Positions 1 to 64,000 of a stretch of DNA of 64,000 bases are shown one piece after another. The first letter of the stretch is position 1; the number at the start of each line of letters is the position of its first letter. The stretch is from positions 31,653-95,652 of the forward strand of contig JAFZNG010000005.1 of assembly GCA_017551025.1 (NCBI GenBank), read 5' to 3'. The position numbers and the translations under genes are program-made. Below the pieces are notes generated by a model, which made no database searches, was not told the DNA's origin, and worked only from the letters and a program-made list of their open reading frames with translations. This stretch comes from Paludibacteraceae bacterium. GTDB lineage: Bacteria; Bacteroidota; Bacteroidia; Bacteroidales; Paludibacteraceae.

Positions 1-2
1 AA

Positions 3-692
3 GGAATAGAAAATGCGCCTCTTTTAGTGCAGCGATGTGTAGATAGTATTAAACGAAATAATGCGGATAAAGAAACTATCCTATTGACGGAGAATAATAT
101 GGGGCAATATGTGGATTTTCCAGACTATATTCTACAAAAATATAGGGCAGGGAAAATGACACGCACACATTTTTCGGATATTCTTCGGCTACATCTTTTG
201 AGTCGTTATGGAGGTGTTTGGATTGATAGTACAATACTTATGACAGAACATTTGCCTAAGTATATTTTGGATAGTCCTTTGTTTATATACCAAACACCGA
301 GTGTCATTGGGCACGTTTGCTGTGCAACTGGTTTTATGGCATCGTGTGCGCATCATCCAATCATTGAAGATACATTAGCTATTATTAACGAATATTGGAA
401 ATACGAAAATAAGTTGATTTCCTATAGTGTTATTCACCTGGCTATTACGATGGCAGTTAATAGTAGCGAAGCGAATATGCGAATGTGGAAAGAGATGCCG
501 TTGTATTATTATGCCGACTGTGAAAAATTGAGGATACAGCTTAATGCTCCATATGAAGCAACTACATGGCAAGAGATGTGTCAGATTTCCGCCATTCATA
601 AGTTGACTTATAAGTTCGCTGAATATGGTATTGACATAAATAAGAAGGGCACATTCTATGATGTGTTAATCAATGCAAACAAAGATGGATGA
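3..692 (+). CDS. Capsular polysaccharide synthesis-type glycosyltransferase, 5' partial
   Basis: The reading frame is open to the left edge. The codons before the first GTG (27) read GIENAPLLVQRC, a typical stretch of capsule-synthesis glycosyltransferases (the Caps_synth / GT32-like group), so the gene starts outside the window and the GTG is not its start. RLHLLSRYGGVWIDSTILM carries the GG-W-D-S sugar-nucleotide/metal site of this group. From family knowledge, such enzymes transfer a sugar to a growing surface polysaccharide at the inner face of the cytoplasmic membrane. The DNA is visibly more AT-rich than everything after base 923, as is usual for exchangeable capsule or O-antigen loci. 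The stop is followed at once by an acyltransferase remnant in the same frame. Family assignment is fairly firm; the sugar is unknown. Confidence 0.75.
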   Translation, partial: GIENAPLLVQRCVDSIKRNNADKETILLTENNMGQYVDFPDYILQKYRAGKMTRTHFSDILRLHLLSRYGGVWIDSTILMTEHLPKYILDSPLFIYQTPSVIGHVCCATGFMASCAHHPIIEDTLAIINEYWKYENKLISYSVIHLAITMAVNSSEANMRMWKEMPLYYYADCEKLRIQLNAPYEATTWQEMCQISAIHKLTYKFAEYGIDINKKGTFYDVLINANKDG

Positions 693-710
693 AACAGAGA
701 ATTGCACACT

Positions 711-929
711 ATGTTACCATGGATTGGACGTAATACGATGCCATTTCTATGTACTCATGCCTTAGTGTATGAGGCTATGCACATATTGGTATATCCCCAT
801 TTTTCCATCTCTGCGCACTTAATGTTGTTTATTGACTGGATATGTATATTTATAGTTTGTGGGGGACTTACTTTTATATATCAAAATAGGTATTTCTATT
901 GGATTTTTGGAGAAAAGAAATCATGCTAA
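711..929 (+). pseudogene. C-terminal remnant of a membrane acyltransferase (OafA/Acyltransferase_3-like)
   Basis: The frame encodes about 72 residues beginning LPWIGRNTMPFLCTHALVYE, followed by hydrophobic segments. This resembles the final helices of Acyltransferase_3 proteins, where a G-x-x-S/T-M/L-x-x-x-x-x-H motif precedes the last membrane spans. A whole enzyme is about 350 residues, so this is only the tail. It lies in the same frame as the upstream glycosyltransferase, right after that gene's TGA (690-692), and overlaps the next start codon by 7 bp. The likeliest reading is debris left when the polysaccharide locus was rearranged. A small real membrane protein starting at ATG 711 cannot be excluded. 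Base composition is AT-rich like the upstream gene. Confidence 0.5.
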
Positions 930-1834
930 CCGTAATCATTTGTACATATAATCGGGCGAAGTATATCGGGGCTTTGTTGGAAAGCATTGCAGCCAATGAT
1001 TTGGATAAGAAGGCGTACGAGGTAGTGCTCGTGGATAACAACTGCACGGATAATACGCGAGAGATATGCGAAGCTTTTGCATCGGCGCATAAAGATGTGC
1101 AGTTCCGCTACGCAGTAGAGCCCGAGCAGGGACTCTCTGCCGCGCGAAATAAAGGTATCCGCGAGGCAAAAGGCGATCTAATCGTATATGTAGATGATGA
1201 CGCACTAGTGGATCCGCATTACTTGCGTGATTACGTAGAATGGTTTGCTGCGCATCCTCAGACTATGGCATGCGGCGGACCGATCGAACCGCTCTACGAG
1301 ACCGAAGAGCCAAAATGGATGACACCCTATACAAAAGCATTGCTCACGGCATGGATGAACTATGGTGATAAGGTGCGCGAATATCCGAAGGGCCGCTATC
1401 CCGGAGGTGGTAATGCCGCTTATCGCAAAGAGGTATTCGACAAAGTCGGATTGTTTAATACAGCGCTTGGTCGTAAAGGTGGTAACCTGATGGGCTCGGA
1501 GGAGAAAGATATATTCGATAAGATGCATGCACAAGGTATGCAGGTATTATATCTACCGACGCCTATTTTGCACCATTGTATTCCTCAAACTAAACTCGAG
1601 AAAGATTATTTTGACCGTTTGACACTCCAAATAGGTATTAGCGAGCGGCAACGTACACTAGCGATAGGTAAGGCGAAATACTTCAAACGACTATTCTCGG
1701 AATTCATCAAATGGTGCGGCACGCTCGCACTAATGGGGCTATATACAATTAGTTTCCACCCCATGAAAGGATGGAAACTAATTCTATTCCGTCGTAACGT
1801 AACACGCGGTTTACTCGGCCTTGCTCGGCAATAG
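923..1834 (+). CDS. Glycosyltransferase family 2
   Basis: The protein has 303 residues. MLTVIICTYNRAKYI at the N terminus is the first strand and nucleotide-binding turn of GT-A fold family 2 enzymes. VVLVDNNCTDNT, GLSAARNKGI and the metal-binding VYVDDDALVD follow in the expected order. GGGNAAYRKEVF and the later G-SEEKDIF match the acceptor/catalytic half. The C terminus (about 255-285) is moderately hydrophobic and may lie against the membrane. I chose ATG 923, preceded by GGAGAAAAGAAA, over an upstream in-frame start because the conserved fold begins there. It probably adds a sugar to lipid-linked surface polysaccharide; the substrate is unknown. Its last 24 bases overlap the end of the convergent yfhO gene. 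Confidence 0.9.
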   Translation: MLTVIICTYNRAKYIGALLESIAANDLDKKAYEVVLVDNNCTDNTREICEAFASAHKDVQFRYAVEPEQGLSAARNKGIREAKGDLIVYVDDDALVDPHYLRDYVEWFAAHPQTMACGGPIEPLYETEEPKWMTPYTKALLTAWMNYGDKVREYPKGRYPGGGNAAYRKEVFDKVGLFNTALGRKGGNLMGSEEKDIFDKMHAQGMQVLYLPTPILHHCIPQTKLEKDYFDRLTLQIGISERQRTLAIGKAKYFKRLFSEFIKWCGTLALMGLYTISFHPMKGWKLILFRRNVTRGLLGLARQ

Positions 1835-4347
1835 TCGACACCAAAGCGGCCACGTTATCGAGCCGAGTGCGATGAGTAACAGGAGTATGGCGCATGCCAT
1901 GCTCCATTTGTCTATTGTCAATGCGCCCGGCACAAATTCCATGCGGATGGTATGTTCGCCTGCCGGAATAACAGCTGCTCGGAGAATATAGTCGGCACGG
2001 CCGATAGAAGCCTCCTGGTCATCGATATACAAGTGCCATCCTTCCGGGAAGTATACCTCGGAGAAGACAGCGACACGATTGCTGGCGCAGTTAGAAGTGT
2101 ATTGAAGTTTATTGGGTTTATACTCGGTCAATTCAATCCGATCGGTACTATCCGGCTTAGTGTCGCACGTTAGCACTTCGCGGAAACGCTCATCAGCCAC
2201 AGCCGTCTTATGCAGGTCAACCGTGTTGAGTGCTGCACTTTCATCATCCGGCGTAGGCACAAATTGCACATTGTCTACAAACCATGCATTGCCCATAGCG
2301 TACGGGTTCTTGACAGGCATTGCTTCGCCGCTCTGGGTAGATACTATTGCATAGCGCATATTCAGCATATTCAGCACAGGGAAGTCGGCTCCCTGTTTCT
2401 CGTCCGGCATCGTAAAGCCGTTGGTGCGGAAGATGGTCTGGTAGAGCGGATTCATCTCCGGTACGATATGCGCCTCGATGAGATCTTGATAGCGACGCAG
2501 TTTGGCCGCATGATAACCTCCGATCGAGTGGAGACGATAGCTGGTACGCGAGTCGTTGAAGGTGCTGGTCGTGAGATTGAGTACACGATAGTCAAGCGTC
2601 GTATCTTGTAGAATCTCCTCTTCGTATGGCTGGATAGCGAAGTAGTTGTCGCTTTCGCGAGCGGAGACGAAGGCGTTGTCGCCGAAGAAACGCTTGTCAA
2701 CGGGAAGCATGTCTAACAGTATTAATGCTGCCAAACCAGCATATAATACTGTATTTGTGATTTGTGATTTGTGATTTGATTTTTCCAGGCGAACCAATAG
2801 GTAAGGACGAAGCCGAGAGCGACGAAGAGCAGCGAGCGCCAAGCATCGGCTTTGACCATGGCTACACGTTCGTCCATGATGGCGCGGCGCAACCAGTCGG
2901 GCACCTTGGTGGTCCATTGCTCGTCGTAGGTGCTGGTCATGTCGAAGCCACCGGCAAAGAGGGCTGCATACAGACACAGCGCCATCGTGATACCGCTGGC
3001 AATGAGCAGACTGATACGCAATTTCTTCCATTCTACTTCACCGGATGCGATACGCTGCAGGCCCATGAAGGCGAGAAGTGGCATGGTGATTTCCGCTACA
3101 ACGAGGATGGACTCCACGGCGCGGAACTTATTGTACATCGGGAAGTAGTTGAAGAACAGTTCGGTGAGCCACATGAAGTTCTTACCCCACGCCAGCAGGA
3201 TAGACATAATCGTGGCAAAAAGTAGCGCCCATTTATACGGTCCGGGCACAATTAGCAGTGCTAAGATAAACAAGAAGCAGACGATAGCTCCTACATATAC
3301 CGGTCCGCTGGTAAAGGCTTTCTCGCCATGATACGTAGGTACTTGCTTGCAGAACTGCTCCGCATCGCGCTTGGCGACGCCCTGCTTGCGCATGGCGCGG
3401 CAGAGTTGCGAGTCCTTGCCTACATTATAACCGCTGGCACCGCCTTCCCAGTTCGGGATGAGCAGCGTCATCGTCTCGGCCTTGCCATAACTCCAATCGG
3501 TAGCATATTTGAGATCGAGACCGACTTGAGAGGTCGAAGTTGTATCATTGGCGGTCAGTTCGGAGTGCCCGCCACGCATAGTCTCCTTGAGGTAGGAGTT
3601 ATTCATATCCCACCAGCTGTACTTCGTCGCGAATAGCAGAACCCCGCAGACAACGAGAATGCCAATCCCGATTCCTAAATCCTTGAAGCGTTTCTCGCGG
3701 ATATGAATATACAGTTCGGCACAAGCCATGACGCCTATAAGCATAGCCATGTAATAGGTCATTTGGGGATGCAACGTAATGCCGATAAAGCCATATACGA
3801 GCATTAGAGGTACGCCAAGCCAATATCGGCGGCGCATGATCGCATAGAATCCGCCGATGACGGGACCGAGCATGCTGAGCGCAGCCGCTTTGGTCATATG
3901 ACCGGCGGGAATGATGAGGAAGAAATAGCTACTCAGTCCAATCGCCAGTGCTCCTACTAGGCTCAACCACGGGCTGATGCCAAAACATAGCAGCATCAGG
4001 AAAAATCCGCAGAAATAGGCAAAGATCAGTCCAATGGCTGCGGTGCCTTCGGAGAATCCCAGACGGGTGAAGTTTTCCAGCGTACTGCGCATCTCGCCCG
4101 AAGGAAGAGAACCGGTAATTTGGAAGGTAGGCATACCACTGAACTGTGAGTTCGTCCACCATGTTGTCTCGCCCGTCTGTTGGTGGTAGGTCCTGGCTTC
4201 ATTGGCTGAGCCGAGCCAGTTGCTGACGTCTCCAGCCGCGAGCACTTTGCCGTGGAGCATCGGACTGCAATAGAGCAGCGCTATACCAATAAAGACCACA
4301 AAAGCCACTAAGAAGGGCAGAATCTTTTTCCAATCAAATGATTTCAT
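1811..4347 (-). pseudogene. YfhO-family membrane protein, frame-broken at a heptamer repeat
   Basis: Two overlapping frames together make one YfhO-type protein. The first (4347 down to 2722) encodes 541 residues: one N-terminal helix, a large extracytoplasmic loop (AGDVSNW, WWTNSQFSGMPTFQ) and about ten more membrane spans. The second continues from about 2780 down to 1811 with the last helices, a periplasmic domain (FPEGWHLYIDDQEA) and a final membrane span. They are joined at three copies of GTGATTT (2757-2777). The first frame runs through the repeat, reads QYYMLVWQH and stops. The second reads ITNTVLYAGLAALILLDML, the sensible continuation. One extra 7 bp unit would join them into about 847 codons, a normal length. 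YfhO proteins are GT-C-like glycosyltransferase candidates; the substrate here is unknown. The gene is either phase-off, decayed, or mis-assembled at the repeat. Confidence 0.85.
2757..2777. repeat. Heptamer array GTGATTT x3 inside yfhO
   Basis: Three perfect copies of GTGATTT, flanked by degenerate copies (GTATTT before, GATTTTT after). Read on the coding strand this gives N-H-K-S-Q-I-T-type residues. This is the point where the yfhO frame is lost; a change of one unit shifts the frame by one. Confidence 0.95.
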
Positions 4348-4372
4348 ATCTGTGTTTTCGTTTTTTGCAGGA

Positions 4373-4696
4373 TTATATATACGATCTGATGTCCACCAGT
4401 TCCTGGCGGATGCGCTGGAGAATATCGGTGGCGCGGATGCGGACGTCTACCTGACGGCCGTCGTTGCGCAGTTCGCGTCGGATAGCTTCGATACGGGTAA
4501 TCTTCAGTTCGTCGCGTATATAGCGGACACGCTTGAGAAACTCGATATCCTCGGTAGTATAGTAGCGGTTACCGTGACCGTCTTTGCGTGGATTGAGTTG
4601 TTCGAATTGTTCTTCCCAATACCGCAAAGTAGGATAGGGGAGACCGGTTATCTCGGCCGCCTCCTTGATAGAATAATATATCTTAGATTCACTCAT
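4373..4696 (-). CDS. MerR-family transcriptional regulator
   Basis: The product has 107 residues. Positions 8-28 (KEAAEITGLPYPTLRYWEEQ) are the winged helix-turn-helix of MerR proteins, followed by the wing (NRYYTTEDIEFLKRVRYI) and a short dimerising helix. There is no metal- or drug-sensing C-terminal domain, so it belongs to the small single-domain MerR proteins common in Bacteroidota. It probably binds DNA as a dimer; nothing in the sequence identifies its target or signal. Its start overlaps the end of the lytic transglycosylase by 4 bp (ATGA), so the two are translationally coupled. It lies 25 bp upstream of yfhO. Confidence 0.88.
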   Translation of the reverse strand: MSESKIYYSIKEAAEITGLPYPTLRYWEEQFEQLNPRKDGHGNRYYTTEDIEFLKRVRYIRDELKITRIEAIRRELRNDGRQVDVRIRATDILQRIRQELVDIRSYI

Positions 4697-5595
4697 TGTT
4701 GTGCAACGGTTTCTTCCTTTGTCTCGTCTGCCTCGGCTGCTTCAGCGGCATGCTTGCGCATGAAGCGTGCCTTGCCTTGCGGCAGACAGATAATATTGTC
4801 GCGACCGGCGGGAGTGACGCCCTGTAAGTACTGCGGATTCATCATGCGGATGGTCTCTACGGGCGTACCGGTAGTGCGGGCTATCTGCTGGAAGTTGAGG
4901 CGACGGGTGGTATGGATCGTATCTGCCGCCGCAGGCAGGTTATCGATCGTGGCGGGCTGGATATTATAGGCGTCAGCATATTCCAGCACGTAGTTGTAGG
5001 CAATGAAGATAGGCATGTAGATGCGCGTCTGCTTGGGCAGGTAGGGATAGATCGCCCAGAACGACTTCTTGCCTCCCGCGGCCTTGATAGCACCGCGTAT
5101 AGTACCCGAACCGCAGTTATACGCAGCGATAACGATGGCCCAGTCTCCGTACATGCCGTACAACCGCTTAAGCAGTTTGGCTGCGGCTTCGGTAGCGCGA
5201 TAGGTGTCGAGTCGGTCATCGACATATGCGTTGCGCTGCAGTCCGAAGGCCTTACCCGATTCGGGCATGAATTGCCACAGTCCGGCAGCGCCGCGTGGCG
5301 AGACGACCTGCGGGTTGAGCTTCGACTCCACGAGCGTCAGGTACTTCAGCTCGGTCGGCAGTCCGTTGTCGCGGAAGATCTGCTCGATGATCGGGAAATA
5401 GTATAGCGACAATCCCCGCACACGACTCACCATACCCGGTGCCTTCAGGTAACGATCTACGTAGGTTTGTACCTCCTGATTGTACTGCATCGGTACGGTC
5501 CGCTGCATTTGCTTGATGCGTTGCTTGACGGTCTCGTTGGGCGAAACCGACAGACTGAGCATCAGGGCGACGAGTATGAATGCGAGTCGTTTCAT
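4693..5595 (-). CDS. Lytic murein transglycosylase, SLT/MltD-like, with a C-terminal LysM-like segment
   Basis: The protein has 300 residues with a signal peptide at about 1-18. The SLT domain spans about 70-215: LVESKLNPQVVSPRGAAGLW holds the catalytic glutamate (E90) and the G-A-A-G-L-W-Q-F-M-P signature, and AAYNCGSGTI is the second conserved motif. Residues about 235-275 (FQQIARTTGTPVETIRMMNP) look like one LysM peptidoglycan-binding repeat. The C-terminal tail is rich in Ala and Glu. The enzyme cleaves glycan strands between MurNAc and GlcNAc in the periplasm, forming anhydro-muropeptides. The gene overlaps DUF5683 upstream and merR downstream by 4 bp each, which indicates tight translational coupling. 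Confidence 0.92.
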   Translation of the reverse strand: MKRLAFILVALMLSLSVSPNETVKQRIKQMQRTVPMQYNQEVQTYVDRYLKAPGMVSRVRGLSLYYFPIIEQIFRDNGLPTELKYLTLVESKLNPQVVSPRGAAGLWQFMPESGKAFGLQRNAYVDDRLDTYRATEAAAKLLKRLYGMYGDWAIVIAAYNCGSGTIRGAIKAAGGKKSFWAIYPYLPKQTRIYMPIFIAYNYVLEYADAYNIQPATIDNLPAAADTIHTTRRLNFQQIARTTGTPVETIRMMNPQYLQGVTPAGRDNIICLPQGKARFMRKHAAEAAEADETKEETVAQQ

Positions 5596-6278
5596 TTTAG
5601 GGTAATAGCTAATTTCATTTCGGCCGTACGTTGGGTGTAGGGGTCGAAATAGATTTGGGGTTGTATATCCAGCGACAGTTCTTCGGATATGTCAAAGTCG
5701 AAGAGCTGGGCATCTACATAGGCATCTACCAGCGAGAGGGCATATATCGCCACCGTAGCTACAATCGACAGGTCGCGATAACGGCGATAGACGTTCTGGC
5801 GATTCTTGAGCGTATTGATATACGTGCTCACGCCACCCATACGGTCGATCGTATAGCCCTCGGGCAGCAAGGCGATATACGACTTGGAGGCATCCGTGGA
5901 GACGGTGCCGTTCACGTTGTCGATATATAGATCCTTATAGGCCGCCTTATAGCCGGTATAGCGTCCGTTGGTCCAAGAGATAGCGTAGCCGCATCCCATG
6001 AATGCACCATACACGATAGGAAGTTTCCAATAGGAGCGGTTGTATATCTGACCCAGGCCGGGGACGATAGCCCCGAGCCAAACAGCCCGCATCGCATCGG
6101 GTTTGCGGTTGAGATCGATCATATAGCGGTACTCCGGTTCGGCTCCGTCTGTAGGCCGCACGACAGTCGTATCCGGCTGGTAATAGACCGTGTCGGTTGG
6201 GACAATAGTATCCCGTACTGCAGCGGCTTGCAGCCACAGCGGCATTAGGAGTAGCACTATGATAAGCAATCGTTTCAA
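5592..6278 (-). CDS. DUF5683 membrane protein
   Basis: The product has 228 residues with an N-terminal signal peptide (MKRLLIIVLLLMPLWLQAAA). The core RAVWLGAIVPGLGQIYNRSYW followed by a hydrophobic pair of helices is the hallmark of the DUF5683 family, found next to parAB in many Bacteroidota. A second membrane span lies at about 165-185 (LSIVATVAIYALSLVDAYVD), followed by a short soluble tail. The function is unknown. The 4 bp overlaps with parB and with the transglycosylase suggest a role linked to the cell envelope or to coordination of chromosome and wall, but that is inference from position only. Confidence 0.85.
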   Translation of the reverse strand: MKRLLIIVLLLMPLWLQAAAVRDTIVPTDTVYYQPDTTVVRPTDGAEPEYRYMIDLNRKPDAMRAVWLGAIVPGLGQIYNRSYWKLPIVYGAFMGCGYAISWTNGRYTGYKAAYKDLYIDNVNGTVSTDASKSYIALLPEGYTIDRMGGVSTYINTLKNRQNVYRRYRDLSIVATVAIYALSLVDAYVDAQLFDFDISEELSLDIQPQIYFDPYTQRTAEMKLAITLK

Positions 6279-7108
6279 CGCAGTTGGTCGATCAGTTGGT
6301 TTAGTTCGTCCGCATTGCGGAAGGGGATGATGACCTTGCCTTCCTTTACTTGTACGCGTCGGCCGAGCAGTTGGCTCAGCGTGTTCTGCTCCTCGGGATA
6401 AGGATTGGCCTGGGCCTTGGCATTGGCTTTTGCCTTGGGCTGGTCGGTCTCCTGGGCGAGTTGCTCAACGCGTCGCACCGACATACCCTCGCGCAAGATG
6501 CGCTGGTAGAGCGCCAATTGCTCCTCTGCCGACTTAGCGCCCAGGATAGCACGGGCGTGACCCATCTCGATGCGCTTCTCCTTCAGACCCATCTGGATCT
6601 CAGCGGGCAGTTTCAGAAGGCGCAGGTAGTTGGCCACCGTAGCGCGCTTCTTGCCCACGCGCTCTGCCATACGTTCTTGGGTCAACTGGTAGTCGTCCAT
6701 CAAGCGCTGGTAGGCCAGGGCAATCTCGATCGCATCGAGGTCCTCACGCTGGATATTCTCGATGAGAGCCATTTCCATGACCTGTTCGTCTTTCGCAGTA
6801 CGAATATACGCCGGAATAGCATTCAGTCCGGCCAGCTTAGCCGCGCGGAAACGACGCTCGCCGGCGATAATCATATACGTATCATCCTCGTTCTTGCGCA
6901 GCGTAATAGGCGATATGACGCCATGCTCGCGGATCGAGTCGGCCAGTTCCTGAAGCGCCTCTTCGTTGAAGTTGCGACGCGGCTGGTCAGGGTTGGCGAT
7001 GATCTTCGAGAGTTCTACCTCGGAGATCGAACTGCCTCCGCGGGTCTCGATATGCGTGGTATCGATGAGTGCATCGAGTCCACGCCCAAGTCCGGTTACT
7101 TTCTTCAT
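6275..7108 (-). CDS. parB: Chromosome partitioning protein ParB
   Basis: The protein has 277 residues. The N-terminal box GLGRGLDAL (about 6-14) recruits ParA. The ParB/Srx CTP-binding domain carries GERR at 83-86 and ENIQRED at 117-123, and the KorB-type helix-turn-helix (TQERMAERVGKKRATVANYL) spans about 143-165. The C-terminal stretch about 235-277 (LSQLLGRRVQVKEGKV and following) is the dimer domain. ParB binds parS sites, spreads as a CTP-driven clamp and activates ParA for origin segregation. No parS-like palindrome was noticed in the window. It lies 48 bp downstream of parA, across a degenerate heptamer array. Confidence 0.95.
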   Translation of the reverse strand: MKKVTGLGRGLDALIDTTHIETRGGSSISEVELSKIIANPDQPRRNFNEEALQELADSIREHGVISPITLRKNEDDTYMIIAGERRFRAAKLAGLNAIPAYIRTAKDEQVMEMALIENIQREDLDAIEIALAYQRLMDDYQLTQERMAERVGKKRATVANYLRLLKLPAEIQMGLKEKRIEMGHARAILGAKSAEEQLALYQRILREGMSVRRVEQLAQETDQPKAKANAKAQANPYPEEQNTLSQLLGRRVQVKEGKVIIPFRNADELNQLIDQLR

Positions 7109-7114
7109 TTCAGT

Positions 7115-7170
7115 CTTTTATCTTTTGTCTTTCTACTTTCGACTTTCTACTTTCGACTATTGTCTCTTAA
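7115..7170. repeat. Degenerate heptamer array (CTTTNNN) between parA and parB
   Basis: Eight consecutive 7 bp units: CTTTTAT, CTTTTGT, CTTTCTA, CTTTCGA, CTTTCTA, CTTTCGA, CTATTGT, CTCTTAA. The pair CTTTCTA-CTTTCGA is repeated exactly. The last two units encode the C terminus and stop codon of parA, so the array overlaps the gene's 3' end. Confidence 0.85.
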
Positions 7171-7918
7171 TCAATTCTTTGGCCAGCGCCGCATAGTTCT
7201 TAGCGCCCTTACTGCTGGGATCGTACTCCATAATCGACAGGCCGTGGGACGGTGCCTCCGATAGACGCACGTTGCGCGATATAACGGTGTTGAACACCAG
7301 GTCGCCGAAGTGGCGCTTCACCTCCTCCAGGACTTGATTGCTCAATCGCAGACGATTGTCATACATCGTGAGCAGGAAACCCTCGATCTGGAGCGACGGA
7401 TTGAGTTGCGACTTGATGATCTTGATCGTGTTGAGCAGTTTAGCAATACCCTCCAGAGCGAAGAACTCGCACTGTACGGGGATGATGACGCTATCGCTGG
7501 CTGTCAGGGCATTGACGGTCAGCAGACCGAGCGACGGACTGCAGTCGATCAGGATATAATCGTACTCGCTGCGTAGATGCGAGAGGATCGTCTTCAGAAC
7601 CGTCTCGCGGTGCTCGATATTGAGCATCTCGATCTCGGCACCCACCAGGTCAATATGGCTGGGGATGATATCCAGTCGCTTCACCGAAGTGCTGCGCACA
7701 GCCATGTGCGGGTCGATGCCGTTGATCAAGCACTCGTAGATAGTATGGTTGAGTTGCTCGATATCGATACCCAGACCCGAAGAGGCGTTAGCCTGCGGAT
7801 CGGCATCGATTAGCAGTACGCGTTGACCCTGTTGCGCCAGGGCTGCGGCCAAGTTGATCGAGGTGGTCGTCTTACCTACGCCACCCTTCTGATTGGCAAG
7901 TGAAATGATTTTACTCAT
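7157..7918 (-). CDS. parA: Chromosome partitioning ATPase ParA/Soj
   Basis: The product has 253 residues, the usual length for chromosomal Soj-type ParA. The deviant Walker A motif KGGVGKTTTS is at 11-20, Walker A' (LLIDADPQANAS) follows, and Walker B is YILIDCSPSLGLLT. There is no N-terminal DNA-binding extension as in plasmid ParA, which supports a chromosomal role. It dimerises with ATP on the nucleoid and moves ParB-parS complexes. Its start overlaps the end of the glycosyltransferase gene by 8 bp. Its stop lies in the heptamer array before parB. Confidence 0.96.
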   Translation of the reverse strand: MSKIISLANQKGGVGKTTTSINLAAALAQQGQRVLLIDADPQANASSGLGIDIEQLNHTIYECLINGIDPHMAVRSTSVKRLDIIPSHIDLVGAEIEMLNIEHRETVLKTILSHLRSEYDYILIDCSPSLGLLTVNALTASDSVIIPVQCEFFALEGIAKLLNTIKIIKSQLNPSLQIEGFLLTMYDNRLRLSNQVLEEVKRHFGDLVFNTVISRNVRLSEAPSHGLSIMEYDPSSKGAKNYAALAKELIKRQ

Positions 7919-8912
7919 AGATATGTTGTATAATTTGTTTTGCGGTTATTTGTTTGCATGCGTAGTTGAGGAAGCGGCAGTGGTTGGTGCCGTGCATCGT
8001 ACACGGTCGGCAAGCCAGTTCGTTGTGCTGGATAATGTCCTCAGGCCGTTGTTTCCAGCCCATGAAGCCCAGTTTGGGGTGCGTGCCGCACCATATACTC
8101 ACGGCGCGCAGGCCCACCAGTGAACTCAAGTGCTGGTTAGCCGAGTCCATACATATCATATAATCCAACTGACGCATCAGTTCCAGTTCTTCGCCCAGGC
8201 GCAGTCGGCCGGCTACGCTCTCTACCTGCTTATGTAGCCCTGCCCACTGGCTGAGCATTTCGCACTCCACCTCGCCGGCGCCGAACAGGAAGATCCGTGT
8301 GTTAGGCCGCTCGGCCAGTCGCAGGATGAGCTGCTTCGTGACGCGGTAGGGCAGCATATTAGATGCTGATTTGGCAAAGGGTGCTACACCTATCCATTGG
8401 CCTTTCCGCTCACCATAGAGTTCGTTGACCCGAGTGCGGGCGGTGCGGTTGACCGCCAAGGCCTCGAACTCGGTATCCGTCTCCAGTCCCGCCCGGAGGA
8501 ATACATCGCGGTAGCGGTCAAACTCCGTAGGAAGGGCGTCATGGTACTTCGCCCCGACGAAGGTCAACCAGCGTTTGTGCCAACGGCCGTAATGCACGGC
8601 ATGAATATGCGCTCCATGCATGCGGAGGTAGAGCCGAAGCACACGTGTATTCAGGCGGTCCTGTAGGTCGATCACCTCGCGTATGTTAAGCCGGCGCAAC
8701 TGGTGCATGAGCCGAACGAGATCGAGGCGTTGCCGGTAGTCGGCCTGGACGTATTCTACGTTCTTAAGCCCGTAGAACATGTCATGGAGGTCCTTCTTGG
8801 CCACGACGACGAAACGGTCGTCGGGATAGCGTCGCGAGAGCGAAGCGATCACCGGTACGGTCATGGCTACATTGCCAAGCGTCTCGAGTCGTATGATAAG
8901 AAAAGTCCTCAT
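7911..8912 (-). CDS. Glycosyltransferase family 9 (heptosyltransferase-like)
   Basis: The protein has 333 residues. The N terminus FLIIRLETLGNVAMTVPVI is the typical start of GT9 enzymes (R-x-x-x-x-G-D/N-x-x-x-T-P). The C-terminal half has IGVAPFAKSASNMLPY, a glycine-rich nucleotide-sugar turn (FLFGAGEVE), MICMDSANQHLSSLVGLRAV and WCGTHPKLGFMGW, which match the ADP-heptose binding half of WaaC/WaaF. It probably adds a heptose-like sugar to the lipopolysaccharide inner core at the cytoplasmic face. There are four cysteines near the C terminus (C-x-x-C and beyond), as in several Bacteroidota members. It overlaps parA by 8 bp and follows the DUF4861 gene by 11 bp. Confidence 0.88.
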   Translation of the reverse strand: MRTFLIIRLETLGNVAMTVPVIASLSRRYPDDRFVVVAKKDLHDMFYGLKNVEYVQADYRQRLDLVRLMHQLRRLNIREVIDLQDRLNTRVLRLYLRMHGAHIHAVHYGRWHKRWLTFVGAKYHDALPTEFDRYRDVFLRAGLETDTEFEALAVNRTARTRVNELYGERKGQWIGVAPFAKSASNMLPYRVTKQLILRLAERPNTRIFLFGAGEVECEMLSQWAGLHKQVESVAGRLRLGEELELMRQLDYMICMDSANQHLSSLVGLRAVSIWCGTHPKLGFMGWKQRPEDIIQHNELACRPCTMHGTNHCRFLNYACKQITAKQIIQHIYE

Positions 8913-8923
8913 GTACGAAGTCC

Positions 8924-9841
8924 TTATTTAATATTTGCTGCCACCTCGGCGATGAATTGTTCCCAGTCCATGTCGGTCTCGTAGGCATGGCGACCGTCAC
9001 TCCATCTACTCCAGCATGCGCCGAAATAGTAAGTGAAGGTAGTTCCTATCTGATACGGAGCAACCAGCACAACGGTATTGTCGTAAACCATGGGGCGTTT
9101 GGCTGCCGTGTCGGGCACATAGACCGCTATGTAACTGCGGCCCTGGGAGGTAGAACCGTTGTACTCGCGGTTCATCTCGGCCGCTGTCTTGTCGGAGAGG
9201 GCGTCCTCGCAATAGGTGAGCGTGCGCGTCTCATCGTTGTAGCCGCATCGATCCAGATTATCGTGGAGGAAGATGCCGCCACCCAGTTGCAGTTCGGGCA
9301 GCGAGTCGCTACCGACGTAACTGAGGACTACCTCCGCTTTGTTCATCGGCGTGCCGGCCTGCGCGGTGATCGTGATCTGCTCGTGCAGGATATGTCCGGC
9401 TACGGGAACGCTGTCGTATTCGAGTCGGAAGGTCAGTCGCTCCTGGTCCTGGTAGAGGATCTCGTAGCGTGAATAGGGACCGGCAATCCAGAGCTGATCC
9501 TCCGCTATGATAGCCAGTCCGCCGCAACCTGTGGTATGGCCCACCTTATAGCAGTCCAGCCCCTTGCCATAGTTGATATGATACGGCAGTCCGAGTTCTG
9601 TCTCGCGATAGTAGAACGTATCTACAATCAGTTCTGGCGAGGCTTTGAGCCACAGGTCTACACCGTTGGACGGGTTCTCCGGAGCCAGTGCCGGACCGTA
9701 CATACGGAAGGCGGCGTACTCGTTCTCCCAGGCGAAGTCGTCCTTGCGCTCCGGCACAAAACGGCCGAATACGCGCTGCCCCTCCGGCGCACAAGCTGCG
9801 AGAGCAAGAAACATCAAAAGAAAAAATGTGTATTTTTTCAT
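8924..9841 (-). CDS. DUF4861 lipoprotein
   Basis: The product has 305 residues with a lipobox (FLALAAC, Cys at about 18), so it is a periplasmic or outer-membrane lipoprotein. Motifs AFRMYGPALAPENPSNGVDLW, HINYGKGLDCYKVGHTTGCG and the mixed beta-rich body match DUF4861, a family regularly found beside pectin and uronate utilisation genes in Bacteroidota. Some members are suspected to be carbohydrate-active, but no reaction is assigned. It follows kduD and kduI, which supports a role in uronic acid sugar breakdown. Its start codon sits 6 bp from a four-copy octamer array, which therefore occupies the ribosome-loading region. Confidence 0.8.
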   Translation of the reverse strand: MKKYTFFLLMFLALAACAPEGQRVFGRFVPERKDDFAWENEYAAFRMYGPALAPENPSNGVDLWLKASPELIVDTFYYRETELGLPYHINYGKGLDCYKVGHTTGCGGLAIIAEDQLWIAGPYSRYEILYQDQERLTFRLEYDSVPVAGHILHEQITITAQAGTPMNKAEVVLSYVGSDSLPELQLGGGIFLHDNLDRCGYNDETRTLTYCEDALSDKTAAEMNREYNGSTSQGRSYIAVYVPDTAAKRPMVYDNTVVLVAPYQIGTTFTYYFGACWSRWSDGRHAYETDMDWEQFIAEVAANIK

Positions 9842-9847
9842 ATTCTT

Positions 9848-9879
9848 CGTAATGACGTAATGACGTAATGACGTAATGA
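9848..9879. repeat. Octamer array CGTAATGA x4 upstream of the DUF4861 gene
   Basis: Four perfect tandem copies of CGTAATGA, then a partial copy CGACG. It fills most of the 47 bp between kduD and the DUF4861 start and sits where the ribosome would bind, so copy number would change leader length. Confidence 0.95.
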
Positions 9880-9888
9880 CGACGTTTT

Positions 9889-10692
9889 TTATTTAGGTTG
9901 CCGACCAATATAAGCCAGTATGCCGCCATCGACGTATATGATCTGTCCGTTCACAGCATCCGAGGCATGCGAGGCCAGGAATACGGCCGTACCACCCAAT
10001 TCATCGGGGTTGAGCCAACGGCCCGCAGGGGTCTTGGCGCAGATAAATGCATCGAAGGGATGACGGCTTCCGTCCGCTTGCGGCTCGCGCAGCGGAGCGG
10101 TCTGTGGCGTGGCAATATAGCCCGGACCGAGGCCGTTACACTGGATATTATACTCGCCGTACTCGGAGCAGATATTACGCGTCAGCATCTTCAGTCCGCC
10201 CTTGGCAGCCGCATAAGCCGAGACGGTCTCGCGTCCCAGTTCGGACATCATCGAGCAGATATTGATGATCTTGCCCTCGCGGCGCTCCATCATTTCCGGC
10301 AGCACCGCCGCGCTGACGATATACGGGGCTACCAGGTCGATGTCAATAACCTGCTGGAACTCCTCGCGCTTCATCTCGTGCATCGGGATGCGCTTGATAA
10401 TACCGGCGTTGTTGACCAGGATATGAATAGGACCAACCTCACGGTGGATCTGCTCCACCAGTGCCTTGACAGCCACTTCATCGGTCACGTCGCATACATA
10501 GCCGTGGGCATTCATAATACCCTCGGCGCGATACGCCTCCATGGCTTTGTCGATCGCCTCTTGGCTACGGGCGTTGAAGATAATATGGTCTGCACCCGCC
10601 TCGGCAAACGCTTTGGCGATAGCAAAACCGATTCCGTAGCAACCACCTGTCACCCAGGCATTCTTGCCCTCCAAAGAGAATAATTTAAGCAT
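9889..10692 (-). CDS. kduD: SDR-family oxidoreductase KduD / gluconate 5-dehydrogenase-like
   Basis: The protein has 267 residues, a classical short-chain dehydrogenase. The NAD(P)-binding turn TGGCYGIG is at 15-22, NNAG at 94-97, catalytic serine at S147, and Y160-x-x-x-K164 forms the active site. The C-terminal VNGQIIYVDGG is typical. MLKLFSLEGKNAWVTGG at the start is close to KduD and to the gluconate 5-dehydrogenases of Bacteroides. With kduI next to it, the likely reaction is reduction of 2,5-diketo-3-deoxygluconate to 2-keto-3-deoxygluconate (KDG) in uronate breakdown. Gluconate 5-dehydrogenase activity is the alternative. Confidence 0.85.
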   Translation of the reverse strand: MLKLFSLEGKNAWVTGGCYGIGFAIAKAFAEAGADHIIFNARSQEAIDKAMEAYRAEGIMNAHGYVCDVTDEVAVKALVEQIHREVGPIHILVNNAGIIKRIPMHEMKREEFQQVIDIDLVAPYIVSAAVLPEMMERREGKIINICSMMSELGRETVSAYAAAKGGLKMLTRNICSEYGEYNIQCNGLGPGYIATPQTAPLREPQADGSRHPFDAFICAKTPAGRWLNPDELGGTAVFLASHASDAVNGQIIYVDGGILAYIGRQPK

Positions 10693-10706
10693 GATAAGCT
10701 GTAAAT

Positions 10707-10750
10707 CTTTAGTTATTCTTTAGTTATTCTTTGGTTATTCTTTAGTAATT
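10707..10750. repeat. 11-mer array CTTTAGTTATT x4 between kduI and kduD
   Basis: Units CTTTAGTTATT, CTTTAGTTATT, CTTTGGTTATT, CTTTAGTAATT. The array fills nearly the whole 64 bp between the end of kduI and the start of kduD. Confidence 0.92.
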
Positions 10751-10756
10751 CACCTT

Positions 10757-11599
10757 CTATTTAAGGTCTGTTATTAGACTGAAGTCCTGGTCGCCGTAAT
10801 CCAGGTTCTCACCACCCATACCCCAGATAAAGGTGTAGTTGTGGGTAGCGGCAGCCGAGTGGATCGACCACTCCGGCGACAGTACGGCCTGGTTACCGCG
10901 CATCCAAATATGGCGCGTCTCTTGTACTTCGCCCATGAAGTGGCAAACAGCCTGGTCTTCGGGCACTTCAAAGTAGAAATACGCCTCCATGCGGCGGCTG
11001 TGTACGTGGGCCGGCATGGTGTTCCATACGCTACCGGTGTTGAGTTCGGTCATACCCATCTGGAGTTGGCAGGTCGGCAGTACCTGGTTGACGAGCATCT
11101 TGTTGATGTCCCGTTCGTTGCTCATCTCGAGGCTACCCATATGCGCTACAACGGCATCGGCCTTCGTCACCTTCTTGTTGGGATACGTACAGTGAGCAGT
11201 CGTGGAGTTGAAGTAGAACAGAGCTGGCTTATTCGCATCCAGACTCTCGAAACGCACCTCGCGGTCACCGCGACCCAGGTATAGCGCTTCCTTATAGTCC
11301 AACTCATATACCTCATCGCCGGCTATGACGCGTCCTTTGCCGCCGACATTAAAGATACCTATCTCGCGGCGGGTGAGGAAATACGGTGCACGCAGCGGGT
11401 CGATGGCTTCCAACAACAGCGATTCCTGAATGGGCATGGCACCGCCTACAATCATGCGGTCGTACATCGAATAGACCATATTCACTTCGTCTGCCGCAAA
11501 GAGCTTTTCAATCAGGAAATCCTGACGCAGACGGCTCGTGTCATACTGCTTGGCATCCGTAGGGTTGGACGCATAGCGTACTTCATAATTTGTTTTCAT
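10757..11599 (-). CDS. kduI: 5-dehydro-4-deoxy-D-glucuronate isomerase
   Basis: The product has 280 residues, the length of E. coli KduI (278). The cupin metal site is visible: H198 and H200 in MPAHVHSRRMEAYFYF, E205 in the same strand, and H247 in SPEWSIHSAAATHNY. KduI interconverts 5-keto-4-deoxyuronate and 2,5-diketo-3-deoxygluconate, the step before KduD, in the breakdown of pectin or other unsaturated uronates made by polysaccharide lyases. It is cytoplasmic. No lyase or SusCD pair lies in the window, so the polysaccharide source is unknown. It follows the barrel gene by 9 bp. Confidence 0.95.
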   Translation of the reverse strand: MKTNYEVRYASNPTDAKQYDTSRLRQDFLIEKLFAADEVNMVYSMYDRMIVGGAMPIQESLLLEAIDPLRAPYFLTRREIGIFNVGGKGRVIAGDEVYELDYKEALYLGRGDREVRFESLDANKPALFYFNSTTAHCTYPNKKVTKADAVVAHMGSLEMSNERDINKMLVNQVLPTCQLQMGMTELNTGSVWNTMPAHVHSRRMEAYFYFEVPEDQAVCHFMGEVQETRHIWMRGNQAVLSPEWSIHSAAATHNYTFIWGMGGENLDYGDQDFSLITDLK

Positions 11600-11608
11600 T
11601 ATATATGC

Positions 11609-12328
11609 TTAATTTTTAATTTTTACTTTTGGATTCTTAACTTGCTTATTCAGCGGCCACAACCATCCGAGATTGATGCTTACGTCCAGCGGGTTGGCCC
11701 GCGAGAAGTAGTCCCCGGGCTGCGTACCGTAGATACTGCCGAGGCTGTAATTAGCGCGCAGTTCCAACTGGTAGAGGCCGGCTTTTTGTGTCCGCACATA
11801 GAAACCGAGTCCGGCAGCCAGTCCCCAGTCGAAGCGGCTGTTGAGCGACTGGTACTGCTTCGACGCTGCAGCGGAAAGCGGTGTGCCGCTGTAGGTATCT
11901 GCTATGCAGAAACCGATTTGCGGACCCAGGTTGAGGAATCCGCGCACGCTACGTTGCTGCGGAAAATAGAGGTGCATGAGGAAAGGCAGTTCCAGGTAAT
12001 GGAGGTGGCGCTCGTAAGTGCCCGTCGAGGCGTCATGTTCACGCCAACCTCGGTGCATGTAATTGAGCTCGACCTGCAGTCCGCACACCTTATGTCCGGC
12101 ATAGCGGAAGACCAGTCCGCCGTCACCGCCCAGCAGGACGCCGTTGGTGAACGGGTTGTTCATGTAGGATACCGTCGGACTGTAGAGCACCGTAGAGGCT
12201 TGTACACCGCCTTGCACACCGATATACATCTCCGGTGCACGCAGCATAGGCTGCGCCATAGAAGGAACTATGATTGCTCCGCTCAGCGAGCAAAGAACCA
12301 GAATAAGTATGTACTTTTTCAAATTCAT
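11609..12328 (-). CDS. Outer-membrane beta-barrel protein (PorT/OmpW-like size class)
   Basis: The protein has 239 residues with a signal peptide (to about residue 25). Alternating polar and hydrophobic strands such as FRYAGHKVCGLQVELNYMHR, FLNLGPQIGFCIAD and YQLELRANYSLGSIY fit an eight-stranded barrel of the OMP_b-brl_2 type common in Bacteroidota. Partners and cargo are unknown. It is translationally coupled (4 bp overlap) to the upstream LysM/binding-protein gene. Its C terminus (KQVKNPKVKIKN) is encoded by a degenerate heptamer array and ends in Lys/Asn rather than the aromatic residue expected of a barrel C terminus, so the array may have extended the gene. Confidence 0.75.
   Translation of the reverse strand: MNLKKYILILVLCSLSGAIIVPSMAQPMLRAPEMYIGVQGGVQASTVLYSPTVSYMNNPFTNGVLLGGDGGLVFRYAGHKVCGLQVELNYMHRGWREHDASTGTYERHLHYLELPFLMHLYFPQQRSVRGFLNLGPQIGFCIADTYSGTPLSAAASKQYQSLNSRFDWGLAAGLGFYVRTQKAGLYQLELRANYSLGSIYGTQPGDYFSRANPLDVSINLGWLWPLNKQVKNPKVKIKN
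11612..11642. repeat. Degenerate heptamer array (TTAATTT-like) at the barrel gene's 3' end
   Basis: Units read about TTAATTT, TTAATTT, TTACTTT, TGGATTC, TTAACTT. They encode the last residues of the barrel protein. The later units are weak. Confidence 0.6.
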
Positions 12329-13608
12329 TCCGTGCGTAGTACCTCGATATGCGAGTTGATCATCGCGCCGCCTTCGGCATAGGGCTCGAAGTCGATATCC
12401 GACTGCGCCCCGTGGTAACGTTTGCCGATGAGCATGCCTATCAGTTTGCGCGTTACGTCATAGCCCAGCAAGTCGTAGCGGGGATAGATGACTGCATGGC
12501 GGATATTGAAATACTTATCCCAGGCTTCATCGTAGGCCGTGAGGTCCGCTTCTTGCTCCGTTACAAAGGTGGAAGTATAGATGAGCGGCACGTTGATTTG
12601 CTCCTTGAGCCACGAGAAGACACCATATAATGCCATCTTGTGCGTAGGGTGGAGTGCCTCAATCTTGGCTACATACGCACGATTGCGCTGGAAGCGGCTG
12701 GTGGGGAAGAATACAATGTTCTCCGCCCCCGTACGCAGAGCGTATACTAAGGAGTCGTGCAGCACGGCATGGCTGGCGATCGAGGTACAACTAAGTCCGT
12801 TCTCAAGGATTGCATCACGCATAGCATGCGTCTCAGCGTCCATCGTAGAATCCTCGATGAAGACGCAGTTGAGTTTCTGATCGGCCGACAGCAAGTATTC
12901 GACGACGGCTTTGCGTTCTTGCTCCGGCGTAGAATTATACTGCATGAGATAAGGGTTGTCGCCCAAGCGTGAGGCATTGTTGGTCACGGGTAAGATGGTT
13001 GGTATGCGGTTCTCCTTGATCCACGGACTGAGCAACTCGATTTGCTCAGGGTAGAACGGACCGATGATACCATGCGTGCCATAGAGCGAACTGTCGCGCA
13101 GCAAGGCGGCAACAGCTACGGTGTCGGTCTTGCTGTTGTGGACATAGAGGTCGATATAGAGCGAGTCTTTCTGCGGGGTTTCGTAGAGCGCCATAATGAT
13201 ACCGCGGTAGAACTCAATAAGTCGTTCCTCCTGGGCATTCGGGGCATCGTTGCCTACGTGGAAAGGCATGATCACATCCAGCCTGTAGTGGGGCAGCAGG
13301 GCGATGATCGAGTCGAGGTTCTCGCCATCCATCTCGCGCGGTGCACCGGCTACGGGGATGCGCAGAATCTCGTCTTCTTGCGGTCCGCGTTCACGCAGTT
13401 GGGGGTTCCAGGCGATAATGTCGTCCTGGTTGACATTGAAGATTTTGCTGATGCGGTAGAGACCTACGCTTTTCTCCACCTGGTAGCGATATACCAGATA
13501 GCCGTTGACACGTTCGGTCGGGTAGTTGAGTGTCTGCGCCAACATGGTGACAGTCAGGCTCAAAAGCATCATCAGTGTAATCAATCGTTGCTTCATACGA
13601 TATGTCAT
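12325..13608 (-). CDS. LysM domain fused to a type 1 periplasmic-binding-protein-like domain
   Basis: The product has 427 residues (423 if the second Met, at 13596, is used). A signal peptide covers about 1-25. Residues about 35-88 (YRQVEKSVGLYRISKIF region through DDIIAWNPQLRERG) are a LysM repeat. The rest, about 105-425, resembles a type 1 periplasmic-binding fold: IIMALYETPQKDSLYIDLYV, GIIGPFYPEQIELLSPWI, PTILPVTNNASRL, IYTSTFVTEQ and YPRYDLLGYDVTRKL follow the order of amino-acid-binding proteins. No transporter genes are adjacent, so it more likely acts at the cell wall, in the manner of LpoA-like activators, than in uptake; that is inference. The 13608 start overlaps gldG by 4 bp. Confidence 0.75.
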   Translation of the reverse strand: MTYRMKQRLITLMMLLSLTVTMLAQTLNYPTERVNGYLVYRYQVEKSVGLYRISKIFNVNQDDIIAWNPQLRERGPQEDEILRIPVAGAPREMDGENLDSIIALLPHYRLDVIMPFHVGNDAPNAQEERLIEFYRGIIMALYETPQKDSLYIDLYVHNSKTDTVAVAALLRDSSLYGTHGIIGPFYPEQIELLSPWIKENRIPTILPVTNNASRLGDNPYLMQYNSTPEQERKAVVEYLLSADQKLNCVFIEDSTMDAETHAMRDAILENGLSCTSIASHAVLHDSLVYALRTGAENIVFFPTSRFQRNRAYVAKIEALHPTHKMALYGVFSWLKEQINVPLIYTSTFVTEQEADLTAYDEAWDKYFNIRHAVIYPRYDLLGYDVTRKLIGMLIGKRYHGAQSDIDFEPYAEGGAMINSHIEVLRTE

Positions 13609-15233
13609 TTATGGGTATATTTACGTTTTCGGCTCAGCATGACCGTGAGTCCCACCAGTGCCAGCAGGGCTATCGGCACAATGGTGCTGACGGCCTGGAT
13701 GGCGGACAGTTGGGCATATGAGCGTTTCTGGTTGAGCAGGTGGAGATCCACTTTCTTCTGGCGCAAGGCTATCAGTCCCTCGTCATCGGCCAGGTAAAGC
13801 ACGGCATTCGTGAGGAAGTCACGGTTGCCGAACTGCATGCCGGAGTAGCGGTCATAGCCGACGGGCAGGGCTTGTCCCTGTTCCAGGTCGTTGCGAATGA
13901 TACTACCCGAGGCTACAATGATCTGACGCGTGTCGAGACTCTGCTCGCGCTGCGACTGTTGGGTGCGAATGCTATCCGGTCGCATACGGTGGGCAAATAT
14001 CGACGGGAACTCGCCCTGCAATGCCACAGCTACCGGGATATACTGGTAGCGGAAGGTGCTCATGTCGGGATTCATGTCGCCCAGATCAACTTCGGCAGGC
14101 GTCGGAATAACGCGGCTGGCAGTGGAAGTAGCGAGCAGTATCTCCTTGCGGATACCGTCCTCGCCGCCTACGGCCTCAATAGGCGAGGCAAAAGAACAAG
14201 AGACTTGCGTCACGTTCTTGGTGACGGGCGACTCCTGCGAGGTCAATAATAGCGGTGCGTAGTACCACGGCATCGGTTGCAGGTTGGTCTGCTGCGGGTC
14301 TTGGGATACGTTGACCGGTATAGGCAGGCACTGTACGTCTTGCAGCAGTGCCGGCTGGATACGTACGCCATAACGGAAGAGCATATCCGAGAGGTTGAGA
14401 TCGAGCGGCAAGACGGGCGTAAAGCCGTTCTTGCTGAGCACTTCATCGGAGAAGACAACGCCATTGAGCACCCACAGGATACGTCCACCCTGCATCAGGT
14501 ATTGGTCCAGACAATATTTGTCTTCCTCCGAGAAACGTGTCTGCGGGTCGGCGATGATGAGTACACGGTAGGCATTGAGCGCCTCGGGCTGGTTGCCGAT
14601 ACGTCCGCGGTCGACCTGAAAATGGCGGCTCAGTTGCTGCGTAATATCCGCTACACGCTGTTCCGACAACTCCTGATGACCTTCGATGAAGGCGATCTTC
14701 GGTGTCTCGGTGCGCATCAGTTCGCTGATGGCTTCTACAAGCGTATATTCCAGATTCTCGATGCTGACATTCAGGTTTTCCTCACCCGACAATTGCCGAT
14801 TGTTGTTAAGCAGCGGCACAACGGTAAAGCGTCCATTGTAGGATACTTTGGCATAGGGATAGACCGGTGTCTGAGCCGTCTTGCCGTTGCGTTGGCGTTC
14901 GTGGACAATCGTTGGTTGCATACCGTCGGGCAACTTATCGTGCTCGCTATCGAAGGTATGGCTTTTAATAGCGGCATATACGCGGAACTCGTCGAGCGTC
15001 TCTTCGGTAGCGTTGCGCAACTTGCGGAAACCGGCATTCAGATCGCCGTCCAAATAGACCGTCACCTCCACGGGCTCCTCCAGCGAACCGAGCAACTGCT
15101 TGGTCTGCCGTCCGAGTGTGTAATGGCGGTCGTCGGTCATGTCTACGCGTACTACAAATACGCGTGCCATCACCGTGGCGACTACCATCAGTACCACTAC
15201 AACCGCCCATATGTACTTTTCAGCTTTCAGCAT
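13605..15233 (-). CDS. gldG: GldG-like ABC transporter auxiliary protein
   Basis: The protein has 542 residues. An N-terminal helix (WAVVVVLMVVATVMARVFVV) is followed by RVDMTDDRHYTLGRQTKQLL and the long ABC_transp_aux periplasmic domain (VEVTVYLDGDLNAGF, KIAFIEGHQELSEQ), and a C-terminal membrane span (about 515-535) ends in KRKYTHK. This is the layout of GldG, which works with the permease GldF and ATPase GldA in gliding Bacteroidota and has homologues in non-gliding ones. Neither gldF nor gldA is adjacent: the gene before it is a prolyl isomerase. Its start codon lies inside a heptamer array. Confidence 0.85.
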   Translation of the reverse strand: MLKAEKYIWAVVVVLMVVATVMARVFVVRVDMTDDRHYTLGRQTKQLLGSLEEPVEVTVYLDGDLNAGFRKLRNATEETLDEFRVYAAIKSHTFDSEHDKLPDGMQPTIVHERQRNGKTAQTPVYPYAKVSYNGRFTVVPLLNNNRQLSGEENLNVSIENLEYTLVEAISELMRTETPKIAFIEGHQELSEQRVADITQQLSRHFQVDRGRIGNQPEALNAYRVLIIADPQTRFSEEDKYCLDQYLMQGGRILWVLNGVVFSDEVLSKNGFTPVLPLDLNLSDMLFRYGVRIQPALLQDVQCLPIPVNVSQDPQQTNLQPMPWYYAPLLLTSQESPVTKNVTQVSCSFASPIEAVGGEDGIRKEILLATSTASRVIPTPAEVDLGDMNPDMSTFRYQYIPVAVALQGEFPSIFAHRMRPDSIRTQQSQREQSLDTRQIIVASGSIIRNDLEQGQALPVGYDRYSGMQFGNRDFLTNAVLYLADDEGLIALRQKKVDLHLLNQKRSYAQLSAIQAVSTIVPIALLALVGLTVMLSRKRKYTHK

Positions 15234-15246
15234 TCAGCTTTTAGCT
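15219..15246. repeat. Heptamer array TTCAGCT x4 over the gldG start codon
   Basis: Units TTCAGCT, TTCAGCA, TTCAGCT, TTTAGCT. On the coding strand they encode the beginning of GldG (M-L-K-A-E-K), and the array reaches the stop of the upstream prolyl isomerase. The start codon is inside the array. Confidence 0.88.
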
Positions 15247-16988
15247 TATTTCTTTATTTCGTTGAATACCGCTTGGTCTACAACTACTTCGTATTTCTCG
15301 CGCAACTGCTTGATCCATAGTTGCTCCAGGTAGTCCTGATAGTCGGTGGTCACGCGACCGCGTTCATCGGAATAATGCTGCGGTGCCTTGAGCGTACGAC
15401 CTACGCAGAAGACGTAAGGCCACTCTTCGGTCTCGGGCTGCGGCGCTTTCTTATCCTTGAAGCCAAGACGGTCTACTACCTTGTTCTGGCCTTTTGCCCA
15501 AAGACCGTGGTTGTACTTCACGAAGGTCTGACCGTCGATATTGATACGCTGGTTGACATAACTCTCGATAGAGTCAGGGTTGGAGCGGATGATCGACTTC
15601 ATGGCGCGCATCGTATTCTTGTCTTTGCAGTATACGACATAACCTTTGTAGCGACTTTCGGTCCACTGGTAGCGGTCGCGGTGCGCCTGGAAATATTCTT
15701 CCAAACCGGCGGTGTCCTTAGCAGCCTTATCCCATACCTCGCGCAGCGATACTTCGAACAGCAGGATGCCGTCATGGTACTCGCGAACGAGGTTGGCGAA
15801 CTCGGGATATTTCTCCTCCAGGTGGCTGTCGGCGTAGGCTTTTACGTCCTCATCGCTCATGTCAGCAGGCAGGTTGTACTCGGCACGGGTGCGACGTACA
15901 AAGGCCTTGTCGGTCTCCTGCATACGCTCATCACGCTGTACATTACGAGCCACCATGGTACGGATGCTATCGAGCGGTTGGATAGGACGGCGATCGTAGA
16001 GCTTGATGATGTGCCATCCGTAATCGCTGGTAAAAGGTGCACTCAGCTGACCGGGCTGCATCGAGAAGGCGGTTTGCTCAAACTGCGGTACCATCATGCC
16101 GTGGCCGAACCAACCAAGGTCACCTCCGCGTGCGGCCGAACCGCGATCATCGGATAGACGACGGGCTATTTCTTCGAATTCACCGCCGCGGAGCAACTCA
16201 CCGTAAATAGAGTCGATCTGTACTTTCATGACAGCCTTAATCGAGTCGTTGCCACGCGGCACCATCTTCATGACATGCGCGGCATGGACTTCCTCGTGGG
16301 GGCGTTCCTCTTCTACGAGAGCTATGTGCAGACCGTAGGCGGTGCGGAAGATAGGCGTGATGTCACCCACGTTGGTGGTATAGACAGCCTCCTCAAAACT
16401 GAAGACATACCGGAAAGGTGTGATCCAGCCGAGTTCACCGCCATTGTCCTGGACGCTGGGGTCGGTAGAGAGCTGACGAGCCAAGTCCTCGAAGAGTTTG
16501 GCACGTTTCTGCCCCTTGACTTTAAGCAATTGCTTGCGGGCTTTTTCGAGTTGCGTACGTGCAGCACGTTCTGCCGAATCGGAAGCCGTTGCCGGGCACT
16601 GGATAGCGATATGCGAAGCGCGGCGGTCGCGACTCATGCGGCTGTAGCTGAGCTCGATCATGCTGTCGAGCGCCTGCTCGTCCTGCAGGTACTTCGGCGT
16701 AGCCTGTGCACGATAGCCGGCCAGTTCCTTCAGGAAGGCGGCGGTGGTGTCGATGCCTTGCGCTTTCGCCTCGGCCACTTTAAGTTTGAAATTAATGAAT
16801 AGATCCAGGTACTCGTCCATGGTCTTTTGGTCCAAGGTGGTCTCCTGGTTGTTCTTCTGATAGATGTAAAGGAACTCGGATGCCATAATGGGTTCGCCAT
16901 TGATGGTCATTAGTACTTTGTCCTCCTGTGCCATGGCTACGGTAGTCATACCGATCAGCACGGCAATACTCAAGAAAAATCGTTTCAT
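15246..16988 (-). CDS. Periplasmic peptidyl-prolyl isomerase, SurA/PpiD-like
   Basis: The product has 580 residues. A signal peptide ends at TVAMAQ (about 21). A SurA-like helical N-terminal region follows, then two parvulin (rotamase) domains at about 125-235 (RRASHIAIQ; DNGGELGWITPFRYVFSFEE) and 237-345 (AAHVMKMVPRG; GGDLGWFGHGMMVPQFEQ). A C-terminal helical region runs to the end. It catalyses cis-trans isomerisation and acts as a chaperone for outer-membrane proteins in the periplasm. It is the first gene of the long minus-strand run and has its own promoter at 17038-17069, which faces the DHH gene's promoter. Confidence 0.92.
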   Translation of the reverse strand: MKRFFLSIAVLIGMTTVAMAQEDKVLMTINGEPIMASEFLYIYQKNNQETTLDQKTMDEYLDLFINFKLKVAEAKAQGIDTTAAFLKELAGYRAQATPKYLQDEQALDSMIELSYSRMSRDRRASHIAIQCPATASDSAERAARTQLEKARKQLLKVKGQKRAKLFEDLARQLSTDPSVQDNGGELGWITPFRYVFSFEEAVYTTNVGDITPIFRTAYGLHIALVEEERPHEEVHAAHVMKMVPRGNDSIKAVMKVQIDSIYGELLRGGEFEEIARRLSDDRGSAARGGDLGWFGHGMMVPQFEQTAFSMQPGQLSAPFTSDYGWHIIKLYDRRPIQPLDSIRTMVARNVQRDERMQETDKAFVRRTRAEYNLPADMSDEDVKAYADSHLEEKYPEFANLVREYHDGILLFEVSLREVWDKAAKDTAGLEEYFQAHRDRYQWTESRYKGYVVYCKDKNTMRAMKSIIRSNPDSIESYVNQRINIDGQTFVKYNHGLWAKGQNKVVDRLGFKDKKAPQPETEEWPYVFCVGRTLKAPQHYSDERGRVTTDYQDYLEQLWIKQLREKYEVVVDQAVFNEIKK

Positions 16989-17037
16989 TATCTATAAATT
17001 ATATGTTTTTTTGTTTGTATACATACAAAATATCGCG

Positions 17038-17069
17038 CAAAGGTACGTTTTTTTTTTGATATACGCAAT
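17038..17069 (-). promoter_or_regulatory. Promoter for the prolyl isomerase operon
   Basis: On the minus strand, -33 ATTG (17066-17069), a 20 bp spacer and -7 TACCTTTG (17038-17045) match the Bacteroidota TTTG / TAnnTTTG consensus. It shares its core with the divergent promoter of the DHH gene. Confidence 0.75.
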
Positions 17070-17085
17070 TTTTTTTGTAATTTTG
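17055..17085 (+). promoter_or_regulatory. Promoter for the DHH phosphoesterase gene
   Basis: -33 TTTG (17055-17058), 19 bp, then -7 TAATTTTG (17078-17085). The leader to ATG 17174 is about 80 nt. Confidence 0.8.
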
Positions 17086-17173
17086 CAGCGAAAATTGCAG
17101 ATAATCGTTCCCAAGGGGATAAGAATATTGAAACAATCGCATAGTAAATCCGAATTTTGATAGAACAAAAACC

Positions 17174-18265
17174 ATGCAAAACGACTTCTTTCCATCCGAA
17201 AAACTGACGGTCATACGTGATTTGTTGGCCGAGGCAAAGCATATTGTAATCCTGACCCACATGTCGCCCGACGGCGATGCTATGGGCTCGGCGCTGGGTA
17301 TGCAGCACTACCTGAGTGGTCTATATTCAATCAGTGAGTGCAACGAACGGTCTGTTCGTGTCATTGTGCCGAATACCTATCCCGATTTTCTGGCGTGGAT
17401 GCCGGGCGCAGAACAGGTCTTGATTTACGACGAGCATACAGAGGATGCAGACCGATTAATCCGGGAAGCGGATTTGATTATTTGTACCGATTTCAACGAG
17501 CCGAAACGTATCGGTCTGGCGGGAGAGCGAATGCTGGAGAATGCGTGCAAGAAGATCGTGATTGATCATCATATCCTCTGTCGATCGGACGCGGATTGGC
17601 ATGCGCAGACGGTGCTGCTTTCCTATCCGGAGAGTCCCTCTGCCAGCGAGTTGGTCTATCGGCTGATTCGTAGCCTCGGCGGCACGCTCGATCTGTCGGC
17701 TGCTACCGCTATTTATACCGGTATGATGACCGATACGGGCAATTTCTCCTTCAACTCCAATCACCCGGAGATGTACGAGATACTGGCGGACTTGGTGCGC
17801 GTGGGCGTAGATAAGGATGCCGTCTATAACGCCGTGTTTAATGCCCACACGGCGGATCGTATGCGTCTGGTAGGCTATTGTTTGTACCGTAAGATGCGTA
17901 TCCTGCCGGAACGACATGCGGCACTTATCTGCCTTAGTCGCAAGGAACTGTATCGCTTTCGTTTCCAGAAAGGCGATGCCGAGGGCATCGTGAATATGCC
18001 CTTGCAGATCAAGGACGTATATTACTCCTGCTTTATGCGTGAAGATAAAATAGAACCGCACGAGCGCGAGCGTGCGGGCGAAGCCAAGACCAAGGTTAAG
18101 ATTTCGTTCCGTTCCCAGGGTGACCGTCCGGTGAATGGCTTTGCGCATGACTGGTTCGCCGGAGGTGGTCATGCGAATGCGGCAGGGGGTGAATTCTTCG
18201 GTTCGGTGGATGAGGCGGCTGCCTGTTTTATGTCGCATTATTTAGATTACTTCAACGAGGAATAA
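17174..18265 (+). CDS. DHH-family phosphoesterase (NrnA-like nano-RNase / pAp phosphatase)
   Basis: The protein has 363 residues, the NrnA length class. Residues 28-42 (THMSPDGDAMGSALG) are the first metal motif, TDFNEP the second, VIDHHILC the DHH motif, and TGMMTDTGNFSFNS the fourth. GGGHANAAGGEFF near the C terminus is the DHHA1 substrate-binding loop. Such enzymes degrade 2-5 nt RNA fragments and often dephosphorylate 3'-phosphoadenosine-5'-phosphate in the cytoplasm with Mn2+. It stands alone between a divergent promoter and the rpmH promoter. Confidence 0.9.
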   Translation: MQNDFFPSEKLTVIRDLLAEAKHIVILTHMSPDGDAMGSALGMQHYLSGLYSISECNERSVRVIVPNTYPDFLAWMPGAEQVLIYDEHTEDADRLIREADLIICTDFNEPKRIGLAGERMLENACKKIVIDHHILCRSDADWHAQTVLLSYPESPSASELVYRLIRSLGGTLDLSAATAIYTGMMTDTGNFSFNSNHPEMYEILADLVRVGVDKDAVYNAVFNAHTADRMRLVGYCLYRKMRILPERHAALICLSRKELYRFRFQKGDAEGIVNMPLQIKDVYYSCFMREDKIEPHERERAGEAKTKVKISFRSQGDRPVNGFAHDWFAGGGHANAAGGEFFGSVDEAAACFMSHYLDYFNEE

Positions 18266-18327
18266 TGCCATAAATGCGTCCTAAATCCCATAAAAATCGC
18301 AGAAAATAGAAAAAAATAGCAAAAAAA

Positions 18328-18359
18328 TTTGTGTATATCAAAAAAAAGCAGTAATTTTG
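18328..18359 (+). promoter_or_regulatory. Promoter for the rpmH-rbfA operon
   Basis: -33 TTTG (18328-18331), a 20 bp spacer GTGTATATCAAAAAAAAGCAG-like, then -7 TAATTTTG (18352-18359). This is the clearest copy of the shared spacer described in the findings. Confidence 0.85.
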
Positions 18360-18416
18360 CACGCTTTTTTCGCTAAACCAGTCTTCGAGAGAAGGCATAA
18401 ACAAGTATAAAGAACA

Positions 18417-18575
18417 ATGAAACGTACATTTCAACCCTCGCAGCGCAAGCGTCGCAACAAACACGGCTTCTTAGAGCGCATGGCTACCGCTAACGGTCGT
18501 CGCGTACTGGCTGCTCGTCGTGCTAAAGGACGTAAGAAGCTGACCGTTGCTGACGAAGGTCGCCACAAATTTTAA
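18417..18575 (+). CDS. rpmH: Large ribosomal subunit protein bL34
   Basis: A 52-residue ORF beginning [20 protein letters not shown] and ending DEGRHKF. This is the bL34 signature (K-R-T-x-Q-P-S, then KR-R-HGF, RMAT-GR-VL--RR-KGRK-L). It is highly basic. It is a component of the 50S subunit, near the 23S rRNA. The stop codon overlaps the rbfA start by one base (TAATG). In many bacteria rpmH is followed by rnpA; here rbfA follows instead, and I see no rnpA. Confidence 0.97.
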
Positions 18576-18916
18576 TGGAGTCAACTAGACAACACAAGAT
18601 CGCTCGCCTGATCCAGAAGGACATGAGCGACATTCTATTGCGTTACGCGCGCACGCTTCACGGAACTCTAATCTCCGTAAGCGAGGTGCGCGTATCGCCT
18701 GATTTATCTATGGCGCATATCTATCTCTCTGTCTTCCCGCAAAACAAGGTGGCTGAGACGATGGCACTCATAGATGAAAACCGTCATCGTTTCCGCGGTG
18801 AACTCGGTACACTCGAGCGTCACCAGTTGCGCATTATTCCCGAAATCGTCTTCCATCTCGATGAGACTATCGATCGTATGGAACGTATCGACGAACTTTT
18901 GAGGCAGGATCGCTAA
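18575..18916 (+). CDS. rbfA: Ribosome-binding factor A
   Basis: The product has 113 residues, usual for RbfA. It has the KH-like fold pattern: RQHKIARLIQKDMSDILLRY, VSEVRVSPDLSMAHIYLSVF, RHQLRIIPEIVFHLDETIDR and the final RIDELL helix. RbfA binds the 30S subunit and helps 16S rRNA 5' end maturation and cold adaptation. It begins on the last base of the rpmH stop codon, so the two are coupled. Confidence 0.94.
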   Translation: MESTRQHKIARLIQKDMSDILLRYARTLHGTLISVSEVRVSPDLSMAHIYLSVFPQNKVAETMALIDENRHRFRGELGTLERHQLRIIPEIVFHLDETIDRMERIDELLRQDR

Positions 18917-18926
18917 CCGCTAGAAA

Positions 18927-18947
18927 GGCTCATGGCTAATGGCTCGA
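18927..18947. repeat. Heptamer array GGCTNNN x3 over the lolC/E-like start codon
   Basis: Units GGCTCAT, GGCTAAT, GGCTCGA. The ATG of the next gene (18939) falls in the array, and its first codons (M-A-R) come from it. Confidence 0.7.
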
Positions 18948-20162
18948 TTGGAACTGCATATAGCCTGGCGGTACCTCTTTTCCAAAAAAGGACATAACGC
19001 TATTAATATTATCTCCGGTGTCAGTGCCGGGGCTGTTGCTGTCGTTGCCGCTGCGATGATATGCGTACTGTCGGTCATGAACGGCTTTGGTAGTGTCATA
19101 GAGCAGATGTTTTCTCAATTCGATCCGCAACTGCAGGTCGTAGCCCATGAAGGCAAGACGTTTCGCACCGATGCCGAACCGATCCGACAGTTGCGTCAGC
19201 ATGAGACGGTGGCGTATGTGTCAGAGGTCGTGGAGAATACGGCTATGCTGCGCTACGGCGACAAGCAAACACCCGCCCGGCTTATGGGGGTGGATTCGCT
19301 CTTTGCTCGTGCTACACATATCGATTCTATCCTCACTGAGGGCGCGTTTTGCGTTCGGGACGAGGGCGGTTTCGAGCGATGCGTGCTCGGTCGCGGACTT
19401 GCGCAGACCTTAGGGGTGGGGGCGCATTTTGTAGAACCGCTTTATATCTATGCGCCTAAGCGCACAGGACGTATCAACCTGATGCGACCCGATAAGAGTT
19501 TAAGGCGCGAGCATGCTTTCATGGCCGGTACGTTTGCTGTCAACCAGATTCAGTATGACGATCACGTGATGCTTGTCTCGCTTCCGCTCGTTCGCCGACT
19601 CTATGAGTATGACAGTCTGACGGTTACGTCGCTCAACCTAAGTCTCGTGCCCGAAGTCTCTGTGCCCGCGGCCCAGCGCCAAATCCAGAAGCTGTTGGGG
19701 GATCGATATGTTGTGCGTAACCGCTATGAACAGCAGGAAGACTTCTTCCGTATGTTCGGCGTGGAAAAACTACTCACCGCTCTGCTGCTGGTGTTTATCC
19801 TGCTGGTAGCCAGCTTTAATATCATCTCGTCGCTCACTATGCTCATGCTCGACAAGCGTGAGGATATTCGTATATTGAACAACCTGGGTGCTACGCCCAC
19901 GCAGATACGTCGTACCTTCCTGCTTGAGGGCTGGCTGATTAGTATTCTGGGCGTTATTCTGGGTGTGATCCTCGGTGTAACCGTCTGTCTGCTCCAGCAA
20001 CATTACGGCTTTCTTAAGCTCGGTTCGGGTAACGACTATGTGCTGACTGCCTATCCTGTTTTGCTCCAATGGACGGATGTGCTGTTTGTTATTGCTGTGG
20101 TGCTGTTGCTCGGATTCCTGGCTGCTTGGTATCCGGTGAGGAAGTTAAGAGTTAATAGTTGA
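18939..20162 (+). CDS. FtsX-like ABC permease, LolC/LolE type
   Basis: The protein has 407 residues. MARLELHIAWRYLFSKKGHNAINIISGVSAGAVAVVAAAM combines the cytoplasmic start and first membrane helix typical of LolC/E. A large periplasmic domain (about 50-270) follows, then three C-terminal helices of the FtsX domain (LTALLLVFILLVASFNIISS, a second around 320-350, a last at about 375-395). LolC/E proteins lift lipoproteins from the inner membrane with ATPase LolD. No lolD is adjacent. The stop codon and last residues (KLRVNS) are encoded by a heptamer array. Confidence 0.88.
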   Translation: MARLELHIAWRYLFSKKGHNAINIISGVSAGAVAVVAAAMICVLSVMNGFGSVIEQMFSQFDPQLQVVAHEGKTFRTDAEPIRQLRQHETVAYVSEVVENTAMLRYGDKQTPARLMGVDSLFARATHIDSILTEGAFCVRDEGGFERCVLGRGLAQTLGVGAHFVEPLYIYAPKRTGRINLMRPDKSLRREHAFMAGTFAVNQIQYDDHVMLVSLPLVRRLYEYDSLTVTSLNLSLVPEVSVPAAQRQIQKLLGDRYVVRNRYEQQEDFFRMFGVEKLLTALLLVFILLVASFNIISSLTMLMLDKREDIRILNNLGATPTQIRRTFLLEGWLISILGVILGVILGVTVCLLQQHYGFLKLGSGNDYVLTAYPVLLQWTDVLFVIAVVLLLGFLAAWYPVRKLRVNS

Positions 20163-20178
20163 AAGTTAAAAGTTAAAA
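20144..20178. repeat. Heptamer array GTTAANA x5 at the lolC/E-like stop codon
   Basis: Units GTTAAGA, GTTAATA, GTTGAAA, GTTAAAA, GTTAAAA. The gene's last codons and its TGA (20160-20162) lie in the array. Confidence 0.9.
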
Positions 20179-20189
20179 GAAGTCGTCTA

Positions 20190-20723
20190 GTGGAAAGTAA
20201 GAAGTCTATAGTAACTATCGTAGTTTTGGCTGTTATGTTAATGATGACGGCTTGCCATCCGAATAGTCCGACGCCGCGACCTGTGGTGACAAAGGAATAC
20301 CGGGAGGCATATCTTACTCGGCATGGACATTGTTACGATTCCATCGAGGCTTCAGTGCTCTCACTCGATCTCTATTCCGAGGTCCTGACACTCGACTCCG
20401 TGCATCGTATGCAGGGTACGGGATATAATCTCTATGTGTCTGATATCTTTGTGGAGGATTCTTTGCTTACTGTCGGAACCTATACGGCGGATTCGGTCGC
20501 TCAGCGCTTTACCTTTCTGCCGGGACGCGACTTTGAAGGTATGCCTACTGGCGCATACCTGCTCTATGTGAACGACGGTAAATTGGAGAGTATTCAACTC
20601 GTGGACTCCGGCTATTTTGTAGTGCGCGATACACTCGATGGAATCGTGGATATCTCGCTGCACCTCTATTATGGTAGTACTACCTACGAAGCCCATTACC
20701 AAGGACCTCTAATGCTAAACTAA
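20190..20723 (+). CDS. Predicted lipoprotein of unknown function (DUF4738-like)
   Basis: The product has 177 residues and starts at GTG 20190, since no ATG lies before the signal sequence. The lipobox MMTAC places Cys at about 21. The rest is Asp/Thr/Tyr-rich with regular beta-strand spacing, for example SLLTVGTYTADSVAQRFTF and GAYLLYVNDGKLESIQL. It resembles small Bacteroidota lipoproteins with a single beta-sandwich (DUF4738 type), but that link is tentative. It ends 1 bp before xerD, so the two are transcribed together. No function can be assigned. Confidence 0.65.
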   Translation: MESKKSIVTIVVLAVMLMMTACHPNSPTPRPVVTKEYREAYLTRHGHCYDSIEASVLSLDLYSEVLTLDSVHRMQGTGYNLYVSDIFVEDSLLTVGTYTADSVAQRFTFLPGRDFEGMPTGAYLLYVNDGKLESIQLVDSGYFVVRDTLDGIVDISLHLYYGSTTYEAHYQGPLMLN

Positions 20724-20724
20724 G

Positions 20725-21621
20725 ATGCCGGACATCCGTCGCGAATATACGATGTATCTGAAGATGGAACGGGGACTCTCCGAGAATACCGTTCAGGCTT
20801 ACTTGCGCGACTTGGATAAACTCTTCTCCTATTTCAACGCTAAGGAAATTGAACCTGTGCACGCTACGCTAGATGACTTGCGCAGTTTTGTTCAAGCCTG
20901 CTTTACGACGGACTCCAATAGCCGTACGCAGGCACGCGTCATCGCCGGTATACGTTCCTTCTACCGTTTTTTGCTGTATCACAATTATCTCGATCAGGAT
21001 CCTTCCGAACTGCTGGAAGGACCGCGCAAAGAACTGCACTTACCTCAGGTGTTATCCGTCGAAGAAATCGACCGATTGGTTGCTGCTATTGATATGAGCA
21101 GTCATGAGGGGCATCGCAATCGTGCTATGCTCGAGGTGCTATATGGTAGCGGTTTGCGCGTGAGCGAATTGGTCAATCTTAAGCTGAGCAATATATATGC
21201 CGACGAGCACTACATGCTCATCGAGGGTAAGGGTAGTAAGCAGCGTCTGGTGCCGCTCTCGCCAGAATCGGAGGTGTGGCTCAGCTATTGGTATCGGGAA
21301 CGTGCTACATGGGCCATTCGTCCCGGCGCGGAGGATTATGTCTTTCTCAACCGTCGCGGTGCACCCCTGACACGCGTTATGGTCTTTACGATTATCAAGC
21401 GCCTGTGCGCACAAGCAGGCATTCAAAAGACGATATCTCCGCATACGCTGCGCCACTCCTTTGCTACCCATATGCTCCAGAATGGCGCTGATCTGCGTAT
21501 TATCCAGCAGTTGCTCGGACATGAGGACATTACGACAACGGAAATATACACGCATGTTGAGGTGCAGGACCTGCGCCGCGCCATTTTACAGTATCATCCC
21601 GCAAATCAAAGAGAAAGATGA
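20725..21621 (+). CDS. xerD: Tyrosine recombinase XerD/XerC
   Basis: The protein has 298 residues, as in XerC/D. An N-terminal SAM-like DNA-binding domain (1-85) is followed by the catalytic domain. All catalytic residues are present: R145 in YGSGLRVSEL, K169 in EGKGSKQR, H240 and R243 in HTLRHS, H266 in LLGHED and nucleophile Y275 in TEIYTHV. It resolves chromosome dimers at dif and acts at division with FtsK. The absence of any adjacent integron, phage or transposon gene supports the housekeeping role. Whether it is XerC or XerD by orthology cannot be told here. It overlaps the next gene by 4 bp. Confidence 0.9.
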   Translation: MPDIRREYTMYLKMERGLSENTVQAYLRDLDKLFSYFNAKEIEPVHATLDDLRSFVQACFTTDSNSRTQARVIAGIRSFYRFLLYHNYLDQDPSELLEGPRKELHLPQVLSVEEIDRLVAAIDMSSHEGHRNRAMLEVLYGSGLRVSELVNLKLSNIYADEHYMLIEGKGSKQRLVPLSPESEVWLSYWYRERATWAIRPGAEDYVFLNRRGAPLTRVMVFTIIKRLCAQAGIQKTISPHTLRHSFATHMLQNGADLRIIQQLLGHEDITTTEIYTHVEVQDLRRAILQYHPANQRER

Positions 21622-23954
21622 ATCGTAAAGCAATATTGTTTCTGTTGCTGCTGAACGCTATGATGTGTTCGGCTGTAGAGACAATATTGGTGGGTGAGGT
21701 GTATTCCGAACTGACGGGTGCTCCTATCGGTGGGGTGAATGTGCATTTTCGCGGTACGAAGATAGGTACAGCCACCGATGAAACCGGCACATTTGTGCTC
21801 CGCGTGGATCTCCGCCAGAAGATGCAACTCGTCTTCTCAGCTGTGGGCTATCATACCCAGCGCTATGAGATCGAACCAGGCACGATGGCCGGTATACAAG
21901 TGGTGATGAAGGAAAAGGTATCGATGCTGGAAGAGGTGCTGGCTATTCCGGGCGAGAATCCCGCACTGCCGCTACTACAGCGTATCCGCCAGGCACGAGA
22001 GCAGAATGATAGAACCCTCTTGCCGGAAACAGCCACCGCGCATCGTACGCGTGAACTCTATATCTCGCATATTCGTCGCCGCCAGCTGAATAAAGCTTTC
22101 TGGCGCGGCATGGAGGCCGGTATGTTGATGCAAGCAGATAGTACGTATCTCTTGCCTCTCTATCGTGAGACGCAGGCTTTCCAACTCACCGGTACGCATA
22201 TGCAACCGGTCGGAGACCCGCATTGCCAGGCACTCATACTAAGCGAGACCGATTATTCGGCTTTATTGTCGATACAGGGTAACCTGAATTTCTATGCTAC
22301 GACGATATCTCTGTTAGACCATCCTTTCGTATCGCCTCTCGCTGCCAACGGCGGTACCTACTATAAGTACTATTTAGCCGATTCTATCGAGGCCGTGACG
22401 GGTAAACAATATATCTTGCATTTCCGTACACGCAATCCCTATTACGCTACGTTTGACGGTTCGCTAACCGTAGATTCCGCCAGCTGTGCTATCCTGGAAC
22501 TGGAGGCAGCCGTTCCTGCTCAGACCAACGTGAACTACCTGAGCAATCTGCGTATCCGTCAGTCGTTTAATCCGGATCGCACGTTGCGCGAGGAGCGTAT
22601 CTCTACCTTGCTGGACTTTGCCGTAAAGACGGATTCTTCACATGTCTTTCCTACGGTATTGATCGAGCATAGCCTGGTAGCGCAAGAAAAGGCTGCTACC
22701 GCAACTGCTACAATGCAACCGGCAGACGCTCTGCCAAGCGATACGCTTTCCTCTCCGATGGATTCCTTGCTACAGACTCCGTTGGTTCGTACGGCTACGT
22801 GGTTTGCTACGATTGCTATGACCGGATATATACCTACCGGTATGTGCGTGGATTTCGGTCATGTGCAGGAGATTCTTCAGGTCAACGAGCAGGAAGGCGT
22901 TCATCTGGGACTGCCCTTCCGCACCAACGAGAAACTCTGGCGCAATGTGTCGCTCGAAGCGGCGGTAGGGTATGGATGGCGCGACCGTCGCGTGAAGGGT
23001 CTCGGTCGCGTGAGTTGGCAGTTGCCTACCGCACGCCGTAATATCTTGCGGCTGGAGTATCAGGATCATTATGTATGGACCGAAGTGGACGATTTCTCGC
23101 GACTGATGCGTGAGAATAGTGCGGGTCTGCGACTCATGGATTTTACGTCCTATGCCTTCGAGGCCTTGCATCGCGATACCTTCTGTGTGAATACCGCCTT
23201 GCGCCAGCGCCAGGCACAACTGCACTGGGAGGCTGACTGGACGGATATCCTGGAGACTCAGACTTATGTACGTGTCGGTTGGATGCCCGACTATCGCTAC
23301 GAGTCGCTCAACGTGATTGCCCGTTTTGGTTGGGACGAGCAGAAACACGACGGTTATTTCCGTCGCCGCTATAGTTATAGTAGTCGTTATCCTGTGCTGT
23401 ACCTGGGTGGTGAAGTCGGTTCGTATGCGTATTCCGACGCGAGTAGTTATCGCCTATATGCTCATCTGCGCATGATGCTTACCCAGCATGCCTCGCTTGG
23501 TATGGGCGGTACGCTCAACTACGCGCTGCAGGCGGGTTGGATCTTCGGCCAAGTGCCTGCACCGATGCTGTGGCAGGCGGCTGGCAACCAGGGCTATGCG
23601 TACGATCCCTACCGCTTCACGCTGCTTCATAACGGCGAACTGCAAGCCGACCGCTACGTGGCGCTACATGCTGAGTGGAACGGTCAGGGTGTGCTCTTTA
23701 ACCTGATCCCGGGCGTACGTTACTTGCGGTTGCGCGAACTGGTAGAGGCGAAGGTAGCCTATGGCTATTGTAGCTATCAGCCTTCAGTCGTCAGCATGCA
23801 GCCGCATCAGGTGTATGCGGAAGTAGGCGTAGGTATCGGTAATATCCTGCGGGTATGTGATCTGTATTCCGTATGGCGACTGACACCCAATTTGCGGGCC
23901 GAAGCACCGAACCCCGTTTGGGCGATGCGCTTCCGAATCCATCTGGGATTATAG
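21618..23954 (+). CDS. DUF5686 / carboxypeptidase-regulatory-like outer-membrane protein
   Basis: The product has 778 residues with a signal peptide to about 19. Residues about 22-98 (VGEVYSELTGAPIGGVNVHF through YEIEPGTMAGIQVVMK) are a CarboxypepD_reg-like beta-sandwich. The rest is the DUF5686 region with long amphipathic strands (YKYYLADSIEAVTGKQYILH; FRIHLGL at the very end). The aromatic and leucine-ended C terminus suggests a barrel in the outer membrane. It is not a SusC homologue: it is shorter and has no plug. Function is unknown; such proteins are often near xerD in Bacteroidota. It is the last gene of the rpmH run and ends at a strong terminator. Confidence 0.82.
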   Translation: MNRKAILFLLLLNAMMCSAVETILVGEVYSELTGAPIGGVNVHFRGTKIGTATDETGTFVLRVDLRQKMQLVFSAVGYHTQRYEIEPGTMAGIQVVMKEKVSMLEEVLAIPGENPALPLLQRIRQAREQNDRTLLPETATAHRTRELYISHIRRRQLNKAFWRGMEAGMLMQADSTYLLPLYRETQAFQLTGTHMQPVGDPHCQALILSETDYSALLSIQGNLNFYATTISLLDHPFVSPLAANGGTYYKYYLADSIEAVTGKQYILHFRTRNPYYATFDGSLTVDSASCAILELEAAVPAQTNVNYLSNLRIRQSFNPDRTLREERISTLLDFAVKTDSSHVFPTVLIEHSLVAQEKAATATATMQPADALPSDTLSSPMDSLLQTPLVRTATWFATIAMTGYIPTGMCVDFGHVQEILQVNEQEGVHLGLPFRTNEKLWRNVSLEAAVGYGWRDRRVKGLGRVSWQLPTARRNILRLEYQDHYVWTEVDDFSRLMRENSAGLRLMDFTSYAFEALHRDTFCVNTALRQRQAQLHWEADWTDILETQTYVRVGWMPDYRYESLNVIARFGWDEQKHDGYFRRRYSYSSRYPVLYLGGEVGSYAYSDASSYRLYAHLRMMLTQHASLGMGGTLNYALQAGWIFGQVPAPMLWQAAGNQGYAYDPYRFTLLHNGELQADRYVALHAEWNGQGVLFNLIPGVRYLRLRELVEAKVAYGYCSYQPSVVSMQPHQVYAEVGVGIGNILRVCDLYSVWRLTPNLRAEAPNPVWAMRFRIHLGL

Positions 23955-23961
23955 CAAACGA

Positions 23962-23994
23962 AAAGAGCACTCCGTTGAAGGAGCGCTCTTTTTC
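23962..23994. terminator. Bidirectional intrinsic terminator between convergent genes
   Basis: A 10 bp stem with one mismatch (AGAGCACTCC / GGAGCGCTCT, loop GTTGAA) with A-rich and T-rich flanks that extend the pairing. It serves both DUF5686 and glgP. Confidence 0.9.
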
Positions 23995-24016
23995 GTTTCT
24001 GCCGAATTCATCGGGC

Positions 24017-26578
24017 TTAGAGCCAACGAACATAGCAGAAGTCCATGCGGTGGGGCAGTAGGTCGTTCTTCGGATACATACGCAGTCCGAACTTCATACC
24101 GCCGGCATAGTTAAGTTTGTATTGCGTCTCGAAGAAGAGATGCGAACCTTCTACCTTGGTTAACTCCAGTTGCTGGGGTTTGCCGTAGAGCTTGTCGTTG
24201 TTGTGGGTAGAAGTGCGGATAGCTACCAGCTCTACACCGATACCGGTGTCGTTGAGACCCTTGGTGTCCAGTTCTACGCGTACCGTGCCCTTGTCACCTA
24301 CGTTCAGGTTGTTCAGGTCGGGGTAACTGAAGTCTACCAACTGGATCTCGTCCCAGTGCTCGACCATATTCTCTTTCCATGCTGCAATCTCACGGGCTAC
24401 CTTGTAGTTGTTCTTAGCCAGCAGGGCGTGACGTTTCTGCAGTTTGTTGTAGAAACGATCGAAATAGTCGTCCATCATGCGCTTCATGGTAAAGCGCGGC
24501 GTGATCTTGGTCACCGAGTTCTTGATGGTCTGGATCCACTGCGGCGAGTAGCCCTTGGCATTCTTGGCGTAATACATCGGGATGATCTCGTTCTCCAACA
24601 TTTGGTAGATGGTAGCAGCATCGAGCTGATCCTGGTGAGCTTGGTTCTCGTAGGTACGCTTCTCGGTGAGTGCCCATCCGGCGCCCTCTACGTAACCTTC
24701 GTACCACCAACCGTCCTTTACGGAGAAGTTCAATACACCGTTCATCTGGGCCTTTTCACCGGAAGTACCGGAAGCCTCGAGCGGACGGGTCGGGGTATTC
24801 AGCCAGATATCTACACCCGAGATGAGGCGCTTAGCCAGCGACATGTCGTAGTTCTCAAGGAAGATGATCTTACCCAGGAATTGCGGCATACGGCTGATCT
24901 CGATGATGCGCTTGATGAGTCCTTGTCCACCACCGTCAGCAGGGTGTGCCTTACCGGTGAAGAGGAACTGAACGGGGTAGTTTGGGTTGTTAACCAGTTT
25001 GTCCAAACGCTCCAGGTCGGTGAAGAGCAGGTGGGCACGCTTATAGGTCGCAAAACGACGACCGAAACCGATGATGAGGTTGTTGGGGTTCATCTCGTTC
25101 AATGCACGAACGATACGTGCGGGATCACCCTGTGTTTTCATCCAGTCCTCGCGGAACTTAGCCTTGATATAATCAATCAGGCGCTGCTTCAGACCCATAC
25201 GGATCTTCCAGATCTCATCGGCCGGAATATTGTTGAAGTTGCTCCACATTTCCAGGTTCGACTGGTCTGCGGTCCATCCTTCGGGGAAGTACTTGTCGTA
25301 AACAGCTTTCCATTCGCTGGCAGCCCATGTAGGCATATGTACACCGTTGGTGACGTACGATACGTGCAACTCTTCGGGGAAGTAACCCGGCCATACGGGC
25401 GAGAACATCTTCTTCGATACTTCGCCATGGAGCAGCGATACACCGTTGGCTTCCTGGCAGGTGTTGAGTGCAAATACAGACATTGAGAACTTCTCGTTGT
25501 TGTCATCCGGGTTGCTGCGACCCATACCGATGAGGTCGTTCCACTCGATACCGAGTTTCTCAGCGTAGCTGCTCATGTACTTGTAGAACAAACCTTCTTC
25601 AAAGTAGTCGTGACCGGCCGGTACCGGCGTATGGCAGGTATAGAGGCCGCTGGCACGAACCACTTCCTTGGCTTCGTTGAAGCTGAGGCCTTCCTCCTGC
25701 ACGAGATCAACGAGACGCTGCAGACCCATCAGGGCGGCGTGACCCTCGTTGCAGTGGTATACATCCTTCTTGATACCCAGTTTCTTGAGGGCAAGGACAC
25801 CACCGATACCCAGCAGGATCTCCTGCTTGATACGGTTTTCCCAGTCGCCACCGTAAAGCTGGTGGGTAATCTGACGATCCCACTCCGAGTTGAGGTCGTT
25901 GTCGGTATCCAGCAAGTAGAGGTCCATACGACCTACGGCTACTTTCCACAGATATGCGTGTACAAAGCGGTCGGGGTAGGGAACATCCACTACCATCGGC
26001 GTGCCGTCTTCGTTCTTTACCTGCGTCAGGGGCAGGTTGCTGAAGTTTTGTGCCTCATAATTGGCAATCTGCTGTCCCTCGGGTGAGAGTGTCTGGGTGA
26101 AATAACCGTAACGGTAGAGGAAACCGATAGCCGTCATGTCTACGTTGCAGTCGCTGGCTTCTTTCAGGTAGTCACCGGCCAGGATGCCGAGACCACCGGA
26201 GTAGATCTTAACGACCTGGGTCAGTCCGTACTCCATCGAGAAATAAGCGATGCTGGGTTTCTTCGGGTCCTTAGGCTCGTCCATATAAGCGCGGAACTCG
26301 GCATATACCTTGTCCAGCTTCTTCATGAAGGTCTTGTTCTCGCTCAACTCTTGCATCTTGTCGTAGCTAAGAATGTTGAGCAACATGATAGGATTCGATT
26401 GGGCGCGATGCCACTCGTCGATATCAATACCGCGGAAAAGCTCCTTTGCGTCATGGTTCCATACCCACCAGAGGTTGTATGCCAACTCCTGTAACTTATT
26501 CAGGTTCTCGGGCAAGTTGGCATGTACGTTCGCCTCTTTCCAGACGGCTTGATTGACGTTACTTACTCTTACTTTCAT
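24017..26578 (-). CDS. glgP: Alpha-glucan (glycogen/starch) phosphorylase
   Basis: The protein has 853 residues of the TIGR02094-type alpha-glucan phosphorylases. The N terminus ([20 protein letters not shown]) is the DUF3417-type cap. [41 protein letters not shown] and [14 protein letters not shown] follow in the known order. The pyridoxal phosphate region reads [17 protein letters not shown]. It releases glucose-1-phosphate from the non-reducing ends of glycogen, in the cytoplasm. No other glycogen genes are adjacent. It is transcribed from a promoter that shares its core with the divergent RNase gene. Confidence 0.95.
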
Positions 26579-26624
26579 ATATATAAAATTAATGATTTAT
26601 GTTCGTAAATACGAAATGCGGGTG

Positions 26625-26656
26625 CAAAGGTACAACTTTTTTTTGATATATGCAAA
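26625..26656 (-). promoter_or_regulatory. Promoter for glgP
   Basis: Minus strand: -33 TTTG (complement of CAAA 26653-26656), 20 bp, -7 TACCTTTG (26625-26632). It overlaps the divergent promoter of the RNase gene. Confidence 0.85.
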
Positions 26657-26672
26657 ATTTTTTGTACCTTTG
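26642..26672 (+). promoter_or_regulatory. Promoter for the RNase R-like gene
   Basis: -33 TTTG (26642-26645), 19 bp, -7 TACCTTTG (26665-26672). Its -33 box and that of glgP lie in the one core TTTGATATATGCAAA. Confidence 0.85.
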
Positions 26673-26702
26673 TGCCGTTTTGTAAAATGAGGTTGTAAAA
26701 CG

Positions 26703-28043
26703 ATGTTTGATACAGCGGAAATTATGCGGCGTCGCGATATGCGCGATGTATTTACGTTCACCATCGATCCGGCGGACGCCAAAGATTTTGATGATGCGCT
26801 CTCGTTTGCGGTGCTGGATGCGTCCAATTACCAAGTCGGCGTGCATATCGCCGACGTGACGCATTATGTCAAGCCGGGCAGTAAGATTGATAACGAAGCC
26901 TACGAACGAGGTACCAGTACCTACCTGGTGGATCGCGTTATCCCGATGCTACCGGAAGAATTGTGCAACGACCTATGCTCTTTGCGTCCGCACGAGGATA
27001 AACTCTGTATGTCGGTGATTTTTACTATCGACGGCGAGGCACGCGTGCTAAAACACAAGATTTGCCGCACCGTTATTCGCTCGGATGCCCGCCTTAATTA
27101 CGATGAGGCGCAGGCTATTATCGAGGGCGGTCGTTATGACGTAATAACGTCATGTCGTCATGATGAGTTAGAAACCGCCATCACAACCTTAAATGCCCTG
27201 GCGCAGAAACTTCGCGCTGAGAGAATGGCTAAAGGAGCCCTTGCTGTGGAGCAGGACGAGATGAAGTTTCGGCTCGATGAAACCGGGCATCCAATAGAGA
27301 TTTACTTCGAGCATCCGAACGAGGCCCACCACCTTATCGAGGAGTTTATGCTGCTCGCCAATCGCACGATCGCTGAGGCGGTAGGCAGTCGTCCGTTTGT
27401 CTATCGCGTACATGATAAACCGAATGAGGAGAAATTGGCAGATTTGGCCGATTTCAAGCGGCGCATGGGCGACAAGGCGCTACCGAATGTCGTGGAGATG
27501 CTGACTATCCGCGCCATGGCCAAAGCAGTCTATTCTACCAAGAATATCGGGCATTACGGATTGCGTTTTGACTACTATACCCATTTTACCTCACCGATCC
27601 GTCGGTATCCCGACATGATTGTACATCGTCTGGTGAGCAAATATATCCTGACAGGCAAGGGCGATACGTGGCCAACGGAGATACTGGAGAATATGTGTGT
27701 CCACTTGAGCGAGATGGAGCAGGAAGCCCAGCAGGCGGAACGCGAATCGGTCAAACTGTTCCAAACGCTCTGGATGACCGACCATCTAGGAGAAGAGTTC
27801 GACGGCCATGTGTCTGGCGTGACGGAATTCGGTATGTTTGTGCAACTCGATACCTCGCGTTGTGAGGGGATGGTGCATGTCTCGGAGATCTGCAAAGGCG
27901 ATTATATGATGCTCGACGAGAAGAACTACCGCTTGATTGCCGCTGAGTCCGGCAAAACCTATACGATGGGCGATGCGGTACGAGTACGTGTGGTTCGCGC
28001 CGATGTACAGAAAGGGCAGATCGATTTTGAATTAGTCGTCTAG
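26703..28043 (+). CDS. RNase R/II-family exoribonuclease lacking the N-terminal cold-shock domains
   Basis: The product has 446 residues against about 700 for RNase R. The RNB catalytic domain begins almost at once: TFTIDPADAKDFDDALSF carries the metal-binding aspartates (D25, D28, D30, D31), and YYTHFTSPIRRYPDMIVHRL is the second signature. A C-terminal S1 domain covers about 355-445 (EEFDGHVSGVTEFGMFVQL; GMVHVSEICKGDYM). The usual cold-shock domains are absent. Its own promoter lies 31 bp upstream and glgP diverges from there, so nothing has been cut off by the sequence. It degrades RNA 3' to 5'. Residues around 145-155 (GRYDVITSCRHDELET) come from a repeat-like insertion. Confidence 0.88.
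   Translation: MFDTAEIMRRRDMRDVFTFTIDPADAKDFDDALSFAVLDASNYQVGVHIADVTHYVKPGSKIDNEAYERGTSTYLVDRVIPMLPEELCNDLCSLRPHEDKLCMSVIFTIDGEARVLKHKICRTVIRSDARLNYDEAQAIIEGGRYDVITSCRHDELETAITTLNALAQKLRAERMAKGALAVEQDEMKFRLDETGHPIEIYFEHPNEAHHLIEEFMLLANRTIAEAVGSRPFVYRVHDKPNEEKLADLADFKRRMGDKALPNVVEMLTIRAMAKAVYSTKNIGHYGLRFDYYTHFTSPIRRYPDMIVHRLVSKYILTGKGDTWPTEILENMCVHLSEMEQEAQQAERESVKLFQTLWMTDHLGEEFDGHVSGVTEFGMFVQLDTSRCEGMVHVSEICKGDYMMLDEKNYRLIAAESGKTYTMGDAVRVRVVRADVQKGQIDFELVV
27136..27166. repeat. Repeat-like insertion with inverted repeat inside the RNase gene
   Basis: ATGACGT (27136-27142), AATA, ACGTCAT (27147-27153): a perfect 7 bp inverted repeat, followed by GTCGTCATGATGA. It is in frame and resembles the CGTAATGA array upstream of the DUF4861 gene. 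Confidence 0.6.
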
Positions 28044-28063
28044 TTGAGCGTTGTAAAAAAAAC

Positions 28064-28089
28064 AAAGGGGCACCATTCGGTGTCCTTTT
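28064..28089 (-). terminator. Intrinsic terminator downstream of tRNA-fMet
   Basis: Stem AAAGGGGCACC / GGTGTCCTTTT (loop ATTC) with one or two G-T pairs. Minus-strand transcripts then run into GTTTTTTTT, a strong U tract. It may also stop the convergent RNase gene. Confidence 0.85.
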
Positions 28090-28134
28090 GCCCCCATTTT
28101 TAAACTTATGAAAAAAACTTTCTTCTTTGTCTCT

Positions 28135-28209
<75 letters not shown>

Positions 28210-28238
28210 ATATAACACGCTTCTTACGAAACGGACTG

Positions 28239-28270
28239 CAAAAGTACTGCTTTTTTTTGATATGTGCAAA
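28239..28270 (-). promoter_or_regulatory. Promoter for tRNA-fMet
   Basis: Minus strand: -33 TTTG (28267-28270), 20 bp, -7 TACTTTTG (28239-28246). The -7 box is about 30 bp from the mature 5' end. Confidence 0.85.
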
Positions 28271-28318
28271 TTTTTTCGTGAAAAAAGATATTTTTTCCGC
28301 GAAATCTGCAATATTTTG

Positions 28319-29761
28319 TTAGCCAACACTGCCTTCTAGGGTTACTTGCAGTAGTTTTTGGGCTTCTACGGCAAACTCCATCGGCAGCTTATCCATCACC
28401 TCTTTGGCATAGCCGTTGACGATGAGTCCGACGGCGTCTTCGGTAGATATTCCGCGTTGTCGGCAATAGAAGAGCTGGTCTTCGTTGATCTTGCTGGTCG
28501 TGGCCTCATGCTCTACGGTAGCGGTAGGATTCATGATCTGCATATCCGGGAAGGTATGTGCACCGCATTTATCGCCTAGTAGCAGCGAGTCGCACGAACT
28601 GTAGTTGCGGGCGTTCTCTGCACCGCGCCCCATACGTACCAGGCCGCGGTAGGCGTTTTGGCTCAGACCGGCGGAGATGCCTTTACTGATAATACGCGAG
28701 CGCGTGTTGCGTCCGATATGTATCATCTTGGTGCCGGTATCGGCCTGCTGATGGTTGTTGGTGACGGCAACGGAGTAGAATTCGGCAGAGGAATTGTCGC
28801 CACGCAAGATACAAGATGGATATTTCCACGTGATGGCGCTGCCGGTTTCTACTTGGGTCCAACTTAGGCGGGCATTCTCGTGAGTGATGCCGCGCTTGGT
28901 GACAAAGTTATAGATACCGCCGCGTCCGTCCTTATCGCCCGGGTACCAGTTTTGGACGGTAGAATATTTCACCTCTGCATCGCGATTTACTACGATTTCA
29001 ACGATGGCAGCGTGCAATTGGTTCTCGTCGCGCATCGGAGCGGTGCAGCCCTCCAGATAACTCAGGTAAGCACCTTCGTCGGCGATGAGCAGCGTGCGTT
29101 CGAATTGGCCGGTTTTACCGGCGTTGATGCGGAAGTAGGTGCTCAGTTCCATCGGGCAACGAACGCCCTTGGGGATATAGACGAACGATCCGTCGGAGAA
29201 GACGGCTGAGTTGAGAGCGGCGTAGAAGTTGTCGCTGGGCGGAACGACCGAGCCTAAGTACTGACGCACCAGATCCGGATGCTCGCGTACAGCTTCGCTG
29301 ATCGAGCAGAAGATAATGCCTTTCTCGGCCAGGGTCTCGCGGAAGGTAGTCTTCACCGATACCGAGTCCATGACGGCATCTACTGCCATGTTGCCCATTA
29401 GGGCCTCGCGCTCCTCGAGCGGAATACCGAGTTTGTCGAAAGTCTTTAGGATTTCGGGGTCGATTTCCGGATTCTGGCTATCGGCTGTTGGCTGTTGGCT
29501 GCGAGGGGCAGCATAGTAGGAAATAGACTGGAAATCGATAGGCGGTATATCGAGGTGTGCCCACGTTGGAATCGGCATGTTCTGCCATTTACGGAAGGCT
29601 TTGAGTCGGAACTCCAACAGCCATTCGGGTTCTTGCTTCTTATGGGAGATGAGCCGGATAACGTCCTCGTTGAGGCCTACGGGAATAATGTCGGTCTCCA
29701 CGTTGGTCGTGAAACCGTATTTGTATTCCTGCGAAGTGATATCTTGGATTAACGTATCCAA
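28319..29761 (-). CDS. sufB: Fe-S cluster assembly scaffold SufB
   Basis: The protein has 480 residues, usual for Suf[21 protein letters not shown] at the start, [60 protein letters not shown] and [20 protein letters not shown] are all SufB landmarks; a conserved Cys ([20 protein letters not shown]) is present. It is the main scaffold of the SUF system with SufC and SufD, in the cytoplasm. Those partners are not next to it: a tRNA and a convergent gene follow, so it is separated from sufCD. Residues around 88-100 ([15 protein letters not shown]) are encoded by a heptamer array. Confidence 0.95.
29469..29503. repeat. Heptamer array GGCTGTT-like x5 inside sufB
   Basis: Units GGATTCT, GGCTATC, GGCTGTT, GGCTGTT, GGCTGCG. 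Protein encoded: [12 protein letters not shown]. It is in frame at this copy number. It lies in a linker between the N-terminal segment and the core. Confidence 0.85.
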
Positions 29762-29763
29762 TT

Positions 29764-29791
29764 GAATTAAAAATTAAAAATTAAAAATTCA
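29764..29791. repeat. Heptamer array AAATTAA x4 upstream of sufB
   Basis: Units GAATTAA, AAATTAA, AAATTAA, AAATTCA, starting 3 bp from the sufB start codon, in the ribosome-loading region. Confidence 0.9.
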
Positions 29792-29807
29792 AAATGTTTC
29801 AAAAATT

Positions 29808-29838
29808 AAGAGCCGCCCCTGTGGCAGGGACGGCTCTT
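29808..29838 (-). terminator. Intrinsic terminator downstream of tRNA-Cys
   Basis: Stem AAGAGCCG-C-CCCTG, loop TGG, CAGGG-A-CGGCTCTT. On the minus strand it is followed by AATTTTTG. Some transcription may read through into sufB, for which I found no separate promoter. Confidence 0.85.
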
Positions 29839-29840
29839 TG

Positions 29841-29912
29841 AGGCCGGTAGCGGAGTCAAACCGCTCTATACGGTTTTGCAGACCGCCGACTAAATCGCTC
29901 ATCCAACCGGCC
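29841..29912 (-). tRNA. tRNA-Cys (GCA)
   Basis: 72 nt without CCA. Acceptor GGCCGGT / ACCGGCC, anticodon loop CTGCAAA (anticodon GCA), T stem AGCGG / CCGCT with loop TTTGACT, and U73, the cysteine discriminator. The T loop has T where C is usual. CCA is not encoded. Confidence 0.92.
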
Positions 29913-29954
29913 AAATCGCGTTCGGCAATCTTGCGCAGATCTCGAAAGCGGGTG

Positions 29955-29986
29955 CAAAAGTACTGCTTTTTTTTGATATACGCAAA
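29955..29986 (-). promoter_or_regulatory. Promoter for tRNA-Cys
   Basis: Minus strand: -33 TTTG (29983-29986), 20 bp spacer with CGTATATCAAAAAAAAGCAG, -7 TACTTTTG (29955-29962). Confidence 0.85.
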
Positions 29987-30043
29987 TAAAAGTGCATTTT
30001 TTTTGAAAAATATTGTCAAAATGTTGTTAAAAAGTGTTTTTTA

Positions 30044-30075
30044 TTTGCATAAATGGGAAATTTGTTGTATCTTTG
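30044..30075 (+). promoter_or_regulatory. Promoter for the first giant surface protein
   Basis: -33 TTTG (30044-30047), 20 bp, -7 TATCTTTG (30068-30075). Start codon at 30154, giving a leader of about 70 nt. The spacer differs from the housekeeping type. Confidence 0.8.
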
Positions 30076-30153
30076 TGCCGGATTTTACGTTTGTGCGCGT
30101 ATAAGCGTACATATCTTGTTTAGGATATACTAATAAAACAATAGCATCAGTCT

Positions 30154-33100
30154 ATGAAGAAATTTCTACTTGTATTGTTAGCGACCATTTCGGTGGCAGC
30201 AATGAGTCTCAAGGCGCAGACTATCGTTATCGACGAGGGCTTTGAGAACGGAATTCAAGACAGCGTTTGGACGCAAGATTACGTTGCCGGTCACACGCCG
30301 TGGGCGGTAGAGGACGTATCGGACGGCCTGCAGTACCCTGCTACGGTAAAGCAAGGTACGAAGCGTGCTTACCTGCGTAACACCACGGGTGAGACCCAGG
30401 GTTACAAGACGCGTCTTGTCAGTAAGATAATGGACCTCAGTCCGCGTAAGGTTTATCAGCCGGAGTTGTCGTTCTGGTATGCCAACCCCAAATGGGCGGC
30501 TGACCGCGACACGCTGCGTGTGCTGTATCGTACCGGTCCTAATGCCCGGTGGAAACAGTTGGCAGAGTACAGTACGGCCATGGCTACCTGGCAAAAGGTG
30601 ACGATGGAGTTGCCTGAGGTAGGTCCGACGTATCAGATCGCCTTTGAGGGTAGTGATAACCTGGGTCGTGGTATCGTGTTGGATAGCGTGAAGGTGCGTT
30701 CGGCGCCCGAGTGTACCGTGCCGCGTGGCATCATGGCCAGCAACAAGGGCTCGAATCGCGTCAATATTGCGTGGTCGGCCAGTTGGGATGCAGTGCAGTT
30801 TGAGTTGATTGTCAGCAAGGATACAATCAATCCGTACGAGATTACGGAAGAGGTGGAGGCTGCGCTGGCTTTCCATGGACTGGTTAGCGGTTTCCAGCAG
30901 AACTATGACCTTACGCTCGAGGCGGGCGAAGCGTATTATGTATATGTTCGCTCGATATGCGAGAACGAGATCAGTCTATGGAGCCATGAGGAGCAGGAAG
31001 GACTGCCTTACCGTTTCCGTGTGCGTACTACCAAGCAGGTGCCGTACACAGAGCGTTTTGCGTATCCGAAGACCCAGAGTCAGGATCCTGATTGGACTTG
31101 GGTGAATAATGTTAGTGCTACAGCCTTGACGCCTTGGGTGAACTCGAAGGTGACCAGTAAGACGGAGTTGGCTAAGTACTCGAATGATACCACTTCGGCG
31201 GCTATCTTCTCGGGTCTGAATAGCAGCAATAAAGTTGTAGTTGGTGCGCCTATCGCCGGTGGCAAGTATGCGTATATGGCTACGCCGGCCTTGGCCGATA
31301 CCTTGAATCCGGACTTCGCGCTGAACAAGTGTCAGGTGCATTTCTGGAGTACGGTATTTACGTATGTAGGTCGTCAGTACGGCCGTGGACTGATTGTGGG
31401 TGTGATGGACGACCCGGATGATATTACGACCTTTACGCCGATTGATACGGTGACTGTCTGGGGCAACAAGGCCTTCCAGGAGAATATCGTAGAGCTCTCG
31501 TCCTATACCGGAACGGGTGCGTATATCGGTTTTGTAAGTGATTTCGACCGTCAGAACCTCTTCTATATCGATAATGTGTCGATCGAGTATATCCCGGATG
31601 TACAGAAGGTGACCAAGATCAGCGTCAATCCGCGTGATACCTTTGCTACGATCAGTTGGGAAGGTAATGCGGCCGCCTATAACGTGCTGATCACGAATGC
31701 GGAGGTTGATCCGGCCAACCCGGATCCGGAAGCTGTTGTTGATCAGGCGCTGGTGACGACCAACAGTTATCGTACCGATTCGCTGGAGGCATACCATGGA
31801 TGGAACAACCATCCGTACTATGTCTATGTACAGGCGGTAGGTGCAGACTGGAGTTATCGTTATCCGTTCGTGACACTCGATACGATGAGTACGGTGCCTT
31901 ATACCTTGGACTTTGAGTTGAAGATCAAGCGTATCAATCTCTTTGGTAACGATTCCAAGTATCCGTCGCTCACGACGACCAATAAGTTTAAGGGCAGTCA
32001 GTGTCTGTATATGGACAAGGTAGCCGGAACGGATGCGTGGTTTACGTTGCCGATGGTAGAGGACCTGGATAGTGTACAGGTGAAATTCTACCTGAGTGGC
32101 GGTTCCGGTACGAACACCTATAAGAAAGCGCATGCTACGCTCGGCGTGATGACCAACCCGATGGATATTAATACCTTCCAGAAAGTGTCGAGCTTCACGC
32201 TGACGGCCGACGGTTATACCATGTGCTACGCCAACTTCAAGAACTATAAAGGTCCGAAGGACGGAGTGATAGCGATTGTATGGGATGATGTACGCGGTAT
32301 GGCGGAGAATACGATCAACTATATCGATGAGTTGAAAGTAGAGCATGTGTCGGAGTGTACACCGCCTCAGAATATCGAGATGGAGGTGAAGTCTGACTCT
32401 GTGACGATTTCCTGGACGGCTTCGCAGCAGAATTTCTGGGAGGTGGTTATTGTGAAGAATTCCGCCCTGACTGTTGCTGAAAAGGACAAACCGTTTGAAG
32501 AACTCTCCCGTTTGGGTAAGGTAGTCTTTGCCGACACCTTGGTATGGTCGGGTGATCAGGAACAGGCACCGGAGTTTGGTATTGGTGAACTGAAAGACCA
32601 GACCGACTACGTGCTGTATATTCGTACCGTTTGTGGCGGTGATGCAGCCTGGTGGACGGAGTTGCCGTTTACGACACCTTGTCCGAATGCCAAGTTCCCC
32701 TTCAAAGAGGACTTCGAGAAATACACCACCGGCTCTGCTGCGCCGCAGATGGGTTGCTGGCAGATGGTGAACTACCTTGGTACATGGACTCCGATTATCT
32801 ACAGCGCCAACGGTGGCAAAACCTTAGAGCTCTGGACGAGTGGAACTTCGTACCGTTGCGTAGCGATGATGCCGCCGATCGAGGGTGATTTGTCAACGAT
32901 GATGCTGACGTTTGAGACGCGTTCTTATGGCACCAGTTCGACTTCTACTTCTACCTTGTATGTCGGTACGATGGGTGATATTGATGATCAGAGTACGTTC
33001 GTGCCGTTTGATACAATCCGAAACACGGGTGGTAGCGAGTTCAAGAAGGTGACGCTGTTGCTGAGTAACTACAACTTGGCTTATGATAATATCGTGTTCT

Positions 33101-36100
33101 CGTCCGGTTTCTCGGGTTCGAGTGATGTGCTGATTGATAATATTGAGTTGCGCGATGCTACCTGTCTGGAAGCATACAATTTCCGTCAGACGGATGAGGA
33201 TGCCAATTCGGTAGACTTTGCCTGGGATGGCCTTTCGTCGAACGACGAGTGGCAGATTCGTATCTTGAATCGTAACGTAAGTGTTGAGAATGTGGCAGCC
33301 GGTAATTATGATACGGTCAATGTAGCGATTATCAACGATACGATCGTGACCGGCCGTGCGTTCCATGTAGAGGGCCTCAAGCCGATCACGACCTATTATG
33401 CGTATATCCGTGTGCTTTGCGGCGACAGTCTTTGGGTGATGTACCCGATCCAGACGGCCTGCGAGAAGATGGATCCGAGCAAACCGAACAAGGAGACCTT
33501 TGAAAGCTATGCGGGCGGAACGTCCTACAGCGCAAACTATCAGGCGCAATGCTGGACGGCCTACAATGTTAACGCGAGTGCTTCGACGAGTTACCAGCCG
33601 TATATCTATAACTCGTCTACCTATTCGAATTCCGGTACCAAGTCGTATCACCTGTATGGCTATTCGACGACTTCGAGCCCCGTATTTGTCGTTTCGCCGG
33701 AGATCGATATTGAGAATATGAAGGATCTGGCGATCACGTTCTATATGTACGCCAGCAGTTCGTATTCCTGGATTTGCGGTGTGATGACTGATCCGCGCGA
33801 TCCGAGTACGTTTGTAGCACTCGACTCGGTGAAGGGTACGGGCACGAGTGAGGCCTATACCTACGACCTGAGCGAGTATGAGGCACTCATACCGGCTACG
33901 GCGAAGTATTTCGCATGGCGTACGCCGTATCTGGCATCGGGCAGTTACAGTTCGCTGTATCTGGATGATGTGTCGATTATGAAGATGACCTGTCCGTTTA
34001 CCAAGCCGAGTTATTCGGACCTGACGGCACAGAGCGTACGTATTAGCAGCGGTCTGCGTACGGATAACGACTGGATCTTGCTGGTAAGCAACCATGAACT
34101 GAATACCGACTCGCTGCTCTCGCCGACCTATCGTATCCCTGTGGATTATATCGTTTACCGCGATACGTTGGATATGCGTTCGCAACGCGTGAACGGATTG
34201 TCGGAACAGACGAAATACTACGTATATACTGCTTCCTTCTGCGACTCGGTGGTTTCGCAATGGAGTGCACTCAACTTTACGACACCGTGTCTGCCGCTGA
34301 AGCCGGAAAGTATGGGTACGATTACCTTCTCTACGGCTGAAGGTTTTGTGACCGGTTCGAGTGCTAACCGCTACTTGCCCTGCTGGACGATTGGTAGCAA
34401 GACTTCTGGCCTAAGTGCTTCGTCGAGTTATATCCCGTATGTAGGTACCACTTCGAGCTATATGCACGACGGCCACAACTACCTCTACCTGTATGATTAC
34501 GTATATGGCACCAGTTCCAATTACGTAGGTGCTTATGCCATCATGCCGGAGGTCTATGTTGACACGATTAGCAAGTATCAGGTCAACTTCTGGGGTCGTG
34601 GTAACAGTTCTGCGTCTTACAACAGTCAGGTGATCATAGGTATCGTAAGTGACCCGAGTGATTTGAATACCTTTGTGGCGGTAGATACGATCAACCTCAG
34701 CCATTCGGGTTATGAGCCGTATAGCGTAGGCTTTGAGAGTTACGAGGGTGACTACCTGGGCAACATGGGTAAGTATATCATGTTCCTCAGCGAGTTCGGC
34801 GTAACCAACTACGCATATATCTCGGATATCTCCGTATCGCTTATCCCGAGTTGCCGTCCGGTATCGTCGTTCACGGTAGACAGCGTGGGCGAAAATGCCG
34901 CGATAGTCAGCTGGAAGGGTTACCAGGAGAGTTACCGTCTCTTGGTAGCAGACCGTATACTGGCGGATGATGAGAAAGCAGGCTATCCGTACCTGGTAGA
35001 TTCTATTGTAGATCACGCAGACCGTATCCGTCTGGAGAACCTGCTGCCCGCAACGACCTATTACGTCTATGCACAAGGTATCTGCTCCGAGACCGACAGT
35101 ACGGATATCTCGCTGCAGTATGCTGCGGTGCGTACCGAGTGTCCGAAGACAGGCGGTGTACCTCTGCCGTTCTATGAGGACTTCATGAGTTATGCAGTAG
35201 GTGAGACAGCTCCCGGTTGCTGGATATTCCGCGGCTCGACTTATACCAAGATCTATTCCGTATCAGCCGGAGAAAAGACCTATCATGCGATCGACCTCTA
35301 TACGACCAGTTCGGGTAATGCCGGTTATATTGTAGTGCCGGCAGTTCAGGCGAATCTGGCAGATCTACAGGCTACGTTTGAAGCCCGCACGTATGGTGGT
35401 GGCGCAACTTCGAGTGCAACGCTCTATATGGGTACGATGGCCGATCCGGAAGACCCGACGACCTTCGTACAGGCGGCCTCCTTCCCGCTCGGTGGATCGG
35501 AGTTCCAGCGCTTCGAAGTCAACTTGGGTGACTACAACCTGCCGCACGACCGATTGGTATTCACGTCCGGTATGCAATCCGGCGGTTCGTCGAACGATAT
35601 CTATATCACGAATATCGGACTGAACATGATCTCTGCTTGTCATACGCCAAGACTGAAGATGGTAACCACTTCGTCGAATGCCGTAGAGATTGAGATTACG
35701 ATGGACGCAGAAGAGTGTGAGGTGGTCGTTATTTCGGAGGATGCATACGCTAAGATTCGCGACATAGAGAGTTATTTGGATGGCGCTTCGGCAATGCGTG
35801 TAGATACGACCTTCCTCACGATCTCGAACCTGCAGCCTGCTACTTCCTATTATATATACGCACGCGCTATATGTGACGATGTACTGGGCAATAGTGCATG
35901 GACCAAGAATCCGCTCAAGGTACATACCAACTTCTACTTCAAGGAGGACTACTTCTTCGGCTTTGAGAAGACCGAGCTATGGGAGCGCAGTACCAATTCG
36001 TCGAGCGATAACTACTATATCCACCCGGCATTGGTAGCTGATCGTGATACCTTGGGTGCGACTTCGTCGTCGTACAACTACTATCCGTATAGTTTGGAAA

Positions 36101-39100
36101 ATACGACGGCCTATCTGTATGCGCATACGGGAACGGGTGCGTTGTCGATGACTTCGTCGGCTAACTACCATGGTGCATATGTTATCTTCCCGGCTATCGA
36201 TGAGGCCAAGGCACGCAGCTTCGAACTGAAGGTGCGTCCGGCATATATCTCGGCCACAACGATGCAACCTGCGGTTTCCGGTGATGCACTCCTGGAAATC
36301 GGTACGGTAGATCGCAACCGCAGTTTCGATACGTACGAACCGATGGTAGCTATCCGCATCGACAAGCTGGATACCAAGACCGTAGCGGATGAGGATAATA
36401 ACTACCTGTATAGTTACTATACGTTGGACCTCGATTCGGCTACGATGGCAAACAAGCAATTGGTAATCCATACGCCGAAGCAGCCGTCGCTGACTACGTA
36501 CTTGTATATTGATGACGTGACGCTTGGTGCGACGAAGGGATACAGTCTGGTGAACCTGGAGAAGGTGACGCCGCTCAACGGTACATCAGCCCTGGTAGAA
36601 TGGCAGAATATCGGTGGTCCGTGGAATCTGCAGATCCTGGATGTCAACGGTGATCCGGTAGCGCAGTACAACAACCTGACGACTACCTCGCAACTGGTAG
36701 AGGGCCTGTCGCCGCGTTCGGACTATACGGCTGTTTTGACCGCTGCTAATGCTCCGGGAAAGACCGAATATGTCGTGACTTCGAAGTTGGCGTTCCGTAT
36801 GGTATGCCAGGCATTGGAGCCGGATGCGGTAGGTGCTTTCTACTGGGACTTCGATAACGAGAACGAGTATGAAGCGAATGATGTGCTCTCTGGCTCGAGC
36901 GACTCGTTGTATCTGAAGCCCGGATGCTTCCATGTAGGTGTTACGTATGATACACCGGTTAACGGTTATCAATGGCTCGTTCAGCGGAAGGGTTATGACT
37001 ATTATTCTACCGCTGTTGGTGGCGACAGCTACGCGAACTATGAAGTAGGTCGCGACAACTCGTCGGCACTGCGCGTACATACGACGAGCAATTACAATAC
37101 CTCGTATCTGGTATTGCCGGCATTGAACTGCGATCTGGATACGATGATGATTGAGTTCTACGGCCGCTGCTTCGTTAACTACGATGATGAGTATGAGCCG
37201 TCGAGCAGTCAGGGTAGGATTGTCGGTGCAAACTATCTGGGAGCAGGCTACAGCCACTCGATGGTAGTAGGTACGCTGACCGATCCGAATGACTTCTCTA
37301 CGCTGCAGGTACTGGATACGCTGACGTATCGTCAGACCAACCTCAGCGGGTATGACTATGTAGAGAACGATCCTACGGGATTGCGTTACTGGGAGAAGAT
37401 GCAAGCACCGCTGGCTGGTGCACAGGGCCGATATATCGTGCTCTTCCAGCCTGCTCCGGGTCTGTTCTTCCTGGACGATATGAGCGTGAAGTCGTCTTCG
37501 AACACCTTGTTTGCTCCTATTGGTGCGACTACGACGGATATTACGGCTACGACGGCTAGGCTCTCGTGGCAGGTTCGTCATCCGCAACTCCCGTCGGTAT
37601 TTGTAGTTCTTAATGCCGCCGGCGAGGAGGTACTACGAGATACGATTAACGCGACCACGTGTCAAATCACCAATATGGCTTCGGGTGTATCCTACCAGTG
37701 GTATGTATACCAGACCGACGGTACGCGCAATACGCCGGCTTCGACGGTTGTAACGTTTGCTACCGAGTGTGTGACGATTACGCCGGATTATACCTGTGGC
37801 TTTGAGGCACAGGAGGGTGGTAAGTATATCGAGGGCCAGACGGTTGCATGGCAGACTATGTGCTGGACGTACGGTGATGCTATTCAGGGTGAGTGGAAGA
37901 ACGCCACTTACGATGCGCAGAACCAGTCGAACAACGAGAACTATGCATACAGCCATACCGACTCGACGGCCGTAGCGATGCGTGCATCGTACAGCAGTTA
38001 CGGTACGTCGTATCAGCCGTATATCGCAATGCCGGCAATGGATATTACCGCATACGATACGCTCCAGGTAAGCTTCTGGATGCGTCCGGCATTTATCCGC
38101 CGTACGACCAATAAGGTAGCTACGACCTATACGGGAAGCAGTTATTCCAAGTCGATTATCGTAGGTACGATGACCGATCCGACGGATGCGTCAACGTTTG
38201 TAGCTATCGATACGGTAACGTACGACGGCACGCTTACGACGGCTGATGAGGCAACTGCCGCCAACGACTACTTGTATCAGCAGATGAAGGTAGAGTTGGC
38301 GGGCGGTACCGGACCGTACGTAGCCTTTATGACTTCGTTCTATGCCAAGGGTTCGGATACGCGTCAGAATAGCGATTATGTATGGATTGACGATATTCGC
38401 TTCGAGCATCGTCAGGAGTGCAAGGCGCCGACCGAGTTGACGGTAACGCGTCTGGGTGCTACGGATGCTACGCTCGGCTGGCAAGGCGGCGACTCGATCT
38501 ACGTACTGCAAGTATCGGAGGATCCGTACTTTGCTGATGAGGAGGCGATGGCCTTTAACGACACGGTGGCTACGAATCCGTATACCGTAACCGGCCTGGA
38601 GCAGACGACGACTTACTATTGGCGCGTTATGGCTATCTGCGCCGGTGATAAGGGTACGAGTGACTTCGCCAAGAAGGAGAGCTTCAAGACGCTGGTTAGT
38701 CCGTACTATTACGAGCCGTTCAATGCTACTGTCAGCACCTCCGAGTGGACCTTCAGCAGTAGTCATGCCGATGATATTGTGGACCACAACGTGGCAACCT
38801 CGAAGACGGATAACTCGTATGGCTTCAAGCGTATCACGAACGACTACGGTCTGACGGGCTCGCACTATACCTCGGTAGGTTATCTGGGAGATTACAACTG
38901 GATGATCACGCCGGCCTTCTACCTGCCGGAGAATGATAGCGTTCACTTCTCGATGGATCTGGCGCTCACGGCATGTAATACGAGCCATACGGCGACCAGT
39001 GCGGCCGTAACGGAGAGCGACATGAAGGATGATTACTACTTCATGGTAATCGTTTCCGAGGACGGCGGTGAGACCTGGAAGAGCGAGAATATATTGATGA

Positions 39101-40125
39101 AGTGGCAGAATACCAATCCTGCCGGTAAGCAGCTCCGTGAGATCTCGGCTACGGGTCAGACAGTACGCTTCAGCCTTGCACAATATGCGGGCAAGAATGT
39201 ACGTATCGGTTTGTACCGCGAGGCAAAGACCAGTTCGACGACCGGTATTGCCGTTCACGTGGATAATGTCCGCTTGGCATACTTCGATAAGGTCGTAGAT
39301 CAGGCTTCGGGCTGCCAGTACGAGGATATCGTAGTAGGTGATATCGTGCTGCCGTCGGAGGAGACGACTCCGGGTATACATATCTATCCGAAGAGTACGT
39401 ATGCAAGCGATGAGGAGGCTAAGGCCGGTGCTCGCGACTTGGTTTACTCGCTCGAGATTGAGGTTTATCCGGCCGAGGAGACGATCATGTACGATACGAT
39501 TTGCCAGGGCGAGACCTATACCGATCTGAACTTCCACGGCAAGAGTGAGTCAGGTGTATACCGCCGCAAGATGGAGTCGGCTCACGGATGCGACAGTATT
39601 ATTACGCTGTACTTGAATGTCGTACCGACGACCTATGCCGAGGATGAGGAAGTAGCGATTTGTCCGGGTGAGAGTTATATCTGGAACAATAACCCGTATA
39701 ACCGTGCCGGTATCTTCCGCGATACGATTACCTCGTCGTTGGGTTGCGATAGCGTGATGACGCTTATCGTTTCGTACAACGCCTCGGAGGATACGCTATA
39801 CGACTTCGTGACGGTTTATACTAACGAGTTGCCGTATACCTATGAGAACCCGCTCCATCCGTACGTAGACGGCCAAGCACCGATTGTATATGCCGAGGGT
39901 ACGGAACGCGGCGTCTATAGCGATACAGCGATGGTACGTGGCGAGAACTGCGGTGTGATCCTCGTGCTGACTGCTACGGTAGAATGGCCGGAGGGTATTG
40001 AAGATATCTACGGTACAGGTCGTCGCGGTGCACGCAAGGTGTTCTATCATGATCAGTTGTATATCATACTGAACGATGAGTGGTATACCGCTGCGGGCCA
40101 GAAAGTAGAGAATCCGATGAAATAA
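30154..40125 (+). CDS. Giant secreted modular adhesin-like protein (3323 aa)
   Basis: A signal peptide (MKKFLLVLLATISVAAMSLKAQ) precedes about eleven jelly-roll modules of about 180 residues, each starting with an aromatic motif near residues 28, 295, 580, 846, 1109, 1386, 1670, 1927, 2227, 2543 and 2848 (PYTERFAYPK, FPFKEDFEKY, LPFYEDFMSY, YYYEPFNATV). They resemble 'choice-of-anchor J' / cleaved-adhesin domains: each has a D-D-P/T-F 'vVGTMTDP-D-sTF' strand and ends in YIDDV-S. Fibronectin-III-like modules (TSATISW and A-Y-Y-V-R motifs) alternate with them. Residues about 3110-3210 hold two Cys-Asp-Ser repeats (HGCDSIITLYLNV, LGCDSVMTLIVSY). The C-terminal 28 residues are like those of the next giant protein. 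It is probably exported to the surface by type IX secretion and binds glycans or cells; that is inference. Confidence 0.85.
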   Translation: MKKFLLVLLATISVAAMSLKAQTIVIDEGFENGIQDSVWTQDYVAGHTPWAVEDVSDGLQYPATVKQGTKRAYLRNTTGETQGYKTRLVSKIMDLSPRKVYQPELSFWYANPKWAADRDTLRVLYRTGPNARWKQLAEYSTAMATWQKVTMELPEVGPTYQIAFEGSDNLGRGIVLDSVKVRSAPECTVPRGIMASNKGSNRVNIAWSASWDAVQFELIVSKDTINPYEITEEVEAALAFHGLVSGFQQNYDLTLEAGEAYYVYVRSICENEISLWSHEEQEGLPYRFRVRTTKQVPYTERFAYPKTQSQDPDWTWVNNVSATALTPWVNSKVTSKTELAKYSNDTTSAAIFSGLNSSNKVVVGAPIAGGKYAYMATPALADTLNPDFALNKCQVHFWSTVFTYVGRQYGRGLIVGVMDDPDDITTFTPIDTVTVWGNKAFQENIVELSSYTGTGAYIGFVSDFDRQNLFYIDNVSIEYIPDVQKVTKISVNPRDTFATISWEGNAAAYNVLITNAEVDPANPDPEAVVDQALVTTNSYRTDSLEAYHGWNNHPYYVYVQAVGADWSYRYPFVTLDTMSTVPYTLDFELKIKRINLFGNDSKYPSLTTTNKFKGSQCLYMDKVAGTDAWFTLPMVEDLDSVQVKFYLSGGSGTNTYKKAHATLGVMTNPMDINTFQKVSSFTLTADGYTMCYANFKNYKGPKDGVIAIVWDDVRGMAENTINYIDELKVEHVSECTPPQNIEMEVKSDSVTISWTASQQNFWEVVIVKNSALTVAEKDKPFEELSRLGKVVFADTLVWSGDQEQAPEFGIGELKDQTDYVLYIRTVCGGDAAWWTELPFTTPCPNAKFPFKEDFEKYTTGSAAPQMGCWQMVNYLGTWTPIIYSANGGKTLELWTSGTSYRCVAMMPPIEGDLSTMMLTFETRSYGTSSTSTSTLYVGTMGDIDDQSTFVPFDTIRNTGGSEFKKVTLLLSNYNLAYDNIVFSSGFSGSSDVLIDNIELRDATCLEAYNFRQTDEDANSVDFAWDGLSSNDEWQIRILNRNVSVENVAAGNYDTVNVAIINDTIVTGRAFHVEGLKPITTYYAYIRVLCGDSLWVMYPIQTACEKMDPSKPNKETFESYAGGTSYSANYQAQCWTAYNVNASASTSYQPYIYNSSTYSNSGTKSYHLYGYSTTSSPVFVVSPEIDIENMKDLAITFYMYASSSYSWICGVMTDPRDPSTFVALDSVKGTGTSEAYTYDLSEYEALIPATAKYFAWRTPYLASGSYSSLYLDDVSIMKMTCPFTKPSYSDLTAQSVRISSGLRTDNDWILLVSNHELNTDSLLSPTYRIPVDYIVYRDTLDMRSQRVNGLSEQTKYYVYTASFCDSVVSQWSALNFTTPCLPLKPESMGTITFSTAEGFVTGSSANRYLPCWTIGSKTSGLSASSSYIPYVGTTSSYMHDGHNYLYLYDYVYGTSSNYVGAYAIMPEVYVDTISKYQVNFWGRGNSSASYNSQVIIGIVSDPSDLNTFVAVDTINLSHSGYEPYSVGFESYEGDYLGNMGKYIMFLSEFGVTNYAYISDISVSLIPSCRPVSSFTVDSVGENAAIVSWKGYQESYRLLVADRILADDEKAGYPYLVDSIVDHADRIRLENLLPATTYYVYAQGICSETDSTDISLQYAAVRTECPKTGGVPLPFYEDFMSYAVGETAPGCWIFRGSTYTKIYSVSAGEKTYHAIDLYTTSSGNAGYIVVPAVQANLADLQATFEARTYGGGATSSATLYMGTMADPEDPTTFVQAASFPLGGSEFQRFEVNLGDYNLPHDRLVFTSGMQSGGSSNDIYITNIGLNMISACHTPRLKMVTTSSNAVEIEITMDAEECEVVVISEDAYAKIRDIESYLDGASAMRVDTTFLTISNLQPATSYYIYARAICDDVLGNSAWTKNPLKVHTNFYFKEDYFFGFEKTELWERSTNSSSDNYYIHPALVADRDTLGATSSSYNYYPYSLENTTAYLYAHTGTGALSMTSSANYHGAYVIFPAIDEAKARSFELKVRPAYISATTMQPAVSGDALLEIGTVDRNRSFDTYEPMVAIRIDKLDTKTVADEDNNYLYSYYTLDLDSATMANKQLVIHTPKQPSLTTYLYIDDVTLGATKGYSLVNLEKVTPLNGTSALVEWQNIGGPWNLQILDVNGDPVAQYNNLTTTSQLVEGLSPRSDYTAVLTAANAPGKTEYVVTSKLAFRMVCQALEPDAVGAFYWDFDNENEYEANDVLSGSSDSLYLKPGCFHVGVTYDTPVNGYQWLVQRKGYDYYSTAVGGDSYANYEVGRDNSSALRVHTTSNYNTSYLVLPALNCDLDTMMIEFYGRCFVNYDDEYEPSSSQGRIVGANYLGAGYSHSMVVGTLTDPNDFSTLQVLDTLTYRQTNLSGYDYVENDPTGLRYWEKMQAPLAGAQGRYIVLFQPAPGLFFLDDMSVKSSSNTLFAPIGATTTDITATTARLSWQVRHPQLPSVFVVLNAAGEEVLRDTINATTCQITNMASGVSYQWYVYQTDGTRNTPASTVVTFATECVTITPDYTCGFEAQEGGKYIEGQTVAWQTMCWTYGDAIQGEWKNATYDAQNQSNNENYAYSHTDSTAVAMRASYSSYGTSYQPYIAMPAMDITAYDTLQVSFWMRPAFIRRTTNKVATTYTGSSYSKSIIVGTMTDPTDASTFVAIDTVTYDGTLTTADEATAANDYLYQQMKVELAGGTGPYVAFMTSFYAKGSDTRQNSDYVWIDDIRFEHRQECKAPTELTVTRLGATDATLGWQGGDSIYVLQVSEDPYFADEEAMAFNDTVATNPYTVTGLEQTTTYYWRVMAICAGDKGTSDFAKKESFKTLVSPYYYEPFNATVSTSEWTFSSSHADDIVDHNVATSKTDNSYGFKRITNDYGLTGSHYTSVGYLGDYNWMITPAFYLPENDSVHFSMDLALTACNTSHTATSAAVTESDMKDDYYFMVIVSEDGGETWKSENILMKWQNTNPAGKQLREISATGQTVRFSLAQYAGKNVRIGLYREAKTSSTTGIAVHVDNVRLAYFDKVVDQASGCQYEDIVVGDIVLPSEETTPGIHIYPKSTYASDEEAKAGARDLVYSLEIEVYPAEETIMYDTICQGETYTDLNFHGKSESGVYRRKMESAHGCDSIITLYLNVVPTTYAEDEEVAICPGESYIWNNNPYNRAGIFRDTITSSLGCDSVMTLIVSYNASEDTLYDFVTVYTNELPYTYENPLHPYVDGQAPIVYAEGTERGVYSDTAMVRGENCGVILVLTATVEWPEGIEDIYGTGRRGARKVFYHDQLYIILNDEWYTAAGQKVENPMK

Positions 40126-40144
40126 TCGGTCTTGAAGATAACGA

Positions 40145-40184
40145 AAGAGGGTGTGTCCGAAGGGGCACACTCTCTTGGTTTTTT
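40145..40184 (+). terminator. Intrinsic terminator after the first giant gene
   Basis: Stem AAGAGGGTGTGTCC / GGGCACACTCTCTT with loop GAAG, followed by GGTTTTTT. Confidence 0.92.
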
Positions 40185-40363
40185 AAAATCACGGGATATA
40201 TACGTAGTATATATAGGTATGGGTGGGATACGTGATTCCCACGGCGGACTACCGATGTACCCTATGACTAGTATGGATTTTGGGGCAAAGGAGCCGGGAG
40301 GAAGACATTTTGTGTGCCGGAAATGGTATTTTTGTTACATTTTGACGAAAAAATGCAAAATTA
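40185..40363. other. Non-coding stretch between the two giant genes
   Basis: About 180 bp of the 347 bp gap that I cannot assign. It holds an inverted pair AATCACG (40189-40195) / CGTGATT and an AT-rich imperfect palindrome TATATACGTAGTATATA, but no gene or clear operator. Confidence 0.5.
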
Positions 40364-40396
40364 TTTGCGCATATCGTTTTTTTTTTCGTATCTTTG
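40364..40396 (+). promoter_or_regulatory. Promoter for the second giant surface protein
   Basis: -33 TTTG (40364-40367), 21 bp, -7 TATCTTTG (40389-40396). The start codon is at 40473. Confidence 0.8.
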
Positions 40397-40472
40397 CGCT
40401 CAAATCGTGTATATATAGATATATAGTATTTATATTCAGTTAATTTTATTGTTTAATTAAAAGCTAAAACTT

Positions 40473-43400
40473 ATGAGAAAAGTCCTACTTTTGTTGACGC
40501 TGCTCTGTACGATGTTTACTACAGTGCTGGCGACGGAGGTGACCATTGGAGCTGATGAGGCGGATGCTACCGGTAATCAGTATCTTCCATGGAACTCTTT
40601 CTACAAGTATGCCTACAGTCAGCAGATTTACACTGCGGATGAGATAGGTATGGCAGGAACAATCAATTCTCTTACGATGCAGCTGTGGCAAAGCGGCACC
40701 GCAGCTTTGCCCGACTTCGCCATTGAAGTGTATATGGCGTTAGTGGACAAAGAGGAGTTTGCAAACACGTCCGACTGGGAGATTCTCTCGGAGGACGACC
40801 TCGTTTTCTCCGGCACGGTGAATGTGACCAGCACAACTGCAGAAGAGGTTACGATTGAGTTGGATGAGCCGTTCAGTTACAATGGTTCGGACAACTTGTT
40901 GATTGCTTTTCGCAACATGACCGGTTCGTATGTAACCGGAATGCGAAGCATCGTTTTCGGTGCAGCTACAACGGATGATCCTTATTTGGCAATGTATGCT
41001 AATAAGGACGCATCTGCGTATGACATGTCTGCCCCCGGTACGGGAACCAGATTGAAGAAGCGTTTGGTTCTTACGCTGGATATGACTACGGGTGGCGCGG
41101 TTGTTATTCCTTGCGACAAGCCGTCCGGTATTGTTGCTTCGGATGTAACGGCTCATACGGCTACGTTGGCATGGGCTGACGGTAGCGGTGTGTACAATGT
41201 AGAGTACAAGAAGGCTGCTGACGCAGACTGGACTCCTTGGTTGACGGCAACGACCCTGCTCACCGCAGACCTTACCGGTCTTGATGCTAACACCGACTAT
41301 CAAGCTCGTGTACAAAGTGTTTGCGCAGACAATCAAGACAATCCTGTCAGCTCTTGGAAGACTGTTTCCTTCAAGACGATGATTGGTCTGCCGTTCGAGG
41401 AGAACTTCGATGCTCTCTCGGCTTTCCCTGCAGATTGGAAACGTTATAGCGGAAAGTTGATTGATGATGTTATGGCCGGAACGACGACACTTGGTTCTGC
41501 CGTTTCTTCCGGTTGGACTTTCAGCTCAAGCACTACCGGTGTATTTGAGAGCAAGCACATGTACGTTAACATCTGGAGTACGTACAAGTATTGGGTTGTA
41601 TCACCTGTTCTTCCGATGGAGGATAATGTACAACTGACATTCGATATGGCGCTGAGCAAGAGCTCATCGGCATACACCTCTATTATCCCGGGTAGTCAGG
41701 ATGACGATAAGTTCGTTGTGCTGATTTCGACGGATAGTATGCAGACCTGGACGATTCTTCGTCAATGGGACAATGCCGGTTCGGAGTATGTATATGACAA
41801 CATAGCATTGTATGGCGAAGAGGTGGCTATTGATCTCAGCGCATACAATGGTGAGAATATCCAACTCGCATTCTATGGTGCATCTACTGCTTCCGGTGGT
41901 GACAACTATCTGCACATTGATAACATCCTCGTTGACTATATCCCGAGCTGCTTGAAGCCGACGGATCTGCATGTAGTAGCGAATAGTACGACCAGCAACT
42001 CTGTTGAGTTGGAGTGGACGGCTAACACAAGCGAGGATGCATGGATTCTTCGGTACAAGAAGAGCAACGAGAATGCTTGGCAGGAGGTGAACGTAACGGA
42101 GAATCCGTACCTGCTGGAGAACCTGGATGCTTATACCAACTACGATGTACAGGTAGCAGCTCTTTGCGATCCGATTGCTGAGGATGGTATGAGCAAGTAT
42201 AGCAGGGCTGTCTCGTTTAAGACGGCTGCTGTTGCTCCGTTTGCAGAGAGTTTCAATGCGACCACGCTTCCTGGTGACTGGAAACGCTATAAGGTGCTGC
42301 TCTCGGATGTGCTCGCAATGGATACCGCTTTGACCACAACGGTAAGCGCCGGTTGGATGGCTTCGTCCACCAAGAATGGCGTATTCCCGGATTATAACGG
42401 TCACCTGAAACTGCAAGTGTATGGCGATGCTGTACAGCACTGGATTGTATCGCCTTTCATTGAGATGGACGAGAATATGCAGTTGACCTTCGATCTGGCA
42501 TTGACCACGAACACAGGTAACCTGAATGCAGCTACAGCTGGTGATCAGGCAGACGATAAGTTCGCCGTGCTGATTACAACAGATGGTGGCGAGAGTTGGG
42601 AAGAGATCTATACGCGTGACAACGTAACGACCGATCCTACGTACGACCAGATCCGTTGTTCGGCAGAAGGTGAAACGGTTGCGATTGACCTGACCGCTTA
42701 CGCTACCGACAAGATTGCATTCGCATTCTATGGCGAGTCCACGGAAGCCGGTGGTAACAACTATCTGCACATCGCTAACGTACGTATTGACACCATTCCT
42801 GACTGCGAGAAGCCGACCGGTCTTGAGATGGTTGGTAAGTCTGATACGTCTGCTACTTTCCGTTGGGATGAAGTAGAAGGTGCTACTTGGTCGTATGCAC
42901 TGGTTGCAGATACTGTTGTGGTTTCGGAAGAAGACTTTGTAGGTACTACGCAGGACTTCACCATTACGTTTGACACGCTGCAGGAGAATACTTCGTATGC
43001 ATTCTATCTGCGTCAGGATTGTGGTGGTATCTATAGCGACGCTATTACATGTGCCGTAACGACCTTCCCCGCTCCGATTCATGCGCCTTGGGCAGAAGAC
43101 TTCGAGGCTATGGATGCCAATACGATACCGGAATTCTGGGATAACTCTGCTTCGTCTACTACGACCGTAACCGGCACGAACCCGCAGTATGTATGGGGTG
43201 TATATTCTTATGGTAGCAATAAGATGATTCGTATGTATAACTACTTCGTATCTAGTGGTACGGCTGTTATCAACACACCGAATATCGTATTGCCGGCAGA
43301 TCCTGCTTATGAATTGACCTTCGACTATGCACACACAGCAACTTGTGGTGACTTCAGTGTGAAGATCTCTGCAGATGGTGGTGCAAGTTGGGCAACCCTT

Positions 43401-46400
43401 CCGGGCACGTATAGCAAGACTTCGACCGGAACCGATAAGGATAATCCGGGCGAGTTCTCTGAGGCACAGGTTAACCTCGCAGACTACGCAGGTAGTACGA
43501 TTATGTTGCAGTTCTTTGCGAATGCAAACTACGGTAGCGGTGCTATCTTTGTAGATAACATAAGCATTCATGAGGTACCGAGCTGCTTGAAGCCGCAAGG
43601 TCTTGTAGTAGAGAATGGCACAGTTTCTACCAATTCTGTTGAGCTCGAGTGGGTGCCGCAGGGTAGCGAAGCCAACTGGCTCATCCAGTACAAGATGGCT
43701 GATGCCGAAGAGTGGACTGTATTTGACGGTGATGTGAATGTACATCCGTTCACTCTGACCGGTCTTAGCGCCTCCAGCACGTATAACATTCGTGTTGCAG
43801 CTTGGTGTGATCCTACCGATTCACTCTCTGCAAGTGAGTATAGCAGTGCCATTAGTGTAACCACTGCTTGTGATGTAATCAACGAGTTCCCGTATACCAT
43901 GAACTTTGATGGAATGGAGGGTGTAACCAGCGGTAATGTGCTGCCGGTATGTTGGGATTATATCAACACGGTTACCGGAAGTACTTCGTACGATTACTAT
44001 CCGACGGTTTATAAGGGTAGCACGTATGCAAACTCCGGAACTAACTCGCTGAAGTTGTTGTCGTACTACAATTACGAAGGTGAGATGTACGCTATCCTGC
44101 CTGAGATGGAGGGTCTGAATACGCTGCGTATGAAGTTCAATGCACGCAAGTATTCCGCTTCGACCAGTTATACGTATTACGACGCAACCTTCGTAGTAGG
44201 TGTTCTGAACAATCCTACGGATACAGCTAATTTCGTTGCATTGGATACCATCACGCCGGCTACGACTACTTACGAGCCGTTCGAGGTGAAGTTCAATACA
44301 TATGAGGGCACTGGCAAGTACATTGCTATTAAGATGGTTTCTCCGGATTATACGCTATATGACTACAATGGTGCGTATATCGATGATATCGTAATTGATC
44401 CGATTCCTGATTGTATTGAGCCGACTATTGTGAAGGTGGTTAAGACCGAGGCTACCAGCGTACGGTTTACCTACACAGCCGAGGAAGGTGACAGCCTGTC
44501 GTACGCTATTGTACTGAAGGGCGTTGAGCCGACCGAGTTTGTTGGTGTAACCGCTGATACCGTATTAGTAGAAGGCCTGGAGGCCGGTTCAGAGTATGAG
44601 GTTTACCTGCGTACCGAGTGCGCCACCAGTCACAGTGTTGCTCTCAAGGCTGAATTCCAGACCAAGCAACTCCCGATTGACCTTGGCAACGGCTTTGCCG
44701 ATGACTTCGAGGGCGAGAATCTCTGGACGCTTGAGAATGGTAATGCTGCGAATACCTGGGTAATTGGTACTGCAGCACATAACGGCCAGACAAGTACCAA
44801 GGCTCTTTATATCACAAATGACGGTGGTGCAACTCACGCTTATGCGAATAGCGCTTCTACGGTATATGCTTATAAGTCCTTCAATTTCGAAGAAGGTACC
44901 TATTCGTTCAAGTACGATTGGATAGCCAATGGTGAGGGTAGTTATGACCTCATGCGTTTTGCTCTTGTTCCGACTAATAGTTATGAGTATGTGGCTGGTA
45001 CAGCAATGCCTACCGGACTCTCCGGAACTGGTGGTAATCTGCTGGCTACCGAGCTGCCGGAAGGCTGGATTGCTCTGGATGGCGGCAAGCAAAACCTCAG
45101 CACGGCCTGGACGACCTACGAGAGTGTAGAGATGGATATTCCTGCAGGAACCTACGACATTGTATTCTTGTGGCGCAACGATGGTAGTGGTGGTACGCAA
45201 CCGTCTGCTGCTGTAGATAACTTCAGCATTATGAAGGTACTGTGCTACAAGCCGACTGACGTAACGATTGCTAAGGCGAACATTACTTCGACAACTGCCG
45301 AAATAGCTTGGACGGCAGAGGAAGGCCAGACGGCATGGCAAATTGCTATGGATACCATCGCCGGCTTCAACCCGGATACCCTCACGTCGATTATCAACGC
45401 TACGGCTAATCCGTATTTAGCAGAGGGTCTGCTGCCGGAGCAAACCTATTATGTATATGTTCGCGCGAACTGTGGCGAGAACTACAGCGCTTGGACCGCT
45501 CGCGCTTCGTTCAAGACTGCTAAGGCTTGTCAGAAACCGGATGGCTTGGAGGTATCTGCTATCACCGACTCGTCGGCTGTCGTTACCTGGAATACCTATG
45601 GTCAGACTGACTTCATCCTTACCTACGGTATCGGTAATGCATATGCTGACACGGTAACGGTAACGGGTGGCACCTATACCATCATGGGCTTGGATGCGAA
45701 CACTTCGTATAAGGTGAAAGTGGCTGCTGAGTGTGATGCTGCTACCTTCTCTACGGCGAAGACCTTCAAGACCGCTTGTTCTCCGGCTACTACGGTTGTT
45801 GAGAACTTTGACGGTATTGCCGGTTCTACCAGCGCGAACGTACTGCCTGATTGCTGGAACTATCTCAACGGTGGTACTACCTACGCATATCTCCCGACAG
45901 CTTATGAAGGTGCTTCATATGCTAACTCGGGTAGCAACTCGCTGAAGTTCTATACCTATGCCGGTACGGCATATGCTGATCAATACGCTATCCTTCCGGC
46001 TGTAGAAGGCCTGAATGGCTTGCGTATGAAGTTCAATGCACGTAAGTATCTGGCAACGTACGATGCAACGATTGTTGTAGGTATCATGACCGATCCGGCT
46101 GATGCCGCTACCTTCGTAGCTATCGATACAATTCGTCCTGCTGCTGCCACCTACGAACCGTTTATGGTTTCGTTCGGCGAATATGCAGGCGAGGGTATGT
46201 ACGCTGCATTCAAGGTTCCTGTTCCTGCTACCTCGTACAACGGTGCTTACATCGATGACGTAGAACTGGAAGAGATTCCTTCTTGTATCGAGCCGACAAG
46301 TGTGGCAGTATCTGAAATCGGTGTCAATAGTGCGAAACTGGATTGGGTATCCGCGGCTTCGGAGTGGCAAATCTGCCTCAATGGTGATGAGGAGAACCTG

Positions 46401-47954
46401 ATCAGCGTAACGGCTAAACCGTATGTGCTCAACGAGCTGACGTCTGTTACTAATTACGAGTTCAAGGTACGTGCTATCTGCGCCGAGGGTGACACCAGTG
46501 CATGGAGCAAGTCTGTACAATTCCTAACTGAGTGTGACATCATTGCTACCTATCCATGGAGCGAGAACTTCAACGGCCTCGCTGCTGGTATTCCGCTCTG
46601 CTGGGATAATTCGGAGGGTACGACTACTACGGATTCGTACAAGTGGAACCGCTTTGCAAATTCCACCGATACCTGCTTGCGCTTCAACTCGTATAGCAAC
46701 TCGAACAACAAGACCAACGTTCTGGCTACACCTGAGTTCGCTCTGACCGAGCCGGTTCTCTTCTCCTTCGATTGGAAGAACCCGACCGGTGGTGCAGGTT
46801 TGGTTATGATTTCGAATGACGGCGGTCTGACTATGGATACGTTGGCAAGCGCATTGACAGGTATTGCTGATTGGACTCCGTTCCAATTCAACCTCTCGGC
46901 TTACACAGGCGATACAGTAGTTATCTATTTCCATGGAACAAGTAACTACGGTAGTGGCGATGCTTATCTCTACTTGGATAATGTAGTACTGGAAATCCTT
47001 CCTGCTTGTCCGAAGTCGACGGGTCTCCGCACTGTGATGGTTGGCGATACGCTCGCTACCCTCGCATGGGATAATGAGGAAGACGTAGCTTGGGAGTACG
47101 GCCTCGTACTGGATACGGCGGCTAACTTCGTACCGGCTGACGCTGACTTCACGGGTGTAACATTCGTGAACGAAGTAACGATCGATACATTGGCTCCGCA
47201 AACCGCATACTTGTTCTTCATGCGCAAAGTCTGCGGCAATGACAAGAGCCCGATCGTTTACAAGTCGTTCAGTACGGTTATGACGGCTACGGCACTGCCG
47301 TATGACGAGGACTTCGAGAACGGTAACAGCTGGCTGCTCGTGAACGGTACGATGACCAACGCTTGGACTGTAGGTACTGCAGCTACCGAAAGCGGTAACG
47401 CACTCTACATCTCCAACGACGGTGGTACCACCTTCGAGTACACAGTTACAGCTCCTGTAATCGTTTACGCTGCTAAGGCATTCAACTTCGACAAGGCCGG
47501 ATCGTACACCGTATCGTATGATTGGCGTGCTAACGGTGAGTCGAACTACGACTACCTGCGCGTAGCACTTGTTCCTGCTGATGTTGAACTCGTTGCAGCG
47601 ACGGCTGTTCCTTCGGGCTTCTCTACCACAGGTCTGCCGACCGGTTGGAAGGCTCTGGATGGCGGAAGCAAGCTGAACCTCAGCGATGCATGGCAGAATA
47701 AGTCTGTCGTTGTTGAGAACATCGTTCCGGGTTACTACCAAGTAGTATTTGCTTGGCGTAACGATAATAGCTCTGGTTCGCAGAATCCTGCAGCTGTGGA
47801 TAATATTCATATCCAGCACCTCGAGTATCCGACCGGTATGGGCAACGCTACGGAAGGTGTACAGGCTCAGAAGTTCATCTACAACAACCAGGTTTATATC
47901 CTCCTGAATGGCGTAGTTTACGACGTAACGGGACGTAAGGTTGAGATGAAATAA
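40473..47954 (+). CDS. Giant secreted modular adhesin-like protein (2493 aa)
   Basis: A signal peptide (MRKVLLLLTLLCTMFTTVLA) is followed by a distinct N-terminal beta domain (about 24-210, GNQYLPWNSFYKYAYSQQIY). About eight jelly-roll modules begin near residues 306, 588, 871, 1138, 1406, 1774, 2027 and 2276 and alternate with fibronectin-III-like modules; two of the latter are adjacent at about 1590 and 1686. Pairs of jelly-roll modules are clearly duplicated: 306 with 588, 1138 with 1774, 1406 with 2276. The C-terminal 28 residues (KFIYNNQVYILLNGVVYDVT then GRKVEMK) look like a sorting tail. Family knowledge: such proteins are surface-exposed or secreted. A type IX route is inferred from the tail and the island, not proven. 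Confidence 0.85.
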   Translation: MRKVLLLLTLLCTMFTTVLATEVTIGADEADATGNQYLPWNSFYKYAYSQQIYTADEIGMAGTINSLTMQLWQSGTAALPDFAIEVYMALVDKEEFANTSDWEILSEDDLVFSGTVNVTSTTAEEVTIELDEPFSYNGSDNLLIAFRNMTGSYVTGMRSIVFGAATTDDPYLAMYANKDASAYDMSAPGTGTRLKKRLVLTLDMTTGGAVVIPCDKPSGIVASDVTAHTATLAWADGSGVYNVEYKKAADADWTPWLTATTLLTADLTGLDANTDYQARVQSVCADNQDNPVSSWKTVSFKTMIGLPFEENFDALSAFPADWKRYSGKLIDDVMAGTTTLGSAVSSGWTFSSSTTGVFESKHMYVNIWSTYKYWVVSPVLPMEDNVQLTFDMALSKSSSAYTSIIPGSQDDDKFVVLISTDSMQTWTILRQWDNAGSEYVYDNIALYGEEVAIDLSAYNGENIQLAFYGASTASGGDNYLHIDNILVDYIPSCLKPTDLHVVANSTTSNSVELEWTANTSEDAWILRYKKSNENAWQEVNVTENPYLLENLDAYTNYDVQVAALCDPIAEDGMSKYSRAVSFKTAAVAPFAESFNATTLPGDWKRYKVLLSDVLAMDTALTTTVSAGWMASSTKNGVFPDYNGHLKLQVYGDAVQHWIVSPFIEMDENMQLTFDLALTTNTGNLNAATAGDQADDKFAVLITTDGGESWEEIYTRDNVTTDPTYDQIRCSAEGETVAIDLTAYATDKIAFAFYGESTEAGGNNYLHIANVRIDTIPDCEKPTGLEMVGKSDTSATFRWDEVEGATWSYALVADTVVVSEEDFVGTTQDFTITFDTLQENTSYAFYLRQDCGGIYSDAITCAVTTFPAPIHAPWAEDFEAMDANTIPEFWDNSASSTTTVTGTNPQYVWGVYSYGSNKMIRMYNYFVSSGTAVINTPNIVLPADPAYELTFDYAHTATCGDFSVKISADGGASWATLPGTYSKTSTGTDKDNPGEFSEAQVNLADYAGSTIMLQFFANANYGSGAIFVDNISIHEVPSCLKPQGLVVENGTVSTNSVELEWVPQGSEANWLIQYKMADAEEWTVFDGDVNVHPFTLTGLSASSTYNIRVAAWCDPTDSLSASEYSSAISVTTACDVINEFPYTMNFDGMEGVTSGNVLPVCWDYINTVTGSTSYDYYPTVYKGSTYANSGTNSLKLLSYYNYEGEMYAILPEMEGLNTLRMKFNARKYSASTSYTYYDATFVVGVLNNPTDTANFVALDTITPATTTYEPFEVKFNTYEGTGKYIAIKMVSPDYTLYDYNGAYIDDIVIDPIPDCIEPTIVKVVKTEATSVRFTYTAEEGDSLSYAIVLKGVEPTEFVGVTADTVLVEGLEAGSEYEVYLRTECATSHSVALKAEFQTKQLPIDLGNGFADDFEGENLWTLENGNAANTWVIGTAAHNGQTSTKALYITNDGGATHAYANSASTVYAYKSFNFEEGTYSFKYDWIANGEGSYDLMRFALVPTNSYEYVAGTAMPTGLSGTGGNLLATELPEGWIALDGGKQNLSTAWTTYESVEMDIPAGTYDIVFLWRNDGSGGTQPSAAVDNFSIMKVLCYKPTDVTIAKANITSTTAEIAWTAEEGQTAWQIAMDTIAGFNPDTLTSIINATANPYLAEGLLPEQTYYVYVRANCGENYSAWTARASFKTAKACQKPDGLEVSAITDSSAVVTWNTYGQTDFILTYGIGNAYADTVTVTGGTYTIMGLDANTSYKVKVAAECDAATFSTAKTFKTACSPATTVVENFDGIAGSTSANVLPDCWNYLNGGTTYAYLPTAYEGASYANSGSNSLKFYTYAGTAYADQYAILPAVEGLNGLRMKFNARKYLATYDATIVVGIMTDPADAATFVAIDTIRPAAATYEPFMVSFGEYAGEGMYAAFKVPVPATSYNGAYIDDVELEEIPSCIEPTSVAVSEIGVNSAKLDWVSAASEWQICLNGDEENLISVTAKPYVLNELTSVTNYEFKVRAICAEGDTSAWSKSVQFLTECDIIATYPWSENFNGLAAGIPLCWDNSEGTTTTDSYKWNRFANSTDTCLRFNSYSNSNNKTNVLATPEFALTEPVLFSFDWKNPTGGAGLVMISNDGGLTMDTLASALTGIADWTPFQFNLSAYTGDTVVIYFHGTSNYGSGDAYLYLDNVVLEILPACPKSTGLRTVMVGDTLATLAWDNEEDVAWEYGLVLDTAANFVPADADFTGVTFVNEVTIDTLAPQTAYLFFMRKVCGNDKSPIVYKSFSTVMTATALPYDEDFENGNSWLLVNGTMTNAWTVGTAATESGNALYISNDGGTTFEYTVTAPVIVYAAKAFNFDKAGSYTVSYDWRANGESNYDYLRVALVPADVELVAATAVPSGFSTTGLPTGWKALDGGSKLNLSDAWQNKSVVVENIVPGYYQVVFAWRNDNSSGSQNPAAVDNIHIQHLEYPTGMGNATEGVQAQKFIYNNQVYILLNGVVYDVTGRKVEMK

Positions 47955-47980
47955 GTTCTGAAAATCAGAATAAATTCGCA

Positions 47981-48013
47981 AAAGGGGCTGCCGTTGTACG
48001 GCGGCCCTTTTTG
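47981..48013 (+). terminator. Intrinsic terminator after the second giant gene
   Basis: Stem AAAGGGGCTGCCG / CGGCGGCCCTTT with loop TTGTA, then TTTTTG. Confidence 0.9.
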
Positions 48014-48086
48014 TGGCGTGTAAGAAAGGCTTTTTGGTATGAACAAAGCGAAAAATAGTTAAAAATGCTAAAAAATAAATAAAAAA

Positions 48087-48118
48087 CTTGCATGTTTGAG
48101 TTTTTTTTAGTAATTTTG
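48087..48118 (+). promoter_or_regulatory. Promoter for the barrel-OmpA-surface protein operon
   Basis: -33 CTTG (48087-48090), 20 bp, -7 TAATTTTG (48111-48118). It supports the start at 48151 for the barrel gene. Confidence 0.7.
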
Positions 48119-48150
48119 CCGCCTGAATGTTAGTATGCCCTGAAATAGGC

Positions 48151-49107
48151 ATGAAGAAGTATCTATTCATAGTATCTATGTTGGCATGGTGCACGTGTGC
48201 GTGCGCCTTTACCGCTCTGGCGCCGGAGAAGGCACATTTCGTGTCGCTGCACGGCGATCTGGGCTACTCAACGCTGCTGCATAATATCCAGGGTCGGAAG
48301 CCTTCGCCGGGTATGAATTTTAATATCGGCGTGGACTACCGCTTGCATTACAACAACTTCTTGTTCTCTGCCGGTGTGGAGGGTTTGTATGAGATGCACT
48401 CCAATCCGCTGGATGCAATGGACTTCGCGCTGCCGATGGTAGATACCGAGGGCGACTTGTTTAATATGCACGTCATCGTGGACAAGTCGAGCGATTTGAG
48501 CCATATGGTGAATCTCAATATCCCGCTGCTCGTCGGCGGTGAGTTCGGACGATTCTATTTCCTGGTCGGTCCGAAAGTATCGCTCAATATGTACGGCGCT
48601 GCCTCCTCTAAGGCGGAGTTTACGACCTACGGTGAGTACGAGCGTTATTACGACGATTTCTACGATATGCCCAACCATCAGTTTGAGTCGGGCCATGTGA
48701 TGCAAAGCGGTACGCTGCCGCTGAAGTGGAACATGAACGTCATGGCCCACTTGGAATTGGGTGCTCGTGTCAACCATATGTATCGCCGCAAGGCTTTCCG
48801 CCTGAATCCGGATCGTATACGTATGTATTTGGCGCTGTATGCCGACTACGGTCTGCTTAACTTGCATACCCAAGGTTCCGGTGCGCCGGCTTTTGAGTAC
48901 CGCGAGACCGATGAGGGTGTGAAGTTCTTTATCCAGCCTATGCTGCTGAGCACTATGTCGGACAATGCCGTGATCAACAACCTAAGTATCGGCATTAAAT
49001 ATACTATTGCATTCGAATTGCCGCAACGCGGTAAGTCCTATATTTATGACTGGAAACGCGACCAGAACACGATAAAGCGCGGAGGTAACCAAACGATTAA
49101 ATTCTAA
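48151..49107 (+). CDS. Outer-membrane beta-barrel protein (paralogue of the next gene's barrel)
   Basis: I use ATG 48151 because the predicted promoter's start point is about 48125 and the signal peptide (MKKYLFIVSMLAWCTCACAF) begins there. The product is 318 residues. Its strands (VGGEFGRFYFLVGPKVSLNM; MYLALYADYGLLNLH; IGIKYTIAFELPQRGKSYIY) match those of the following OmpA-containing protein, so the two share a barrel. The size and look fit PorP/SprF-like or OMP_b-brl proteins, which anchor surface proteins. That link is tentative. It is followed after 5 bp by the OmpA gene. Confidence 0.75.
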   Translation: MKKYLFIVSMLAWCTCACAFTALAPEKAHFVSLHGDLGYSTLLHNIQGRKPSPGMNFNIGVDYRLHYNNFLFSAGVEGLYEMHSNPLDAMDFALPMVDTEGDLFNMHVIVDKSSDLSHMVNLNIPLLVGGEFGRFYFLVGPKVSLNMYGAASSKAEFTTYGEYERYYDDFYDMPNHQFESGHVMQSGTLPLKWNMNVMAHLELGARVNHMYRRKAFRLNPDRIRMYLALYADYGLLNLHTQGSGAPAFEYRETDEGVKFFIQPMLLSTMSDNAVINNLSIGIKYTIAFELPQRGKSYIYDWKRDQNTIKRGGNQTIKF

Positions 49108-49112
49108 GCGTG

Positions 49113-51326
49113 ATGAAACGAATTCTCTACATACTCTTGCTGGCCATGGGCATGACGACCCTGGCTCCTGTAGCTGCCCTAGTAGATAACCGTATCGCTG
49201 CCGTTTATGCCGTGGACGCTAAGACCAAGGCAAAGCAGCAACGCGAACGCGAGAAAGCAAAGGCTAAGAAGCAGAAAGAACGCGAGAAAGCCAAGGCTAA
49301 AGCGCAAAAGGAGCGTGATAAAGCCAAGGCGCAGAAGGAGCGTGAGCGCGAGAAAGCTATGGCGCAACGCCAGAAGGATTCGCTGCGCAAGATGAAGGAG
49401 AAAGAGCGCAAGGATGCCGATCGCGCCAAGCAACAGCAAAAGCGCACCGAACCGCAACTGTCGGCTGCGGAGGAGAAGGCTGCTTATATGAAAGAGGTTG
49501 CGGCTATCGATAAGTCGAATGCCCGCGCCGAAGCATACAATACACGTGATATCTCGCACCGACTCGGATTCTGGGGACTGGTGGGCTATAGCAACCTGTT
49601 TACCAGCGGTATCGGTTATACCCCGGCTACCGGCACGAGCAACCCGATCGGCTTTATGAACAAGGACAAGGGCTTCGTAGGCGGCGGTCTGGGCCTCGGC
49701 TATCAGTTGCGCTACAAGCAATTCCTTATGACCGTAGGTGCGGAGTTCACGAGTTACAACTCGCTGATGGGTATCGCGAACCAAGAGGACGGTACGTTTG
49801 CGCTCCACTACGGTATGAAGCCCTACGCATCGACGATGACGTATCATTATGACTTCTCGAAACTCCAGGATCGCTTGATCAGCGGTTATGTCCAGCTGCC
49901 GTTGCTGATGGGTATGGAGTTGAAGAACGTGCCGTTGTACTGGCAGGCCGGTGTGAAAGTAGGTATGGGTCTGCTGGGCTCGTCGAAGATGACGGGTGAA
50001 TATACGACATATATCGAGGACCAGGAGTTGATCTCCGGTCTGACCGATATGTACTCACATACGCTGGTGACTGATCAGGACTTGGAGCGCGACGCCCAGA
50101 AAGTAGAATTCGGACTGAACGTAGCTGCTACCGCCGAGATAGGTATCAATCTGGATCAGTGGGTAGATGATGTACGTATGCGCGTAGGTTTGTTTGCCGA
50201 TTACGGCGTGCTCAACACCCTGAAATATAAGGCTGCACCTGCCGCACAGGATATTCCGACTCAGATGATGACGGCCGCTAATCCTCTGGATTTCCCCGTT
50301 AACTCGGCATTGGCTACAACAACGGCCGCCGGCGCACAGGTAAATCCGTTCCTGGTAGGTGCGAAGATTGCCGTATGGTTTGATCTGCCGCGGCGCGAGA
50401 AACCGCTCTATGTCTATCCCAAGAAGCCGCAACCGCGTATCGGCGTATTTATGTACGACGAAGAGCAGGATGCTCCGCTGGGTGGTGCAGCTGTGGAGAT
50501 TGCCAACTTGGAGACCGGCAAGACGATACAGAAGAATACCAACCGTCAAGGTCTGCTCCAGGGACGCTTCCCTGCCGGCGAGTATCGTATCTCGGCCACC
50601 AAGAACGGCTTCTATCCTTCGGATACGGTTATCCAGTCGGTGGAGGACTTTACGTTTGATACGCTGCGTCTGCCGTTGCGTCGTATTCCGGAGCCTATCA
50701 TCCCGACGCTGTGCATGAATATCTATGATGAGGAGACCGGTGAACCGATCGAGGCCATGGCTCGTATCAGTGCACTCACGGATACCGTAGCGCTCTATAC
50801 CGCACAGGCCGGCGACGACGGATTTATGGAGACGCCGCTCACCGCGGGTGACTACGTGGCCCACCTGACTGCGCAGGGCTATATGACCAAGGATGATACG
50901 ATTCATTTCGTAGAGGATACCGTCGATCTGTATATGCAACTCATCAAGGAGGGTATCAAGGTGAAGATCGAGAACTTGTTCTTCGCTACCAACAAGACGG
51001 TGATCCTGCCGGAGTCTGAGCAATCAATGTCTGAATTGGCAGAGTTCCTGCTGGAGAATCCGGGCGTAACGATCCATATTGTAGGTCACACCGATGCAGT
51101 AGGTACCGACCTGGCTAACCAGATCTTGTCTGAGGGACGTGCTAATGCTGTCCGCAACGACCTTATCAAGCGCGGTATCGCTGCAGAGCGTATGACTGCT
51201 GAGGGTAAGGGTGAGAAAGAACCTGTCGCAACCAACGATACCGAAGAAGGTCGTCAGCTCAACCGTCGTGTAGAATTTACGATCACCGGTACTGACGGTG
51301 CTGATATCGAACAAATCTATGAATAA
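49113..51326 (+). CDS. Barrel-carboxypeptidase-regulatory-like-OmpA fusion with a charged helical N-terminal segment
   Basis: The protein has 737 residues from ATG 49113 (GTG precedes it). A signal peptide is followed by a very charged helix of about residues 37-135 built from repeats such as REKAKAKKQKE and KERDKAKAQKE. A barrel region (about 150-450) ends FDLPRREKPLYVYPKK, then come two regulatory-like beta modules (about 455-545 and 545-620: GVFMYDEEQDAPLGGAAVEI; MNIYDEETGEPIEAMARISA). The OmpA domain starts at about 625, with VTIHIVGHTDAVGTDLANQI, LSEGRANAVRNDLIKRGI and GRQLNRRVEF, and binds peptidoglycan. This order would tie an outer-membrane barrel to the wall. Confidence 0.88.
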   Translation: MKRILYILLLAMGMTTLAPVAALVDNRIAAVYAVDAKTKAKQQREREKAKAKKQKEREKAKAKAQKERDKAKAQKEREREKAMAQRQKDSLRKMKEKERKDADRAKQQQKRTEPQLSAAEEKAAYMKEVAAIDKSNARAEAYNTRDISHRLGFWGLVGYSNLFTSGIGYTPATGTSNPIGFMNKDKGFVGGGLGLGYQLRYKQFLMTVGAEFTSYNSLMGIANQEDGTFALHYGMKPYASTMTYHYDFSKLQDRLISGYVQLPLLMGMELKNVPLYWQAGVKVGMGLLGSSKMTGEYTTYIEDQELISGLTDMYSHTLVTDQDLERDAQKVEFGLNVAATAEIGINLDQWVDDVRMRVGLFADYGVLNTLKYKAAPAAQDIPTQMMTAANPLDFPVNSALATTTAAGAQVNPFLVGAKIAVWFDLPRREKPLYVYPKKPQPRIGVFMYDEEQDAPLGGAAVEIANLETGKTIQKNTNRQGLLQGRFPAGEYRISATKNGFYPSDTVIQSVEDFTFDTLRLPLRRIPEPIIPTLCMNIYDEETGEPIEAMARISALTDTVALYTAQAGDDGFMETPLTAGDYVAHLTAQGYMTKDDTIHFVEDTVDLYMQLIKEGIKVKIENLFFATNKTVILPESEQSMSELAEFLLENPGVTIHIVGHTDAVGTDLANQILSEGRANAVRNDLIKRGIAAERMTAEGKGEKEPVATNDTEEGRQLNRRVEFTITGTDGADIEQIYE

Positions 51327-51328
51327 TT

Positions 51329-54300
51329 ATGAAGAGACTGCTCTTCCTACATATTATCTTGCTTACCAGCCTTCTGGCTTGGTCACAGGCCGTAACACTC
51401 CCTTATGAATGCAGTTTCGAGGAGAGTGAGGACCTGTCGAACTGGGTGCTCAACCCCCAAACGGCTACGGCGACCGACCGATGGATGTACGGAACGGCTG
51501 TGCATAGCGAGGGTAAGCGCTCGTTGTACGTCTCTGCGGACGGCAGCAACCCTAACTATGGGCGCAACCCTAACGTGGTAGTGTCCTATCTGCGCTATAA
51601 GTTCCCGACTTCTACCAATACGCAGAAATACGATATTAGTTTCGACTGGCGCGGTACGGGCGACTCGACGACCTCCAAGCTCTATGTAATGGTGTGTCCG
51701 GAGACCTACTTGCTCAGCAATCCGACCAACAACCCGCGTTACCTGAACAATATCGTCTCCACGACCTCCGGCCGTCTGACGAATGCTACGGTCAACGTCT
51801 GCGAGCAGTTGGGCGAGTCGGGCGAGAAATTCGTGTGCGGTAGCGAGACCTGGCAGAATGTATCACTTACTCGCGAGGTAAGTATCAACTCCGCCAACTC
51901 CGGCCAGACCTTTGCCGTTGTGTTCATCTGGGTGAACGACAACCGCGTGGATACGGCTAATATCTCGAGTATTGCTATTGATAACTTCCAAATCAACTCG
52001 GCGGCTATCAAGAAGCCTCAGAACCTGGTAGTTACACCGCAGTGCGAAGACTCGACGCTGCTCGTTAGTTGGGAAAGCGGTCTGCTGGAATTTGATATTG
52101 AGTATCGCAAGACAGGAGAAACGTCTTGGCGTCGTGCTAACGGATTGACCGACGGTATGGATGGCTTCTCGCGCGTGGATGGCACGAAGTGCTCCTACGT
52201 GCTCAAGCGTATATTGGAGGGAAGTTACGACGTGCGTGTACGCGGCGTGGCGGACGAGTTGCGCACCGGTTTTGTTTATGAGACACTCATTCTCGTCTAT
52301 TGTCCCGAGAATCACTGTATCAACTATATTGACCTGTATGACCCCAGTGTGGTTTGTACCTACGGTCATCACCCGGGCGCGCAGGCGGGCGCGACTCCTT
52401 ATGATAATATAGGTATTATCGACTACGGTCCGGATGCAGAGACCAGTCGTCATACCCTGCACGTAGATCCATACGAACTGGATCCGCGTACCGACAGTCT
52501 GCTACATACCGTGCCGGACGGTGCGCTGGCTTCTATCCGTTTGGGTAACTGGCGTACGGGCGGTGAGGCAGAGTCTGTAACATACGATATATTGGTTGAT
52601 TCGACCAATCAAGGTATCCTGATTGTTAAGTACGCCATCGTATTTGAGAACCCGGGAGGTCACCCCGTAGAGGATGAACCGGCATTCAAACTGGAGGTGC
52701 TTGATCCGAACGGACAAGTCATCGACCAGCTTTGCGGACAGGCCAACTTTACCTATTCGGACGGTGCGGCAGAAGGTGCATTCGGATGGCATATCACGAA
52801 GGATAATAATGTCGCTTGGAAAGAGTGGACTACGGTAGGTTTGAATCTCATGCCGTATCACGGCCAGACGATTAAGGTGCGCTTTACGACCCTCGACTGC
52901 GGTTGGTCGGGCCACTATGCTTATGCATACTTCACGGTAGATTGTGCTAACGCGCATATCGAGACCGAGAACTGCGGTACGGATGCCCGTATCACGTGTA
53001 AGGCACCGGACGGCTTCGCGTATACCTGGTATAACGAACAGGGGGATGTCGTAAGCACCGAGCAGGAACTGAATGTCGATGCCAGCCGTCAGACCTATAC
53101 CTGCCGTGTGTCGTTCGTAGAGCAACCGGCATGCTACTTTGAGATCAGTACGCTATCTGCACCGCGTTTCCCTGTGCCGGACTATACGTTTGAGCCGATT
53201 TACGCTGAGTGCCAGAGTAAGTTGCGCTTCACGAATACTTCGCACGTGATGAATAAGTTTGAGGGCTTTGAGAACCATACCTCGGAACCGTGTACCGACT
53301 TCCACTGGGAGTTCCGTAACCTCACAACCGGCGAGACCAAGGTAACCGATGCGCAGTCGCCTATCTATCTCTGTCCGCAGACCGGTGGACCGATCGAGGT
53401 AACGTATACCTGCTATATTGGTGCCAATAACTCGTGCGACAGTACGCGTGTAGATACGATCATAGTGCCGAATATTATTCCGGAGAAGACCGAGTTCCAT
53501 TATCGCACCTGCGCCGAGAGCCCGATTAAGTTCGACGGCCAGTGGTTTGACCGGGATACGGTCTATGTAGGCGTATTCCCCAACTTTGCGGGATGCGACT
53601 CTACTTCGACCTTGTATCTCAAGGTATATGACAAGCCGTTTGATACCTACCGCCACGACTCGATCTGTTCGGACGGTAGCGTGACGATCAACGGCGTGCG
53701 TTACAACCAGCCGCTCGATAATTACCTGATCATGATGAAGACGCCGAACGGATGCGACAGTGCGATCTATTTCACCCTGACGGTCAACGAGCGTATTCAG
53801 GCGCAGGTTGATCACCTGCAGTATGCGTGTGCCGATGAAGAGGTCTTCTATCTGACCTATAATATCCTGGCGGGTGAATACGACAGCCTGGAGATCACGT
53901 TCTCGACGCCACAGTTGCGCGATACGATGATCAATGATCCGTATGTTACATCGATAGCTATTCCGTATTCGGCAAGCATTACGCCGGGCCACTATACGGC
54001 TACGCTCACGTTCTATCAGTACTGCTGCGGCCGTCATATTGAGGAACGCGATATTGATGTGCGCTACCGCAGTTCGATCGTAGAGCAGAAATGGAACGAT
54101 GTACTGACCGTCCTGGCGCCGGCGTATAACGGAGGCTACGAGTTCACGTCCTTCCAGTGGTTCAAGGATAATGTGCCGCTCGCGGGTGAGACGCACTCGT
54201 ATCTGTACCAGCCGCTCGACTTCAACTCGGAGTACTACGTAGTAGTATCCCGTGCGGATGGCGTTGAGATAGCTACCTGTCCTATCCAGCCTGTATATCA

Positions 54301-54532
54301 CGAGCAGCAAACGGCTTATCCGTCGATTGTACAGGTAGGACAACGTGTGCCTGTATATATGGAGCAGCCGGCTACGATTTGGTATTATACCGCTGCCGGA
54401 CAACTGTACAGCAGCGTGGATCTGAATGCCGGTTATACAACCTTGCCGATACCTGATCAGACCGGTGCGTATATCCTCAAGTCGGTGAACGCACGCGGCG
54501 AGACGCAGGCTCAGGTAATGATCGTACAATAA
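51329..54532 (+). CDS. Secreted modular protein with type IX-like C-terminal tail (1067 aa)
   Basis: A signal peptide (MKRLLFLHIILLTSLLAWSQ) is followed by a jelly-roll module (about 24-225: YECSFEESEDLSNWVLNPQT; IAIDNFQINS), a fibronectin-III-like module (about 228-330), and a distinctive domain at about 365-550 with SRHTLHVDPYELDPRTDSLL, ALASIRLGNWRTGGEAESV and GWHITKDNNVAWKEWTTVGL. Immunoglobulin/PKD-like and Cys-Asp-Ser repeats follow (GCDSTSTLYLKVYD, GCDSAIYFTLTVN). The last about 70 residues (YYTAAGQLYSSVDLNAGYTT; AQVMIVQ) resemble type A type IX secretion sorting domains, which would be cleaved at the surface. It is a paralogue of the next gene and 2 bp from the OmpA gene. Confidence 0.82.
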   Translation: MKRLLFLHIILLTSLLAWSQAVTLPYECSFEESEDLSNWVLNPQTATATDRWMYGTAVHSEGKRSLYVSADGSNPNYGRNPNVVVSYLRYKFPTSTNTQKYDISFDWRGTGDSTTSKLYVMVCPETYLLSNPTNNPRYLNNIVSTTSGRLTNATVNVCEQLGESGEKFVCGSETWQNVSLTREVSINSANSGQTFAVVFIWVNDNRVDTANISSIAIDNFQINSAAIKKPQNLVVTPQCEDSTLLVSWESGLLEFDIEYRKTGETSWRRANGLTDGMDGFSRVDGTKCSYVLKRILEGSYDVRVRGVADELRTGFVYETLILVYCPENHCINYIDLYDPSVVCTYGHHPGAQAGATPYDNIGIIDYGPDAETSRHTLHVDPYELDPRTDSLLHTVPDGALASIRLGNWRTGGEAESVTYDILVDSTNQGILIVKYAIVFENPGGHPVEDEPAFKLEVLDPNGQVIDQLCGQANFTYSDGAAEGAFGWHITKDNNVAWKEWTTVGLNLMPYHGQTIKVRFTTLDCGWSGHYAYAYFTVDCANAHIETENCGTDARITCKAPDGFAYTWYNEQGDVVSTEQELNVDASRQTYTCRVSFVEQPACYFEISTLSAPRFPVPDYTFEPIYAECQSKLRFTNTSHVMNKFEGFENHTSEPCTDFHWEFRNLTTGETKVTDAQSPIYLCPQTGGPIEVTYTCYIGANNSCDSTRVDTIIVPNIIPEKTEFHYRTCAESPIKFDGQWFDRDTVYVGVFPNFAGCDSTSTLYLKVYDKPFDTYRHDSICSDGSVTINGVRYNQPLDNYLIMMKTPNGCDSAIYFTLTVNERIQAQVDHLQYACADEEVFYLTYNILAGEYDSLEITFSTPQLRDTMINDPYVTSIAIPYSASITPGHYTATLTFYQYCCGRHIEERDIDVRYRSSIVEQKWNDVLTVLAPAYNGGYEFTSFQWFKDNVPLAGETHSYLYQPLDFNSEYYVVVSRADGVEIATCPIQPVYHEQQTAYPSIVQVGQRVPVYMEQPATIWYYTAAGQLYSSVDLNAGYTTLPIPDQTGAYILKSVNARGETQAQVMIVQ

Positions 54533-54556
54533 TAATGAATATATAATACGAAGCAT

Positions 54557-57500
54557 ATGAAACGATTGGTTCAAATAGTGCTTGTGGCCCTGATGGTATG
54601 CGTAATGCCGGCCCATGCACTCAAGCGCTACTCCTGTGATTTTGAGACAGAGGCTGCGCGTGCTCGTTGGCACCTCAACCCGACGGCCAACCAGAATGTC
54701 TACAATCAGTTGAAAAATAAGTGGTATCTGGGTGCGCCGGGAAATAACGATCGTAACGGACAGTACGGTCTGTATATCTCTGATGATGACGGTCAGACAG
54801 CACACTATACCAATAAGGGATGCTGGGTATTCGCCTACGATACAATTTCGCTGGATAATATTTCGGGCGACTATACCCTCAGCTTTGACTATGCCGCTAT
54901 GGCTAACGTAGCGAGCAACTTCGATGGCTTGTACGTGCTTTGGATTCCAATGACGGAGCCCGGAACGACCGACTCGATTAGGGTACTGTGTGTGCCGACT
55001 TCGTCCGGTTCGATTCCGTCTACCTACGAGAATTATGTGCTTCAACTCCAACCAACAGCCGGTATGGACTACCTGAACGGTACGTCCACTTGGCGTCAGT
55101 GCGCCGTGAAGATTAAGGGTAACAAATGTGACGGAACGCCGCACTACCTGGCCTTCGTTTGGGCTAATGGTGGTTCGCAGGCGCAGCAACCGGGCGGTAT
55201 GGTGGATAATATCAATATTACCGACAACCTGCCTTGTGATCCCGTCACGGGTTTGACGGTCACGCCGAACGGTACTACCGTTTCGCTCTCCTGGACCGGC
55301 GCGGCGACGGAGTATGAAGTAAGTGCTTACTCCTACGAGACCGGCACGTGGGCCGGACCGAAACTGGTGCAGGGTACGCAGACCCAGTTCACGGGACTTC
55401 CTATCGGACAGACCGACTTTATCGTACGCGCTAAGTGCTCGGAGTACGACTATAGCCTGAAGACCATCGTTTCCAAGCTCATCTATTATCCCGATGAGAT
55501 GTGCGTGGATTACCTCAACCTGAATAACGCGAGGTGTTATATCGACAATTCATCGCCGAATAATACGCTTACCTTCAACGATTTCCGTCAGGTAGCTCCG
55601 GTGGATTACGGACCGTCGAATATCGCCAGCCGTCATGTTGTGCACTTTGATCGTCAGGAGACGGAGCCCCGCACCGGCGGACTGGCCAAGACGATACCCG
55701 ATGGTGAACTGGCATCGGTACGTCTGGGAAACTGGGAGGCCAACAACCATGCTGAGCGAATCGAGTTTGAGTTTGACGTAGATACGATCAAGTTCCCGGT
55801 TCTGCTGCTCAAGTACATGCCTATTCTGGAGGCTCCGGGTCATGATGACCATGAGAATCCGCGTTTCAAACTCGATATCCTCATTAATGGGGTATCCATT
55901 GGAGATTGCGGACAGGCCGACTTCAATGCCAATAACGTGATGCAAGGCAATACGCTCAAACCCGAGGCGGTACTCAGCGGCTGGCATATTACCAAAAATA
56001 ATGTAGCGCAGACTTCGGCAGATATCGTATGGAAGGAGTGGACGACCGTAGGTGTCAACCTGCGCAATAAGAACTATGCCGGCAAGAAGTTGACGGCTCG
56101 TCTGACCACCCACGACTGTACTTTCTCGGCTCACTGCGGCTATGCATACTTTACGCTCGGCTGCTCGGATGGTAAGCTGAAAGGCATGAAGTGCGGCGCG
56201 ATTAACCCTATCTTCGAGGCACCGGATGGATTTAATTATCGCTGGGCTTATGCCTACAACGAGCGGTATCGTCGTCCGGACGGTTCGCTGCCTGAGCAAT
56301 ATATCGTCCATCGCGGTAAGTTCTACAATGCCGGTTATCAGGACGATAGTCTGTATGTGGTGGATTGTATGTTCGTGCAGGATAGTACGTGCTACTTCTC
56401 GCTCTATGCATCTACGCTGGCTACCAATCCGATTGCCGTGATGAAGGAGCCGGTGATTGTCAAGAACTGTAATGCAGATAAATATACCATCACGTTTGAT
56501 GGTTCGGATTCTTGGGTACAAGAGATCGACCACGTGACGGGTGATACGCTGGTAAGCCAGAATTATCATATTGAGAATTACGAGTGGACGATCGACGGCC
56601 TGCCCGGAGGATGGTCCGACGAACCGACACCTACCTTTAATTTCCCGCGTTCGGGTGGCGACTATGTCGTAAAACTCCGTACTACGTGCGGTACTTGCGA
56701 TTCGCTGATCGTCTATAACCTCCATCTGGATCCGCTCGGTCCTACCCACGAGACTCAGACCTTCACGCTCTGCGACGATGTACGCAAGACGACCGGTTAT
56801 GAGTGGCCGGAGAAGCCGGGTTCGGCATACACGGAGTATGGTATTGTAGATTCCGTAGTGCTCTATAGCGAGGCTACTTCGTGCGACAGTATTATCTACC
56901 TGGAGCTGGTAGAGCCGCTCCGTATCTACGAGGATACGATGCTGCTGCCGGAAAGTCTGCCGTTCACGTATCACGGTCGTGTATATGGCACGGATACCAA
57001 GACAATGGTGGATACCGTTCCGTCGCCGACCAACTGCGACTCGACTTGGGTGCTCAATCTCGAGATCTATGAGTCGCTTGTGGTAAATCCCGTCACGGTA
57101 TATACCAGGTGTGAGGACGACGCCAATTCCGACTCGCTGACCCTGGTATGGGATATTATCCGTGGACGCAGCCAGGCCGTTTATTATACCTTCGATGGCG
57201 GCAAACAGGATACGATATATACCACTGAGAAGGCCAAAGGCCACTATGAACCGACCGTTTATATCGGCTCGGCGCTGATACCGAATGTATATAACGGAAA
57301 GATCTACTTCATCGACCTGAAGCCGGAGTTCAATATTACGGTGGATTATACCCTGACTATCAACTACGCTTCGTCCGTGATTGCCCAGCGCTGGAACGAC
57401 GTGCTGGCTATCCGTAATGCAGACTACAACGGCGGCTATCAGTTCGACTCCGTACAGTGGTATATGAACGGTGCGCCTATCGAGGGTGCTACGCAGTTCA

Positions 57501-57832
57501 ACTACTACGTAGGTCCGGATCAGCAGTTGCAGTTCGGTAAGGAATATACCGCCCTGCTGACGCGTAATGATGGTACGAAGATATTCACGTGTGCCTTTAT
57601 TCCGTCGCCCGTGGCTGCCGACGTGACCGATATGCCGACGCTCGTGCCGCCTGCTTCGCCGATGCTGATCCAGGGCAAGGGTACGGCCTACTGGTACGAT
57701 CCGCTTGGACGCCGATTTGGCGAAGAGGCTTATGATAATAGCACCATTACGACGCCTGCTACTACCGGCTACTGGTTGCTGATGCTCCAGGCGGAGGGTG
57801 CACGCACTATTCACCCTGTTATGGTTCGTTAA
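54557..57832 (+). CDS. Secreted modular protein, paralogue of the preceding gene (1091 aa)
   Basis: The same architecture as the 1067 aa protein: a signal peptide (to about 21), a jelly-roll module (CDFETEAARARWHLNPTANQ; GGMVDNINIT), a fibronectin-III-like module, the shared domain (SRHVVHFDRQETEPRTGGLA; ELASVRLGNWEANNHAERIE; GWHITKNN and WKEWTTVGVNLRNKNYAGKK), and Cys-Asp-Ser repeats. The tail (AYWYDPLGRRFGEEAYDN and the end HPVMVR) resembles a type IX sorting tail but is weaker. Identity is high in the shared domain, low elsewhere, so the duplication is old. Ligands are unknown. Both precede rlmI in the same run. Confidence 0.8.
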   Translation: MKRLVQIVLVALMVCVMPAHALKRYSCDFETEAARARWHLNPTANQNVYNQLKNKWYLGAPGNNDRNGQYGLYISDDDGQTAHYTNKGCWVFAYDTISLDNISGDYTLSFDYAAMANVASNFDGLYVLWIPMTEPGTTDSIRVLCVPTSSGSIPSTYENYVLQLQPTAGMDYLNGTSTWRQCAVKIKGNKCDGTPHYLAFVWANGGSQAQQPGGMVDNINITDNLPCDPVTGLTVTPNGTTVSLSWTGAATEYEVSAYSYETGTWAGPKLVQGTQTQFTGLPIGQTDFIVRAKCSEYDYSLKTIVSKLIYYPDEMCVDYLNLNNARCYIDNSSPNNTLTFNDFRQVAPVDYGPSNIASRHVVHFDRQETEPRTGGLAKTIPDGELASVRLGNWEANNHAERIEFEFDVDTIKFPVLLLKYMPILEAPGHDDHENPRFKLDILINGVSIGDCGQADFNANNVMQGNTLKPEAVLSGWHITKNNVAQTSADIVWKEWTTVGVNLRNKNYAGKKLTARLTTHDCTFSAHCGYAYFTLGCSDGKLKGMKCGAINPIFEAPDGFNYRWAYAYNERYRRPDGSLPEQYIVHRGKFYNAGYQDDSLYVVDCMFVQDSTCYFSLYASTLATNPIAVMKEPVIVKNCNADKYTITFDGSDSWVQEIDHVTGDTLVSQNYHIENYEWTIDGLPGGWSDEPTPTFNFPRSGGDYVVKLRTTCGTCDSLIVYNLHLDPLGPTHETQTFTLCDDVRKTTGYEWPEKPGSAYTEYGIVDSVVLYSEATSCDSIIYLELVEPLRIYEDTMLLPESLPFTYHGRVYGTDTKTMVDTVPSPTNCDSTWVLNLEIYESLVVNPVTVYTRCEDDANSDSLTLVWDIIRGRSQAVYYTFDGGKQDTIYTTEKAKGHYEPTVYIGSALIPNVYNGKIYFIDLKPEFNITVDYTLTINYASSVIAQRWNDVLAIRNADYNGGYQFDSVQWYMNGAPIEGATQFNYYVGPDQQLQFGKEYTALLTRNDGTKIFTCAFIPSPVAADVTDMPTLVPPASPMLIQGKGTAYWYDPLGRRFGEEAYDNSTITTPATTGYWLLMLQAEGARTIHPVMVR

Positions 57833-57838
57833 ACAGAT

Positions 57839-58330
57839 ATGAAGCGATATATCTTGCTCGCCGAGGAAGGCGAACGTAGTTTAATATCCGAAGTGGAGCA
57901 GTCGTTAGGCTGCTCTCTTCAGGATTGGCAGGTACTCATCACCGGCGTGGGGGCTATTAATGTGATTCGTACGCTCGCTCCGCTTGACCGCGATGCGGAG
58001 TTGCTCAATATCGGCTATGCCGGTAGTGCGAACTTTGAGATAGGTTCGCTCATCGAGGTGACGGAGGTGCGTCTCAACCATCCGAACGTTACCTATCCGG
58101 AACCTGCATTGCCCCTTACACCATACACCATACACCATACACCATTGCCGCAGGCCATCTGTTACTCGAACTGCGACTTCGTGCTCCAGTCCGACTATCG
58201 CGACTGCGTCTTCGATATGGAGTTGGCGTTCATCGCCTCGCTGGGCTTCAAGCGCCTGAGCAGTATCAAGCACGTGAGCGACAATCTCTCGCTGCACGCA
58301 TATCATGAATTAACCAACGGCGTCGAATGA
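57839..58330 (+). CDS. Nucleoside phosphorylase/nucleosidase-superfamily protein, short
   Basis: The product has 163 residues against about 200-230 for typical MTA/SAH nucleosidases. VLITGVGAINVIRTLAPLDR and LLNIGYAGSANFEIGSLIEV are the central sheet and phosphate/base loop of this superfamily; DMELAFIASLGFKRLSSIKH and HVSDNLSLHAYHEL match the region of the substrate-binding Glu and Asp of these enzymes. The middle (PLTPYTIHHTPLP) is encoded by a heptamer array and has no family counterpart. Likely a purine nucleoside or futalosine-type hydrolase; the substrate is undecided. It overlaps rlmI by 4 bp. Confidence 0.7.
   Translation: MKRYILLAEEGERSLISEVEQSLGCSLQDWQVLITGVGAINVIRTLAPLDRDAELLNIGYAGSANFEIGSLIEVTEVRLNHPNVTYPEPALPLTPYTIHHTPLPQAICYSNCDFVLQSDYRDCVFDMELAFIASLGFKRLSSIKHVSDNLSLHAYHELTNGVE
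58118..58145. repeat. Heptamer array ACACCAT x4 inside the nucleosidase-like gene
   Basis: Four perfect copies of ACACCAT, in frame at this copy number, encoding Y-T-I-H-H-T-P. Confidence 0.95.
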
Positions 58331-59553
58331 CAACGGTAGTACTAAAGCCAAAGAAGGAAGAATCGCTGCTTCGTCAGCACCCCTGGGTGTTCTCGGGGGC
58401 GATTGCTCGTGTGGCCTTGGATAAGGATTATCCTTATGATGCGCCGCGCGAGGGCGAGCTTGTTCAGGTGCGTGCCGCTTCGGGCGACGTACTGGGCGTC
58501 GGCCATTGGCAGGTAGGGAGTATTGCGGTGCGTATCCTGGCTTTTGGCGTGGATGCGTTGCCCAAGGATTTTTGGCGTGAGCGCATTGCGGCGGCGTATC
58601 TGGTTCGTCGAATGCTGCAATTAGTGCGCGAGGATAACGATACGTATCGCTTGGTGCATGGCGAAGGCGACTTCTTGCCGGGGCTGATCGTAGATGTGTA
58701 TGCTGATACGGCGGTTGTTCAGGCGCATTCGATAGGTATGCATTATGCCCGTCACGAGATAGCTGAGGCGATCCTTAATACCGTGCCGGCTGTGCGTAAT
58801 ATATACTATAAGTCCGACGATACTTTGCCCTTCAAGGCTCAGATTGACGGCGACCGCATAGGCTGGCTAATCACCAATCACCAATCACCAATCACCAATT
58901 CTGATGAGTTCTGGTCAACCGAGAATGGTCTGCAGTTCCGTATCGACTGGCTGCGTGGTCAGAAGACAGGTTTCTTTATCGACCAGCGCGAGAACCGCGC
59001 CCTCGTGGAGCGCTACGCGAAGGGAAAGGATGTGCTGAATATGTTCTGCTATACCGGAGGCTTCTCGCTGTATGCGCTGCGGGGTGGGGCACGTAGGGTG
59101 GACTCGGTGGACGTAAGTCAGAAGGCCATCGACCTGGTCAACGTGAATGTGGCTCGCAACTTCCCCGATTGTACGTGCCATAAGGCGGTGGCGGCGGATG
59201 CGTTTGAGTATCTGGATGCCCAACGTGCGGAGAACCATACCTACGACCTGATTATCCTGGATCCTCCGGCCTTTGCCAAGCATCGCGATGCGATCAAGAA
59301 TGCCTTGCGTGGCTACCAGCGCATCAATGCCAAGGCCATCCGGCAGATCCGTCCGGGAGGTATACTGTTTACGTTCTCGTGTTCCCAGGCGGTGGATAAG
59401 GAGGCGTTCCGGCTGGCGGTGTTTAGTGCGGCGGCGCAGGTAGGACGACGTGTGCGTATCCTGCACCAGCTCCATCAGCCGCAGGACCATCCCATCAATA
59501 TCTATCACCCCGAAGGAGAGTATCTGAAGGGCTTGGTGCTGTACGTGGAGTAG
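58327..59553 (+). CDS. rlmI: Class I rRNA methyltransferase RlmI-like
   Basis: The protein has 408 residues. An N-terminal PUA domain (RQHPWVFSGAIARV, EGELVQVRAASGDVLGVGHW) is followed by the methyltransferase fold: DQRENRALVERYAKGKDVLN, MFCYTGGFSLYALRGGARRV (SAM motif I) and LIILDPPAFAKHRDAIKNAL (catalytic loop), as in RlmI, which makes m5C1962 of 23S rRNA in E. coli. Residues about 180-192 (LITNHQSPITNSDE) are encoded by a heptamer array and lie in the linker before the catalytic domain. It follows the nucleosidase-like gene with a 4 bp overlap. Confidence 0.9.
   Translation: MTTVVLKPKKEESLLRQHPWVFSGAIARVALDKDYPYDAPREGELVQVRAASGDVLGVGHWQVGSIAVRILAFGVDALPKDFWRERIAAAYLVRRMLQLVREDNDTYRLVHGEGDFLPGLIVDVYADTAVVQAHSIGMHYARHEIAEAILNTVPAVRNIYYKSDDTLPFKAQIDGDRIGWLITNHQSPITNSDEFWSTENGLQFRIDWLRGQKTGFFIDQRENRALVERYAKGKDVLNMFCYTGGFSLYALRGGARRVDSVDVSQKAIDLVNVNVARNFPDCTCHKAVAADAFEYLDAQRAENHTYDLIILDPPAFAKHRDAIKNALRGYQRINAKAIRQIRPGGILFTFSCSQAVDKEAFRLAVFSAAAQVGRRVRILHQLHQPQDHPINIYHPEGEYLKGLVLYVE
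58869..58896. repeat. Heptamer array AATCACC x4 inside rlmI
   Basis: Four perfect copies of AATCACC followed by AATTCTG, in frame. The encoded I-T-N-H-Q-S-P resembles I-T-N-H-K-S-Q in yfhO. Confidence 0.95.
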
Positions 59554-59588
59554 AAATTTCAATATTTGGTTGACAATTTGCACATTTA

Positions 59589-59620
59589 TTTGTGTATATC
59601 AGAAAATTGTTGTACTTTTG
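59589..59620 (+). promoter_or_regulatory. Promoter for the small lipoprotein gene
   Basis: -33 TTTG (59589-59592), 20 bp with GTGTATATCAGAAAATTGTTG, -7 TACTTTTG (59613-59620). This fixes the start at ATG 59652. Confidence 0.85.
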
Positions 59621-59651
59621 CAGTCCTTTTCATAAAAAACGAATTGAAAGA

Positions 59652-60083
59652 ATGAAGAAATCGTTACTTTTTTTAGTGGTAGCGCTCTGTTTTGCAGCAT
59701 GCGCTAAGGAGCAAAAGCCGGAGCCGGCAGCCCTGCTGGATAGCTTTGTAGCCGCTACGGATTCTGTGTGCGCAGGTCAGGTGCTGGGTGATGAGAGTAA
59801 TGCCACCACCATTGCATCCGTGAGCTATGCAGATAGCACCTTGCTTTTCTCGTGTGCGCTGAGCGAAGATGCAGAGATCGAACTCGAGTTGCTCGAGGCT
59901 ACGGCAGAGGATAACCTGATGCCGGACGTAGCCAAGACGGTAGATGAGATCCTGGCCGATTCGATGATGGCGGCTGATCATCCGGAGGTGCTGGAGCTGT
60001 TGACGGCTGAGCAGGCCAAAGTGGTCTTCCGCGTAGCCGATGCGCAGGGTGAGAGCTTCGATTTGCTGGCAAAACAGTACTAA
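59652..60083 (+). CDS. Small acidic lipoprotein, function unknown
   Basis: The product has 143 residues. The lipobox CFAAC places the acylated Cys at about 18. The mature part is Ala/Glu/Asp-rich with LLDSFVAATDSVCAGQVLG and a regular AEDNLMPDVAKTVDEILADS helix. I found no known domain. I chose ATG 59652 because the longer in-frame start would precede the predicted transcription start and would bury the signal sequence. It is a single-gene unit: the rpsF promoter lies directly downstream. Confidence 0.7.
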   Translation: MKKSLLFLVVALCFAACAKEQKPEPAALLDSFVAATDSVCAGQVLGDESNATTIASVSYADSTLLFSCALSEDAEIELELLEATAEDNLMPDVAKTVDEILADSMMAADHPEVLELLTAEQAKVVFRVADAQGESFDLLAKQY

Positions 60084-60094
60084 TTGAATGAAAA

Positions 60095-60141
60095 ACTGCT
60101 TTTTTTTGACGAAAAATTTGTGTATCTCAAAAAAAAGCAGT
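60095..60141. repeat. Perfect 15 bp inverted repeat around the rpsF promoter -33 box
   Basis: ACTGCTTTTTTTTGA (60095-60109) and TCAAAAAAAAGCAGT (60127-60141), 17 bp apart. The right arm is the promoter spacer. It could form a hairpin that ends the lipoprotein transcript, or be the remains of a second, opposite promoter. Confidence 0.9.
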
Positions 60142-60148
60142 ACCTTTG
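60117..60148 (+). promoter_or_regulatory. Promoter for the rpsF-rpsR-rplI operon
   Basis: -33 TTTG (60117-60120), 20 bp spacer (TGTATCTCAAAAAAAAGCAG), -7 TACCTTTG (60141-60148). The leader to rpsF is about 110 nt and is almost wholly made of repeats. Confidence 0.85.
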
Positions 60149-60179
60149 CACGCTTTTTCGCGCCTTGTGCGCTGAAAAC

Positions 60180-60215
60180 TATCTAGAGCATCTAGCATAT
60201 CTAGAGTATCTAGAA
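60180..60215. repeat. Nonamer array TATCTAGAG x4 in the rpsF leader
   Basis: Units TATCTAGAG, CATCTAGCA, TATCTAGAG, TATCTAGAA. Confidence 0.88.
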
Positions 60216-60216
60216 A

Positions 60217-60251
60217 ATAATTTATAATTTATAATTTTTAATTTTTAATTT
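60217..60251. repeat. Heptamer array ATAATTT/TTAATTT x5 in the rpsF leader
   Basis: Three ATAATTT and two TTAATTT units, ending 12 bp before the rpsF ATG. It follows the nonamer array directly. Confidence 0.9.
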
Positions 60252-60263
60252 ACTTAAAAAAGT

Positions 60264-60608
60264 ATGTTAAATCATTACGAGACCGCTTTCGTGTTAACTC
60301 CCGTTTTGTCTGAGCCACAGATGAAGGAAGCGGTAGACAAATTCGAGAATCTTCTCAAGGAGAATGGTGGCACCATTCTGAACCGTGAGGAGTGGGGTAT
60401 GCGCAAGCTCGCTTATCCTATCCAGGGTAAAACCACCGGCTTCTACTGCCTGCTGCAGTTTGACGTTGAGCCGGCATTCATCGCTAAGTTTGAGACCGAG
60501 ATGTGTCGTGACGAGCGTATTATTCGCTTCCTGACCACCCGCCTCGACAAGTATGCTTTTGAGTACGCTGAAAAGCGTCGTAACCATTCTAAAAAGGAGG
60601 AGGCTTAA
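60264..60608 (+). CDS. rpsF: Small ribosomal subunit protein bS6
   Basis: 114 residues. [40 protein letters not shown] and [20 protein letters not shown] are bS6 landmarks. It binds 16S rRNA with bS18. The order rpsF-rpsR-rplI is conserved. It has a short Lys/Glu-rich tail. Confidence 0.97.
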
Positions 60609-60610
60609 TT

Positions 60611-60877
60611 ATGGCACAGAACAATGAAATTCGTTATTTGACCCCGCAGACCAAGGGTCAGCAGAAGAAGAAATACTGCCGCTTCCTCAAGAGTGGAATT
60701 AAGTATATCGACTACAAGGATCCTGAGTTCCTCAAGAAGTTCCTCAACGAGCAGGGTAAGATTCTTCCCCGTCGTATCACCGGTACTTCGCTCAAGTATC
60801 AACGCAAGGTTGCACAGGCTGTAAAGAAGGCACGCCACTTGGCTCTTCTGCCCTACGTAACTGACCTGATGAAGTAA
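60611..60877 (+). CDS. rpsR: Small ribosomal subunit protein bS18
   Basis: 88 residues. [20 protein letters not shown] and [20 protein letters not shown] are the bS18 core, with [15 protein letters not shown] at the end. It begins 2 bp after rpsF and binds next to bS6 on the 30S platform. Confidence 0.97.
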
Positions 60878-60910
60878 TTAACCCGTTAAAATTAGAGAAA
60901 GGAAAGAACA

Positions 60911-61354
60911 ATGGAAGTAATTCTGATTCAAGACCTGGCTAATCTGGGTTTCAAGAACGACATCGTTAAGGTAAAAGACGGTTATGGTCGCAACTACCTG
61001 CTCCCGCAGAAGATTGCTATCATCGCTAATGAGCACAACCGCAAGCAACTGGCTGAGAACCTCAAGCAGCAGGCGCACAAGCAGGCTAAACTGCTGGCTG
61101 ACGCACAGGCTCTCGAGGCTAAGCTCCAGGAGACTGTAATCGAGTTGAAGGTGAAGGCTAACGAGGACGGTAAGATCTTCGGTGCTGTAACGACCGCCGC
61201 TATCGCAGCTGCTCTCGAGGCACAAGAGATCCTGATCGACAAGAAGGTCATCACTATTCCCGAGCCCATCAAGGAGTGCGGCGAGCACATGGCTCAAGCC
61301 CGTCTCCACCGTGAGGTAAAGGCTGATATCAAACTCAATGTAGTTGCTGAGTAA
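60911..61354 (+). CDS. rplI: Large ribosomal subunit protein bL9
   Basis: 147 residues. MEVILIQDLANLGFKNDIVK and GYGRNYLLPQKIAIIANEHN are the N-terminal rRNA-binding domain. A long helix follows, then the C-terminal domain (GKIFGAVTTAAIAAALEAQE). It lies 33 bp after rpsR. Confidence 0.97.
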   Translation: MEVILIQDLANLGFKNDIVKVKDGYGRNYLLPQKIAIIANEHNRKQLAENLKQQAHKQAKLLADAQALEAKLQETVIELKVKANEDGKIFGAVTTAAIAAALEAQEILIDKKVITIPEPIKECGEHMAQARLHREVKADIKLNVVAE

Positions 61355-61358
61355 TTCG

Positions 61359-61386
61359 TAATTTTTAATTTTTAATTTTTAATTGT
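61359..61386. repeat. Heptamer array TAATTTT x4 upstream of rpmE2
   Basis: Units TAATTTT x3 and TAATTGT, ending one base before the rpmE2 ATG, on the ribosome-loading region. Confidence 0.92.
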
Positions 61387-61387
61387 T

Positions 61388-61642
61388 ATGAAGCAAGGAA
61401 TTCATCCCGATAACTACCGCGTAGTAGTTTTCAAAGATATGTCTGACGGTACTCAGTTCTTCAGCCGCTCTACCGCTGCTACTAAGGACAGCATCACCAT
61501 TGACGGTGTAGAGTATCCGCTCATCAAGCTCGAGATCTCCAACACTTCGCACCCGTTCTATACCGGTAAGTCGAAGCTGGTGGATACCGCCGGTCGCGTG
61601 GACAAGTTCATGTCGCGCTATGGCAATCGCAACCGCAAGTAA
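61388..61642 (+). CDS. rpmE2: Large ribosomal subunit protein bL31, type B
   Basis: 84 residues. MKQGIHPDNYRVVVFKDMSD, FFSRSTAATKDSITIDGVEY and SNTSHPFYTGKSKLVDTAGR are typical of type B bL31. It has no cysteine, so it is the zinc-free form. A type A copy, if present, is outside the window. Confidence 0.95.
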   Translation: MKQGIHPDNYRVVVFKDMSDGTQFFSRSTAATKDSITIDGVEYPLIKLEISNTSHPFYTGKSKLVDTAGRVDKFMSRYGNRNRK

Positions 61643-61655
61643 TCCTTGCGACGGT

Positions 61656-61690
61656 AAGGGGCGGGCAAGCATGTCTGCCCCTTATTATTT
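61656..61690 (+). terminator. Intrinsic terminator after rpmE2
   Basis: Stem AAGGGGC / GCCCCTT with a 14 nt loop (an alternative GGGCA / TGCCC pairing is possible), then ATTATTT. Confidence 0.7.
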
Positions 61691-61742
61691 AATCAGATTA
61701 ATCCGAATAATCTGAATAATCTGAATAATCAGAAAAATCAAC
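61689..61742. repeat. Nonamer array ATAATCTGA-like x6 upstream of the pnuC-like gene
   Basis: Units TTAATCAGA, TTAATCCGA, ATAATCTGA, ATAATCTGA, ATAATCAGA, AAAATCAAC. It ends 4 bp before the ATG and resembles the large array at 63587-63694. Confidence 0.9.
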
Positions 61743-61746
61743 TATC

Positions 61747-62511
61747 ATGACAAAACAACTCTCTCTCGAACTCTGCCGTAAGTTGCTCTTCTCCTGCGCT
61801 ATTTTTGCCGGATTGTTTGCCTGTCTGTGGCTGGTGGAATTTCTTGTGCCGTCGATGCAGGGTCGCCTGCTGGCTTGGAGTCCTGCGTTTATCATCGGCA
61901 TCCCGGCATCTATACTGGGTGTGGCTTATGTGCTGACTATTTCCAATCCGAAGAACTATATCGGCTTCTACGTGGGTGTGACGATGTCCGTGTTGCTGGG
62001 TGTTAAGTTCTGGCTGACCAAGCAGTACGACCTGGTATTCCTATATATATGTCTGTTTGTGCCGTTCCAGCTCATGTCGCTCGTTCGTTGGCGCAAGAAT
62101 ACGCTCAACCCTTCGGCGGAGGCGGCACCCTTGCGTCCGCGTTATTTGGGCTATAAGGCCTTTGCGGCAGAGATGCTCGTGGCGGCAGCTATTGTGGTGG
62201 CGGATTATTTCTTTGCCATCCACGTGATGCATACTACGCTCCATACGGCCGGTATTATTGCCGCCGGTATTTCGATCGCCGCATCGTTCTTTGCGAACCT
62301 GTTGCTGATCTACCAGACGAATGATGCTTGGTTCTGGTGGGTAGTATATTCCGTATCGTCGATAGCACTATTCTGTATCGCTTTCGATCCGTTTATGCTG
62401 GTGCTGAATATCGCCTTCCTGATTGTGAACGGTAGTGCGCATATCGCTTGGATTAAGATGACCAAACCAGAAGATATGGGCTGGGCTACGCCTATTTTTG
62501 GTAAACGTTAA
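61747..62511 (+). CDS. PnuC-like nicotinamide riboside transporter family protein
   Basis: The product has 254 residues and about seven membrane helices. SNPKNYIGFYVGVTMSVLLG, the W-R-K-N motif (LVRWRKNTLN) and NLLLIYQTNDAWFWWVVYSV resemble PnuC, which takes up nicotinamide riboside by facilitated diffusion. The C-terminal helix ends VNGSAHIAWIKM. It follows the ribosomal cluster, and nadR or a kinase is not seen nearby. Function as a transporter of a vitamin-like substrate is likely; the exact substrate is not proven. Confidence 0.7.
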   Translation: MTKQLSLELCRKLLFSCAIFAGLFACLWLVEFLVPSMQGRLLAWSPAFIIGIPASILGVAYVLTISNPKNYIGFYVGVTMSVLLGVKFWLTKQYDLVFLYICLFVPFQLMSLVRWRKNTLNPSAEAAPLRPRYLGYKAFAAEMLVAAAIVVADYFFAIHVMHTTLHTAGIIAAGISIAASFFANLLLIYQTNDAWFWWVVYSVSSIALFCIAFDPFMLVLNIAFLIVNGSAHIAWIKMTKPEDMGWATPIFGKR

Positions 62512-62521
62512 AGTGGTGAAC

Positions 62522-62553
62522 GTTAAATTGTTAAATTGTTAAATGGTTAAAAA
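62522..62553. repeat. Octamer array GTTAAATT x4 over the rluA start codon
   Basis: Units GTTAAATT, GTTAAATT, GTTAAATG, GTTAAAAA. The ATG (62543) of the next gene is formed inside the third unit. Confidence 0.92.
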
Positions 62554-63484
62554 GCAAGATACAAGTTTTCGCGTAGAGCAGCAGATCTCCTTGATGGACT
62601 TTCTGCTCGGGAAGATGGGTGGCATGAGTCGCACGTCCGTCAAGCAACTGCTCAGCCTGCGTCGCGTATCGGTGGCGGGGGCGATACAGACCCGTGGCGA
62701 CTATACCTTGTTGCCCGGCGACCGTGTATCGGTCTCGTCCGGACGGGGTAATACGGCGCTCAACCATCCTAAGCTGTCGGTATTGTATGAAGACGAACAC
62801 TTGATCGTTGTATATAAGCGTCCCGGACTGTTGACTGTGCCTACGCGGCCGGAGTCGTCGGAGACGACGGTGCAGTCGATCCTGCGTGCTTATGTGCGTC
62901 GTCAGCATCCGCGCAACTCGGTCTATGTCGTCCATCGTCTGGATCGTGAGACGAGTGGCGTGCTGGTCTTTGCCCGTACGCCGGAGCTGCAGGAGTATAT
63001 GCGGACGTATTGGCGTCAACTAGTGACCGAGCGCACGTATATCGCTGTCGCTGAGGGCATTTTCGACCAGCCGGAGGGAACGATTACCAGTTGGTTGACC
63101 GAAGACCGTCGCACCACACGCGTCTATTCCTCACCCACCGACAACGGTGGCCAGAAAGCCATCACGCATTATAAGGTGTTGAAGACCTCCAACTCTAAAC
63201 TAGACGACTCTCCAACTTCTCTCAACTCTCAACTCTCAACTCTCAACTATTCATTAGTGGAATTGCATCTCGAAACCGGCCGCACCAACCAGATCCGTGT
63301 TCATCTGCAGTCGATCGGCCATCCGGTAGTAGGTGATCGTAAGTATGGTCATGGCTTGGACGAGAGTCCGATTGACCGTCTCTGTCTGCATGCGAAGGTG
63401 CTGGCATTTATCCATCCGGTGACGGAGAAGAAGGTGCGTTTCGAAGCCCCCGTGCCGAAGGAGTTCAATCGCGTATTATTATAA
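62543..63484 (+). CDS. RluA-family 23S rRNA pseudouridine synthase
   Basis: The protein has 313 residues. An S4-like domain (about 13-70) is followed by the catalytic domain: VLYEDEHLIVVYKRPGLLTV, VVHRLDRETSGVLVFARTPE with the catalytic Asp in H-R-L-D-R, and GRTNQIRVHLQSIGHPVVGD. It converts uridine to pseudouridine in 23S rRNA or tRNA (RluA/C/D group, site unknown). Residues around 217-232 (NSKLDDSPTSLNSQLSTLNY) are encoded by an in-frame heptamer array inside the catalytic domain, probably in a loop. The start codon is in an octamer array. Confidence 0.88.
   Translation: MVKKQDTSFRVEQQISLMDFLLGKMGGMSRTSVKQLLSLRRVSVAGAIQTRGDYTLLPGDRVSVSSGRGNTALNHPKLSVLYEDEHLIVVYKRPGLLTVPTRPESSETTVQSILRAYVRRQHPRNSVYVVHRLDRETSGVLVFARTPELQEYMRTYWRQLVTERTYIAVAEGIFDQPEGTITSWLTEDRRTTRVYSSPTDNGGQKAITHYKVLKTSNSKLDDSPTSLNSQLSTLNYSLVELHLETGRTNQIRVHLQSIGHPVVGDRKYGHGLDESPIDRLCLHAKVLAFIHPVTEKKVRFEAPVPKEFNRVLL
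63221..63248. repeat. Heptamer array CTCAACT x4 inside the RluA-family gene
   Basis: Four perfect copies of CTCAACT, with degenerate copies upstream (63188-63220). It is in frame and encodes L-N-S-Q-L-S-T. Confidence 0.95.
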
Positions 63485-63516
63485 TAAAATTATAATACTT
63501 AGTTGTCAAAAATGAG

Positions 63517-63544
63517 AAAACCGCAAGTTTTTTGCGGTTTTTCT
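63517..63544 (+). terminator. Intrinsic terminator after the RluA-family gene
   Basis: A perfect 10 bp stem AAAACCGCAA / TTGCGGTTTT with a 5 nt loop, then TTCTTG. It touches the next promoter's -33 box. Confidence 0.92.
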
Positions 63545-63574
63545 TGTGTATGTCAAAAAAAAGCAGTAATTTTG
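63543..63574 (+). promoter_or_regulatory. Promoter for the right-edge gene
   Basis: -33 CTTG (63543-63546), 20 bp spacer (TGTATGTCAAAAAAAAGCAG), -7 TAATTTTG (63567-63574). The leader to ATG 63722 is about 140 nt and is mostly a nonamer array. Confidence 0.85.
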
Positions 63575-63586
63575 CGGGCTTTTAGG

Positions 63587-63694
63587 AGAATTCTGAATAA
63601 TCGGAGTACTCAGAAGACTCAGAGTAATCGGAGTAATCAGAGTAATCAGAGTATTCAGAATAATCGGAGTAATCAGAATAATCGGAATAATCAG
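63587..63694. repeat. Nonamer array AGTAATCAG-like x12 in the leader of the right-edge gene
   Basis: Twelve consecutive 9 bp units such as AGTAATCGG, AGTAATCAG, AATAATCGG, AGTATTCAG. It is the longest array in the window. No spacers of constant length separate the units, so it is not a CRISPR array. Confidence 0.95.
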
Positions 63695-63721
63695 AATATT
63701 AACTAAAAAAACAAAAAATAT

Positions 63722-64000
63722 ATGACAAATTTTAAAAATTTTATGAATTATACTGCGAAGGGCTCTAAATCCTATGGGGGGGGTGATTCGCACCGTAGTG
63801 GATACGTGATTGATACGGGATTGACTCGAGTATTGTCTAGGATTGACACGATATTACCAGCATTCAATAAGGCAGTAACCCGGTATATGGTTGCTCTTTT
63901 TTTTATGCTCCTAACTGTAGGAGTCGGGGATGCGTGGGGAGCGTCGTATAAAGGTAAGTGTACCATAACTACAGAAACGCGTGACGCGAATCACCAATTA
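63722..64000 (+). CDS. Unidentified secreted or membrane protein, 3' partial, with a G8 tract near its start
   Basis: The frame is open from ATG 63722 to the right edge (93 codons seen). The start reads MTNFKNFMNYTAKGSKSYGG. The Y-G-G-G codons hold eight consecutive Gs (63776-63783). A hydrophobic segment at about 56-73 (MVALFFMLLTVGVGDAWGAS) looks like a signal peptide, and an ATG at 63887 would start exactly there, giving a conventional secreted protein. The long upstream part would then be either leader or an unusual N-terminal extension. The promoter and the 12-unit array lie upstream. I do not recognise the family. Confidence 0.6.
   Translation, partial: MTNFKNFMNYTAKGSKSYGGGDSHRSGYVIDTGLTRVLSRIDTILPAFNKAVTRYMVALFFMLLTVGVGDAWGASYKGKCTITTETRDANHQL

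What the first reader, a model, noticed from the sequence alone, without database searches (positions are those of the whole stretch)
2757..63694. A dispersed family of short tandem arrays (7-11 bp units) at gene boundaries and inside genes
Seen: about 20 arrays in 64 kb, at 2757, 7115, 9848, 10707, 11612, 15219, 18927, 20144, 29469, 29764, 58118, 58869, 60180, 60217, 61359, 61689, 62522, 63221 and 63587, plus a weaker one at 27136. Unit length is mostly 7 bp, also 8, 9 and 11, with usually 3-5 copies. Each array has its own unit sequence, so they did not spread by copying one element. Known: heptameric short tandemly repeated repetitive (STRR) sequences occur in heterocystous cyanobacteria, and short repeats drive phase variation elsewhere. 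Inference: this genome has a mechanism (slippage or a copying enzyme) that makes such arrays from local sequence. The regular unit length and the bias to gene edges are hard to explain by chance.
Basis: partly seen in the sequence, partly recalled or inferred. Interest (0 to 1): 0.85.

Follow-up and report, generated by a model that had tools for sequence, protein, structure and literature searches.

The report
Heptamer repeat cassettes scattered through genes
The genome of this probable gut bacterium is peppered with short DNA cassettes built from 7-letter repeats, which sit right behind stop codons and even inside core enzymes without breaking them; at least one family has plainly been copied from place to place, and how that happens is unknown.

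Summary
In detail: all 20 listed arrays are there. In 772 kb (40% of the genome) perfect runs of 14+ bases repeat at lag 7 in 56 places, at lags 1-6 in none; shuffles give none. The genome is a Paludibacteraceae-like MAG.

118 arrays use 36 unit types (null about 110); AATTAAA alone makes 41. The window's AGTTGAG tract (63195-63250) belongs to a ~50-bp cassette with 28 further matches in the genome; 17 of 22 parsed tracts have exactly four heptamers before an AGA break. Cassettes sit at stop codons in operons (26 of 48 co-directional gaps of 25-45 bp are heptamer-periodic) and in frame in housekeeping enzymes (17 of 54 insertions relative to related genomes). At several orthologous junctions relatives have no array or another unit. 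The preferred period differs by species (7 here, 11 in congener G011).

Best reading: a genus-wide lexicon of tiny, mostly non-folding, heptamer-periodic interspersed repeats, copied between loci and then homogenised in place. Copying is shown for one family, likely for a second, inferred for the rest. The copier is unknown. A new variant of known heptamer/small dispersed repeats.

The parts
2753..2778 (-). ATTTGTG x3.7 (coding strand CAAATCA), in frame, its middle 44 nt before the stop of ORF 2722-4347(-)
   Evidence: similar tracts at four other places in the genome
7109..7156 (-). 48-bp heptamer tract (GTCGAAA/GTAGAAA/GACAAAA) filling the parA-parB gap
   Evidence: L076, L078, L079 have a 3-bp gap here; L077 has a different heptamer tract in a 27-bp gap
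9848..9881 (-). octamer array CGTCATTA x4.2 between 8924-9841(-) and 9889-10692(-)
   Evidence: similar octamer arrays at L020:2695 and L024:11049
10706..10751 (-). 11-mer array TCTTTAGTTAT x4.2 in an intercistronic gap
11609..11630 (-). AATTAAA-type array at the 3' end of ORF 11609-12328(-), just upstream of the 5-dehydro-4-deoxy-D-glucuronate isomerase gene
15218..15247 (-). GCTGAAA array spanning the peptidylprolyl isomerase / gldG junction
   Evidence: L076, L077, L078, L079 and L088 have arrays of other heptamers here; L080 and L081 have TAA directly followed by ATG
18927..18945 (+). weak GGCTCAT array just before ORF 18939-20162(+)
   Evidence: 11/14
20142..20190 (+). AGTTRAA cassette ending in the shared break AGAAGTCGTCTAGT, over the stop of ORF 18939-20162(+)
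27132..27163 (+). degenerate CGTCATGA octamer array inside the RNB-domain gene 26703-28043(+)
   Evidence: 11/14
29475..29501 (-). CAGCCAA array in frame in the sufB loop (aa ~87-95)
   Evidence: loop of variable length and content in the 25 aligned relatives (L133 partial); L110 carries a similar insert
29765..29795 (-). AATTAAA-class array just upstream of sufB 28319-29761(-)
58117..58145 (+). TACACCA x4.1 inside ORF 57839-58330(+)
   Evidence: unit recurs genome-wide (42 overlapping pattern matches in G000)
58869..58899 (+). AATCACC x4.4 in frame in a loop of the SAM methyltransferase gene 58327-59553(+)
   Evidence: the loop is short in most relatives; L055 carries an AAAGTTG-type tract there
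60180..60252 (+). 9-mer tract TATCTAGAG followed by ATAATTT/AATTTTT heptamers, between a Bacteroidota-type promoter and ORF 60264-60608(+)
   Evidence: promoter type from a recalled consensus
61359..61388 (+). AATTTTT array with TTCG edge in the gap after rplI (60911-61354)
   Evidence: relatives have other heptamers or non-array spacers
61690..61740 (+). 9-mer TAATCAGAA tract; folds (z -3.75), a separate class
62522..62551 (+). octamer GTTAAATT array between 61747-62511(+) and 62543-63484(+)
63195..63250 (-). AGTTGAG cassette: four heptamers, then AGAAGTTGGAGAGTCGTCTAGTTT, in frame (antisense) in the pseudouridine synthase gene 62543-63484(+)
   Evidence: 28 further matches in the genome; 15-aa net insertion relative to L139
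63598..63698 (+). 9-mer TAATCAGAG/TAATCGGAG tract in a probable 5' UTR; strong hairpin (z -6.97), a separate class

Best explanation
Most of the arrays are copies of short (about 20-60 bp), heptamer-periodic, mostly non-folding interspersed repeat cassettes drawn from a lexicon shared across the genus. Shown: restricted vocabulary; shared composite structure and near-fixed copy number in the AGTTGAG family; shared variant units in the AATTAAA family; empty orthologous sites at some junctions; in-frame presence in housekeeping genes. Inferred: a cassette is copied as a block to a new locus, for example by template switching during repair or by an unidentified enzyme acting in trans. Copies survive where they do least harm, right behind stop codons in operons and in variable protein loops. 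After arrival the units within a cassette drift by single substitutions that become homogenised along the array, which gives each locus its own look while the 7-bp period is inherited. A regulatory function is not needed to explain the data.
For: Vocabulary: 36 classes in 118 arrays, top class 41, 949 same-class pairs; drawing a random 7-mer from +-300 bp (1000 draws) gives on average 111 classes, top at most 4, pairs at most 18; intergenic 7-mers (500 draws) give top at most 6, pairs at most 30. AGTTGAG cassette: 29 matches in the genome at E<=0.004, itself included; flanks look unrelated; of 22 parsed tracts 17 have four heptamers, 4 three, 1 five, and 19 go on with AGAAG. The 29 matches come to 24 distinct classified copies, 13 between genes and 11 in frame in genes, 5 sense and 6 antisense (see full report). 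AATTAAA family: 12 of 41 right flanks begin cgaat, 8 caaa, 6 gaatta. ACACCAT arrays in 17 of 101 genomes (own included), mirrored control in 0. Empty sites at parA-parB, ppi-gldG and others; where G000 has an array the median gap is 33 bp, in relatives 9 bp. 17 of 54 insertions >=4 aa relative to related genomes are heptamer-periodic, control 1.6; of the other lags 4-14 only the multiple 14 is raised. Unit network: 27 of 36 classes linked by single substitutions, null means 14-15. In long gaps, arrays whose near edge is 0-25 bp past a stop (5 in 2.7 kb, plus 5 overlapping it) are denser than further on (9 in 48 kb).
Against: Only two families show shared structure beyond the unit. A k-mer test of array flanks found 14 shared 11-mers, fewer than control intergenic DNA (22, 39 and 56 in three draws, which share promoter motifs), so for most families copying rests on the vocabulary alone. 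No reverse transcriptase was found in G000 (0 PF00078 matches) and only one weak Y1-transposase match; other transposases were not searched, so the copier is unidentified. No target-site duplication was seen by eye. That several unrelated units share period 7, and that G011 prefers 11, could instead mean a generator with a fixed step. Within-locus homogeneity needs slippage or gene conversion as well.
Confidence: 0.6

Rival explanations
1. In-situ replication slippage: a local heptamer is duplicated again and again because 7 bp is a favoured slip length, with purifying selection removing harmful arrays. This is the published guess for heptamers (Mrazek 2007, seen only as cited in PMC4692102 and PMC4679880).
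For: Sharp single period with no arrays of period 1-6 at the strict threshold in G000; homogeneous units within a locus; different units at orthologous junctions.
Against: The vocabulary is far too small. Four-copy structure plus a shared break at unrelated loci. +7 steps would pass through frameshifts in core genes; of the 19 in-gene insertions listed only one (21 nt) is a multiple of 7, though loops were partly replaced, so lengths are approximate. The preferred period differs between congeners.
Confidence: 0.2
2. Selected function at operon junctions: unstructured spacers that help start translation, or heptamers that put stop codons in all frames, as discussed for TAACTGA repeats upstream of starts in Beggiatoaceae.
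For: 26 of 48 co-directional gaps of 25-45 bp are heptamer-periodic. Most heptamer tracts fold no better than shuffles. 48 of 58 stop-proximal units contain a stop codon in sense.
Against: The antisense units contain stops almost as often (43 of 58). Both orientations occur. Arrays also lie beside stops in gaps of 120 bp or more and inside genes. Several relatives do without them at the same junction.
Confidence: 0.12
3. Contingency loci: hypervariable copy number switches genes on and off, as for 7-bp repeats of hmw genes in Haemophilus influenzae (papers seen only in the listing).
For: Position near starts; 7-bp units are not multiples of 3.
Against: Copy numbers are low and near constant in the AGTTGAG family. 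Many host genes are housekeeping (DXS, IleRS, AroC, UvrA and others by my recognition of the translations; SufB by Pfam). No copy-number data within a species.
Confidence: 0.03
4. Assembly artefact of a metagenome bin.
For: 3 of 34 sampled contig starts have an array (lag 7, 8, 9 or 11) in the first 100 bp.
Against: The arrays are short (mostly under 40 bp), keep long reading frames open, and occur in many separately assembled congeners.
Confidence: 0.02

Closest known systems
TAACTGA direct repeats of marine Beggiatoaceae, some cyanobacteria and five Bacteroidetes (MacGregor 2015, PMC4679880; abstract and sections 3, 8, 10, 15, 24 read)
   Same: Heptamers in short arrays, mostly intergenic near starts and stops, some at gene ends; species-specific histories. 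One host named there, Paludibacter propionicigenes, is recalled as a member of the same family as this genome's relatives.
   Different: There one unit dominates and similar units are rarely repeated (section 8); here 36 units form a network, with composite cassettes and many in-frame insertions in housekeeping genes.
Heptameric SSRs / STRR of cyanobacteria and GGGAATC repeats of Xanthomonas (PMC4692102, passages read; STRR otherwise recalled)
   Same: Period 7, intergenic, same gene neighbours with different length and sequence in related species.
   Different: Those are G-rich quadruplex formers with one consensus; these units are diverse and mostly not G-rich.
Small dispersed repeats of cyanobacteria (Elhai 2008; paper not held, recalled; one sentence and the reference seen in PMC2884548)
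   Same: Tiny (tens of bp) non-coding repeats that may be mobile with no known enzyme.
   Different: Sequence families differ; heptamer periodicity of the element itself is, as far as recalled, not their defining feature.
Rickettsia palindromic elements (PMC2229807, abstract and section 9 read)
   Same: Found in frame in conserved protein genes as well as between genes.
   Different: RPEs are 105-146 bp and palindromic; these are shorter and most do not fold.
REP/REPIN elements with RAYT transposase (PMC3116915, passages read)
   Same: Many short copies per genome.
   Different: No palindrome in the heptamer tracts; only one weak Y1 match in the genome.

Membership tests
Heptameric short tandem repeats (long SSRs, period 7) | Tandem arrays of 7-bp units in excess of chance | tested here: met
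   56 vs 0.0 shuffled
TAACTGA repeats | Unit is TAACTGA | tested here: not met
   Its class is not among the 36 period-7 classes of the sample
TAACTGA repeats | Concentrated just upstream of start codons in forward orientation | tested here: inconclusive
   Stops are the stronger anchor: 32 of 59 intergenic arrays within 10 bp of a stop, 20 of 59 within 10 bp of a start; both orientations
Small dispersed / interspersed repeats | Same non-trivial sequence at many unrelated loci | tested here: met
   AGTTGAG cassette, 29 matches; shown for this family and partly for AATTAAA only; other families share no flanking core
Small dispersed / interspersed repeats | Present/absent difference at orthologous sites | tested here: met
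   parA-parB and gldG junctions, between species; within a species not testable
MITE / REPIN / RPE | Palindrome or terminal inverted repeats | tested here: not met
   Of 16 tracts folded, 11 are plain heptamer tracts: 9 have z from -0.3 to +1.4, L030 -2.2 (hairpin in the flank) and L042 -2.9 (weak, -1.3 kcal/mol). Only the two 9-mer TAATC tracts fold strongly
MITE / REPIN / RPE | Transposase in the genome acting on them | tested here: inconclusive
   One Y1_Tnp match, E 1.5e-9; other transposase families not searched
Retro-elements | Reverse transcriptase in the genome | tested here: not met
   0 PF00078 matches in a 95% complete genome
Phase-variable contingency repeats | Copy number varies within a strain or species | not testable with these tools
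   one genome per species held; no reads

The most novel reading that the evidence does not exclude
The genus has a dedicated, period-setting mechanism that writes short repeat cassettes into genomes. The step is a species trait (7 bp here, 11 bp in congener G011), the words come from an inherited lexicon, and the product is inserted preferentially behind stop codons and, in frame, into core enzymes, so that a new kind of selfish or repair-born micro-element is reshaping both operon spacing and protein loops.
Probability: 0.22. Interest if true: 0.87.

Novelty: new variant of a known kind. Interest (0 to 1): 0.64.

Why it matters
That heptamers are the commonest class among long bacterial repeats has been on record since 2007 with only a guess (polymerase slippage) to explain it. 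Here is a species-rich, well-sampled genus in which the preferred period changes between species, empty and filled orthologous sites can be compared, and cassettes sit inside core genes in frame. That makes birth, copying and homogenisation of tiny repeats directly testable. It also warns that loops such as KLKIKN or STLNSQL in predicted proteins of these genomes are repeat insertions, not domains.

Tried and rejected
Independent origin of each array from local seeds: rejected as the main process by the vocabulary tests. Reverse-transcriptase copying: no PF00078 in the genome. RAYT/REP-type mobility: heptamer tracts mostly do not fold, one weak Y1 match. Conserved non-array cores for all families: not found; array flanks share fewer 11-mers than control intergenic DNA. 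Hot-spot sharing between species: not significant. One search gave 14 of 57 against 17 of 151 (p 0.03), but that set held a locus of the window's own genome and duplicates; without them it is 12 of 53 related junctions where G000 has an array against 15 of 137 where it has none (>=60% identity, p 0.06, pairs not independent). Orientation at stops: G-richer strand in sense in 20 of 28 (p 0.036), weak. AATTAAA and AGTTGAG have no usable mirrored control because their mirror is a rotation of themselves. Gene models are my own codon-usage caller: starts are approximate, it misses some genes, which inflates 'long gaps', and the first version was replaced. For G011 the caller placed most arrays outside genes; the longest open frame over any 11-mer array is 549 nt. 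Structure prediction of two array-bearing proteins was planned and did not run. Within-species variation could not be tested.
Full report
What the window is. It is C34:31653-95652 of a 1.94-Mb, 36-contig genome (G000), 95% complete. GldG, a BT3233-family protein and a SusC-like hit point to Bacteroidota. The best GldG relatives in named genomes are Paludibacteraceae and other Bacteroidales MAGs, most from ruminants and horses. The genus search drew 101 genomes, the own one included, from a larger group.

Check of the observation. Every listed place holds an array. In 41 stretches, 772,452 bases, perfect runs of 14 or more at lag p number 0 for p=1-6, 56 for p=7, and 4, 10, 2 and 1 for p=8-11; five local dinucleotide shuffles give none. 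The window and one stretch (L035) were not chosen at random; without them 40 remain at lag 7 in 688 kb. The excess is centred on period 7, with lesser ones at 9 and 8.

Units are not unique. At a run threshold of 11, 118 non-overlapping period-7 arrays fall into 36 classes: AAAAATT (read AATTAAA) 41, ACACCAT 11, ACACCCT 7, AACTCTC 6, AATCACC 5, ACCGCTC 5 and so on. Replacing each unit by a random 7-mer within 300 bp gives on average 111 classes and never more than 4 of one in 1000 draws; intergenic 7-mers never more than 6 in 500. The classes form a network: 40 one-substitution links and a largest component of 27 of 36, against means of 22-24 links and 14-15 under two nulls (p at most 0.004).

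A dispersed cassette. The tract at 63195-63250 has 28 other matches in the genome. Their flanks look unrelated and the plan recurs: AGTTGAG four times, AGA, a variable AGTNNNNN, then AGTTGAG again. Of 22 parsed tracts 17 have four heptamers, 4 three, 1 five; 19 go on with AGAAG and 3 with AGAT. Of the 29 matches, two (L231, L246) did not fit the search expression, two (L247, L249) repeated another locus, and L230 and L251 are two matches within one tract. That leaves 24 distinct copies: 13 between genes and 11 inside called genes, 5 in sense and 6 in antisense, one of the sense copies (L241) at the very end of its gene (whose own tally of 14 intergenic counts L251 apart). The 13-base core AAGTCGTCTAGTT occurs 22 times over 13 of 101 genomes, against 8 for the mirrored control. 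AATTAAA arrays share variant units: of 41, 12 continue cgaat, 8 caaa, 6 gaatta. For the other families no shared flank was found; array flanks share fewer 11-mers (14) than control intergenic DNA (22-56).

Where they sit. 59 arrays lie between called genes, 51 in coding sequence, 8 at stretch ends. 47 of 118 lie within 10 bp of a stop, random 3.3. Of 48 co-directional gaps of 25-45 bp, 26 are heptamer-periodic; without the window and L035 it is 22 of 40, against 0.2 in coding segments of equal length. In 131 gaps of 120 bp or more, ten arrays start between 20 bp before and 25 bp after a stop and nine further on; numbers are small and long gaps may hide missed genes.

Inside enzymes. Translations of array-bearing genes are intact and recognisable (my reading) as DXS, GltX, AroC, IleRS, UvrA, TatD, RluD and others. 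Of 496 genes searched, 127 have a match in a related genome at >=55% identity over >70% of the length, own-genome loci left out (130 with them). At 54 sites G000 has an extra >=4 aa; 17 of these are heptamer-periodic, against 1.6 expected from random segments of the same genes; lag 9 gives 1 against 0.65, lag 14 follows 7, other lags 0. The related genomes are congeners and some other Paludibacteraceae. The same loops vary in length and content across the genus, for example in SufB and the pseudouridine synthase and the methyltransferase.

Turnover between species. At the ppi-gldG junction W, L076, L077, L078, L079 and L088 each have a different heptamer; L080 and L081 have none; L084 and L104 score at lag 8. 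At parA-parB L076, L078 and L079 have a 3-bp gap and L077 another heptamer. Where G000 has an array the median gap is 33 bp, in relatives 9 bp; sharing of array sites between species is not significant. AATTAAA arrays occur in 22 of 101 genomes of the genus, G000 having the most, 44 overlapping matches against 14 in the next, and in 6 of 296 of the phylum sample, own included in both. ACACCAT arrays occur in 17 of 101, mirrored control 0. AGTTGAG arrays (one mismatch allowed) occur in 47 of 101; its mirror is a rotation of itself and so no control.

Period as a species trait. In 85-100 kb samples at runs >=12, G006, G007 and G016 have 5, 6 and 6 at lag 7 (G016 also 4 at 11), G014 and G017 3 each at 7, G011 7 at lag 11 and one at 4, G002 2 at 8 and 3 at 11, and G026 of another family none at 7-11. 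In 497 kb of G011, runs >=11 number 40 at lag 11, 6 at 8, 4 at 7 and 4 at 10, with recurrent units such as AATCACCCACT; no frame over an 11-mer array exceeds 549 nt. So the phenomenon in G011 may be of a different kind.

Mechanism. Copying of blocks is shown for one family and likely for a second; for the rest it is inferred from the vocabulary. Homogenisation in place is inferred from uniform units within a locus. The copier is unknown: no reverse transcriptase, one weak Y1 match, and little folding of the heptamer tracts. Template switching between arrays during repair is my preferred guess.

Literature. Heptamers as the commonest long repeats, and polymerase slippage as a guess, come from Mrazek 2007, seen only as cited. 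A survey by the same group finds repeats of 1-3 bp units suppressed and those of 4-11 bp normal or weakly over-represented (PMC4060949, passages). TAACTGA repeats. The searches that showed no report of such cassettes in Bacteroidales were made, listings only, over an open-access library.

Change on checking. The hot-spot count was redone without own-genome loci and duplicates and lost significance, and the AGTTGAG copies were recounted as 24.

Noticed in passing
window 61690-61740 and 63598-63698; L015:365, L018:10681, L044:18182: A separate 9-mer family (TAATCNGAA/G). The two window tracts fold into hairpins far better than shuffles (z -3.75 and -6.97); the second follows a Bacteroidota-type promoter (recalled consensus) and precedes an ATG, so it looks like a 5' UTR hairpin.
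   Followed up: partly
L204-L223 and L179-L183 (congener G011): Arrays of period 11 with recurrent units (AATCACCCACT, AACTGGGTGAT, AAATAATAACC, AAAGTATCCCT), mostly outside called genes; the root GGTGATT recalls the heptamer AATCACC of the window's genome.
   Followed up: partly
L253:5398-5424: An IMG/VR contig (37.5 kb) carries an AGTTGAG cassette just upstream of an ATG; whether it is a prophage or host DNA was not checked. Two other IMG/VR contigs (L254, L255) match the AATTAAA/AATTACG pattern.
   Followed up: no
L012:278-326, L030:216-263, L043:399-423: The same 9-mers AAAAGTGAG (all three loci) and AAAATTCTC (L012, L030), probably part of a longer dispersed repeat.
   Followed up: no
L018:11-77 and L027:1-41: Two contigs begin in or beside ACACCAT/ACACCCT arrays, one with 9.6 copies, so longer arrays may be lost at assembly breaks.
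   Followed up: no
window 30154-40125 and 40473-47954: Two giant open reading frames of 3323 and 2493 aa, not examined.
   Followed up: no
L049 and L048, methyltransferase loop: At the loop that holds the AATCACC array here, two congeners carry GC-rich inserts that look palindromic, so the loop accepts several kinds of insert.
   Followed up: no
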